NCBI GenBank assembly: GCA_947172415.1
Contig: OX359195.1
Span: 3,571,501-3,635,500 of the forward strand
Direction: 5' to 3'
DNA: 64,000 bases
Source: Chondrosia reniformis
Taxonomy: Eukaryota > Porifera > Demospongiae > Chondrillida > Chondrillidae
The translations under genes and the position numbers were made by a program. This document shows positions 1-64,000 of the stretch, piece after piece; position 1 is the stretch's first letter; every line of letters starts with the position of its first letter. The notes beneath the pieces are model-generated. The model made no database searches and was not told where the DNA came from. It saw nothing but the letters and a program-made list of their open reading frames with translations.

Positions 1-2886
1 AACAACATAAAACTAGTAAATACAACTAGTACATACAACTGGTAAATACAGATTGTTACTAGTACATACAATTAGTACATACAACTATTACATACAGCTA
101 GTTCATACAACTATAAAGTACTTACAACTAGTTAATAGTATATACACATAGTACATAAAACTAGTACATACAACTAGTAACTACAACTAGTAAATATAAC
201 TAGTACGTACAACCATTACACACAACTAGTACATAAAACTAGTACATATAACTACATACAACTAGTACATACAACTAGTAAATACTGATTGTTACTAGTA
301 CATACAATTAGTACATACAACTATTACATACAGCTAGTTCATACAACTATAAAGTACTTACAACTAGTTAATAGTATATACACATAGTACATAAAACTAG
401 TACATACAACTAGTAACTACAACTAGTAAATATAACTAGTACGTACAACTATTACACACAACTAGTACATAAAACTAGTACATATAACTACATACAACTA
501 GTACATACAACTAGTAAATACAGATTGTTACTAGTACATACACCTAGTATATACAACTAGTACTAACAAAAAAGTAGATATAACTAGTTCATACAACAAC
601 TTACTAGTACATACAACTAGTACATACAATTAGCACATACAACTAGTACATACAACTATTACATACCGCTAGTACATACAACTAGTACATATAGCTAGTA
701 CATCAACTACTAACTAGTACATACAACTTATACATACAACTAGTAAATACAACAAGTTCATACAACTAGTACAAACAACTAGTACATACAACTAGTACAT
801 AAAACTAGTTATTAGTACATAAACCTAGTAAAAATAACTGCATACAACTAGCACTAACTTCTAGTACATACACCTAAGACACGCAGATAGTTACTAGCAC
901 ATAAAACCAGTACATACAAGTAGTTTATACAACAAGTCCATATAACTAGTACATATGACTAGTTACTAGTACATATATACAACTAGTATATACAACTAGT
1001 TCCATTATATACAACTAGTTTTTAGTACATACAACTAGTACGTACAACTAGTGCATGCTTCTAGTTGCTAGTACAAAGTATGAGTACATACATCTAGTTC
1101 ATACAACTAGTACACACAACTAGTACATTAAACTAGTAGATATAATTAGTACATAAAACTAGTAAATACAACAAGTAAATATAGCCCCTCCATACATATA
1201 TAACTAGTACATACATATAAAAATTACATAAAACTAGTAGATACAAGAAGTACATATAACTATATAGTATTTACAACTATTTACTCATATATACAACTAG
1301 TATATACAATTAGTACTTACAACTGTACATACAAAAATTACCCACAACTAGTACATACAAGTAGTACATATAACTAAACTAGTTCAAATACCTACTACAT
1401 ACAACTAGTACATACAGATAGTTACTAGTACATACAACAAGTCCATAACACTTCTAATTACAACTAGTACATAAAACTAGTACATACAACTAGTACATAT
1501 ATACAACCAGTACATATAATTAGTTCATACAACTACTTACTAGATACATAAAACTAGTACATTCAATTAGTACATACAACAAGTTCATCAACTGTTACAT
1601 ACAGCTAGTACATACAACTAGTACATATAACTAGTTCATCAACTACTTACTAGTACATACAACTAGAACATACAACCTGTATATACAACTATAAAGTACA
1701 TACAACTAGTACTACAACTAGGACATAGAACTAGTTCATATAACCAGTACATATAAGTAGCACATATAACTAGTTCATACACATATAACTAGTACATATT
1801 ATATAGTACATAAAACTAGAAAATACTACTAGAACTACAACTAGTACATAAAACTAGTACATACAACTAGTACGAATAACCAGTACATCCACATAAAACT
1901 AATACATGTATCTGGTATAGACACCTAGACTACATACCACTAGAAACTAGTACATACAGCTAGTACATATAACTAGTACATACAACGAGTACATAAAACC
2001 AGTATATACACATATAACTAGTACATATAAACAGTGCATAAAACTAGAACATACTACTAGTACATTCAACTACTAAATACAACTAGTACATATGACAAGT
2101 CCATAAAACCAGTAGATACAACAAGTACAAATAGCTATTGCATACAACTACTTACTAGTACATACAACTAGTAAATACTATTAGTGCATACAACTAGTTA
2201 ATACAACTAGTTCATACCGCTAGTACATACTACTGGTACATATAACTAGTACATACAACTACTAATTAGAACATATATACAACTAGGACATACAACAAGT
2301 ACATACAACTTGTACACCCAACGGGTACATACAAAGGGTACATACAACTAATGCATACAACTAGTCCATAAAAATAGTACATACAATTAGTACATACAAC
2401 TAGTACATACAACAAGTTACTAGTACATATAACTAGTACCTAAAACTAGTAACTAAAAGTAATAAATATAACTAGTACATGCAAAAATTACACACAACTG
2501 GTATATACAAGTACTACATACAACTAGTACATACAACTAGTACAGTAAGTAGTACATAGAACAAGTACATATAACCAGTACATAAAACTTGCACATTCAA
2601 CTAGTACATACTTCTAGTACATACAAGTAGTAAATACCGATTGTTACTAGTAGTACATACAACTAGTACATACAACTAGTAAACACTACTAGTACATACA
2701 ATTGGGACATACAACTAGTACATACAACTAGTACACACAACAATTACACACAACTAGCACATACAAATAGTAAATACAACTTGAATCTTGGATATACAGC
2801 TAAACTCTACATAGTACCTACAAGGACAACAAAGGACAAGAACCTACAATTTGTACATACAATTGGTACATACAACTAGCACATAC
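1..2886. repeat. 13-bp minisatellite array, block 1
   Basis: Tandem, degenerate copies of a unit close to ACATACAACTAGT (contains the SpeI site ACTAGT). The first part has a higher-order period of 236 bp: the landmark GATTGTTACTAGTACATAC recurs near 51, 287 and (partly) 523. No gene is visible. A segment at about 788-1,170 reappears at about 8,180-8,575 on the far side of LINE copy 1, so blocks have been copied over distance. Confidence 0.95.
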
Positions 2887-2924
2887 TTGAAAAACAAAAG
2901 CCTTAACGGAGAACCTTGTTACTT

Positions 2925-2948
2925 CTTGCCTTAGTGTACTAAGGCAAG
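2925..2948 (-). other. 3' UTR palindromic hairpin, LINE copy 1
   Basis: Ten-base perfect stem CTTGCCTTAG / CTAAGGCAAG with loop TGTA, about 40 nt from the 3' end of the element. The same hairpin is at 35,410-35,433 and 58,199-58,222 and, with mismatches, near 9,192-9,216. In R2-type LINEs the 3' UTR structure is what the RT recognises; that role here is inferred. Confidence 0.7.
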
Positions 2949-3155
2949 GAGTATCTGGCTTGGACAACCCTCAGTCAGTTATGTTTTCCTTTCTTTGGGT
3001 TTTTAGCCAGAAGCCTCGGCTTTTCCTCCTTCCGACAGCAGCAGACGGGTGCACGTCGGGCCAAAGTTGACCGTCATAATAGGAGGGAGTACCTCCATAC
3101 ACCAATCCACCACTGCTTTCCAGAGGTCGACAGGCAAGGACTGGGACAGGACTAC

Positions 3156-3551
3156 TTATCGTCCAGGCCCCAATCCCTCAACAGATAGATGTCGCCTCAA
3201 TATCCTCACAGCCGAACAGAGAACAGTTCTCTGCATGGCTCTCATCACTTCTACTGCACTTTTTGACAGCTTTGGAATTCCCCTAAGGTCTTCCAGGAGC
3301 GTGTCCACTGTCCCCAAAGCACCAATTATCATCGGGACTACCTTAATTCGGTAGCCCCTAAATTGTTTCCTCATATCAGCTGCCAGCTTCTGGTACTTTT
3401 GGAACTTCTCTTGCCATCTTCCATTAATATTGCTGTCAGTAGGAACTGACATCTCAATAATGAAGATGGACTTACTTAGCCGATCCTCAACCACTAAGTC
3501 TGGCCTTCTTTCTGTCATTTCATCATCTGTAGGGATACTAGGATCCCACAA
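3156..3551 (-). pseudogene. LINE copy 1 ORF, restriction-like endonuclease end
   Basis: The last 131 codons of the element ORF, out of frame with the part upstream because of the telomeric patch. It carries the PD-(D/E)xK-type signature: R-R-P-D near residues 15-18 and I-E-M about 14 residues later, followed by a conserved K-x-x-K-Y segment. In RLE LINEs this domain nicks the target DNA. Nearly identical sequence ends copies 3 and 4, which supports the domain boundary. Confidence 0.85.
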
Positions 3552-4855
3552 GATTTTGACAGCCCTAACCCTAACCCTAATTCATATTCTTTCAACAGTC
3601 TCCACAACACTATCAGTATTGCCCGGTCATGTCTCTCTTTGTAGAGAGAAAATCCCTTGGGCTCACACATGTTTAGTATGTGTTTAACCGTTTCCATAGC
3701 CTTGCCACATTCTCTGCACATTAGGAGGCTAGAATTCTTCAGAATCCTATTTTGGTACCACCTAGTGTGCAGCAAATCATCTTGGGCTGCGAGAATCAGA
3801 GCCTCAGTTTGAGGTCTGAGTCTCCCCTCAGAAAGCCACACATAAGACTCCCTATTTGTGACTTGTCTGTGGTATGAGCCCTGGTGAGACTTTTCGGCTA
3901 GGTTACTTTTTAACCTTTCAGTCTGAGCCTCCCGGAGCTCACGTGCCACTCTCCTCCATTCTCTTACACTATTTTGTGAGGGATCTGTCTTCAGCCACAT
4001 TTCCGGTTCTAGTTCTATTCCGTGGCTTCTCAGTATCAATCTGGCTTCTTTCAAGACAGTCCTCCTCTGCTTTGAGCACTCTAGCCACTTTTGGTGTTTA
4101 ACCACAACAGCTGTGAGTGGATCATTGGCAGTATGGAGGTATCTTGCCAGATTCACAACAGCCCTGTCGTGATCCAAAGGAAAACTACAGAGCCCTCTAC
4201 CACCTTGAGAGCGAGGCAAATTCACTCTTTCAATGGCAGAGTTATAGTGATGACACTGGTACTTTCTCATGATCTTTCTCACCATTCGGTCCAGTTTTGG
4301 AAGCTCACTTTGAGTCCACTTCAAAACTGGGTAAGAGTATCTCAATAGAGAGGCACACAACATGTTAGAGGCTTCTGCAGCATTCTTACCATTGAGGTGA
4401 GAGCCCCACACCTTGTGGAGTCTCCTCCTCAATTCGTTGATCAAGCAAGCTTTGACCTTGCTGTCATCTACCTCAAACAGTTGTTCTAGCCCTAGGTACT
4501 TATAAGTAGTACCTTTTTCAAGGCTCCTTATGGATTCTTCACTGCGTTCAGGGTTGTCTGGGCCAGCCAGAACTTTCCCCTTTTGCATGTGAGCTGTTCC
4601 ACACTTTCTCACTCCAAACCTCATGCCAATGGCATTTGAGGTTTTCTCCACACATTCCATGGCTTCCCTGAGTTTATCAGGCCCTCCAGCATATATCTTA
4701 AGGTCATCCATGTACAAAAAGTGTGACATGGTGTTCCTTTCCCCATCATGCCAGAGGGTATATCCCTTGGTTCTGTTAAGAACTTGGGATATGGGAGCTA
4801 TGGCCAGACAAAAGAGGAGTGGCGATAAGGAGTCTCCTTGGAAGAGTCCCCTGTT
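3515..4855 (-). pseudogene. LINE copy 1 ORF, second RT part through CCHC finger
   Basis: Same reading frame as the upstream segment, separated only by the nonsense codon. It holds GLFQGDSLSP, the YMDD active-site motif, the thumb and a long basic linker, then a CCHC finger (C-x2-C-x8-H-x4-C in the stretch starting CRECGKAME). Compared with copies 3 and 4 the frame runs normally to about 3,581. There, roughly 60 bp of coding sequence are replaced by exactly three CCCTAA units (3,563-3,580), read as a Leu-Gly run. The frame shifts and terminates at 3,515. The ATG at 4,729 is internal and unlikely to be a real start. Confidence 0.85.
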
Positions 4856-6859
4856 TTATTTAACAGGGGTGCTCCTAACCACCTTCCCTGCAGTCCTCAA
4901 CTCAAGCACAGTAGCCCAGTGTTTGGAGAAGAGCTCTATAGACCTCCTGATCCAACCTGGGCACTTGATGGTTTTTAGCACCTTCATCACCCACTTGTGA
5001 GGGACTCTGTCATATGCCTTCTCATAATCGATCCATGCCACACTAAGTGGCTTGCCCATAATTTTGGCATCTAGACCGATTGATTGATCCAGCAGTAGAC
5101 AGTCCACACAGCCCCACCTCCCTTTCCTCATGGCCCTTTGGGCCACAGGCAAAAGATCATTAGTGTAGGTGTAAGTGAGTAGTTCCGACGCAATGTATGC
5201 TGTGACAGCCTTGTACATTGTGTTGAGACACGCAATAGGTCGGTAGTTGGCCGCACTTTTCGGGTCACCCTTTTTGGGGATGAGTAGAGTGCGACCACTT
5301 GTAAGCCAGTCTGGGACTGACAGATCTCCGCTCACCACCCTCCGTAGTACATCTGCCAAGGCAGACTGTGCAGAGGGGAGTGCTTTCCACCAAAAAGTGT
5401 GGATACCATCCGGCCCAGGGGCAGACCAGCTTTTTGCCTTTTTCAAGGCCTTCCTCAGTTTGGTCTCATCAATGCTATCGGGACCTTCAGAGGAGGTTCT
5501 ACCCACCCTCTTTTTGGTTTCCTTTAGCCATTCTTTCACCCCTAGGTCGTCTTTGTTGACCTTACCAACAGTACCTACAATCTTTGTCCAAAAGTCCCTT
5601 ACTACCTCAATTAAGGGAGCTTCATTGGAGGTTGGAACATGGCCATTCATCCGGAACTTCCTTTGGGTATTCCAAAGGTGGTTTTGTTCCTGGAATTTCC
5701 TGCGTTCAGCCGATCTTCGCTCTTGTAGGGTCCAGACCCTGAGTTTCCCCAGTGTCTGTTCCCGAGCTCTGATCAGCACCTTCAGGTTTAATGAATGGAA
5801 CTCCCTCCTAAGCTTTCTTCGGAGTACTTTCTGGCGTTTGGTCATAGGATTATTATTCTGTTGACGCACTATTTCCACATCCAACCAGGCAAGCAGTCTT
5901 CTAAACCTAAGGCCCTTGGCCTTCCTGTCACTTATGTGACCTTCCTGTCTCTTACTACCCTTCTGATTGTCCGATTTCCTTCCCTGGTTGCATGGCTGCG
6001 ATTCGTTGGTTGTTTTTCCCCTCACAGCCATAGCAACAGAGTAGACCAGGCAGTTCAGCTGCCAGGCCGACCTAGGGCCTTCCTGCCACTCTTTCTCCAC
6101 CCAATCATTGACCTCCTGGAGCAGTGCCGTATCAACATGGTTGAACCGCACCCCCCCACAGGGTTTTCTACCAGAGAAATCTCCAGGTTTCTTTCGGAGA
6201 CAGGCATCTTTTTCTTTGCCTAAAAGTTGCATCAGATGATCATTGCCACTTGTCCTGGGACTGGGATGATCATGTGTAGGAGTTTCAACAGGGACTGCAG
6301 GCAGCTCACCATTTTGTTCAGTCCTAGCCTGAACTTGGTTAAGCTCCCCCTGTCCCTGGGCTCCCACACCTTCCTCCACAGTCCCAGTTAGGGTGGCTAC
6401 ACCACAAGAGTTAGGTTCCACAAGGTTTAGTCTCGAGAGACCTTGACCTCTTCGGATTCTACTAAGTCTTGTAGTTAGTGCTACCTTTGTGGTTTTATGG
6501 TCTGGCATTGCAGCATTCCAAGCCTGGTACAACCGCTCGGCATACCCCTTTTCCATGGGCTTACTTTCTCGGTAGAGCTCCATGAGGATATTATCCCTCT
6601 GAAGGTTCCAGATCACCCCTTGGATCCTTCTCCTTCTAGAGGCACCTTGCGGTGCATCATTAACCAAATCTAAATCTCGGCTACCCGTTACTTGCAGTAC
6701 TCCGTCTCCTACCAAGCTCCTTTTGGCTTGGAAGGCAAGGGTTCGACTGGTCTGAGGCAAATGTGGGTATTTGCTCAGCCATTCCCGCTCTAAACGCTTT
6801 TGATAGCCACCTCTTTTGGGTTCAGATCGCTCAAAGCAATCAATTAGTGCCCTAACCAT
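4856..6859 (-). pseudogene. LINE copy 1 ORF, N-terminal and first RT part (667 codons)
   Basis: Start ATG at 6,859 is the first after an in-frame TGA four codons upstream. Two related segments of about 45 residues lie at aa 4-49 and 91-136 (each with a G-Y-x-x-R-L core followed by W), looking like a duplicated nucleic-acid-binding module. A basic, low-complexity region follows, then the RT fingers and palm from about aa 480 (APGPDG) with NYRPIACL near 539 and the metal-binding motif IDYEKAYD near 610. The frame ends at TAA where the nearly identical copy 3 has TAT (Tyr), just before the GLFQGDSLSP motif. The frame continues unchanged after that stop, so this is one substitution. The product alone would lack the YMDD catalytic site. 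Confidence 0.88.
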
Positions 6860-7209
6860 TTCCTCGGTTCATAGGGCTGGTTGGCCTGTCACGGGGACCG
6901 AAGAAGGGTTATTACATTCAGGTACATTTACCTGTGAGGCACCAGTGGAATCACCTATTCTGGTTGACCCAGGGTTTTCTTCACCACTGGTGCACCTAGG
7001 CCACAGCCTGTCTTGAAAATTTTCATTGTCATGACGTAACGTAACCCAGTGAAACTGCCAGACGGGGGGTTAGCCCATACTGGCAGGGAGGCTGATTTAG
7101 CCACAGGATGCCACATGAAGGGCTAAGCACCCTGCTCCGTCGGGGGGTTGAACTGCACAATACCCATCCTCTTGTCAGCTCGGAACCACAGCCTCCAATT
7201 CCCACGACA
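6860..7209 (-). other. 5' UTR of LINE copy 1, strongly self-complementary
   Basis: Non-coding leader. Pairings visible on the plus strand: GGAGGCTG 7,087-7,094 with CAGCCTCC 7,189-7,196; CTGCCAG 7,055-7,061 with CTGGCAG 7,080-7,086; TTAGCC 7,097-7,102 with GGCTAA 7,121-7,126. Many R2-group LINEs start with an HDV-like self-cleaving ribozyme; I see a long-range helix but cannot confirm that fold. Confidence 0.5.
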
Positions 7210-7217
7210 GCACATAC

Positions 7218-9152
7218 AACTAATAAATACAACTAGTTACACACAGCTAGCATATATAACTAGTACATGCACATACAACTAGTACCTTTAAAGAGTACAT
7301 ACAACTAGTACATACCACTCATGCATAATACTAGTACATACCACTAGAAACTAGTACATAAAGCTAGTACACTCAACTAGTACATATATAGTACATACAC
7401 CTGGTGTATACAAACAACTAGTACATACAATTAGTACATAACTAGTATATACAACAACTACATACAACTAGTATAGACACTTCGTACATACAACTACTAC
7501 ATAGAACTACTATATACAACTACTATAATTAGTAAATATAAATAGTACTAGTACATACAACTAGTACATACAACTAGTACATACAATTAGTAGATAGAAT
7601 TAGTACAAACAGCTAGTAAATAGACCTAGTAAATAAAATTAGTACATAAAACTAGTACATACAACTAGTACATACAACTAGTACATATAACTAGTACAAA
7701 AAAATAGCTAGTACATACTACTTCTAGAACTAGAACCTATAACTATCACACACAGCTAGTGCATACAACTAGTAAATATAACTAGTACATACAACTAGTA
7801 CATATACCTAATAAATACATATACTAATAAGTACATATAAATAGTTCATACATCTAGTACATACAACTAGTATATACAATTACTACCCACAACATATATA
7901 TACATGTAGTACATGCAACTACTACACATCACTAGTACATACAACTAGTACATGCAACTAGTACATATAACTGGTACATAGAAGGAGTACTTAAAACTAT
8001 AACATACAACTAGTACTTACAGCTGGCACATATCCAGTACATACATCTAGTACATACAATAAGTACAAAAAATTAATTCATAAAACTACCATATACACCT
8101 AGGGTACATACACGAATGTACCTGGCACTAGAACATACACAAAGAACATACACCCAGTTCATACAACAAGTACATACAACTAGTACATACAACTAGTACA
8201 TAAAACTAGTTATTAGTACATAAACCTATTAAAAATAACTGCATACAACTAGCACTAACTTCTAGTACATACACCTAAGACACGCAGATAGTTACTAGTA
8301 CATAAAACCAGTACATACAAGTAGTTTATACCATATAACTAGTACATATGACTAGTTACTAGTACATATATACAACTAGTATATACAACTAGTTCCATTA
8401 TATACAACTAGTTTTTAGTACATACAACTAGTACGTACAACTAGTGCATGCTTCTAGTTGCTAGTTCAAAGTATGAGTACATACATCTAGTTCATACAAC
8501 TAGTACACACAACTAGTACACACAACTAGTACATTAAACTAGTAGATATAATTAGTACATAAAACTAGTAAATACAATACATAAAACAATTACACACAAC
8601 TAGAGGAAACAACTAGTACATATACTAGTACATACAACTAGGACATACAAATATAACATACACCCAGTTCATACAACAAGTACATACAACTAGTACATAC
8701 AACTAGTAAATATAAATAGAACATACAAACATTACACACAACTAGAGGAAACAACTAGTACATATACTAGTACATGCAATTAGTACATACAGCTAGTCCG
8801 TACAACTAGTAAATACAACTAGTACATACATCTACTAAAACAACCAGTCCTTTCAACTGGTACATAAAATAAGTGCATACATCTAGTACATACAAGTAGT
8901 TCATAAAACTAATACAAAAAATTAAAACATACAACTAGTACATACAATTAGTACATACACCCAATACATAAAAGTAGTGCATACAACTTGTACAAACACA
9001 TGTAAAGAGTACATATAAAGAGTACATACACATAGTACATACAACTAGGAAATATAAGTATTACATATAAATTATACATACAGCTAGAACATACAACCGG
9101 TACATACAACTTGTAACTAATATATACAACTAGTACATACAACTAGTACATA
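7218..9152. repeat. 13-bp minisatellite array, block 2
   Basis: Same satellite as block 1 and in the same orientation. It contains the duplicate (8,180-8,575) of the 788-1,170 segment and stretches repeated again near 13,970-15,300 (for example around the phrase ACACCTGGTGTATACAAAC at 7,398). No genes. Confidence 0.95.
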
Positions 9153-9835
9153 GTTAACAAACAAAAGCCTTAATGGAGAACCTTGTTACTGCTGGTCTTA
9201 GTTTACTAAGGCAAGTAGTGTCTGACTTGGACATCCCTCAGTCAGTCATGTTTTCCCTTGTTTGGGTTTTTAGCCTGAAGCTTCGGCTTTGCCTCCTTCC
9301 GGCAGCAGCAGACAGATGCACTTCAGGACAAAGTTGACCTCCATATACCAATCCACCACTATTTTCCAGTGGTCAAAAGGCAAGGACTGGGACAGGACTA
9401 CTTATCATCGAGGCCCCTATCCCTCAACAGCTAGATGTTTCCTCCATATCCTTACAGCTGAAGAGAAAACAGCTTCTACTGCACTTTTGACAGCTTTGGA
9501 ATTCCCCTAAAGGTCTTCCAGGAGAGTCTCCACAGTCCCAAAAGCTCCAATTATCATCACAACCACCTTAATTCGGTAGCCCCTAAATTGTTTCCTCATC
9601 TCAGCCGACAGATTATGGTTCCTTTGCGACGTCTGTTGTCATCTTCCATTAAGATTAAGTGAGTAGTTCTGATACAGTGCATGCTGTAACAGCCTTGTAC
9701 ATTGTGTTGGGACATGTAATTGGTCGGTAGTTGGCCGCACGTTTCGGTTCATCCTTTTTGGGGATGAGTAGAGTGCGACCCCTTCTGACAGATCTCTGTT
9801 CACCACCCTCCATAGTACATCTGCCAAGAAATCAA
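9153..9835 (-). mobile_element. RLE-type LINE, copy 2, diverged and internally deleted
   Basis: Bases 9,153 to about 9,655 match the 3' UTR and endonuclease end of copy 1 (2,887 to about 3,425). The match then jumps to the RT region equivalent to about 5,168-5,365. About 1.7 kb between them is missing. The copy is visibly more diverged than copies 1, 3 and 4, has small indels, and its reading frame is destroyed. Its 3' end meets the satellite at the same unit position as the other copies. Confidence 0.85.
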
Positions 9836-10033
9836 TTACGTACAACTACTACATACAACTAGTACATACAATTAGTACATACAACTAGATCCTACAACTA
9901 GTAAATATAACTAGTACATACAACAATTACACACAACTAGTTCATTCAACTAATACATATCACTAGTAAATACAAATAGTACATACATCTAGTTTGGAGT
10001 ACATACAACTAGTACATACAATTAGTACATACA
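9836..10033. repeat. 13-bp minisatellite, short block 3
   Basis: About 200 bp of the same ACATACAACTAGT satellite between LINE copy 2 and the foldback island. Confidence 0.9.
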
Positions 10034-10290
10034 ACCGGTATATACAACTAATACAGCCAGCGCTAGTGGAACATGTCCATACTTCCGGAAATTTTCAAAA
10101 AAAGTCGTTAACTAACACTCTTTTTTAATCTACTCTATTTTACTTTAGAAACATCGTATCACTAAACAAATTGTATAGATTTGAAGCGCTATTCTTTCTT
10201 AATAATTTGGCTACAAGAGCGTCACGATTGCAGGCTTAAAGGAGAAGGTTAGCGGCCGTAAGTGATAGGTGCCAAATCGCCAAAAATGTT

Positions 10291-10573
10291 TTATTAGACA
10301 GTGGAAAATACGAATATAGAATAAATGGTGACACCAATCTATGAAGGATAATGATATCTAACGATGGTATGTATACTCCTTTTAAATTCCCTTTACTTTT
10401 TGAATTATAATCGAAAAAGTATTTTCGTACCTTTATCAGGCGCCTCTAGTACTTAATATCTCAGTTAAACAAGGGAATATTCCAGGAGTATACATACAAC
10501 TTTTAGGCTGTTACTTACTGAAGAGATTGATGTCAAAAAATGGTTAGATATACAATTCTCCACTGTCTAATAA
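10291..10573. repeat. Nested inverted repeat (foldback 1)
   Basis: TTATTAGACAGTGGAAAAT at 10,291-10,309 faces its near-perfect complement at 10,555-10,573. Inside, GTATGTATACTCCT (10,367-10,380) faces AGGAGTATACATAC (10,484-10,497). The whole could fold as one long imperfect hairpin, as foldback MITEs do. Confidence 0.75.
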
Positions 10574-10856
10574 TCGGTTCGTTTTCCATTTGTCTCTTCT
10601 CCTTCGAGTAATGGTATTGTCACGTGATTATCAGCCGAAATTAGTGATATAGCTTAGCCATCATACAATGACGTCTTATGACGTTGCATATGCACCCAAA
10701 TATTTGGTAACACGTTATACAAACATTAGACTTCCGAAGTTGATATGTCAAGTAAGGCTTCTCGGTAGCGATACAGTTTCTTTGATCGGAGTTTTTTGTT
10801 ATTGTAAGAGGTAAGTGGAAACAGTAAACATATTGCATGTCTACCAATATCTACGT

Positions 10857-11185
10857 AATTATCAATGGCGAAAATGTATGAGCAATTAACGAAGTATAAT
10901 CAAAAGAAAATAGAACGTTTCGGTCACGTAAGCCTGAATTCCTCAGCTATTATAATACGTTAATAATAGCTGAGGAATTAAGGCTTACGTGACCGAAACG
11001 TTCTATTCTTTTTTGATTATTAACGTAGTATAATCAAAAGAAAAACGTTCTACTCTTCTTTTGATTATTAACGTAGTATAATCAAAAGAAAAATAGAACG
11101 TTTCGGTCACGTAGGCCTTTATTGGCCTTCCTCTGTCGTTGGCCTTCCTCCGCAATTGCTCATAAGTTTTCATAAATTGATAATT
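10857..11185. repeat. Foldback 2 with terminal inverted repeats and alternating internal copies
   Basis: Ends 10,857-10,887 and 11,154-11,185 are inverted copies (AATTATCAAT...GAGCAATT). Within them a module containing AGAACGTTTCGGTCACGTA occurs as plus (about 10,912), minus (about 10,983) and plus (about 11,095). The first two form a palindrome of roughly 70-bp arms centred near 10,958. The short ATG frames here are read through these palindromes. Confidence 0.8.
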
Positions 11186-11345
11186 TAACATCGTAACGAC
11201 TAGTGATGACTCGTGACGTTTCAGTGGCTGGTGCTCTGCTTCACGCGCAGGTCACATGCTAGAGACACTTCCGCCTGGAATGTGACACCTCTGAATGCGC
11301 TAATAGACGATTTACAAAAATCGGAAATTCGTAGACATGTTACAC

Positions 11346-11560
11346 ATGCGAGTACATATAACTAGTTATTAGTACATAAAACTAGTAAAAAATACTACAT
11401 ACAACCAGCACAAACTACTAGTACATACAACTAAGACATGCAGATAGTTACTTGTACATACAACTAAGTATTAGTACATACAACTAGTAAATAGAACTAG
11501 TACATGCAGCTAGTACTTACAACTAGTAAACATAACTAGTACATACTACAATTATGAAGT
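11346..11560. repeat. 13-bp minisatellite, block 4
   Basis: Short satellite stretch between the foldback island and the Penelope-like relic; same unit and orientation as the main array. Confidence 0.9.
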
Positions 11561-11839
11561 GATAAGGGTTTTTTGTTGCGATCATGTTTTAATCCAGAGG
11601 TATTATTGAGTAATAGCAACATGATAAAATGAGGAATGGTTGGGCTTTATATGGAAGTTGGAAGATACAGAAGAATAAGGGATACAGTGTCTGCCGTACA
11701 TCAAGGGTGTCAGTGAAATTCTCCAAAGAACCTAAAGACTACTCAATGCCAAAATTGTTTTCAAAGACCCCACAACTCTACGTTCCCTCTTAACAAAAGT
11801 GAAAACTCCAATACCCAAAATCTAGCTGACTGATGTTAA

Positions 11840-12112
11840 ATTCCCTGCGAGTGTGGGGACACATACATTGGAGAAACCTCCAAGACCTTGGATGAAAGAC
11901 GGAAGGAACATCAAAGAGCTGTGAGGAGATTTAATAACAACAACTCAGTTGCCACCCATGTCAGGTGCACTGGACGTAACATCGCCTGGAAGGATGCTAA
12001 AGTAATCCTAAAGAAAGACACAAGACCAGAAGGAAGGCGAACGAAACCATCAAGATCAAGACTACCACCTGCTTCAAGGGAATCTCCCTTCATCCTATTT
12101 GGAATGACCTAG
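11840..12112 (+). pseudogene. GIY-YIG endonuclease remnant of Penelope-like element
   Basis: The open frame reads I-P-C-E-C-G, then T-Y-I-G-E-T, then an R-x-x-E-H-type segment (DERRKEHQRAVRRF) and a W-K-x-A region, the usual order of a Penelope-type GIY-YIG domain, in which the Y-I-G and the following Arg belong to the active site. An in-frame TAA at 11,837 interrupts the upstream GIY part. The RT domain is absent. Only the frame starting at the ATG at 11,888 is open, and the tail after about 12,030 no longer looks conserved. Confidence 0.7.
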
Positions 12113-12246
12113 TCAATTAACTCTCTTAGCCTAGAATTCACATTTATCTTAATTTAATATTCGGAGCAATTTATGACATCATCTTTTCACACCTCCCATC
12201 AAACTTCTATCTAAACCCCAACCATTCCTCATTTTATCAGGTTTTG

Positions 12247-12275
12247 CTGATGAAGACCTACGTTAAAACGTTCTA
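12247..12275 (+). ncRNA. Degenerate hammerhead-type motif in Penelope-like relic
   Basis: CTGATGA at 12,247-12,253 followed by AGACC...AAAACG. The conserved GAAA has become AAAA and stem II is poor, so cleavage is unlikely. It is kept because Penelope-like elements commonly carry hammerheads at this place. Confidence 0.4.
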
Positions 12276-12314
12276 TAAATGATAATTTATGTTGCTGTTG
12301 TTCAATAATACCTC

Positions 12315-15300
12315 AATTATATACACACAAATAGCATATAAAACTAGTACATAAAACTAGTAAATATAGCCAATACTAGAACATACAATTACTACATACA
12401 CCTAGTATATACAACAAGTACATACACCTAGAACATACAACTAGTACATACAACTAGTACATCCAACTTGTAAATACAAGTAGTACATACAACTAGTACA
12501 TACAACTAGCACATACAATTATTACATACAACTAGTAAATAAAACTAGTACTAATCCATACAACTAGTACACACAACTAGTAAATATAACCAGTACTAGT
12601 TCATACAATTACTACATATACCTAGTACCAACAACTAGTACATACACCTAGTACATACAACTAGTACATACAAGTAGTACATACAACTAGTTAATTAATT
12701 AGTACATAAAAGTAGTACATACAACGAGTACATGAAACAAGCACAAACCGAGTTTCAAGAATGACTAGTACTAGAACCTACAACTAGTACATACAACTAG
12801 TACTTACAATTAGTACATACAACTAGTAAATAAAACTAGTACTAGTCCCTACAATTAGTACATACAACTAGTACATAGAACGAGTTTATAAAACTAGTTC
12901 ATACAACTAGTACATACAACTAGTACATAACCAGTACATACAATTAGTATATAGAACTAGTACATATGCCTAGTACATAGAACTAGTACATTAAATTAGT
13001 ACATATTCACAGAACATACACATATAACTAGAACATATAAATAGAACATATAACTAGTAGATACAACTAGTACATAAAATTAGTACATACAACTAGTACA
13101 TACAATTAGTACATACAACAAGTACATTCAACTAGTACAAGCCTCTTGTAGGTACAACTAGTACATACAACTAGTACATACAATTAATATATATAGATAG
13201 TACATACAAGTAGTACATACAACTAGTACATACACCTAGTACGCACAAGTAGTACATGCAACTAATACATACAACCAGTACTACAACTAGTACATTGAAC
13301 CATAACATAGAACGAGTACATAAAACTAGTACATATAACTAGTATATACAACTAGCAAATATAACTAGTACTAGTACATACAACCACTACATACAACTAG
13401 TACATACAGTAAGTACATACACCTAGTACATACAACTAGTACATACAAGTAGTACTACAATTAGTACATAGAACTAGTAGATACAACGGGTACATAAAAC
13501 TAGTACATACAACTAGTACATATAACTAGTACACAACCAGTACATACAATTAGTATATAGAACTAGAACATATACCTAGTTCATAGAACTAGTACATTCA
13601 ATTAGTACATATTCACAGAACATACACATATAATTAGAACATATAAATAGAACATATAACTAGTAGATACAACTAGTACATAAAATTAGTACATACAACA
13701 AGTACATTCAACTAGTACAAGCCTCTTGTAGGTACAACTAGTACATACAACTAGTACACACAATTAAAAAATATAGATAGTACATACAAGTAGTACATAC
13801 AAGTAGTACATACAACTAGTACCTACAACTAGTAAATATAACCAGTGATAGTACATACAAATAGTACACACCATTAATACATAAAACTTGTAAATGCAAC
13901 TAGTCCATACAACTAGAAACTAGTACATACAGCTAGTACATAGGACAAGTCCATAAAACTACTACATACAACTAGTACATTTAACTAGTACATATCTAGT
14001 ACATACACCTGGTATATACAAACAACTAGTACATACAATTTGTACATAACTAGTATATTCAACACGTACATACAACTAGTATAGATGCTTTGTACATACA
14101 ATTACTATATAGAACTACTACATACAACTACTACCAACAATTAATAACTATAAATAGTACTAGTACCTACAACTAGTACATACAACTAGTACATACAATT
14201 AGTACATAGAATTAGTACAAACAGCTAGGATATACACCTAGTACATACAATTAGAACATACAACTAGTACATTGAACGATTACATAAAACTAGTACACAC
14301 AACCACTACATATAACTATTACATACACATATACATACCACTACTACATACAACTAGTACATACAAGTAGTACATACAACTAGTTAATTAATTAGTACAC
14401 AAAAGTAGTACATAGAATGAGTACATGAAACAAGAACAGACAGAGTTTCTAGAATGACTAGTACTAGAAACTACAACTAGTACATACAACTAGTACTTAC
14501 AAATAGTACATACAACTAGTAAATAAAACTAGTACTAGTCCCTACAACTAGTACATACAACTAGTACATAGAACGAGTTTATAAAACTAGTTCATACAAC
14601 TAGTACATACAACTAGTACATAACCAGTACATACAATTAGTATATAGAACTAGTACATATGCCTAGTACATAGAACTAGTACATTCAATTAGTACATATT
14701 CACAGAACTAGTACATAAAATTAGTACATAGAACGATTACAAAAAACTAGGACATACAACTAGGACATACAACTGGTATATAACTAGTATATACGAATAG
14801 TACGTACAACTCGTACATATAATTAGTACAAACAAATAGCTAGTACATACAACTTCTACCTACCAAATACCCACTATAACTAGTACTAGAACTTATAACT
14901 TTTACACACAGCTAGTACATACAACTAGTACATATAACTAGTACATACAACTAGTACATATACCTAATACCTACATACATAACTAGTATATATAAATAGT
15001 ACATACATCTAGTACATACAACTAGTATATACAATTAGTACACACAACATGTATATACATGTAGTATATGCAACTACTACACACTACTAGTACATACAAC
15101 TAGTACACACAACTAGTACAAACAACCAGTACATACAACTAGTACGTGCAACTAGTGCAAAAACAAAAACTAAAACACATTAATACTACATATAATTAGT
15201 ATATACAACTAGTGCATATAACTAGTTCTACAACTAGTGCATAGAACTAGTACATAGAAGGAGTACGTAAAACAACTACATACAACTAGTAATTACAATT

Positions 15301-17489
15301 GGTAGATATCTAGTACATACAATTAATACATACAATAAGTTCATACAACTACCATATACACCTAGAGTACATACATGTAGAACCTACAACCCTTGAATAT
15401 ACCTAGTACTAGTATATACAAATAGAAAATACACCCAGTTCATACAACTAGTAAATATAAATAGAACATACAACAATTCCACACAACTAGAAGAAACAAC
15501 TAGTACATATAACTAGTACATACAACTAGTACATATAACTAGTACATACAACTAGTTCCCACCTTGTACCTTGTATAACTAATACTAGATCCTACAACTA
15601 GTACTTACAACTAGTACATACAACTAATACATAAAAATAGTGCATACAAATAGTACGCTCAACTAGTACATACAACTAGTTCATACAAGTAGTACCTGCA
15701 ACTAGTACAAAAACTAATACATGCAACTAGTACATACATAATACCTGATATAACTAGTACTAGAACCTACAACTAGTACTCACAACTAGTACATACAACT
15801 ACTACATACAACTACTAGTTAGTAGTTGTATGTACTACTTCTATGTACTAGTTGTATATACCAGTTGCATGTACTAAGTGTATGTACTATTTAAATGTAC
15901 TAGTTATATGTGTATGTACTAGTTATATGTACTAGTTGTATATACTAGTTGAATGTACAAGAACTAGTTATATTTACTAGTTGTAGGTACTAGTTATATG
16001 TAGTAGTCGTATGTAGTAGTCGTATATACTAATTTTATGTACTAGTTGTGTGTACTAGTTGTAGGGACTAGTTATGTACCAGTTGTATGTACTAGTTGTA
16101 TGTATATATTAGTTTTATGTAAACGTTCTATGTACTTGTTGTATGTATTAGTTTCTAGTTGTATGAAGTGGCTGTATGCACTAGTTGTGTGTACTAGTTG
16201 TATGTTCTACTTTTATGTACTAGTTGTGTGTAGTGGTTTTATGTACTCATTCTATGTACTAGTTGTAAGTACTAGTTTCTAGTTGAATGTACTAGTTGTA
16301 TGTAGTAGTTGTGTGTACTAGTTGTATGTACTACTTCTATGTACTAGTTGTATGTACCAGTTGCATGTACTAAGTGTATGTACTATTTAAATGTACTATT
16401 TATATGTGTATGTACTAGTTATATGTACTAGTTGTATATACTAGTTGAATGCACCAGAACTAGTTATATTTACTAGTTGTAGGTACTAGTTGTATGTAAT
16501 AGTCGTATGTAGTAGTCGTATATACTAATTTTATGTACTAGTTGTGTGTACTAGTTGTAGGGACTAGTTATGTACCAGTTGTATGTACTAGTTGTATGTA
16601 TATATTAGTTTTATGTAATTGTTCTATGTACTTGTTGTATGTATTAGTTTCTAGTTGTATGAAGTGGCTGTATGCACTAGTTGTGTGTACTAGTTGTATG
16701 TTCTACTTTTATGTACTAGTTGTGTGTAGTGGTTTTATGTACTCATTCTATGTACTAGTTGTAAGTACTAGTTTCCAGTTGTATGTACTAGTTGTATGTA
16801 GTAGTTGTGTACTAGTTGTATGTACTACCTCTATGTGCTAATTGTGTGTTCTAGTGGTAGTACTAGTTGTATGTACTAGTACATACAACTAGGACAAACA
16901 CCTAGTGCGTATATCTAATACACAACACTACTACATATTACTACACATATAACTAGTACATGTATATATGACATAAAACTATAAACACAACTAGTATATA
17001 TAACTATATAATACATACAAGTAGTACACACAACTAGTACACACAACTAGTACATACAACTAGTACACACAACAAGTACATAACTAGTACATTCAACTAG
17101 TGAATGGAACTAGTACTTACAACTAGTTCATATAACTTGTGCTTACAACTAATACATATTACTAGAACATACACATATAAATAGTACATAAAAATAGTAT
17201 TTACAAATAGTACATACAACTAGTACATTAAACTAGAAATACACTCAGTACATTGAACTATTATAAACAACTAGTAGATACATCTAGTACGTACAACTAG
17301 TACATAACTAGTACATACAATTAATACATAGAACTAGAACATACAACTAGTATATACAACTAGTACATATAATTATTACATACATCTAGTACATACAACT
17401 ACTACTTACAACTAGTACGTACAACTAGTAAATATATCTAGTTCTAGTACATATAAATAGTAAATACTACTAGTACATTCAACTAGTAC
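12315..17489. repeat. 13-bp minisatellite array, block 5
   Basis: Long array, plus orientation except for an inverted block (15,818-16,877). Contains long-range internal copies, for example 12,640-13,140 against 14,350-14,720. No gene seen. Confidence 0.95.
15818..16877 (-). repeat. Inverted block of the minisatellite
   Basis: Here the unit reads TAGTTGTATGTAC, the reverse complement of the surrounding array. Both borders are palindromic: the left switch is near 15,818; the right is a perfect 26-bp palindrome at 16,865-16,890. Inside, the block is duplicated with a 496-bp offset (GTTGTATGTACTACTTC at 15,825 and 16,321). Cys/Leu/Val-rich reading frames here are repeat translation, not proteins. 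Confidence 0.9.
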
Positions 17490-17681
17490 ATGCTTACTTA
17501 CGTAATATGTCCTACTTGTGTCTATAGTTATGCTGAGTCTGTTTTACCTGTACAAGCAAGATTACTAATAGATTTATAATTAATTCATAAAAGTTAATTG
17601 GACCTACATTCCTTTCATAAAATTAAATTTCATCATGTGTCTTAGTTAACACCTTATTTAACTTTTGGCGCCAAAATAGTG

Positions 17682-17690
17682 TATATAAGG
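17682..17690 (+). promoter_or_regulatory. TATA-box-like element
   Basis: TATATAAGG preceded by GGCGCCAAAA, about 75 bp upstream of hammerhead-like motif 1. In this AT-rich DNA a chance match is possible. Confidence 0.35.
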
Positions 17691-17760
17691 CCCCTAGATT
17701 TAGCATAGTGAGCCAAGGATTCACAGAAGATCAAGATAAAGAAAAAGACAAAGACTCCCA

Positions 17761-17806
17761 GGATCACTGATGAAGGGTGGAATTCCCAGAAACGGCTGTC
17801 TGACCC
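17761..17806 (+). ncRNA. Hammerhead-ribozyme-like motif 1 (type I, GUC cleavage triplet)
   Basis: Read as RNA: stem I GGAUCA (17,761-17,766) pairs with UGACCC (17,801-17,806) at five of six positions. Core CUGAUGA is at 17,767-17,773. Stem II is GGG/CCC with an A-A opposition at its base. GAA is at 17,89-17,91 of the block (17,789-17,791). Stem III is AC/GU (17,792-17,793 with 17,798-17,799) closed by loop GGCU. The cleavage triplet is GUC, with the predicted cut after 17,800. Very short stem III is typical of hammerheads of Penelope-like elements and animal retrozymes. The A-A pair in stem II weakens it. Confidence 0.6.
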
Positions 17807-18028
17807 AGTGGAGAAGAAGATGAAAGAAGGGAAAAGAAGGAAGAAAAGACTACTGTATCTTCATCTAAAGCTCTCTTTAGGTTTAGTTCCCCTATAGGCT
17901 CTTTTTACAGAATAGGCATATAGCATGTAGGAAAATGGTATCTTAGATTTTTCATGCAACATAATGCAAACAATATGAAAAAATAAGGGAACTTCAAGAT
18001 CCAAAGCCGATCTTAAAGCATCGATGTC

Positions 18029-18351
18029 ATCATCATTTAACTCTGGGTATTACCCCTGCCCTACTATTAGTGGGCTGCCACACTTTTGGCTCTACCCATT
18101 ATCTTCTGATAAAGAAACCACAAGCTTTTTTGCTTCTGGGAGTCCATATTAACAGACAAGCCACTCAAACTTCCATCATATGCCACACTGATGAGTCCTA
18201 ATAAGGACGAAACAGCTGTGTATGGCTTGACCATCTTTTTAAGTGGATATGGGGAAACTCCATCAAGCGATCTTCGGTTCCACCCATTAGCTCATTGCAC
18301 TCCTCAGAGGACATGAGTGAGCAGGGGTAAAACCCAGAGTTAAATGATGAT
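18029..18351. repeat. Foldback with 31-bp terminal inverted repeats around motif 2
   Basis: 18,029-18,059 and 18,321-18,351 are inverted copies with one mismatch. Hammerhead-like motif 2 sits near the middle of the 261-bp loop. It may be a MITE or the inverted end copies of a Penelope-like relic. A short minus-strand open frame here is not conserved-looking. Confidence 0.8.
18182..18226 (+). ncRNA. Hammerhead-ribozyme-like motif 2 (position 17 is G)
   Basis: Stem I GCCACA (18,182-18,187) pairs with UAUGGC (18,221-18,226) at five of six positions. Core CUGAUGA is at 18,188-18,194. Stem II is a perfect GUCC/GGAC with loop UAAUAA. GAA is at 18,209-18,211. Stem III is AC/GU with loop AGCU. Every conserved core base is present except the nucleotide at the cut (18,220), which is G where hammerheads need A, C or U; cleavage there should be blocked. 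Confidence 0.65.
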
Positions 18352-18352
18352 A

Positions 18353-19493
18353 ACATGTACAAACAAGTACTACATATAACTAATACATACAACTAGTACA
18401 TAGAACTATTACATACAACTAGGATATACAACTAGTACTACAACTAGTACATAGAACTAGCACATACAATTAGTACATACCCAGTACATACAATTAGTAC
18501 ATACAAGTATTACATTCAAATAGAACATACAACTAGTTCCTACAACTAGTATATATTACTAGTACTAGAACATTCAACTCATAAATACAACATGTAAAAA
18601 ACGTTGTACATATAAATAATACATACAACTAGTACATACATCTAGTACTACTTAGATTATATAAAACTACTACAAAAACTAGTACTTTAAAATTGTTTAA
18701 TAAACTGGAAATACAACTAGTACATAGAACTATTACATACAACTAGTATGTACAACTATTAAAACAGCTAGTAAATAGAAATAGCACATACAACTAGTAC
18801 TACAACTAGTACATACAACTAGTACATACAACGAGTATATACAACTAGTACCTACAACTGGTACCTACAATTAGAAACTACTTTATACAACTAGTACATA
18901 TAACTAGTATATACAAGTAGTACCTACAACTAGTAAATATAACTTGTACTAGTACATACAATCGGTACATACAACAAGTACACACAACAAGTACATAACC
19001 AGTACACACAACTAGTGCATAGAACTAGTACTTACAACTAGTAGATATCACTTGTGCCTACAATTAATACATATTACTAGAACATACACATATAAATAGT
19101 AAATATAAATAATAAATATAAAGAGTACATACAACTAGTACATACATTTAGTACATTAAAGTAGAAATACACCCACATCTTTGGACTATTACTAACAACT
19201 AGTACATACATCTAGGACTCACAACTAGTACTTTAATTAGTAAATAGAATTAGTAAAAACAACTGGTGCATACAACTAGTACATACAACTAGTACATATA
19301 GTTAGAACATACAACTGGTACATAACTAGTACATACAATTAATACATACAACTAGTACATACAACTGGTACATAACTAGAAGATATAACTAGTACATACA
19401 ACTAATACATATAATTAGTACATACAACTCTTACATTCAACTAGTACATACAACTAGTACCTACAACATGTACAAACAAGTCCTACAGAGAAA
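18353..19493. repeat. 13-bp minisatellite array, block 6
   Basis: Same satellite, plus orientation, degenerate; ends at the TA target of the Tigger element. Confidence 0.95.
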
Positions 19494-19926
19494 TACAGTC
19501 GAACCTCCCATAACGGACCCGCTGAGAAGCGGACAGCCTCCCTTCAACGGACAGGCTCTTTGGTACGGATTGAAATCGGCATAGTTGTAATATTAAACCA
19601 ACCTCCGAGAAGCGGACACTTCTGGATTCCGGACAACGGACAAGATTCGAACTCCCAACGTGATTTTTCAATACAAAATTACCTCTGAATAACGGACACC
19701 CAGGAAAGTTCACCCTTATAATGACACGTGGCTCGAACGTGTCACATGTCTTACGGTAACTATATAGGAACGGGTGTCGTTTACCGCTTCCAGTTTTAAT
19801 GGTGCAAGATGTGTTAAAATCATATTACGCTTGCACAGGAACGGATGCACGTTCACCTACTGGTGACTCTACCTAAATCTCTATCCAGAAACTGGACGCC
19901 GGTACCTCTATGTTTGAAATAAATCG

Positions 19927-20000
19927 AATTTGGTGAGGAATTAAATTTGGCGAGCATCAAACTACTCGCCAAATCGACAAGTTTAAGTCCTCACCAAATT
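19927..20000. repeat. Nested hairpin inside the Tigger 5' region
   Basis: AATTTGGTGAGGA (19,927-19,939) pairs with TCCTCACCAAATT (19,988-20,000), and inside it ATTTGGCGAG (19,945-19,954) pairs with CTCGCCAAAT (19,965-19,974). The two arms are themselves similar words (TTTGGTGAG and TTTGGCGAG). Could be a small foldback inserted in the transposon or part of its regulatory region. Confidence 0.75.
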
Positions 20001-20445
20001 TTCCCATTATATGTTATATTAATAATTGTCATTAAGTAGTTTTTAGGATGTAGAACTATAAATTTACTCTGACACAAGTCCAGATGATATTAATGAGTCC
20101 ACTTATTCCTTCATTTTATCTATGTAAGGCTTCGGTCTGTAAAGATGATATATATATACATGGGATTTCAATTCCATATCCAGCTCCTCTGTTAACTTTC
20201 TCTCCAACAACATTGGCAAATACCTTGTTAATGTCTCTTTTCAAAAAGAGTGAAATACTGGGGGCTAGGTTGAAAGGAACATGACCAACCACTTGATCTT
20301 CTTTGTATACTGCTACAGCATTTTTATCAGCTACATTTGACTCGCCATTTTATTATGCTAATTTAGCAATCTGCATTAAAAACCGTAATATTTTGATTGA
20401 GATAGCTGCATGTAAAACCACGTGGTTGCTAATTTGAGCTTAAGT

Positions 20446-22084
20446 ATGGCTTCAAGAGCAAGCGCTAGTGGCTCACAGAAGAGGAAGTATTTATCATTAG
20501 AGAAGAAGGTAGAAGTTATCAAGCATTTATAGAAGAATCATGGAACATCTATCAGAACTCTTGGGGAAATCTTTGGATGTGGAAAAACAAAGATTGCCTA
20601 TATCCTTAAGAACAAAAAATCAATACTATTTCTTTACCAGGCTAATACTTCAGGCAGTAGAATCCATACAGGGAAGTCTCGCACATCAGAGTATGTTGAA
20701 GTCAATGATACTCTCTACAAATGGTTCACTCTTGCTTGCTCTAAGAATATTTATCCCGGAGGGCTAGAATTAATGGAGAAGGCTAAAGAGGTTGCAGAAA
20801 AGCTAGGGAAACCAGATTTCAAAGGCTTTAGGGGATGGTTAGATAGGTGGAAGAAGAGGTACAATGTGAAGCAGTTGAGAATTTGTGGGGAGTCTGGTGA
20901 TGTCCAAGGAGAAACGGTAGAACCTTGGAAGGAAACAATCCCAGAAATTGTTCAAGGGTATGAAAAAGAAGATATATGGAACATGGATGAAACGGGCATA
21001 TTTTGGTGTGCTTTACCAGAACATGGATTTGGCCAGAAGAGTAGAAGCTGTAAAGGAGGGAAAAAAGCAAGCAGCGTATCACAGTTGCCTTTTTGTATCT
21101 GCATCAGGTCAAAAAGAGAAACCTGTTGTCATCTGGAAATCTGACAATCCTAGATATATGAAAAATTTTGATAAATCTTCTTTGCCAGTTTGTTATTATA
21201 GCCAAAGAAAAGCATGGATGACTGGAGAAATACTAGAAGCTATTTTAACCCAGTTGAATTGCCGCTTGTCCAGCTCAAACCGCAAAATTTTGCTCCTTAT
21301 GGATAATGCAGGCTGTCACCCAGGCGATTTGTCCGTAAAATTCTCCAACATCAAGATTTGCTTTCTACCACCAAATACAATCTCAACTCTGCAGCCTTTG
21401 GACCTAGGAATAATTCAAAATTTCAAGGTCCATTATCGTCGATATTTTTTGAGATATGTTCTCTCAAATATTGATGAGTGTGATTCGGCTTCTGATGTTG
21501 TAAAATCAGTCAACATATTGGTCACAATCAGATGGGTTGCTCTAGCGTGGTCTCAAGTAACAGCTGAAACCATAACAAAATGTTTTAGAATGGCAGGCAT
21601 CTTGGACATGGGGTTGGATGTGGTCAACCGTGGAATTGAAGATGATTTGGACCCCTTCTTAGAGGCTGATAAACGCATGGAATTGCAAACTCTAATAGAG
21701 CAAACTGGTTGTGAAGGCTGTACTGTAGATCAGTTTTTGACTGGTGATAGTGATCTTCCTGTGTGCATGGAAATGGACGATGACAATTGGGAAGCAGCAT
21801 TCCTTGAAGAGCTTGAGGAACATCAGCAAGTAGAAGATTGTGGACAAGTAGATGGAGAGAGTGATGCTGAGGATGACTCTACTGCTAACACAGAAGAGCC
21901 CCTTCCCAAGTTGAAGACATACAAGGAAGCCATAACTTCTTTGGAGGAAGTGTCCCAATTTTTGGAATATAAAGGACATGGAGATGAAGCCTTATCTATT
22001 GGTTTAACAATTGAGAGGATTGTGAACCTAAAGCACACATTTGCAAGACAGGCAACACTACATGACTATTTCAGTCAACAATGA
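20446..22084 (+). pseudogene. Tigger/pogo transposase, interrupted
   Basis: The frame starts at ATG 20,446 with a Psq/CENP-B-like helix-turn-helix (basic start, L-x-x-K-x-x-V-I-K-x-L), then a second DNA-binding part and the DDE domain. The catalytic acids are visible: D in MDETG (20,986), D in MDNAGCHP (21,302), D in LQPLDLGI (21,401), the DDD order of the pogo group. An acidic C-terminal tail ends in LHDYFSQQ. Damage: in-frame TAG at codon 29 (20,530) and frame changes between about 21,067 and 21,095, best explained by two single-base losses (one at GCAAG, one in a T run). Without those, the expected length of about 545 aa would fit the family. Confidence 0.9.
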
Positions 22085-22345
22085 TCATGACGGGTAAAAC
22101 TAACAATCCAATAAATTTATTGATTCATGCATGCATCCATGGCATTCAAAACACTTAATCCCAAATCACTGTTTTTCAACTTTCACTACTCACAACCATG
22201 CATTTTATTAAATTGCCTACCATATCTAAACATTTTAGAGGATGATACAATCAATATTTGATTAACCTCTGAGATAGGGACAACCTCCTAACAAAGGACA
22301 AAAGACCCAGTCCTAAAGTGTCCTTTCTTCAGAGGTTCGACTGTA

Positions 22346-25300
22346 GTACATACAACTAGTATATACATCTAGTACATACAACTACTACTTACAACTAGTA
22401 TTTACAACTACTACATAAAGCTAGTACTTGCAACTAGTTCATTAAACTAGAACTTGAACTAGTACAAAAAATTGTTACATTCAATTAGTATATACAACTA
22501 GTACTACAACTAGTACATAGAACTAGCACATTCAACTAGTACTACAACTAGTACAAAGAATTAGTATATACAATTAGTTCACATAACTAGAACATACTAG
22601 TACATACAATCAGTACTTTCATCTAGTATATACAACTTGTGCGTACAGCTAATACATATTACTAGAACATACACTTATAACTAGCACATATATATAGTAC
22701 ATACTACTACTGCATACACCTATTACATTAAATTAGAACTAAAACTTGTACATAGAACAATTCCATACAACTAGTACTTACAACAGTTACAAACAGGTCA
22801 TATACATATAAATAAAGCACACAACTACTAAATACAACTAGAACCTACAACTAGTAAATATACCTAGTGTATACACCAATTACACACAACTAGTTCATAC
22901 AACTAGTACATACAACTAGTATGGAGTATATACAACTAATATTTACAACTAGTAAATACAACTGGTATGTGCAACTAATACATACAGTCAATATCTAGTA
23001 TAGAGAATTAGTAACTAGTACATGCAACTAGTATATGCACCCAAATAGTATATACAACTAGGTCATACAACTAGTACATACATTTAGTACCTACAAATAG
23101 TAAATATAACTAGGACTAGTACATACAACTAGTACACACAACTAGTTCAAACAAGTTGTACATACACCAATACCTACCTAGTACCTAGTTTAACTAGTAC
23201 TAGAACCTGCAACTATTTCATACAACTAGTACATATCTAATAAATACAAATAGTACATAAAATTTGTACATACAATTAGTACATACAACTACTAAATACA
23301 ACTAGTCCACACAACTTGTACATACAGCTAGTATGTACAACTAGTTCATATTACTAGTAAATACAACTAGTATCTACTGCATTTAACTAGAACCTATCGA
23401 GAATTTAGTTTAATTAGTACTAGGACCTACAATTAGTACATACAACTATTACACACACATATAACTAATACACACAACTAGTACATACAACTAGTACATA
23501 CAATTAGTACCTACAACTAGTAAATATAACTAGAACTAGTATATACCACTAGTGAATACAACCAGTTATTATAACTAGTACATGCAACTAGTACATAGAA
23601 CAAGTACATGAAAGTAGTACATCCAACTAGATTATACAATTAGTACCTACAACTAGTAAATATAACTAGTACTAGTACATACAACTGGTAAAGAACATAC
23701 AACTAGTAAACCCAATTAGTACATACAACTAGTACATACAAGTAATATATAGAACTAGTAGCTATAACTAGTACACAAGTTCTACATATATCTAGCACAT
23801 AGACATATAACTAGTCCATATAAATAATACATACAACTAGATCACACCACTAATTAATACCACTAGTACATACAACTAGTAAATACAACTAGTACATACA
23901 AATAATACATACAATTAGTACACAAAACTAGTACATTCAACTTGAACATACAACGAGTACAAACAAGTAGTGCAAATAACTAGTACATACAAATAGTTTA
24001 TACAACTAGTACTTACAATTAGTACATACAACTACTTCTTATTGCTACTACATACAACTGGAACCTACAACTAGTAAATATAACTGGTACTAGAACATAC
24101 CACTACTAAATACAGCTAATACATATATACAACTATTACAAATAACCAATACCTACAACTAGTAAATTTAACTCGTACTAGTATATAAAAAAACTGGTAT
24201 ATACATACAACTATTAGCGAATTCATACAACTAGTAAATACACCTAGTTCATACAACTAGTACCTACAACTAGTTCATACAAGTAGTACATACAACTAGT
24301 ACATACAGCTAGAACATAAAACTAGTTCCTACAACTGGTAAATATAACTAGTATTAGTGCTTGCAACTAGTAAATAGAACTAGTAACTAGTTCCTACATC
24401 CAGTACATACAACTAGTATATACAACTTGTACATACAACCAGTATAAACAATCTGTACATACAACTAGTCCATACAACTAGTACATAACTAGTATATATA
24501 TGCAACTTGTACATATAATTGGGACATACAACTAGTACATAAAACTAGTACATACAACCAGTACATATTACTAGTACATACAACTAGAATATACAACTAG
24601 TACGTACAACTGGTTCATACTACTAGTACATATATCTATTACCTATAACTAGTGATCACAACTAGTACATACAACTAGTTCTACATCCAGTACAAATAAC
24701 TAGTACATACAACTAGTACATTAATCTACCACATTTAACTAGTACATATAACCTGTACATACAACTAGAACATATAACCACAGCATACAAATATCAAGAG
24801 TCCATTTAAACTGTACTTACAACTAGTGCATACAACTAGGGCATACAACCAGTACATATAACTAGTACATACAACTAGGAGGTACAACTAGAACATACAA
24901 CAAGTACATATAAATAGTACATACATCCAGTTCATATTACTAGAATATACAACTAGTACCTATGACTAGTACTAGTATATACAAAACTTGGTACATACAA
25001 CTAGTTGCGAATACATACATCTAGTAAATACACCTAGTTCATACAACTAGTACCTACAACTAGTTCATACAAGTAGTACATACAACTAGTAGATAGAGCT
25101 AGAATATAAAACTAGTTCCTACAACTGGTAAATATAACTGGTATTAGTACATACAACTAGTAAATAGAACTAGCAACTTGTTCCTACATCTAGTACTTAC
25201 AACTAGTACATACAACTAATACTTCCAACTAATAAACATAACTAGTACTAGAACGTAAATCTAGTACATACAACTAATACATATAAAGAGTACATACAAC

Positions 25301-28138
25301 AAGTATATACAACTAGTACATACAACTAATACATTTAGGTAGTATTTACAACTGGTACATACAACTAAAACATACAACAAGTACATATAAATAGTACATA
25401 CAACTACTACATACAACCAGTACATAAAACTAGAATACACACCTAGTATATACAACTAGTACCCATAACTAGTGATTACAACTACTCCATATAACAAATA
25501 AATACAACTAATATATAAAAGTAGATCATACAACTAGTACATACCCCTACTACATACACCTAGCACATACAACTAGTACCTACAACTAATTCATACAAGT
25601 AGTACATGCAACTAGTACATACAGTTAGAACATAAAACTAGTTCCTACAACTGGTAAATATAACTTGTATTAGTACATACAACTAGTAAATAAGCTAGTA
25701 ACTAGTTCCCACATCTAGTACATACAGCAAGTACATACAACTAGTACTTCCAACTAATAAACTTAACTAGTGCTAGAAAGTACAACTAGTACATAAAACT
25801 AGTAACGTGTACATACAACTAGTACATACAACTAGTACATATAAATAGTACATAAAACAAGAATATACAACTTGTACATACAACCAGTACATACAACCAG
25901 TACATATTATTTGTACATACAACTAGAATATACAACTAGTACGTACAACTAGTACCTACTACTAGTATATATAACTAGTACATGCAACTAGTATAAACAA
26001 CAAGTAAATATAACTAGGACCTAATACTAGTGATTACAACTAGTATATATAACTAGTTCATGCAAGTTGTACATATTCCTAGTACATACGAACAGTACAG
26101 TCAACCAGTATACGACTAGTACATACAACTAGTACATAACTAGCACATAAAACTAGTACAAAGGAGTAGTACATATAACTAGTATATACACCAGTACATC
26201 CAACCAGTTCATATATCTAGTACATACAATTAAAATATACAACTAGGACCTACTACTAGTACATATAACTAGTACCTATAACTAGTGATTACCACTAGTA
26301 CATACAACTAGTACATACAACTAGTGCATACAACTAGTACATAAAACTAGTATATACAACTAGTATATACAACTAGTAAATATTACTAAGACCTATTACT
26401 AGTGAGTATATTTAACAAGTAGATATAACTAGTTCATGTAACTATTACATAATCCTAGTACATACTACCAGTACAGTCACCCAGTACATACGACTAGTAC
26501 ATACTACTAGTACATAACTTGCACATATAACTAGTACATATAACTAGTACATACAACCAGTACATATTACAAGTAGATACAACTAGAATATACAACTGGT
26601 ACGTACAACTAGTACCTACTACTAGTACATATAACTAGTACATACAACTAGTATGTACAACTGTTAAATATAACTAGGACCTATTATTAGTGATTACAAC
26701 TAGTATATACAATTAGTACATACAACTAGTATGTACAACTAGTAAATATAACTAGGACCTATTACTAGTGATTACAACTAGTATATACAACTAGTAGATA
26801 TAACTAGTTCATGCAAGTAGTACATATTCCTAGTACATACTAACAGTACAGTCATCCAGTACATACGACTAGTAAATACTACTAGTACATAACTAGCACA
26901 TAAAACTAGTACAAAGGAGTAGTACATATAACTAGTACATACACTAGTACATCCAACCAGTACATATATCCAGTACATACAACTAGAATATACAAGTTGG
27001 ACCTACTACTAGTACATATAACTAGTACCTATAACTAGTGATTACCACTAGTACATACAACTAGTACATACAACTAGTATATACAACTAGTAGATATAAC
27101 TAGTTCATGCAACTATTACATATTCCTAGTACATACTACAATGGCAGTTAACCAGTACATACGACTAGTACATACTACTAGTACAAAACTAGCACATAAA
27201 ACTAGTACATAGGACTAGTACATTTAACTAGTACATACACTAGTACATCAAACCAGTTCATATATCTAGAACTTACAACCAGTACATAAAAATAGTACTT
27301 ATAACAAGTACACTATAACTAGTGTTTACAACTAGTACATACACTAGTACATAAACCTTGTACATATAACTAGTACATACAACTTGTACATACAACTAGT
27401 ACAGATAACTAGCAGATACACATATAACTAGTACAAATAGTACATACAACTAGCACATACAACTACAACATACTACTAGTTTATAACTAGTTCATATAAC
27501 TAGTACATACTATTAGTACATATAGCCAGTACATACACTAGTACATACAACGACTACATCCAACTATAAAATAAAACTAGTACATACAACTAGTACATAC
27601 AACTACTACATATCACTAATACCTATAACTAAAGATTACAACTAATACATACAACCAGTACATACAACTAGTTCTTACAACAAGTACAAATAACTAGTGC
27701 CTACTGTTAGTATATATATCTAGTACATGCAACTAGTACATATTACTAGTACGTATAGCTAGCACATTAAACTAGTACATACAACTAGCACATGCAACTA
27801 GTACATATAACTACTACATACCACTAGTACATATAACTATTACTTACAACTAGTGCATACAACAAGTACATACTACTGGTATTTATAACTACTACATACA
27901 ACTAGTACCAACAACTAGTACATATAACTAGTTCTTCCAACTAGTGATTAACATTAGTACATAATACTAGTACATACAACTAGTACATATAATAATTAGT
28001 TCATACAACTAGTACATACAAGTCGTATATACAACTTGTACATAGAACTAGGAAGGATAACTAGAACATACACATAAATATTACATACAACTAATGCATA
28101 CACTCTAAGACATGCTACTGGTACATACAACTAGTACA
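22346..28138. repeat. 13-bp minisatellite array, block 7
   Basis: 5.8 kb of satellite without genes. Higher-order organisation is clear at 26.07-27.13 kb: the landmark ACATATTCCTAGTACATAC recurs near 26,071, 26,447, 26,822 and 27,118 (steps 376, 375, 296), and once more near 40,525. The stretch 27,360-27,560 resembles the flanks of LINE copy 3 and may represent its unoccupied insertion site. Confidence 0.95.
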
Positions 28139-28200
28139 TTTTCAATTCAATTCATCATGGAGCTCATCTCCCCAGTAGGAGGTCGCTGTTACATACAGTA
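28139..28200 (-). mobile_element. RTE-type LINE/SINE 3' end remnant
   Basis: On the minus strand it reads GCGACCTCC, a spacer, GGAGATGAGCTCCATGATG, then two GAATT tail units. The RTE element at 53.2 kb ends with the same GCGACCTCC...GGAGAT word and an (ATTG)n tail, so this is a 3' end fragment of a related LINE or of a SINE that borrowed that tail. Confidence 0.65.
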
Positions 28201-29349
28201 AAAATACAACTAGTACATACAACTAGTAAATACAACTAGAACATAAAACTAGTACATACAACTAGTAAATACACCTAGTTCATACAACTAGTACATACAA
28301 CTTGTACATATAACTAGTACATTTACTTGTTCATACAACTAATACATAAAACTCGTACATACAACTTGTACATAGAACTCATAAGGATAACTAGAACATA
28401 CACATATACCTACTACGTATGAATAGTACATACAACTAATACACACAACTAGTACATGCAACTGGTTCATACAACTAGTACTACAAGTAGTACATAAAAC
28501 TAGTACATAAAATTAGTACATAAAACTAGTACATTCAACTAGTACATACAACTAGCACATACAACTAGTAAAGATAACTAGAACTAGTACATAGAACCAG
28601 TACATAAAACTAGTACATACAACTAGTACAAAGAACTAGTAACTAGGTCCTACAACTAGTACATACAACTAATACACACAAGTAGTTCCTACTATCAGGA
28701 AATATAACTAGTACTAGTAGGTGCAATTAGTACATACAACTAGTAATGAGTAAATACAACTAGTACATAAGCCTAGAATATACAATTAGTAATGAGTACA
28801 TACAACTAGTGCATATGCCTAATACATACAACTAGTACCTACAACTAATTAATAAACCAGTATATACAACTAATACATACAACTGGTATATACAACTAAT
28901 ATCTACAACTGGTACATCCAACTAGTACATATAACTAGAACACACACATATAACTAGTACATATAAATAGTACATATTACTAGTCCATATAAATACTACA
29001 TATAACTGTACATACGAAAAGTACATATAAATAGTACATCCAACCAGTTCATGCAACTAGTACATTCAATCAGTAAATACAACCAATACATACAACTGGT
29101 ACATACAACTAGTACATAACTCCTATATGCAACTAGTACATAAAACTAGGACATTCACCTAGTACATAAAGTTAATACATACAACCAGTATATATTACTA
29201 GTACATACAACTAGAATTTATAACTATATAGTACGAACAACTAGTACATACAAATAGTACATATAACTAGTTCTTATGACTAGTGATTACCACTAGTAGA
29301 TAAAACTAGTACATACAAACAGTACATTCAACCATTATGTACAACTAAT
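28201..29349. repeat. 13-bp minisatellite array, block 8
   Basis: Satellite, plus orientation, no gene; ends where the inverted arm of the Penelope-like element begins. Confidence 0.95.
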
Positions 29350-29450
29350 GGAATAAGGATTTCTTCTAACTGCATCGAACTTATCTTTGTAAAGGTTCAT
29401 CTTTCGACTTTTAGAGTGTCTACAGACGCAGTTTTTTCGATTCTTCTGTC

Positions 29451-29490
29451 TGCCAAACGTTTCGACCCTGGGGGTCTTCTTCAGTGACTG
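29451..29490 (-). ncRNA. Hammerhead-type motif in the inverted arm
   Basis: On the minus strand: GUCA, CUGAAGA, AGACCC-CCA-GGGUC, GAAAC, GU, U, UGGC. Stem I GUCA/UGGC pairs (one G-U). Stem III would be only AC/GU without a loop, the geometry that works as a dimer in Penelope-like elements. An extra A before stem II departs from consensus. Confidence 0.45.
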
Positions 29491-29507
29491 GTGTTGGTCT
29501 TCTTCAT

Positions 29508-30159
29508 TTATTGGCATCTTTTCCTGCCATTTTCAATTACCTCATCAGTGATGTCATGGGTTACATCATTTCCGGAGGAAGGAGAGGTGAAGGGAGTATT
29601 CATAAAAAAGGGTTTCCAACCACTTCTTAGTACAATTCCTTGATTTAAGTTCATTCCTACCTGACATTGTTGGATCTTCAGGGCTTCCTTAATTCTTCTT
29701 CTGTACCAGTTCTCTTCCCTCTCCACCACTCTGGCTTGCTTCCACTCAATTGGATGGCCAGTTTTTAGGGAGTGAACAGCTAAGCCATTGTTCACATCCC
29801 CCATCCTGACGGCACATTTGTGCTCCGCCATCCTGACTTTTAGTGTTCTTCCAGTTTCTCCAGTGTACACTGCAGGAAAACTAGAACAGGGGATCTGGTA
29901 AACGACACCTTTAATATCCATGGTAGGCTGGGGTTGTTTAGGCCAAGATAGGATACTCCTCAGTGATCTCTGCTTTGTGAAGATGGTTTCGATGTTCATC
30001 TTCCGGCATGTTCTGGAGATCATTTCACTGAGGCCTTTCACATATGGAATAAAAAGTTTACGTTCACCATCTATCCTACTTCCCTGGTTCCGTTGTCTCT
30101 TCTTCATGTACCTAGCAGCAACCTTACTGGGGTATCCGTTGGCCTGGAGTACCCCTTTC
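29508..30159 (-). pseudogene. Inverted arm: linker and GIY-YIG endonuclease of the Penelope-like element
   Basis: An open frame of 224 codons starts at 30,182, but its first nine residues are not element-derived; homology begins at KGVLQANGYPSK. It includes the basic linker and a complete GIY-YIG domain: G-V-V-Y (aa 92-95), Y-T-G (106-108), R117, H121, and the E-N-W-Y-R-R-R helix (from 157). This arm keeps the frame intact where the right arm has lost 8 bp, and it keeps the GAAAC of the hammerhead-type motif. With no RT it could not mobilise itself. Confidence 0.85.
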
Positions 30160-30236
30160 CACATTCCACAGGTTGACATCATTGCGGGGACAGAATCCTT
30201 AGCTCTTTACTTACCTGGTCACCAGGGAGAACAACT

Positions 30237-30614
30237 CAGGAGTGAAGTCCCATGATGCCTGTCAAAAGCTGGGGTCCCGAGCCCTAATCTGACCAAACGT
30301 CAGACAGCAGCCATCAAGGAGCTCAAGGTGGACTCTGATACCATCATTCTTCCAGCAGACAAGGGAAATGCCACAGTCCTCCTGGACAAAGAAGAGTACG
30401 ACCGCAATGTAAGGGAACTTTGGATGATACAAGCTATCAACCAATCAAAAAGAACCCAACATTGAAAATAGAACGGAAGGTAACTGAAGTTCTCCGGTCC
30501 ATGGAAAAGAATAGCAAACTCCCCAATGATCGGAAGAAGAGGGTTCAGAACCAACGCAGCTCCACCCCCCAGTTATATGGACTCCAAAGATCCATAAGGC
30601 CAGTTGCTCCTTAA
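30237..30614 (+). pseudogene. Penelope-like element, N-terminal region
   Basis: In pieces the frame reads H-D-A-C-Q-K-L-G, then after a one-base shift L-T-K-R-Q...I-K-E-L-K, and I-I-L-P-A-D-K-G-N-A-T-V-L-L-D, which is the conserved block found before the RT of Penelope-like elements. At least two frameshifts (about 30,283 and 30,420) break it. Downstream the frame runs to a stop at 30,614, before the RT core. Confidence 0.75.
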
Positions 30615-30709
30615 GACCTATTGTTTCCTCTATAAACTCCCCTACCTACCACCTATCCAGATATCTGGCGAATATCCTGTCACCCCTGTGGGGGAACACT
30701 CCTCACTTT

Positions 30710-31624
30710 GTGAGGAACTCAGAGGACTTTGTGAAGAAAATCAGGGGATTACAAGTAGAGAATGAAGATAAGTTAATCAATTTTGATCTGAAGAGCTTGT
30801 TTACGAAGGTACCTATAGATCTCTCCATACAGATCATTGATAGGAGGCTGAGGGAAGACAACACCCTATCAGACCGGACCACTCTGGACCCTCCCACCAT
30901 CACAATGCTCACAGAACTCTGTCTTAGGACAACGTACTTCCAGTACGGTAACGAGTTCTTTGAGCAGAAGGATGGGGCAGCCATGGGCTCTCCTCTCTCT
31001 CCAGTGGTGGCAAACATCTTCATGGAAGAGTTTGAAAACGAAGCCCTCCAGGAGGCTGGCTCCAAACCTAGGCTCTGGCTATGTTATGTAGACGACACCT
31101 TTGTCATCTGGAGCCAAGGTAGGGATCAGCTGGAGGATTTTCCGTCTTTCCTTAATGGAAGACACGGAAACATCCAGTTCACCATGGAGGAGGAGACAGA
31201 TGGCTCTATCCCATTTCTTTATGTGCTAGTGAAGAAGAACAGAGGAAGTTTGAGTACATCCGTGTACAGAAAACCAACCCACACCGATAGATACCTTCAC
31301 TTCTCGTCTCATCACCATCCTAGGGTGAAAGCTGGCATTGCCCTTTGCCTCAGGGACAGAGCGGAGAAGATCTGTGGTGCTGGATCCAGTGTCCTCCAAG
31401 AGGAAAAAGAGCACCTGAAAGGGGTACTCCAGGCCAACGGATACCCCAGTAAGGTTGCTGCTAGGCACATGAAGAAGAGACAACGGAACCAGGGAAGTAG
31501 GGTAGATGGTGAACGTAAACTTTTTATTCCATATGTGAAAGGCCTCAGTGAAATGAACATGCCGGAAGATGAACATCGAAACCATCTTCACAAAGCAGAG
31601 ATCACTGAGGAGTATCCTATCTAG
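30710..31624 (+). pseudogene. Penelope-like reverse transcriptase
   Basis: RT core of a Penelope-like element: N-F-D-L-K-S-L-F-T-K-V-P (aa 24-35, first catalytic Asp at 26), D-G-A-A-M-G-S-P-L-S-P (88-98), Y-V-D-D (126-129), F-L-Y-V-L-V (around 170) and S-V-Y-R-K-P-T-H-T-D. This order and the Y-V-D-D box are standard for the family, whose RT resembles telomerase. The first ATG is inside the domain; the true start lies upstream in the broken part. An 8-bp deletion near 31,552, visible by comparison with the inverted arm, shifts the frame before the endonuclease. Confidence 0.88.
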
Positions 31625-32060
31625 GCCTAAACAACCCCAGCCTACCATGGATATTAAAGGTGTCGTTTACCAGATCCCCTGTTCTAGTTTTCCTGCAGTG
31701 TACACTGGAGAAACTGGAAGAACACTAAAAGTCAGGATGGCGGAGTACAAATGTACCGTCAGGATGGGGGATGTGAACAATGGCTTAGCTGTTCACTCCC
31801 TAAAAACTGGCCATCCAATTGAGTGGAAGCAAGCCAGAGTGGTGGAGAGGGAAGAGAACTGGTACAGAAGAAGAATTAAGGAAGCCCTGAAGATCCAACA
31901 ATGTCAGGTAGGAATGAACTTAGATCAAGGAATTGTACTAAGAAGTGGTTGGAAACCCTTTTTTATGAATACTCCCTTCACCTCTCCTTCCTCCGGAAAT
32001 GATGTAACCCATGACATCACTGATGAGGTAATTGAAAATGGCAGGAAAAGATGCCAATAA
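31569..32060 (+). pseudogene. Penelope-like GIY-YIG endonuclease (right arm)
   Basis: 163 codons matching the inverted arm almost residue for residue: G-V-V-Y-Q-I-P-C, V-Y-T-G-E-T-G-R, an R-x3-E segment (here E-Y-K in place of E-H-K, so the usual His is Tyr), and the E-N-W-Y-R-R-R helix. It is out of frame with the RT because of the 8-bp loss just upstream. The His-to-Tyr change may further impair it. Confidence 0.85.
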
Positions 32061-32079
32061 ATGAAGAAGACCAACACCA

Positions 32080-32116
32080 GTCACTGAAGAAGACCCCCAG
32101 GGTCAAAACGTTTGGC
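32080..32116 (+). ncRNA. Hammerhead-type motif, right arm, decayed
   Basis: CTGAAGA at 32,084-32,090 followed by AGACCC-CCA-GGGTC and AAAAC; the conserved GAAAC of the left arm has become AAAAC. Same sequence context as the motif at 29,451-29,490 otherwise. Confidence 0.4.
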
Positions 32117-32185
32117 AGACAGAAGAATCGAAAAAACTGCGTCTCTAGATGCTCTAAAAGTCGAAAGATGAACCTTTACAAAGAT

Positions 32186-35100
32186 ACATACAACTAGTAC
32201 ATACAACTTGTACATACAACTAGTACATATAGGAGAGTACATTTAACCAAAACATACCACTAGTACATTCAATCAGTACATGAAACCAGTGCATGCAACT
32301 AGTCCATACAACTAGTACATAACTAGTATATGCAACTAGTACATAAAACTAGGTTATACATCTAGTGCATATAACTAGTACATACAACTAGAATATACAA
32401 TTAGTACGTACAACTAGTACCTACAAATAGTACATATAACTAGTACCTATAACTAGTGATTACCACTAGAAGCTACAACTAGTACATACGACAAGGTAAT
32501 ACAAACAGTACATTCAAACAGTACATACAACTAGTCCATATAACTAGTACATAACTAGCATATGCAACTAGTACATATAACTAGTACATACAACCAGTAC
32601 ACATTACTAGTAGATACAACTAGAATATACAAATAGTAGGTACAACTAGTACCTACAAATAGTACCTTTAACTAGTACCTATAACTAGTGATTACCACTA
32701 GTACATACAACTAGTACATAAACTAGTTCATACAACTAGTACAGACAAGTCGTACATACAACTTGTACATAGAACTAGTAAGGATAACTAGAACATACAC
32801 ATATAACTTGTACATACAAATAGTTCAAACAACTAATACATAAAACTAGTACATGCAACTGGTACATACAACTAGTACATACATCTAGTAAGCACAAATT
32901 GTACATACACCTAGTTATTTTAACTAGTATACACACATATATATAACTAGTACATATAGAAACTACATACAACGAATACATAACTAGTACTTACAACTTG
33001 TACATACAAGTAGAACATAAAACTTGAATATACACAAATAACTAGTAAATACAACTAGTACATACAAACAGAACATTCAACCAATACGTATAACTAGTAC
33101 ATACAAACTACAACTAGTACATATAACTAGAACATACTCATTTAACTAGTCATATGAATAGTACATATACCTACTTCATATAAATAGTATAACTAGTACA
33201 AATAACTAGTCCTTACAACTAGTACATAAAACTTGAATATACAACTGGTACATACAACTAGTACATAAAACTTGGGCATATAACTAGTACCTATAGGTAG
33301 TGATTACAACTAGTACAGACAAGTAGTACATACAACTCATACATACAACTCGTACATACAACTTGTACATAGACCTACTAAGGATAACTATAATATACAC
33401 AAATAACTTGTACATATAAATATTACATACAACTAATACATAACTGGTATATGCAACTAGAACATAAAACTATGACACACAACTGTATATACAACTAGTG
33501 CGTCCAACTAGGACATACAACTAGAACATATAACTAGTAAATATAACTACTGATTACCACTAGTACATTCAACTGGTACATAAAACTCGTACATATAACT
33601 CGTACATACAACTTGTACATAGACCTACTAAGGATAATTAGAATATACACATATAACTTGTACATATAAATATTAAATACAACTAGTACATACAACTAGT
33701 ACATGCAACTGGTACATACAAATAGTACATACAACTGGTACATACAACTAATCCATACAACTGGTACATATAACTAGAACATACACATATAACTAGTCCT
33801 TATAAATAGTACATATAACTAGTACATACGAAAAGTAAATATAAATAATACATCCAACCAGTTCAAACAACAAGTACATTCAATCAGTAAATACAACCAA
33901 TACATACAACTAGTGCATACAACTAGTACATAACTACTATATACAACTAGTATATAAAACTAGGACATTCAACTAGTACATAAAGTTATTACATATAACA
34001 AGTAAATATTACTAGTACATACAACTAGAATTTATATCTATATAGTACGAACAAATAGTACATACAAGTAGTACATATAACTAGTACACACAAGTAGTAC
34101 ATATAACTAGTACACACAACAAGAATAAACAACTAGTATCTACAACTAGTATCTACAACTAGTACATATAGCTAGTACCTATAACTGGTGATTACCACTA
34201 GAAGCTACAACTAGTAAATACGATTAGTACATACAAACAGTACATACAAACAGTACATACAACTACCCCATATACTTAGTACATAACTAGTATCTGCAAC
34301 TAGTACCTATAACTAGTACATACAACTGGTACAGACAAGTCGTACATAAAAGTTATACATAAAACTAGTAAGGATAACTAGAACATTCACATATAACTAG
34401 TACATTTAAATATTACATACAACTAATACATAACTAGTACATTCAACTTGTACATACAAGTAGAACATATAACTAGAACATACACATATAACTAGTAAAT
34501 ACAACTAGTACATACAAACAGTAAATTCAACCAATATATACAACTACCACATAAAACTAGTACATACAACTAGTACACACAAGTAGTTTCTAAAACTAGG
34601 AAATATAACTAGTACTAGTATATACAAAAAGCTAGTACATACAACTAGTAGCGAATACATACAACTAGAAATAGACCTAGTTCATACAACTAGTACTTAC
34701 AACTACTTCATACAAGTAGTACATGCAACTAATACATACAACTTGTACATAGAACTAGTAAGGATAACTAGAACATACACATATAAATAGTACATATAAA
34801 TAGTACATACAACTAATACATAACTAGTACATACAACTTGTACATACAAGTAGAACATATAACTAGAACATGCACGTAAATACAACTAGTACATACAACT
34901 AGTACATAAAACTAGCACACCACTAGTACATAACTAGTATATGCAACTAGTACATAAAACTAGTACATACAACTAGTACATACAACTAGTCCATACAACT
35001 AGTACATAACTAGTATATGCAAGTAGTACATAAAGCAAGGACATAACACTAGTACATATAACTAGTACATACAACCAGTACATATATCTAGAACTTACAA

Positions 35101-35338
35101 CCAGTACATAAAAATAGTACATATAACAAGTACTCTATATTTAGTGTTTACAACTAGTACATTCAACTAGTACATATACCTAGTACATATAACTAGTACA
35201 TACAACTAGTACATAAAACTAATACATACAACTAGTACATACAACTAGTAAAAATAACTAGAAGATACACATATAACTAGTATATATAAATAGTACATAC
35301 AACTAGTGCATACAACGTTTTCATGCAACTAGGACATA
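32186..35338. repeat. 13-bp minisatellite array, block 9
   Basis: Satellite without genes. The last part, about 34,833-35,338, is the left member of the direct duplication that brackets LINE copy 3. Confidence 0.95.
34833..35338 (+). repeat. Direct duplication flanking LINE copy 3, left member
   Basis: Matches 37,813-38,259 closely, including rare words such as CATACAACGTTTTCATGCAAC near the right end and GTACTCTATATTTAGTG in the middle. The right member lacks about 66 bp present here (near 35,060-35,125). Confidence 0.85.
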
Positions 35339-35409
35339 CTTTTTTCTAACTTTTTCTCTTTTTTCCTTTACTTGAAAAACAAAAGCCTTAACGGAGAACC
35401 TTGTTACCT

Positions 35410-35433
35410 CTTGCCTTAGTGTACTAAGGCAAG
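35410..35433 (-). other. 3' UTR palindromic hairpin, LINE copy 3
   Basis: Same CTTGCCTTAG / CTAAGGCAAG stem as in copy 1. Confidence 0.7.
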
Positions 35434-35640
35434 GAGTATCTGGCTTGGACAACCCTCAGTCAGTTATGTTTTCCTTTCTTTGGGTTTTTAGCCAGAAGCC
35501 TCGGCTTTTCCTCCTTCCGACAGCAGCAGACGGGTGCACGTCGGGCCAAAGTTGACCGTCATAATAGGAGGGAGTACCTCCATACACCAATCCACCACTG
35601 CTTTCCAGAGGTCGACAGGCAAGGACTGGGACAGGACTAC

Positions 35641-37811
35641 TTATCGTCCAGGCCCCAATCCCTCAACAGATAGATGTCGCCTCAATATCCTCACAGCCGA
35701 ACAGAGAACAGTTCTCTGCATGGCTCTCATCACTTCTACTGCACTTTTTGACAGCTTTGGAATTCCCCTAAGGTCTTCCAGGAGCGTGTCCACTGTCCCC
35801 AAAGCACCAATTATCATCGGGACTACCTTAATTCGGTAGCCCCTAAATTGTTTCCTCATATCAGCTGCCAGCTTCTGGTACTTTTGGAACTTCTCTTGCC
35901 ATCTTCCATTAATATTGCTGTCAGTAGGAACTGACATCTCAATAATGAAGATGGACTTACTTAGCCGATCCTCAACCACTAAGTCTGGCCTTCTTTCTGT
36001 CATTTCATCATCTGTAGGGATACTAGGATCCCACAAGATTTTGACAGACCTATTCTCATAGACTGGTTTTGCTTCTAGTTTGTACCAGGGCTCTTCCTGC
36101 CTGAATCCATATTCTTTCAACAGTCTCCACAACACTATCAGTATTGCCCGGTCATGTCTCTCTTTGTAGAGAGAAAATCCCTTGGGCTCACACATGTTTA
36201 GTATGTGTTTCACCGTTTCCATAGCCTTGTCACATTCTCTGCACATTAGGAGGCTAGAATTCTTCAGAATCCTATTTTGGTACCACCTAGTGTGCAGCAC
36301 ATCATCTTGGGCTGCGAGAATCAGAGCCTCAGTTTGAGGTCTGAGTCTCCCCTCAGAAAGCCACACATAAGACTCCCTATTTGTGACTTGTCTGTGGTAT
36401 GAGCCCTGGTGAGACTTTTCGGCTAGGTTACTTTTTAACCTTTCAGTCTGAGCCTCCCGGAGCTCACGTGCCACTCTCCTCCATTCTCTTACACTATTTT
36501 GTGAGGGATCTGTCTTCAGCCACATTTCCGGTTCTAGTTCTATTCCGTGGCTTCTCAGTATCAATCTGGCTTCTTTCAAGACAGTCCTCCTCTGCTTTGA
36601 GCACTCTAGCCACTTTTGGTGTTTCACCGCAACAGCTATGAGTGGATCATTGGCAGTATGGAGGTATCTTGCCAGATTCACAACAGCCCTGTCGTGATCC
36701 AAAGGAAAACTACAGAGCCCTCTACCACCTTGAGAGCGAGGCAAATTCACTCTTTCAATGGCAGAGTTATAGTGATGACACTGGTACTTTCTCATGATCT
36801 TTCTCACCATTCGGTCCAGTTTTGGAAGCTCACTTTGAGTCCACTTCAAAACTGGGTAAGAGTATCTCAATAGAGAGGCACACAACATGTTAGAGGCTTC
36901 TGAAGCATTCTTACCATTGAGGTGAGAGCCCCACACCTTGTGGAGTCTCCTCCTCAATTCGTTGATCAAGCAAGCTTTGACCTTGCTGTCATCTATCTCA
37001 AACAGTTGTTCTAGCCCTAGGTACTTATAAGTAGTACCTTTTTCAAGGCTCCTTATGGATTCTTCACTGCGTTCAGGGTTGTCTGGGACAGCCAGAACTT
37101 TCCCCTTTTGCATGTGAGCTGTTCCACACTTTCTCACTCCAAACCTCATGCCAATGGCATTTGAGGTTTTCTCCACACATTCCATGGCTTCCCTGAGTTT
37201 ATCAGGCCCTCCAGCATATATCTTAAGGTCATCCATGTACAACAAGTGTGACATGGTGTTCCTTTCCCCATCATGCCAGAGGGTATATCCCTTGGTTCTG
37301 TTAAGAACTTGGGATATGGGAGCTATGGCCAGACAAAGGAGGAGTGGAGATAAGGAGTCTCCTTGGAAGAGTCCCCTGTTATATTTAACAGGGGTGCTCC
37401 TAACCACCTTCCCTGCAGTCCTCAACTCAAGCACAGTAGCCCAGTGTTTGCAGAAGAGCTCTATAGACCTCCTGATCCAACCTGGGCACTTGATGGTTTT
37501 TAGCACCTTCATCACCCACTTGTGAGGGACTCTGTCATATGCCTTCTCATAATCGATCCATGCCACACTAAGTGGCTTGCCCATAATTTTGGCATCTAGA
37601 CCGATTGATTGATCCAGCAGTAGACAGTCCACACAGCCCCACCTCCCTTTCCTCATGGCCCTTTGGGCCACAGGCAAAAGATCATTAGTGTAGGTGTAAG
37701 TGAGTAGTTCCGACGCAATGTATGCTGTGACAGCCTTGTACATTGTGTTGAGACACGCAATAGGTCGGTAGTTGGCCGCACTGTTCGGGTCACCCTTTTT
37801 GGGGATGAGTA
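35641..37811 (-). CDS. LINE copy 3 RT - CCHC - restriction-like endonuclease (5'-truncated ORF)
   Basis: Open from the truncation point to the natural stop, about 722 codons; the first ATG is at 37,743, which is internal to the RT, so no native start exists. Counting from that ATG: I-D-Y-E-K-A-Y-D (63-70), G-L-F-Q-G-D-S-L-S-P (124-133), Y-M-D-D (169-172), CCHC finger C501, C504, H513, C518, then the nuclease with R-R-P-D (584-587) and I-E-M (601-603). It has neither the stop nor the telomeric patch of copy 1. The order RT, CCHC, PD-E nuclease is that of R2/R4-type LINEs that use target-primed reverse transcription. Lacking the N-terminal half and promoter, it is probably not expressed. Confidence 0.88.
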
Positions 37812-37812
37812 G

Positions 37813-38259
37813 AACATATAACTAGAACATACAAGTAGAACATATAACTAGAACATACACGTAAATACAACTAGTACATACAACTAGTACATAAAACTAG
37901 CACACCACTAGTACATTACTAGTATATGCAACTAGTACATAAAACTAGTACATACAACTAGTACATACAACTAGTCCATACAACTAGTACATAACTAGTA
38001 TATGCAAGTAGTACATAAAGCAAGGACATAACACTAGTACATATAACAAGTACTCTATATTTAGTGTTTACAACTAGTACATTCAACTAGTACATATACC
38101 TAGTACATATAACTAGTACATACAACTAGTACATAAAACTAATACATACAATTAGTACATACAACTAGTAAAAATAACTAGAAGATACACATATAACTAG
38201 TATATATAAATAGTACATACAACTAGTGCATACAACGTTTTCATGCAACTAGCACATAC
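37813..38259 (+). repeat. Direct duplication flanking LINE copy 3, right member
   Basis: Starts immediately after the truncated 5' end of the LINE and passes without a break through the sequence where the left member ends at the LINE's 3' end. This is what a very long target-site duplication, or insertion into one of two tandem copies, would look like. Confidence 0.85.
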
Positions 38260-38374
38260 AACTACAAAATACTACTAGTTTATAACTATTTCATATAACT
38301 AGTACATACAATTAGTACATATAACCAGTACATACACTAGTACATACAATGAGTTCATCCAACTAGAAAAAAAA
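38260..38374. repeat. 13-bp minisatellite, block 10
   Basis: Short satellite stretch similar to 27,450-27,560, before an unrelated insert. Confidence 0.9.
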
Positions 38375-38719
38375 ACAATAATTTCTAGTTTAAAAATTCG
38401 TCGGTCTGCCGCCCCCCGAATTAATTCAAACTACTCTGCCGCATTGTTGGGTTTAATATATATATTCGTAATACCAACGATTCAGGACGCTTAAGTGTCC
38501 TGAACTTTATAAATAACGATGGAAAAGTGTCGTAAACTAAAGCTTCCTGAATGCCGCCATTTGTAAAAACGATGTGTTGAAGTATAAATTAAGTGTTACA
38601 ATAGTTTTGTATGAACCCGTATTATATATATATATAGAAATATCTTTCCGTAACATGAAGCCGTACAACAAAATCGGCTAATGAAAACAATATAAGGGGC
38701 TGCCTGAGGCAGTCCCTCA
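38375..38719. mobile_element. Orphan AT-rich insert with two strong hairpins
   Basis: 345 bp of unique sequence starting with an A-run. TTCAGGAC/GTCCTGAA forms a near-perfect palindrome at 38,481-38,504. At the right end a hairpin (38,697-38,718, CTGCCT/AGGCAG core) is followed within a few bases by CTAG and T. That is reminiscent of a Helitron 3' end, but CTAG also belongs to the satellite unit and no TC start is evident. No coding frame. Family unknown. Confidence 0.45.
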
Positions 38720-41700
38720 CTAGTACATACACCTACTACATACAACTACTACACATCACTAATACCTATAACTAAAGATTACAACCAGTACAAACAACCA
38801 GTTCATACAACTAGTACATACAACTAGAACAAATAACTAGTGCATACAGCTAGTACATATATCTAGTACATTCAACTAGTACATATAACTAGTACATACC
38901 ACTAGAACCTATAACTAGTACTTACAACTAGTGCATACAACTAGTACATACAACTGGTATTTATAACTAGTACGTACAACTAGTACATACAACTACTACA
39001 TATAACTAGTTCTTACAACTAGTGATTACCACTAGTACATAATACTAGTACTTACAACTAGTACATATAATAAGTTCATACAACTAGTACATACAAATAG
39101 TACACATAACTAATGCATACAGCTAGTACATTCTACTGGTACATACAACTAGTACATACAACGAGTACATAAAACTAGTACACACAACTAGTAAATACAT
39201 ACAACTCTTACATAAAACTTGTACATAGAACTAGTAAGGATAAGTAGAACATACACATATAACTTGTACGTATGAATAGTACATACAACTAGTTCATACA
39301 ACTAGTACTACAAGTAGTACATACAACTAGTACATTAAACTAGTACATAAAGCTAGTACATTCAACTAGTACATACAACTAGCACATACAACTAGTAAAG
39401 ATAACTAGTACTAGTACATAGAACTAGTACATAAAACTAGTACAAAGAACTAGTAACTAGGTCCTACAACTAGTACATACAACTAATACATACAAGTAGT
39501 TCCTTCTATTAGGAAATATAACTGGTACTGGTATGTGCAATTAGTACATACAACTAGTACCTACAACTAATTAATAAGCCAGTACACACAACTAATACAT
39601 AAAACTAGAACATAAAACTAGTTAATACAACTAATATAAAAACGTTGTACCTACAACAAGTAAATATAACTACCACTAGTACATATAAAAAACTAGTACA
39701 TACAATTACTAGTGAATACATACAACTAGTAAATACACCTAGTACATACAACTAGTACCTACAACTAGTTCATACAAGTAGTACATACAACTAGTACATA
39801 CAGTTAGAACATAAAACTAGTTCCTACAACTGGTAAATATAACTTGTATTCGAACATACAACTAGTAAATAAAGCTAGTAACTGGTTCCTACATCTAGTA
39901 CAAACAACAAGTACATACAACTAGTACTTCCAACTAATAAACATAACTTGTACTAGAACGTACAACTAGTACATACAACTACTAACGTGTACATACAACT
40001 AGTACATACAACTAGCACATAAGACTTGCATATATAACTAGAACATACACATATGACTAGTACATATAAATAGTACATTCTACCAGTACATAAAAGTAGA
40101 ACATACAACTAGTACATACAACTTGTACATTCAACTAGTACATATAACTAGAACATTCACATAAAACTAGTACATATAAATAGTACATACAACTAGTACA
40201 TACAACTAGTACATATAAATAGTACATTAAACATGTACATACAACATGTACATACAACCAGTACATACAACCAGTACATACAACTAGTCCATACCACTAG
40301 TACATAACTAGTATATGCAACTAGTACATAAAACTAGGACATTAACTAGTACATATAACTAGTACATACAACCAGTACATATTACTAGTACACACCACTA
40401 GAATATACAACTAGTACGTACAACTAGTACATACTACTAGTACATATAACTAGTACCTATAACTAGTGATTACACCTAGTATATACAACTAGTAGATATA
40501 ACTTGTTCATGCAACTAGTACATATTCCTAGTACATACTACCAGTACAGTCAACCAGTACATACGACTGGTACATACTACTAGTACAAAGCTAGCACTTA
40601 AACTAGTACATAGGACTAGTACATAAACCGAGTACATATAACTAGTACATACAACTAATACATATATCTAATACATACAACTTGTACATACAACTAGTAC
40701 AGATAATTAGAAGTTACACATATAAATAGTACATACAACTAGTGCATACAACTAGTACATAACTAGTATATGCAACTAGAATATACAACTAGTAGGTACA
40801 ACTAGTACTTAAAAATTGTACCAATAACTAGTACCTATCAAAGATAACTTGTATAAAAGAAGTAGGAATAACTAGTACATACACATATGACTTGTACATA
40901 TAAATAGTACATACAATGAGTAAATACAACTAGTACCTGCAACTGGTACAAACAATTAGAACACACATCTAGTATATACAAATTTTACATACACCTAGTA
41001 CATATAACTAGAACATACACAAATAACTAGTACATATAAATACTACATACCACTAATACATAACTAATACATAAAGCTTGTACATACAAGTAGAACATAT
41101 AACTAGAACATACAAATATAACTACTACATACAACTAGTACATACACACAGAACATTCAACCAATACTTATAACTAGTACATACAACTAGTGCATACAAC
41201 TTTTACATACAACCAGTACATATTACTAGTAAATACAACTAGAATATACAAATAGTATGTACAACTAGTCCCTACAACTAGTACTTATAACTAGGACCTA
41301 TAACTAGTGATTTCCACTAGTACATACAACTAGTACATACAACTAGTACGTACAAACTGTATATTCAACCAATACGTACAACTAGTACATACAACTAGTA
41401 CATACAAATAGTACATACACTAGTCCATACAACCAGTACATATGTCTAGAACAAACAACCACTGCAAACAAATAGCACATATAACTGGTTCACTATAACT
41501 AGTGTTTACAATTAATATTTACAACTAGTACGTACACCAAGTACATTTAACTAGTATATAACCCTAGTACATATAACTATTACATACAAATTGTACATTC
41601 AACTTGTACAGATAACTAAACATACACATATAACTTGTACATATAAATAGTACATAAAACTAGTACATTCAACCAGTACATTCAACTAGTACATACAAAT

Positions 41701-41791
41701 AGTACATACAACTAGTAAATACAAAAAGTACATACAACTACTACATATAACTTATATATAAAACTAATACATATAACTAAAACATACACAT
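38720..41791. repeat. 13-bp minisatellite array, block 11
   Basis: Satellite with no gene. It shares long segments with 27.6-28.7 kb and 24.9-26.0 kb, so the array has been rearranged by block duplication. Confidence 0.95.
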
Positions 41792-42284
41792 TTAACCCTT
41801 TCCGCGCCAAATTATTGCGTGGGCGGACCTATACCTTATGACTGACTTTTTCGAAGGCCACGTGAAGTACGTAGTGCTACGTGTAAGGTAAGGTTGTTTT
41901 TACGACTGAGGAAGTGGATTCTCGTCAAGTTTAGCCTTTCGAATCATGTGAAGAGAACGGACCAGGCACTAAACCTAGCCCTAACCCTATGCGGTCGCAT
42001 TCAGAGCCTGGTCAGTTCTCTTAACTCACACGGTACGTATACGGTTAATTCGAAGGCTTTTTTCGCCACGGAGGGAAGGTTCCTGCCACCTGTGTGCACT
42101 AATCGTAAAGTGCAACTGTCTGACGACCACTTAACACCTGTTAGAGTTTGCTTTGGCCGCGCATATGCTAATAATTCGCCGGGAAAGCCTGCCGCCTATC
42201 TATGACGATGTATATCGTCAACGGTTATTGCGTGCATATAATTATCATGACGATGTATATCGTCAACGGTCATTAAAGGGTTAA
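41792..42284. mobile_element. piggyBac-type MITE
   Basis: A 485-bp insert (41,796-42,280) flanked by TTAA on both sides (41,792-41,795 and 42,281-42,284), starting CCCTTT and ending AAAGGG, the hallmark of piggyBac-family ends. GC content is clearly higher than the satellite. Near the right end a 27-bp element with the palindrome GACGAT-GTAT-ATCGTC occurs twice (42,203-42,229 and 42,248-42,274, one mismatch), likely subterminal binding sites. A 103-codon open frame crosses the middle but shows no transposase motif. Confidence 0.85.
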
Positions 42285-44432
42285 CTAGTACATATAAATA
42301 GGGCATTTAACTGTTATATATAAATATAACATAAAAGTGGTACATACAACAAATACCTATAAATAGTACATACAACAAGTACATACAAACAGTACATACC
42401 ACAAGTACATATAACTAGTATATATCTAGTATATGCAACTAGTACATAAAACTAGGACGTACAACTAGGATATATAACTAGTACATACAACAAGTACATA
42501 TTACAAGTACAATAAAACTAGAATATACAACTAGGACATACAACTAGTACCTACAACTGGTACATTTAACTAGTACATATAACTAGTGATTACCATTAGT
42601 ACCTACAACTAGTACATACAACTAGTACATACAACTAGTACATACAACAGGTTCATACAAGTAGTACATACAACTCATACATACAACTTGTACATAGAAC
42701 TAGTAATGATAACTAGAACATACACAAATAAATTGTACATATAAATAGTACATTTAACTAGTTCATACAACTAGTACATACAACTAGCACATATAACTGG
42801 AACATACACATAACTATAACCTAAACTTAGGACATACAAATAGTACATGCAACTAGTACATGTAACTAGTACATACAACTAGATCATACAACTAGTACAT
42901 ACACCTAGTACATACAACTAGTACATACAACTAGTACATAAACCTAGTACATAAACCTAGTACATACAACTAGTACATACAACTAGCACATACAGCTAGT
43001 TCATACAATTAGTACATAAAACTAGTACATACAACTATTGCATAGATTTAGTACATACAACTAGTACTTACAACTTGTAAATATAATTATTACTAGTACA
43101 TAAAACTACTTCATACAACTAGTAAAGAGTTTATACAACTAGTAAATACAACTAGTACATACAACTAGTAACTGGTACATACAACTAGGACATACAACTA
43201 GTACATACAAATTGTACATACAACTAGTATATATAACTATATAGTACTATATCATACAACTAGTACATACAACTAGTAAATAGAATTTGTACTTACAACT
43301 AGTTCAAACAACTACAACATATAGGAATTACCTACCTAGTACCTTGTAGAGCTATATAGTACTAGAACCTACAACTAGTATATACAGCTAGTACATGCAG
43401 CTAGTTCACATAACTAGTACAAACAACTAATACATATAACTAGTAAATACATATATAACTAGTATATATAAAGAGTACATACAACTAGTAAATACCACTA
43501 GTAGATACGACTTGCATATAATACTAGTGCTACAACTAGTACATAGAACTAGTGGGTAAAACTATATAGAACGTATAACTAGTACATACAACTAGTACAT
43601 ACAACTACTTCTACAACTAGTACATAGAACTAGTACATATTACTGGTACATACAACTCGTGCATTTTTAGAATCTTGAATAACTAGTACTAGAAAATACA
43701 ACTAGAACTATACAAGTAGTACATACAACTAGTACACACGACTAGTATTTACAACTAGTACATAAAACTAGTACATACAACTGGTACATAACTACTACAT
43801 ACAACTAGTAAATACAAATATAGTACTAGTTTATACAATTAGTAGATACAACTAGTACATACAACTAGTACATTAAATTAGTACACACAAGTAGTACATA
43901 CAACTAGTTCATATAACTGGTACATACAACTAGTACATACAACTCGAACCTTCCTAGAACCTTGTATTACTAATACTAGAACCTACAACTAGTGGATAGC
44001 TAGTGCATACAACTAGTACATACAACTGGTACATATCTAGTACATACCAGTGGTACATACAACTAGTACACACAATAAGGACATACAACTAGTACATACA
44101 ACTAGTACATACACTTGTACATACAACTAGTACATAAAACTAGTACACAAAACTGGTATATATAACTAGTACATACAAATAGAATATATGACCAGTACAT
44201 ACAACTAGTACATTCAACTACTTCTAAAACTAGTACATACAACTCGTACAAATAACTAGTGCATATAGCTGGTCCATACAACTAGAACACACAACTAGTT
44301 CATACAACTTTTAACTACTACATATATCTATGACATACAACTAGGACACAAAAGTAGTACATACAACTGGTACACACGACTAGTATTTACAACTAGCACC
44401 TACAACTAGTACATACAACTAGTAAATACAAA
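42285..44432. repeat. 13-bp minisatellite array, block 12
   Basis: Satellite; from about 43,858 it belongs to the left unit of a 2.2-kb tandem duplication. Confidence 0.95.
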
Positions 44433-44669
44433 GAAATATTAAAAATTTTCTACAAAAATAGTGAAGATATAGGGATGGCACAAAAAGTAGAGAAACAAGA
44501 ACGGGATGTTACACAGTGAAGTATTAGCTATACATGAATCCTACAAACAAGGGTGTTGTATGATTCATGCATAGCTAATACTTCACTGTGAAACATCCCT
44601 TTCTTGTTTCTCTACTTTTTGTGCCATCCCTACATCTTCACTATTTTTGTAGAAAATTTTTAATATTTC
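44433..44669. repeat. Hairpin A: 108-bp arms, 21-nt loop
   Basis: Arms 44,433-44,540 and 44,562-44,669 are complementary with four mismatches. The loop 44,541-44,561 reads CTACAAACAAGGGTGTTGTA plus T. Confidence 0.95.
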
Positions 44670-44918
44670 TAGTTTCTGTACTTTTTATGGATATTGGGCT
44701 AGGAATTACAATTTTATACCATTTTGGATTCGCAATCTTCAACTGATTATGACGTCATTAAAATGGCAAAATTATTGAGGCCTTGACTCTGAGGCCATGA
44801 AAACCGTCATACTCAATAATAGCGTTATCGCTCTCGCTTCTACAAAAGAATACAGATCGGAAAATTTGCAGTAGTTCCGTTTAACAATTAGTCCAAAAGC
44901 TTATATAGTTTTTTAGTT

Positions 44919-45011
44919 ATGGCTGACGAAGAAGAAGAAGATGAAGAAGACGAAAATGACAATTTTTTAAGTTTGTTATTTCGCCAGCCGGACATATTCG
45001 CTTGCCTTTAA
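44919..45011 (+). CDS. Short acidic open frame, unrecognised
   Basis: 30 codons from ATG 44,919: an M-A-D start followed by a Glu/Asp run, then F-L-S-L-L-F-R-Q-P-D-I-F. The run is a GAA microsatellite. In insert copy B the frame stops after nine codons and the GAA run is expanded. Probably a relic or chance frame; no function can be proposed. Confidence 0.2.
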   Translation: MADEEEEDEEDENDNFLSLLFRQPDIFACL

Positions 45012-45172
45012 TGTCTATTTAGAGTATGTATAGTGTATCTTTAGCCATACATAGCCTTGTTTTGTCGATTTTCGGCCTATTTCGGGATTTTGCTCCTATA
45101 CCGATGTATGGGGAAAACGAAAAAACCGTGTCATCCCTACATGGGGAATACTACCGTACTCCCCGATTATAT

Positions 45173-46639
45173 AGTACTAGTTCATTCAATTAGTACATAC
45201 AACTATTACATACAACTAGTACATAAAACCAGTACACACAAGTAGCACATACAACTAGTTCATACAACCAGTACAAACACAAAGTACATACAACTCGTAC
45301 GTTCCTAGAACCTCGTATAGCTAGTACTAGAACCTACAATTAGTGCATAGCTAGTACATACAATTAGTACATACAACTGCTCTATACAACTAGTTCCTAC
45401 AACTTGTAAATATAACTAGTACTAGTAGATACATCCAGTACACTGAACTAGTACATGCAATAGTACATATAACTAGTACACAAAATTATTACATATAACT
45501 AGTACATGTATATGCTTGTTGTATATACTTGAAGTACATACAACAAGTATATACAACTCATACATACAACTAGGATTTAAAACACGTAATTACAATTAGT
45601 ACATCCAATTAGTACTACAACTTTTATATAGAACTAGTACATATACCTAGTACATACAACTAAGACATTTAACTAGTAATTAATACATAAAACTAGTACT
45701 TACAACTAGTACATATAACTAGTACCTATAACAAGTGATTACCACTAGAAGCTACAACTAATAAATACGACTAGTACATACAAACAGTACATACATACAG
45801 TACATACAACTAGTATATAACTAGTATATCACTAGTATAAGCAACTAGTGCCTATAACTAGTACATACAACCAGTACATATTACTAGTACATACAGCTAG
45901 AATATACAAATAGTATGTACAGCTAGTACCTACAACTAGTACCTATAACTAGTACCTATAATTAGTGATCACCACTAGTACATACAACTAGTACATATAA
46001 CTAGTTCATACAACTAGTACAGACAAGTCGTACATACAACTTGTACATACAACTAGTACATTAAATTAGTACACACAAGTAGTACATACAACTAGTTCAT
46101 ATAACTGGTACATACAACTAGTACATACAACTCGAACCTTCCTAGAACCTTGTATTACTAATACTAGAACCTACAACTAGTGGATAGCTAGTGCATACAA
46201 CTAGTACATACAACTGGTACATATCTAGTACATACCAGTGGTACATACAACTAGTACACACAATAAGGACATACAACTAGTACATACAACTAGTACATAC
46301 ACTTGTACATACAACTAGTACATAAAACTAGTACACAAAACTGGTATATATAACTAGCACATACAAATAGAATATACGACCAGTACATACAACTAGTAAT
46401 TAGTACATACAACTAGTACATTCAACTACTTCTAAAACTAGTACATACAACTCTTACAAATAACTAGTACAATAGCTGGTCCATACAACTAGAACATACA
46501 ATTAGTTCATACAACTTCTAACTACTACATATATCTATGACATACAACTAGGACACAAAAGTAGTACATACAACTGGTACACACGACTAGTATTTACAAC
46601 TAGCACCTACAACTAGTACATACAACTAGTAAATACAAA
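45173..46639. repeat. 13-bp minisatellite array, block 13
   Basis: Satellite between the two hairpin inserts; no gene. Confidence 0.95.
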
Positions 46640-46876
46640 GAAATATTAAACATTTTCTACAAAAATAGTGAAGATATAGGGATGGCATAAAAAGTAGAGA
46701 AACAAGAAAGGGATGTTTCACAGTGAAGTATTAGCTATGCATGAATCATACAACACCCTTGTTTGTAGGATTCATGTATAGCTAATACTTCACTGTGTAA
46801 CATCCCTTTCTTGTTTCTCTACTTTTTGTGCCATCCCTACATCTTCACTATTTTTGTAGAAAATTTTTAATATTTC
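46640..46876. repeat. Hairpin B: 108-bp arms, 21-nt loop in reverse orientation
   Basis: Arms 46,640-46,747 and 46,769-46,876. The loop 46,748-46,768 is the exact reverse complement of loop A. Arm markers near the loop (TTTCAC, ATGCATG) that are on the right in hairpin A are on the left here, whereas the outer marker GATATAGGG stays left in both. Confidence 0.95.
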
Positions 46877-47410
46877 TAGTTTCTGTACTTTTTATGGATA
46901 TTGGGCTAGGAATTACAATTTTATACCATTTTGGATTCGCAATCTTCGACTGATTATGACGTCATTAAAATGGCAAAATTATTGAGGCCCTGACTCTGGG
47001 GCCATGAAAACCGTCATACTCAATAATAGCGTTATCGCTCTCGCTTCTACAAAAGAATACATCACGGAAAATTTGCAGTAGTTTCGTTTAACAATTAGTC
47101 CAATAGCTTATATAGTTTTTTAGTTATGGCTGACAAAGAAGAAGAAGATGAATAAGAAGAAGAAGAAGAAGAAGAATATGAAGAAGACGAAAATGGCAAT
47201 TTTTTAAGTTCGTTATTTCGCCAGCTGGACATATTCGCTTGCCTTTAATGTCTATTTAAAGTATGTATAGTGTATATTTAGCCAGACATAGCCTTGTTTT
47301 GTCGCTTTTCGGCCTATTTCGGGATTTTGCCCCTATACCAATGTATGGGAAAAATGAAAAAACCGCGTCATCCCTACATAGGGAATACTACCTTACTCCC
47401 TGATTATATA
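46640..47410 (+). mobile_element. Non-satellite insert, copy B
   Basis: Copy of 44,433-45,172, with the same hairpin and tail, an expanded GAA microsatellite near 47,150-47,180 and scattered substitutions. The central part of its hairpin is inverted relative to copy A. Confidence 0.65.
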
Positions 47411-50400
47411 GTACTAGTTCATTCAATTAGTACATACAACTATTACATACAACTAGTTCCTACAACTTGTAAATATAACTAGTACTAGTAGATACATCCA
47501 GTACACTGAACTAGTACATGCAACAAGTACATATAACTAGTACACAAAACTATTACATATAACTAGTACATGTATATGCTTGTTGTATGTACTTGAAGTA
47601 CATACAACAAGTATATACAACTCATACATACAACTAGGATTTAAAACACGTAATTACAATTAGTACATCCAATTAGTACTACAACTTTTATATAGAACTA
47701 GTACATATACCTAGTACATACAACTAATACATTTAACTAGTAATTAGTACATAAAACTAGTATAACTAGTGATTATCACTAGAAGCTACAACTAATAAAT
47801 ACGACTAGTACATACAAACAATACATACAAACAGTACATACAACTAGTCCATATAACTAGTTCATACAACTAGTTCATAAAACTCGTACATACAACTTGT
47901 ACATAGAACTAGTAAGAATACATAGAACATACACATATAACTTGAACATATGAATAGTACATACAACTAGTACATAAAACTAGTACATACAACTAGTACA
48001 TATCACTAGTACCTATAAGTAGTGATTACAGCTAGTACATGCCACTAGTACATATAACTAGTACTTTCAACTAGTACATATTACTAGTGCATACTACAAG
48101 TACATTCAACCAGTACAGAAAACTAGTACATACAACTAGTACCTATAACTAGTACATACACTAGTCAATAGAACCAGTTCACATGTCTAGAACCTACAAT
48201 CAGTGCACACAAATAGTACATTTAACTAGTTCACTATAGCTAGTGTTTACGACTAATACAAACAACTAGTATCTAGCACATACAACTAGTACATAGAACA
48301 AGTCCAGACAGCTACTACATACAACTAGTATCTAGCACATACAAACAGTACAGACAACTAGTACATACAACAAGTACATATAACTAGTACAAACAACTAC
48401 TCTATGTAAAAGGTACATACAACTAGTGCATACAACTAGTAATTACAACTAGTACAAACAACTTGTAAATACAACTAGTAAATATAACTAATAAATATTA
48501 CTTGTACTAGTACATACAACTAGTAAATATAACTATTAAATATAACTTGTACTAGTACATACAACAAGTATATACAACTAGCACATACAAGTACATACAA
48601 CTGGTACACAACTAGTACATACAATTAGTATATGCAATTGGTATATACAACTAGTACCTACTTAGTATCTAGTTTCACTAGTACTAAAACTTACAACTAG
48701 TACCTATAACTAGTACCCAACTACTACATATAACTAGTACATACAAATGGTACATACAACTAGTACATACAACTAGTACCTATACATACAACTAGTTACT
48801 AGTATATACAACTATATAGTAACTACAACAAGTAAATATAACAAGTACATACAACAATTACACACAATCAGTACATACAACTAGTACATATAACTATTAC
48901 ATACAATTAGTATATACAGCTAGTAACTAGTACACACAACTAGTACATACATATAGTTCATACATATAGTTACAAATACATACAATTTGTACATACAACC
49001 AGTACATACAATTAGTAACTACAAATAGTAAATAAAACTAGTACATACAAACATTATGCACAACTAGTACATACAACTAGTACATATAACTACCACTAGT
49101 CCATACAACTAGTACATACAACTAGTATACAGCTTGTACATATATCAAGTACAAACAGCTACTTACTAGTACATACAAACAGTACATACAACTAGTACAT
49201 ACAACTAGTTTCTAGTACATACAACGTATACATACAATTAATACATTGAACTAGTAATTACAACTCGTAAATATAGCTAGTACATACAACAATAACACAA
49301 AATTAGTACATACAACTATAACATATAACTACATACAAATAGTACATACAACTAGCACATACAACTAGTACATAAACCTAGTTCATTTAACCAGTACATA
49401 TAACTTGCACATAAAACTAGTACATACAGTTAGTACCTACTACTAGTACATTACACTAGTAACTACAAGTAGTAAATATGACTAGTAAATACAACAATTA
49501 CACACAACTACTACTTGAAACTAGTACATATAACTATATACAACTAGTTACTAGTACATACAAGTAGTACATACAAGTAGTACATACAACTAGTGCATAC
49601 AACTTGTACATACAACTAGTGCATACAACTAGTTCATACAACTGGTACATACAACTAGTACATACAACTAGTACACACAACTAGTACATACAACTAGTAC
49701 ATAGAACTAGTACATGCAACTAGTGCATACAACTAGTGAATACAACTAATACACACAAATACTACATATAATTAGTACATAGAACTAGTACACACAATTA
49801 GTATATACAACTATTACATACATCTAGTTCATACAACTAGTATATAAAACTAGTAACTACAACTAGTACATATAACTAGTACATCCAAAAATTACGCACA
49901 ACTAGTACATACAACTAGTACATATAACTACAAGTAGAGCAAACATCTAGTACAAAAAACTAATAAATTCACATTGTTACTAGAACATATAACTAATACA
50001 TACAATCAGTACATTCAACTAGTTAGTAGTTCGTACAACTAGTACACACAACTAGTAAATACAATTAGTTAAAAGAACTAGTCCTGCAACTAGAATATAG
50101 AAGTAGTACATATAATCAGTACATATAACTTGCACATACAACTAATACATACAATAAGTACATACAACAAGTTACTAGTACATAAACTAGTACATACAAC
50201 CAGTACATACAACTAGTACATAGAACAAGTACACACAACAAGTACATACAACTAGCACATAGAACTAGTTACTAGTACATACAACTAGTAATAAGTCCAT
50301 AGAACTAGTATATACAACTAGTACATACAACTAGTAACTACAAGTAGTAAATATAACTAGTACATACAACAATTATAGGCAATTTGTACATACAACTACT

Positions 50401-53236
50401 ACATATAACTAGTACATACAATTAGTAAATACAACTAGTATCTAGTACATAAAACTAGTACATACAACTAGTACATACAACTAGTACATACAGTTAGTAC
50501 ATACAACTTTTACATACAACTAGTAACTACAACTAGTAAATATAACTAGTACATACAAGAATTACACACAAGTATTACACACAAGTAGTACATATAACTA
50601 CATACAACTAGTACATACAACTAGTATTTACAAGTCGTATATACAGATAGTTAATTGTACATAACAGTAGTACTTACAACTAGTACGTACAACTAGTACA
50701 TATATCTAGTACATACATTGAGTTACTAGTACATTCAACTAGGACATACAACTAGTACATACAACTAGTACACACAATTAGTTCATACAATTAGTTCATA
50801 CTATTAGTTACCAGTACATACAAGTTTTACACACAACTAGTACATACAACTAGTAACTACAACTAGTGAATAAAACTAATACATACAAAAATTTTGCACA
50901 ACTAGTACATACAACTAGTACATATAACTACCACTAGTCCATACAATTAGTACATACAACTAATACATACAGCTAGTACATATATTAAGTACAAACAGCT
51001 ATTTACTAGTACGTACAAACAGTACATACATACAACTAGTTTCTAGTACATACAACTAGTTTCTAATACATACAACTTATACATACAACTAGTACATACA
51101 ACTAGTATTACAACTGGTAAATATAGCTAGTACATACAACAATAACACAAAATTAGTACATACAACTGGTACATATAACTACATACAAATAGTACATACA
51201 ACTAGTACATACAACTAGTACATACAACTAGGTTATAAAGAGAGTTACTAGTACATACCACTGGTACACACAACTAGCACATACAACTAGTACATAAAAC
51301 TAGTACATATAACCAGTACATATAACTTGCACATACAACTAGTACATACAGTTAGTACATACAACTAGTTACTAATACGTACCCCTAGTACCTACTACTA
51401 ATACATTACACTAGTCACTACAAGTACTAAATATAACTAGTAAATACAACAATTACGCACAACTAGTACATACAACTAGTACATATAACTACAACTAGAG
51501 CAAACAACTAGTACAAAAAACTAGTAAATTCAGATTGTTACTAGTGCATATAACTAATACATACAATCAGTACATACAACTAGTTAGTAGTTTATACAAC
51601 TAGTACACACAACTAGTAACTACAAGTAGTAAACATAACTAGTACATACAACAATTACACGCAATTTGTACATACAACAACTACATATAACTAGTACATA
51701 CAACTAGTACATACAACTTGTACATACAACTTGTTCATACAACTAGTAACTACAACTAGTAAATATAACTAGTACATACAAGAATTACACACAACTATTA
51801 AATACAAGTAGTACATATAACTGCATACAACTAGTACATACAACTAGTATTTACAAGTCGTACATACAGATAGTTAATTGTACATAAAAGTAGTACACAC
51901 AACTAGTACGTACAACTAGTACATATATCTAGTACATACAGTGAGTTACTAGTTCATACAACTAGTACATAAAACTAGCATTGAGTACATACGACTTCAT
52001 CCAACTAGTACATACAACAACTTCATACAACTTGTACATATAACTGTTACTTACAACTAGTACATACAACTAGTATTTACAACTAGTACATACAACTAGT
52101 ACACACAATTAGTACATACAACTATTATTTACAACTAGTATTTACAACTACTACATACAACTAGTACACACAACTAGTACATATAACTAGTACATACAAT
52201 TATGACACACAACTAGTACATATTACTAGTTCATATAACTACTACACAAAACTAGTCCATATAATTAGAACATACAACTAGTACATACAACTAGTACACA
52301 AAACTAGTCCATAAAACTAGAACATACAACTAGTACACAAAACTAGTCCATAAAACTAGAACATACAACTAGAACATACAACTAGTACACACAACTAGTA
52401 CATACAACTAGTACACAAAACTATTCCACACAACTAGTTCACACAACTAGTACATACAACTAGTACACACAACTAGTACATAAAACTAGCATTGAGTACA
52501 TACGAGTTCATCCAACTAGTACATACAACAACTTCATACAACTTGTACATATAACTGTTACTTACAACTAGTACATACAACTAGTATTTACAACTAGTAC
52601 ATACAACTAGTACATACAACTAGAACTACAAATATTATATAGAACTAGTTAATAGAATGAGAACATAAAACTAGTACATTCAACTAGTAACCAGTACATA
52701 CAACTAATATATACGATTAGTGCGTAAACTAGTAAATATAACTTGTTCTTGTACATACAACTAGGGCAAAAAACCTAGTACATGCAAATAGAAAGGAGAA
52801 GTTACAAATAGTACATACAATTTACACATAGAACTAGTACATAGGATGAGTACATAAAACTAGTATGTACAACTAGTACTTACAACTAGTTCATATAACT
52901 AGTTCATATAACTAGTTCATACAACTAGTACATACAAGCAGAAACTAGTGCATACAACTAGTACATACAACTAATACATAAAACTAGTACATAGAACTAG
53001 TACGTACAACTAGTACATACAGCTGGTACATACAACTAGTACATACACCTCTATAGTACATTCAACTAGTACACAGAACTAGTGAGAAGTACATATAACA
53101 AGTAAATACAACTAGTACATACAACTATTACATTAAACTAGTACATATAACTATTGCATGCAACCAGTACACACAACTAGTACATACAACTAATACATAC
53201 AACTAGTACATACAGTTACTACACCCAACTAGTTCA
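47411..53236. repeat. 13-bp minisatellite array, block 14
   Basis: 5.8 kb of satellite. From about 48.8 kb on, a local higher-order pattern with AACTACAACTAGTAAATATA and ACAATTACACACAACTAG phrases recurs, and segments around 50.6 and 51.8 kb and around 51.98 and 52.49 kb are near copies. No gene. Confidence 0.95.
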
Positions 53237-53329
53237 ATCAATCAATCTGCACCATAGCTTATCTCCTATGCAGGAGGTCGCCACTATATACATACAATAA
53301 TTAATACTACAATTGAGTTTATACTATAG

Positions 53330-54007
53330 CTAGAAATTGTCTATCCATTTTTTTCTCGGTCTTCCTCTTGGCCTTTTCCCTACAATTTCCTCAGTGTACA
53401 CCTTCTTCACTAGTCTGTCATCTTCCATCTTCTCCAACTTCTCTCTCCATGTTCTTTGTTTCCTATTCACTTTCTCCATCCCGTTCTCTTGCCTCACTGC
53501 CTCCCTCACATCTGCATTCCTTACTCTGTCAATCCTTGACACTCCTTCTACTCTTCTCAGATAAACCATTTCTGTTGTCCCTAGTCTGCTCTCGTACCTC
53601 TTCATCATTGTCCATGTTTCACTGCTATACAGCATGGTCGGTATCACCATTGCATTATACACCCTCATCTTCGTGGCTTTCTTCAACTCCCTTCTTTCTA
53701 GCACCTCCTTCCTCATAACTCCTATCACTCTGGCCGCTGCACCCACTCTGTGTTCAATTTCCTCTTCACATGTCCCATCTGCACTCAGGATAGCTCCTAA
53801 GTATTTCATGTTTTGCACTTGTTCTATCTCTTCCCCATCCACACACACTTTGCAGTCTTCTCCTTGCTTACTAACCATCATCACTTTAGTTTTGCCCCAA
53901 TGTATCTTCATTCCCCAATTACTCATTGCCTTCTTTAACTCCCTCAAATTTGTCTCCATGTCCTCCTTCCTCTCTGTTAGTAGCATCACGTCATCCGCAA
54001 ACAGCAC
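53330..54007 (-). pseudogene. RTE LINE: second half of RT and C-terminus
   Basis: 225 codons beginning inside the RT at L-F-A-D-D-V (the catalytic FADD box, aa 2-6), then the thumb with N-x-x-K-T-K and M-K-Y-L-G-A-I-L-S-A-D-G, the Y-S-S-E-T-W region, and the basic end G-K-R-P-R-G-R-P-R-K-K-W typical of RTE-like LINEs. It is in another frame than the upstream half. Roughly 60 residues expected between L-Y-K-K and L-F-A-D-D are missing. Confidence 0.86.
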
Positions 54008-54018
54008 TATACACTATA

Positions 54019-56013
54019 CTACTTCTTGTACAATGATCTAATGGCCCTCAGCAGTCTTCCCTTCACACCATATTCCCCTAACACATTCCACAGCTTATCT
54101 CTACCCACCCTATTGTAGGCCTTTTCCAAATCCACACATGCCACCACCATCTTCTTGTTCTTCTCTAACATCTTCTCACTCATTTGTCTTATGTTAAGGA
54201 GCTTGACCGTGCAACTTCTACCCTTTCTAAAACCCCCCTGAGCTTCAAGTACCTTGCTTTCCGTCACATCTCTTGTCCTTTCATCCAGTATCCTCGCATA
54301 GACCTTACTTGGGATGCTGAGGAGGCTTATGCCCCGGTAGTTCTCACATTTCAACTTGCTTCCTTTCTTATGCACTGGCACAATTACTGCTCGTTGCCAG
54401 TCTTCTGGAACTTGCCCATTTTCCCATGCCAGACACATTATCCTATGAAGCCACTTCACCACTACCGTCCTTCCAGCCTTCAACATCTCAGCACTAATCC
54501 CACATATACCTGGTGACTTCCCATTTTTCAGCTTCGATATGTCTACTTCTACTTCCTCAGCTATAATAGGTACCCTCTCCACCTCTTCTTCAAGTTGCTC
54601 CTCCCTGTCTAGTTGGTTATCACTCTGGCCCTGAGTACCCTCTTGCAATAGATCACTAAAATTTGCCTTCCATCTTTTACAAATTCCTTCATCATCTACT
54701 ATCACCTGGCCACTTTCACCACATATTTTCCCCGTTACATCTGCTCTACTTTCACTATGTGTGCGGACCCTACTCCAGAACCTTTTCTGGTTCTTTTGGA
54801 AGTCATCTTGTAATGATCTGCCAAGCTCAACCCATTCCTCATTTCTTGCATGTCTCACCACTCTTTTTGCTTCCTTTTTTGCCAGTTGGTATTTCTCCTT
54901 TGCCCCTGGTGTCTGTTGCTGCAACCATTTCAAATAAGCCACCTTCTTATTCTTTATTGCTTGCTTCACATTTTCATTCCACCATCTAGTTATTTTCTTA
55001 GCATTTCTGCACCGTTGCATCCCGCACACCTCAGCTACTGTTTCCAATATATTCTTCTTAAACTCTCTCCAGACTTCCTCTACATTGCTGCTTTTCCAGT
55101 GTCTTGCCCTATCTAGCTTCCTTTCTAACCTCAAACTGAATATCCATCTCACTCCTTCCTCTTTTAGTTTCCATCTCTTTAGGTACTGCCTTCTGTATTC
55201 TCCTTGTTTTACCTCTCCCCTTTTGAGGTGCCTTTTTGTCAACTTCACCTTCATGACTACAAGGTGATGGTCGCTTCCAATTTCTGCTCCTCGGATAACT
55301 CTCACATCATTTACAGTTCGCTTCATATCTCCTCTAACCAAGAAGTAATCTATTATGGACTGCAAAACTCTTCCTGGGCATCTCCATGTGAACTTGTGTA
55401 TATTCTTATGCTCAAAAAGGGTGTTCATTATCCTTAGATCATTCTCTCCACAGAAATTCAGGAGCCTTCTCCCGCTGTCATTCTCTACTTCTTCCCCATG
55501 TTTCCCCTTAACGTCACTCCATCTCCCCACATTGTTTCCAACTCTTGCATTAAAGTCGCCCATCACCACCACCCTATCTCCTCTTTGTGTTCTGGCTATC
55601 ACTTCCTGCAGCCATGCATAGAACTCTTCCTTCGTGTCGTTATCCTTGTCATCTGTTGGTGCGTATACTTGCACTATCGTTATTCCTTCTCCCTCGATCT
55701 TCAGCCTTACCATCATGCACCTTTCATTTACGCATCTCCAACTTCTGATGCAATCTACCCATCGCTCCACCACCACTATGCCTACACCACCTCTGGCTCT
55801 GCCTTCCTTCACCCCCGCGTACATATAGCTAGCACCGTCAATTACCTTCATGCTATTCCCCCTTCCTTTCGTCTCGCTAAGGCCAAGTATATCTAGATTG
55901 TATCTTTTCATCTCCCGAATCAATTCTTCTTCCTTGTTCCTAGCAGATCTAACGTTCCAGGTACCTAATCTATGCACTTTATCTTTATCTTCATTCTTCG
56001 TCAGCGATAGCAT
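54019..56013 (-). pseudogene. RTE LINE: AP endonuclease and first half of RT
   Basis: 664 codons from an ATG at 56,013. Endonuclease: G-T-W-N-V-R (N20), S-E-T-K (E47), V-Y-A-P-T (116-120), M-G-D-F-N-A (151-156) and S-D-H-H (247-250), the catalytic set of the exonuclease III-like fold. A basic linker of about 200 residues follows. RT begins with G-K-S-P-G-I-x-G-I-S-A-E-M (family consensus has D where this copy has C), N-Y-R-G-I-S-L-L-S, Q-G-G-F-R-K-G-R-S-C and V-D-L-E-K-A-Y-N-R-V. The frame stops at 54,019 right after R-S-L-Y-K-K, where the deletion begins. Confidence 0.88.
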
Positions 56014-56102
56014 CTTAGTTTCTACGGTGGGTTGTCAAATCAAAGACAGGAATCCCAACGCGAAGGCTCAAAACGCCGACTTTTTCACACCTACACAACA
56101 AT

Positions 56103-58174
56103 ACATACAACTAGTACATACAGTTACTACACACAACTAGTTATGAGTACATAAATGTAGTACATACAATTAGTACAAACAACAATTTATGAGTACATAA
56201 AAACTAATGCATACAACTAATACATACAACTACTACATACAACTAGAACATAAATCTAGTACATACAACTAGTATATACATATAGTAGATACAAATACTA
56301 AATATACCTAGTACCAGTTCATACAAATACTACAAACAACTAGTATCTATGACTAGTAAATAAAAGTAGTATTAGTCCATACAACTAAAACGTACAACTG
56401 TCACATTCAGCTAGTAATGTGTACATATAATTAGTAAATACATCTAGTATATGCAACTAGTACATACAACTATTAATTACAAGTAATACATACACCTACT
56501 ACATAAAACTAGTACATACACATATAACTAGTACATATAAATAGTACTTACAACTACTAAATACAACTAGTACATACAAGTGGTACATAACTAGTACATA
56601 CAACTAGTAAATATAATTAGTACATACAAATAGTACAAACAGATAGTACATACAACTTGTACTTACCTAGTACCCATTATAACTAGTATTATAAAGAACC
56701 TATAACTATTACATAGCGCCAGAACATATATACAACTAGTGCATACAAGTAGTACTTACAACGCGTACATATAACTAATGCATACAACTAGTACATACAC
56801 ATAGTAAGTACATGTAGTACGTACAACTACTACACACAACTAGTACATACAAATAGTACATACAACTTGGACCTACCTAGTACCTAGTATAACTAGGACT
56901 AGAACCTACAACCAGTACATACAACTAGTACATAGAACTAGAACATACGGCTAGTATATACACCTAGTACACACAACTACTACATATAACTAGTGCATAC
57001 ACATATACCTAGTACATATAAATGGTACATACAACTAGTACATACAACCAGTACACACAACTAGCACATATAACTAGTACACACAATTACTACATTAAAC
57101 TAGTGCATTCACAGAAAACTAGCACATATAAATAGTATATACAATTAGAACATAAACTAGAACCTACAAGTGGTACATTAAACTAGTACATACAACTAGA
57201 AGCTACTTAGTACGTAGTACAACTGGTACCAGAACCTACAACTAGTATCTACACCTAGTCATACAACTAGTATCGAGTACATACAACTAGTACAAACAAC
57301 TAGTACATACAAATAGTCCATACAACTAGTACATACAACTAGTACATACAACTAGTACCTAATTAGTACCTAGTGTAACTAGTACTAGAACCTTCAACTA
57401 GTACTTACTACTAGTACATACAGTTAATACATATAAATAGTGCATAAAACAAGTACATACAACAATAACACACAATTAATACATACAAATAGTATATACA
57501 ACTTGTGTCTAGTACATTCAACTAAAATCTTCCTAGTACCTAGTATAACTAGTACTAGAACCTCTAGCTTGTACATACAACTAGTACATATAACTACTTT
57601 ATACAACTAGTATATACATGTAGTACACACAACTACTACATATAACTAGCACATACACATATCCCTAGTACATATAAATAGTACATACAACTAGTACATA
57701 CAACTAGTACATATATACAAAAAACTTGAATATACAATTAGTATATAGAACTAGTTAAAACGATTAGTACATACAACTAGTACCTACCTAATACTTTGTT
57801 ATAACTTGTACTTGAACATACAACTAGTACACACAACCAGTAAATATAACTAGTACACACAATTACTACATTAAACTAGTACATATAAAACTATATACAA
57901 CTACAACATAACTAGAACATTATAACAATTAGTACATAGAACTAGTACATACAACTAGTACATACAACTTGTATTGAGTACACAAAACTAGTACAAACAA
58001 CTAGTACATACAACTAGTGCGTACAACTAGAACCAACCAAGTACATAGTATTAATTAGTACTAGTACTTACAACTAGTATATACAACTAGTCCATATAAA
58101 TGGTGCATACAACTAGTACATACAACTAGTACATATAACTAGTACAAACAACTAGTATTAACGCCTAGTTCACA
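56103..58174. repeat. 13-bp minisatellite array, block 15
   Basis: Satellite with many CTAGTACCTAGTATAACTAG-like variant units; no gene. Confidence 0.95.
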
Positions 58175-58429
58175 CCTTTACGGAGAACCTTGTTACTTCT
58201 TGCCTTAGTTTACTAAGGCAAGGAGTATCTGGCTTGGACAACCCTCTGTCAGTTATGTTTTCCTTTCTTTGGGTTTTTAGCCAGAAGCCTCGGCTTTGCC
58301 TCCTTCAGGCAGCAGCAGACAGATGTGCATGGGGCCAAAGTTGACCGTCATAATAGGAGGGAGTACCTCCATACACCAATCCACCCCTGCTTTCCAGAGG
58401 TCGACAGGCAAGGACTGGGACAGGACTAC

Positions 58430-58825
58430 TTATCGTCCAGGCCCCAATCCCTCAACAGATAGATGTCGCCTCAATATCCTCACAGCCGAACAGAGAACAG
58501 TTCTCTGCATGGCTCTCATCACTTCTACTCCCCTTTTTGACAGCTTTGGAATTCCCCTAAGGTCTTCCAGGACCGTCTCCACTGTCCCCAGAGCACCAAT
58601 TATTATCGGGACTACCTCAATTCGGTAGCCCCTAAATTGTTTCCTCATATCAGCCGCCAGCTTCTGGTACTTTTGGAACTTCTCTTGCCATCTTCCATTA
58701 ATATTGCTGTCAGTAGGAACTGACATCTCAATAATGTAGATGGACTTACATAGCCGATTCTCAACCACTAAGTCTGGCTTTCTTTCTGTCATTGCATCAA
58801 CTGTAGGGATACTAGGATCCCACAA
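58430..58825 (-). pseudogene. LINE copy 4: restriction-like endonuclease
   Basis: 131 codons with R-K-P-D near the start and I-E-M 14 residues later, then the K-Y segment, as in copies 1 and 3. Out of frame with the upstream RT part. Several substitutions relative to copies 1 and 3 show it is an older or independent copy. Confidence 0.82.
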
Positions 58826-58847
58826 GATTGTGACAGCCCTATTCTCA

Positions 58848-59678
58848 TTAGACTGGTTTTGCTTCTAGTTTGTACCAGGGCTCTTCCTGCTTGAATTCAT
58901 ATTCTTTCAACAGTCTCCACAACACAATCAGAATTACCCGGTCATGTCTCTCTTTGTAGAGAGAAAATCCCTTGGGCTCAGACATGTTTAGTATGTGTTT
59001 GACCGTTTCCATAGCCTTGCCACATTCTCTGCACATTAGGAGGCTAGAATTCTTCAGAATCCTATTTTGGTACCACCTAGTGTGCAGCACATCATCTTGG
59101 GCTGCGAGAATCAGAGCCTCAGTTTGAGGTCTGAGTCTCCCCTCAGAAAGCCACACATAAGACTCCCTATTTGTGACTTGTCTGTGGTATGAGCCCTGGT
59201 GAGACTTTTCGGCTAGGTTACTTTTTAACCTTTCAGTCTGGGCCTCCCGGAGCTCACGTGCCACTCTCCTCCATTCTCTTACACTATTTTGTGAGGGATC
59301 TGTCTTCAGCCACATTTCCGGTTCTAGTTCTATTCCGTGGCTTTTCAGTATCAATCTGGCTTCTTTCAAGACAGTCCTCCTCTGCTTTGAGCACTCCAGC
59401 CACTTTTGGTGTTTAACCACAACAGCTATGAGTGGATCATTGGCAGTATGGAGGTATCTTGCCAGATTCACAACAGCCTTGTCGTGATCCAAAGGAAAAC
59501 TACAGAGCCCTTTACCACCTTGTGAGCGAGGCAAATTCACTCTTTCAATGGCAGAGTTATAGTGATGACACTGGTACTTTCTCATGATCTTTCTCACCAT
59601 TCGGTCCAGTTTTGGAAGCTCACTTTGAGTCCGCTTCAAAACTGGGTAAGAGTATCTCAATAGAGAGGCACGCAACAT
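58848..59678 (-). pseudogene. LINE copy 4: RT thumb, linker and CCHC finger
   Basis: 276 codons in the frame of copy 3. It begins after a nonsense codon (TAG in place of AAG, 59,700 area) and contains the H-H-Y-N-S-A-I-E-R-V segment and the CCHC finger. A one-base insertion at about 58,849 relative to copy 3 breaks the connection with the nuclease. Confidence 0.82.
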
Positions 59679-59780
59679 GTTAGAGGCTTCTGCAGCATTC
59701 TAACCATTGAGGTGAGAGCCCCACACTTTGTGGAGTCTTCTCCTCAATTCATTGATCAAGCAAGCTTTTACCTTGCTGTC

Positions 59781-60896
59781 ACAACTACTAAAGATAACTA
59801 GTACATACACATATTCATAGTACATATAAATAGTATATACAACTAGTACATACAACTCGTACGTACAAAAATTACACTCATCTTGTATGTAAAACTACTA
59901 CATACAACTTATATCCAGTAAATATAACTAGGATCTACCTAGTACCTTGTATAACTACTACTAGAACTTACAACTAGAGCATAGAACTAGTATATACAAC
60001 TAATACATGCAACTAGTACCTACAACTAGAAAGTGTAACTAGTACATACAGTTATTACACCCAACTAGAACATATGACTAGTACATATAACTCGTACATA
60101 CAACTAGTACATGCAACTAGTACAAACAATTAGAACTTACAACTAGTACATACACCTAATACATACAATTAGTACGTACAACTAGAACATACAACTAGTT
60201 ACTAGACAAACAACTAGTACATACAACTAGTTACTACAAATAGTAAATAGAGTTAGTACATACAATAATTAGACACAACTTTAACATATAACTAGTACCT
60301 TCACATATAACTAGTATATATAAATAGTACATACACCCAGTATATACAACTAGGACACACAAGTGATATATACAACTAGTACACCCAACCAGTGCATACA
60401 ACTAGTATATACAACTAGAAACTAGTACATGCAACTAGTACATAGAAAGAGTACGTAAAACTCATGTGTACAACTAGTACGAACAATAAGACATTAGTAC
60501 ATACAGCTAGCTCATAGAATGTGAACATAAAACTACCACATAAAACTAGTAATTATACAACTAGTACTAAGCTAGTACATGCAAGTAATATATACATACA
60601 ACTAGTACATACAATTAGTACATAACTAGTCCATGCAACTAGTATAAACAATTTGTTTATACAACTACTACATGCAACTACTACATACAACTTGTACACA
60701 CAAGTACTAGATATAACTAGTGCATACAACTAGTACATAGAACGAGTACATAAACCAAGTATAGACAACTAGGACATATAACTAGTACAGAAACTATTAC
60801 ACACAACTACTACATACAACTTGTACCTACAATTATAAATATAACTTGTTCTAGTACATACAACTAGTAAATCAACTAGTACATACAATCAGTACA
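59781..60896. repeat. 13-bp minisatellite array, block 16 (right end)
   Basis: Last stretch of the 13-bp satellite before the abrupt change to the AT-rich satellite; no gene. Confidence 0.95.
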
Positions 60897-63800
60897 GCTT
60901 TTCACAAATATATCCCATATTATATCTCGTACTCTTTACTCTTTATATCTCGTAATTTTGGCCTTTATATCCCTTAATTTTGTCTATTATATCCCTTAGT
61001 TTTTGCATAATTTATCCAATTGACCGGTATATCCCATAGTTTTATCCACTATACCGCTTGTTTTTTTGTCAAATATATCACATAATATAACGTATCGTTT
61101 TAGCCCAATAGATCCCATAGTTTTTGCCTAATATATCGTTTAGTTTTTTCAAATATATCCCATAGTATATCCCATAATTTTAGCCTTATATATTCCATTA
61201 TTTTACCTAAAATATCCCTTAGTTTTGGCTTAATATATCCAATGGACCAATATATCCCATAGTTTTTGCCAAATATTTCCCATATTTTCCAAATATATCC
61301 CGTAATTTTTGCAAATATATCCCATACTATTTGCCTAGTATATCCCATTATTTTGCCTCATATATCCCTCAGTTTTTACTTAATATATACAATTATTTAA
61401 AAACATTGCCAATAACATCCCATATTATATCCCATAGTTTTACCCAATATACCCCTTAGTTTTTGTCAAATATATCCCATAGCTTTTGAGAAATATATCC
61501 CACAGTATATCCCATAATGTTTGCCTTATATATCCCATAATTATTCTTATATGTACATTAGTTTTTACTTATATATCCAATGGACCAGTATATCCCATAG
61601 TTTTGCCAAAAATATACCAAATTGCTTTGCAAATATATCCTATAATTTCTGCCAACTATATCCCATAATATAACGTATAGTCCTAGCCCTATATATTCCA
61701 TAGTTTTTGCCTAATATATCCCATAGTTTTGCAAATATATCCAATAGTTTTTCCAAATATTTCCCATAGTTTTTGCAAATATATCACATAATATTTGCCA
61801 AGTATATTCCATAATATTTGCCCTATATATTCCATAATTTTGTCTAATATATACCTTAATGTGTACTTAATATAACCAATGGATAAGTATATCCCATAGT
61901 TTAGCCATATATATTCAACAATTTTTAACCAAACTATCCCATAATATATCCCATAATTTATGCCCAATAAATCCCATAGTTTTTGCGGAATATCTACCAT
62001 AAAATAAACTATAGTCTTAACCTAGTATATCCCATAATGTTTGCAAAATATATCACATAATATAGCCTATAGTCTTAGCCCAATATATCCCATATTTTTG
62101 CCCAAAATATCCCAAACCTTTTCCGAATATATCCCATAGTTTTTGCAAATATATCACATAGTTTTTGCAAAATATATCCCTTAATTTTTCCATATATATC
62201 CCCTATTATTTGCCCAATATATCCCATAAAATAACCTATAGTCTTAACCCAATTATCCCACAGATTTTGCCAAATATAACCCAAAGTTTTTACGAAGATA
62301 TCCCATAGTGTTAGCAAATATATCCCATAATGTTGTCTACTATATCACTCGGTTTTTGCCTAATATATCCTATCATGTAAAAATATTGCCAATTATATCC
62401 CATAATATATCCCATAGTTTTACCCAATATACCCCTTAGTTTTTGTCAAATATACCCCATAGCTTTTGACAAATATATCCCATAGTATATCCCATATTTT
62501 GCCTGAAATATCCCTTAGTTTTGTTTAATATATCCAATGGACAAGTATATCCCATAGTTTTGCCAAATATATTCAACAATTTTTAACCAATATATCGCAT
62601 AATATTTCCCACAATTTTTGCCAAACATATCCCACACTTTTGCCGAATATATCCCATAAAATAACCTATAGTTTTAGCCCAATATATACCATAGTTTTTG
62701 CCAAGTATATCCCATATTTTTTCCAAATATATCCCCTAATTTTTGCCCAATATATCCAATAATATAACTTATAGTCTTAGCCCAATATATCCCATAGTTT
62801 TTGCCGAATATATCCCAAAGTTATTCAGAATATGTCCCATAGTTCTTAAATATATTCCATAGTTTTTACAAATATATCCCATAATATAACCTATAGTGTT
62901 AGCCCAATATATCCCATAGTTTTTGCCCAATATATCCATAGGTTTATCCGAAAATATCCCATAATTTTTGCAAATATATCCCATAATTTTGCCAAATATA
63001 TTCCATAATTTTCCTAATATATCCCTCAGTTTTACTTTATATATTCAATTACTTCAGAATATTGCCAATTATATCCCATAATATATCCAATAGTTTTACT
63101 CAATATACCCCTTAGTTTTGTCAAATATATCCCATAGCTTTTTACAAATATATCCCATAGTATATCCCATAATTTTTGCCTTATATATCCCATAATGTTT
63201 TCCAAATATATCCCATAATTTGTCCTAATATATCCCTTACTTTTTGCTTAATATATCCAATTTTTTAAAACATATTGCCAATTATATCCCATAACATAAC
63301 CCATAGTTTTACCCAATATACCTCTTAGGTTTTGAATTATATATCCCATAGTATATCCCATAATTTTGCCTAAAACATCCCTTAGTTTTTGCTTAATATA
63401 TCCAATGGACAAGTATATCCCATAGTTTTGCCAAATATATCTAACCAATATATCCATAATATATCCCATAATTTTAGTCTAATATATCCCATAGGTTTTG
63501 CCGAATATATCCCATAAAATAGGCTGTAGTCTTAGCCCAATATATGCCATAGTTTTTGTCAAATATATCCCATATTTTTTCCAAATATATCCCAAAATGT
63601 TTGCCAAATATATCCCATAATAAAACCTCTTATCTTAGCCCAATATATTCCATATTTTTGCCCAATATATCCCATAGTTTTTCCGAATATATCCCATAGT
63701 TTTTCAAATATATCTAACACTGTTTGCCAAATATATCCCAACCTTTTGCCTAATATTTCCCTCAGTTTTTGCTTAATATATCCAATTTTTTTAAAATATT

Positions 63801-64000
63801 TCCAATTATATCCCATAATATATCCGATAGGTTAACCCAATATACCCCTCAGTTTTTGTCATATATATCCCATAGCTTTTGACAAATCTATCCTAAAGTA
63901 TATATATCACCTAATTTTTGCCCTATATATCCCATAATTTTGCCTGATACATTCATTAGTTTTTGCTTAATATATCAAACGGACCAGTATATCCCACAGT
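60897..64000. repeat. AT-rich satellite (about 22-26 bp unit), continues past window
   Basis: Tandem variants of ATATATCCCATAGTTTT followed by TGCC-type spacers; some units are CCCATAA or CCCTTAG variants. Longer-range organisation: the phrase TACCCCTTAG recurs near 61,450, 62,430, 63,107 and (as TACCCCTCAG) 63,842, so a block of roughly 0.7-1.0 kb repeats. The Tyr/Ile/Gly/Lys-rich open frames on the minus strand are translated repeat. Confidence 0.95.

Follow-up and report, generated by a model that had tools for sequence, protein, structure and literature searches.

The window, by which we mean the whole 64,000-nucleotide stretch of Chondrosia reniformis DNA analysed here, contains a host satellite with a 13-bp unit, numbered C1 T2 A3 G4 T5 A6 C7 A8 T9 A10 C11 A12 A13. 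Within the window, 36.8 kb of satellite is phased in the plus orientation and about 1.07 kb is inverted at 15813-16881; ARAGORN found no tRNAs. A BLAST search of the window with two copies of an R2-like LINE (A and C below; E up to 1e-3) identified four copies, all with satellite on both sides, and besides these only short matches to the LINE's own hairpin.

1..60889, plus strand: host satellite, unit ACATACAACTAGT, the array interrupted by mobile elements
2887..7212, minus strand: LINE copy A, the longest of the four at 4.3 kb; its 5' boundary falls somewhere in 7208-7212
9154..9828, minus strand: LINE copy B, 0.67 kb, 5' truncated and with an internal deletion
35340..37813, minus strand: LINE copy C, 5' truncated, delimited by BLAST
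58175..59781, minus strand: LINE copy D, 5' truncated, delimited by BLAST

Copies A and C differ at only 18 of 2392 aligned columns (0.75%), copy D is about 3% different from both, and copy B is about 80-81% identical to A. Copy A has one in-frame stop within the reverse transcriptase (RT) region, and near the 3' end of its ORF a (CCCTAA)3 tract substitutes for a piece of the element and breaks the frame. Copy C retains an open frame covering RT, CCHC and probable restriction-like endonuclease (RLE) at 35641-37821, the final 8 bases of which are satellite. Whereas A and B have one LINE 3' end in common, C carries a further 32 nt, an A-rich tail absent from both, and D ends 15 nt short of the full LINE 3' end (14 counting the ambiguous base 58175). 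The first-pass annotation was therefore right that the copies are unlike in truncation, tail and divergence.

The RT domain matched RVT_1 (E 3.7e-28), as a non-LTR RT, and five R2 or R2-like sequences in the PDB (E 2.6e-18 to 6.3e-12), so that its nearest solved relative is R2. Downstream of the RT, a CCHC motif, CREC-x7-H-x4-C, aligned to R2 chain 9nl2; scored alone, this part matched weakly (E 0.17). At the C-terminus we read by eye RRPDLVV...FIIEMSV, a candidate PD-(D/E)xK endonuclease, and this region matched PF15518, the profile of a viral cap-snatching endonuclease, weakly and below cut-off (E 0.0023). The N-terminal 202 amino acids had no Pfam match above cut-off (only DUF802, E 0.16), and no R2-type zinc finger was seen by eye in this frame; the sole NCBIfam match, to a group II RT, scored well under the cut-off. 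AlphaFold models were set aside because of their low mean pLDDT (42.5 for the N-terminal 202 amino acids, 35.4 for the 726-amino-acid RT-RLE frame). Rfam at gathering thresholds gave no match in the whole window, rRNA included, so the LINE 5' end matches none of the known ribozyme families. The element is an R2-like LINE, and its protein has at its end a CCHC motif followed by a probable RLE. In a pattern search for relatives of the protein, viral contigs gave no match and genome contigs gave 17 matches, none of which was confirmed; the satellite had no exact match in viral contigs to a 31-base pattern.

The 3' ends of all four copies join the satellite after A10 of the unit (CTAGNNCANA), with C11 ambiguous by one base (the shared base is C in A, C and D and G in B).

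2876..2886, plus strand: 3' junction site of A, CTAGCACATA^C, junction 2885/2886
9143..9153, plus strand: 3' junction site of B, CTAGTACATA^G, junction 9152/9153
35329..35339, plus strand: 3' junction site of C, CTAGGACATA^C, junction 35338/35339
58165..58175, plus strand: 3' junction site of D, CTAGTTCACA^C, junction 58174/58175

Circular alignment to the unit gave a best end phase of 10 or 11 at 4/4 junctions, although for D the margin is narrow if the cut is placed at 58174 (50.0 versus 49.5; at 58175, 52.0 versus 49.5). BLAST and circular alignment thus agree with the earlier observation that all four copies lie on the minus strand at one unit position, in a sample of n = 4 from one 64-kb window. 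Using measured phase frequencies and taking strand as random, the chance of three further copies agreeing is 5.2e-5 for the exact phase or 4.1e-4 if 10 or 11 is allowed; if A and B are counted as one kind of 3' end, leaving two further events, it is 1.4e-3 or 5.5e-3. The claim that chance agreement is unlikely therefore holds (roughly 5e-5 to 4e-4, or 1e-3 to 6e-3 for three kinds of 3' end), with values that are optimistic because the feature was picked for looking regular.

Comparison of the sequences around the insertions shows that the four copies are independent events.

2878..2886, plus strand: likely target-site duplication of A, 7-9 bp, left copy AGCACATAC, read by eye
7209..7217, plus strand: right copy of the same likely duplication, read by eye
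34829..35339, plus strand: left half of a direct target duplication around C, 511 bp
37814..38259, plus strand: right half of the duplication around C, 446 bp
27447..27577, plus strand: LINE-free paralogous satellite stretch, 93% identical to 38246-38376 among the matches listed

Across the six copy pairs, 3' flanks are 0.696-0.745 identical; satellite pairs taken at random in the same phase (n = 391) score 0.721 +/- 0.025. Copies A and C are thus nearly identical but sit in flanks no more alike than random satellite, and so were inserted independently. Over 446 aligned columns the two halves of the duplication around C are mismatched at 7, of which 3 fall within the first 13, and they also differ by one 65-bp gap (5 units). 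As the right half runs on unbroken past 38259, it displays the empty site CTAGCACATA|CAACTACAAAATAC. The CACATA in the likely duplication of A occurs at unit positions 5-10 in 46 of 2856 units. The 5' junctions vary among copies, that of B including 12 nt of uncertain origin. We dropped the idea that the 13-bp register is restored across the insertions, since every 5' junction can be read as a duplication or deletion modulo 13.

We also compared the target letters around the cut with those of other units. The four sites carry more consensus letters at -10..+6 (P = 0.034, post hoc), but match the consensus no better when only upstream letters are scored (10 letters, P = 0.20; 23 letters, P = 0.32) or in wider windows (-23..+17, P = 0.83; -10..+17, P = 0.48). 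None of the four targets has G at +7 (P = 0.0036 by one statistic and 0.03 by another). The departure at +7, taken with the match at -10..+6, hints at a longer site. The target of D matches at 14 of 16 letters, and D and B are the poorer cases among the four.

That four independent copies share one unit letter and one direction suggests that the LINE's cutting enzyme reads the repeat. We propose that the first nick would fall at a fixed unit position and strand, with the phase set by the endonuclease together with the N-terminal region; that the second cut would be loose, producing the varying 5' junctions; and that the satellite may be the natural genomic target of this LINE. A fixed first nick with a loose second cut is the pattern of R2. 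Taken as a whole, this account of an R2-like LINE with a CCHC motif and a probable RLE, in which the roles of the endonuclease and of the satellite are the inferred parts, is the one we consider probable.

A common phase could instead have been inherited, if a single ancestral insertion had been multiplied with the satellite by duplication. Among the matches listed in a comparison of the window with itself, the array is indeed rich in local duplications of 90-99% identity, including an insertion-bearing pair at 44.4 and 46.6 kb, and the stretches 755-1181 and 8156-8574 (94-98%) straddle copy A, although they stop short of the LINE junction. The flanks, however, are at background identity, those of A, B and D match elsewhere in the window at 75-85% at best, the 3' ends differ and C has its own target duplication. 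We therefore rejected a duplicated locus, which is contradicted for A versus C and D and which we regard as very improbable. Copy B is old enough, at about 80% identity, for the flanks of a duplicated locus to have been erased. Phase might also be remembered rather than cut, if LINE RNA reading into downstream satellite annealed at any nick and restored the parental phase. Co-transcription of R2-like elements with their target is known to occur, and A and B carry the same LINE end, but under such memory A, C and D should all show one and the same LINE-satellite junction, whereas the actual ends differ by +32 and -15 nt at one phase. This argues that the cut set the phase and not read-through of an old junction; likewise, annealing is not what sets the phase, since the overlap on the 3' side does not exceed 1 bp. 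We disfavour read-through as unlikely. Least credible of all is that the satellite derives from the LINE tail, the junction being part of the element: PMC2887409 describes retrotransposons founding tandem repeats, but satellite lies on both sides of 4/4 copies, and we rejected this origin because the empty site of C shows satellite before insertion and because 32 nt separate LINE from satellite in C while D is without 15 nt.

A more serious competitor to fixed-position cutting of a natural satellite target is a LINE with only a short preference, for a few bases near ATA^C or CTAG, inserting genome-wide where satellite is merely the commonest DNA here. Inside a 13-bp satellite, an endonuclease preferring about 4 bases would likewise always strike one phase. 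Since 69% of the non-LINE window is satellite, finding 4/4 copies there gives p = 0.23, so no enrichment is demonstrable within the 64 kb; upstream letters by themselves are not enriched, and even R2 includes cases in which target specificity was lost (PMC5035012). Tigger-like, Penelope-like and APE LINE elements also lie in the same satellite. The main account, by contrast, gains support from the other LINE in this satellite, which joins at phase 5/6, unlike the R2-like LINE, and is flanked by a separate target duplication of about 38-43 bp (read by eye; automatic alignment chose a different stretch). Against a short preference, the R2-like family has four copies and the other three identified coding families one each, and the letters at -10..+6 and +7 point to more than a few bases. 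We consider a short preference possible, though appreciably less probable than not. At the other extreme, the LINE could be a dedicated parasite of the satellite whose recognition site extends beyond a single unit (one normal unit and then one without G4: CTAGNACATA^CAACTAH), as loyal to it as R2 is to 28S rDNA; this we hold tentatively, at a little under even chances. Of the original proposal of a minisatellite-specific LINE, the single position and strand, the independent events, the R2-like RT, the CCHC motif and the probable RLE stand; specificity for the satellite as such does not follow from the window.

Fixed 3' position and strand across independent copies, found here in 4/4, are what a target-specific LINE displays. 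R2, of 28S rDNA, and its relatives (R8, R9) resemble this element in RT and CCHC, but all four copies here are flanked by the 13-bp satellite, with no rRNA match in the window, and no R2-type zinc finger was seen by eye in the N-terminal frame. Dong is an RLE LINE with a defined multicopy target. Utopia, NeSL and R4 are also RLE LINEs of this kind in passages of PMC4640811; the targets of these LINEs and of Dong are snRNA, spliced-leader or rRNA genes or microsatellites. The same passages describe insertion into simple tandem repeats by some HERO families and by Togen, for (TG)n, whereas the present LINE occupies a defined position of a 13-bp unit. They also place YURE of Ciona in a U2-derived satellite, but there satellite insertion is occasional and the authors connect YURE to relatives targeting U2 genes. 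MoTeR and FoTeR of fungi are RLE LINEs inserted into a short tandem repeat in one orientation (PMC12857005); their repeat is telomeric, that of the present LINE a 13-bp satellite.

Among the matches listed from the openly licensed literature, none described a 13-bp satellite as the specific target of an RLE LINE, and the unit, searched in five rotations, had no match in openly licensed papers. If the LINE is indeed dedicated to this satellite, it would be an RLE LINE with a minisatellite as its specific target. The long target duplication of copy C and the empty site preserved there also document the looseness of the second cut beside the fixed first. RLE LINEs that are sequence-specific by nature serve as tools and models for targeted DNA insertion, and they are rare. 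If one of them recognised a short and abundant satellite outside genes, its target of about 16 bp could easily be tested in vitro. Such a LINE would be a case in which an element and a satellite are able to persist side by side, with genes unharmed.

By BLAST of the window (E up to 1e-3), we found one R2-like LINE family with four copies, all on the minus strand:

2887-7212, minus strand, LINE copy A (BLAST)
9154-9828, minus strand, LINE copy B (BLAST)
35340-37813, minus strand, LINE copy C (BLAST)
58175-59781, minus strand, LINE copy D (BLAST)

No intact copy was seen in the window: A is disrupted at its C-terminus and has one stop within the reverse transcriptase (RT) frame, B carries an internal deletion and shares about 81% identity with A, and C and D are truncated at the 5' end. 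Copy C retains a 726-aa open frame (35641-37821) with a reverse transcriptase domain (RVT_1, E 3.7e-28), for which the closest solved structures are R2 proteins (E 2.6e-18), and a CCHC motif of the protein also aligns with R2. The C-terminal segment contains a PD...E motif, read by eye, and matches a viral cap-snatching endonuclease profile weakly (E 0.0023, below the profile cut-off), a resemblance of interest because a passage in PMC7650587 reports that R2 endonucleases structurally resemble cap-snatching endonucleases. Upstream of the RT, the N-terminal part of copy A gave no Pfam match above cut-off; two similar stretches noticed there by eye, KRGGYQKRLEREW... and EKGYAERLYQAW..., could be putative DNA-binding helices, for which the structure model is poor. 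No relatives of the protein were found in the viral_contigs or genome_contigs collections. At 3563-3580, copy A carries telomere-type (CCCTAA)3 where copy C has a stretch of ORF, resembling a break repaired with telomere sequence. A 3' UTR hairpin (2925-2948) with a perfect 11-bp stem (CTTGCCTTAGT..ACTAAGGCAAG), preserved in A, C and D with some changes in B, is a candidate RT recognition element.

The window as a whole is eukaryotic DNA, carrying LINEs, a Penelope-like element and a Tigger-like transposon, with 34% G+C and 0 ambiguous bases. A degenerate 13-bp satellite (unit ACATACAACTAGT, numbered C1 to A13) makes up about 36.8 kb in + orientation, broken up by mobile elements, and about 1.07 kb at 15.8-16.9 kb is inverted. 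This inverted block (15813-16881), the sole one in our scan, comprises a 496-bp segment present twice in tandem, at about 95-97% identity, and is flanked by forward arrays. Satellite with an inserted element is duplicated at 42996-44954 and 45177-47161 (84.5% identity overall, stretches at 94-99%), and stretch 755-1181 recurs at 8156-8574, either side of copy A and distant from LINE junctions, at 94-98% identity. A 342-bp insertion (38377-38718) has an apparently kept empty site at 27576-27577, and at 60920-63903 a tandem array of about 22 bp (e.g. ATATATCCCATAATTTTTGCCA) replaces the satellite.

The LINE 3' end comes directly after A10 of the unit in all four copies, with C11 ambiguous. The first-pass annotation had proposed that the copies share one unit position and one strand, which we find to be after A10 with the LINE on the minus strand, and that chance agreement was unlikely. 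Under a null of random phase and strand, three further copies would agree with a probability of 5.2e-5 (exact) to 4.1e-4 (phase 10 or 11), or 1.4e-3 to 5.5e-3 if just three kinds of 3' end are counted; the larger probabilities are fairer because it was their regularity that singled the junctions out. The LINE runs antisense to the satellite, which makes the window + strand the primer strand; the predicted nick site on it reads 5'-CTAGNACATA^C. These results confirm and strengthen the junction observation.

A single duplicated locus predicts flanks as similar as the LINEs themselves, which differ, gaps excluded, at 18 of 2392 columns (A and C), 50 of 1604 (C and D) and 44 of 1554 (A and D). Instead, identity across the six pairs of 300-bp 3' flanks is 0.696-0.745, the level of randomly chosen in-phase satellite sites (0.721 +/- 0.025 in 391 pairs), and that of the 5' flanks is 0.671-0.730. 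The flanks are thus at the background level of the satellite despite near-identical LINEs A and C, and we rejected a duplicated locus, as the first-pass annotation had done from differences in truncation, tail and divergence. A direct duplication brackets copy C (left 34829-35339, right 37814-38259). Aligned over 446 columns, its halves mismatch at 7, of which 3 lie among the first 13 and 4 among the remaining 433, and they are offset by a single 65-bp gap, equal to five units. On the right the duplication starts at the LINE 5' junction, and on the left it stops at the 3' junction, the layout of a target-site duplication; its divergence (1.6%, or 0.9% once the first 13 columns are dropped) is similar in magnitude to the A-C distance. 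The right half runs unbroken across the insertion point (...TTTTCATGCAACTAGCACATA|CAACTACAAAATAC...) and is an empty site; a paralogous satellite stretch at about 27.45 kb is likewise unbroken. Flanks of A, B and D have best matches elsewhere of 75-85%, without a near-copy such as that of C.

Copies A and B end in ...TTTTTCAA or ...TTTGTTAA, copy C has 32 extra, A-rich nucleotides, and copy D is without the last 15 (14 counting the ambiguous base), and these unlike ends all join one unit position. Because the 3' ends differ at one unit position, the junction phase is probably set by the cut. Were the phase instead inherited from a parent through read-through RNA, the copies would share the complete LINE-satellite junction, whereas the ends actually differ. 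Annealing does not account for the phase either, since LINE and satellite overlap by at most one base at the 3' junction. The 5' junctions differ among copies: the satellite restarts at or before A6 in copy A (AGCACATAC on both sides; CACATA stands at unit positions 5-10 in just 46 of 2856 units) and in copy C (four-base overlap), and at C11 in copy D, where duplication is absent; in copy B, 12 nt of unclear origin precede the satellite. Fixed 3' and variable 5' junctions are a likeness to R2, in which, according to a passage in PMC5035012, the first cut is strict and the second variable. The mechanism is likely R2-like target-primed reverse transcription, which would start at a nick whose place in the unit is constant.

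The target site is possibly longer than the junction letters, judging from the sequence of the four empty sites. Counted on the + strand before (-) and after (+) the cut, these share CTAG at -10..-7, C-4, A-3, A-1 and CAACTA at +1..+6, where the letters for A, B and D hinge on the chosen joining of flanks. At +7 the letters are A, C, C and C, with G in 0 of 4, as against 84% of 1833 in-register sites; C at unit position 5 occurs in 2 of 4 (the A site and the C empty site) versus 75 of 2856 units. Over 27 columns, the most surprising one has P = 0.0036 (summed surprisal) or 0.03 (simple count). Consensus matches were high at -10..+6 (P = 0.034) and -4..+6 (P = 0.012) and were not raised in any of four other windows, wider or one-sided (P 0.48-0.85), or in the left flanks over the 10 or 23 letters before the cut (P = 0.20 and 0.32), all these tests being post hoc on sites already seen.

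The first-pass reading of a satellite-specific LINE fared unevenly. Insertion at a fixed position and strand by independent events is supported; a preference for the satellite finds no support in the counts, as satellite is 69% of the window minus LINE and finding four of four copies there has p = 0.23. A short sequence preference alone would also give a fixed phase in any satellite. Specificity for the 13-bp satellite is a plausible hypothesis. Other elements in the satellite give a partial control, the APE-type LINE being one copy. This element (53228-56104, minus strand, Exo_endo_phos, GATT-type 3' tail) joins the satellite at phase 5/6 and has a target duplication of about 38-43 bp, as read by eye; automatic alignment chose another stretch. 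A Penelope-like element (29382-32186) has an RT and a weak GIY-YIG match, and its end has an inverted near-copy (29382-30159 and 32186-31417, 97.7%). A Tigger/pogo-like transposon (19477-22344; Tc5-type HTH and DDE_1) has inverted ends CAGTCGAACCTC...GAGGTTCGACTG that adjoin TA.

Passages in PMC4640811 describe most restriction-like endonuclease (RLE) LINEs as target-specific, for rRNA, snRNA, tRNA or spliced-leader genes and some for microsatellites, including some HERO families and Togen for (TG)n, with YURE sometimes in a U2-derived satellite. Fungal MoTeR and FoTeR are located in telomeric repeats, as a passage in PMC12857005 states, and specificity was lost in two R2 families according to PMC5035012. 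No RLE LINE with a 13-bp satellite target was among the literature matches listed. A 13-bp satellite with a defined insertion position, if it is indeed the target of this LINE, would add a new target to those of an already known kind of element.
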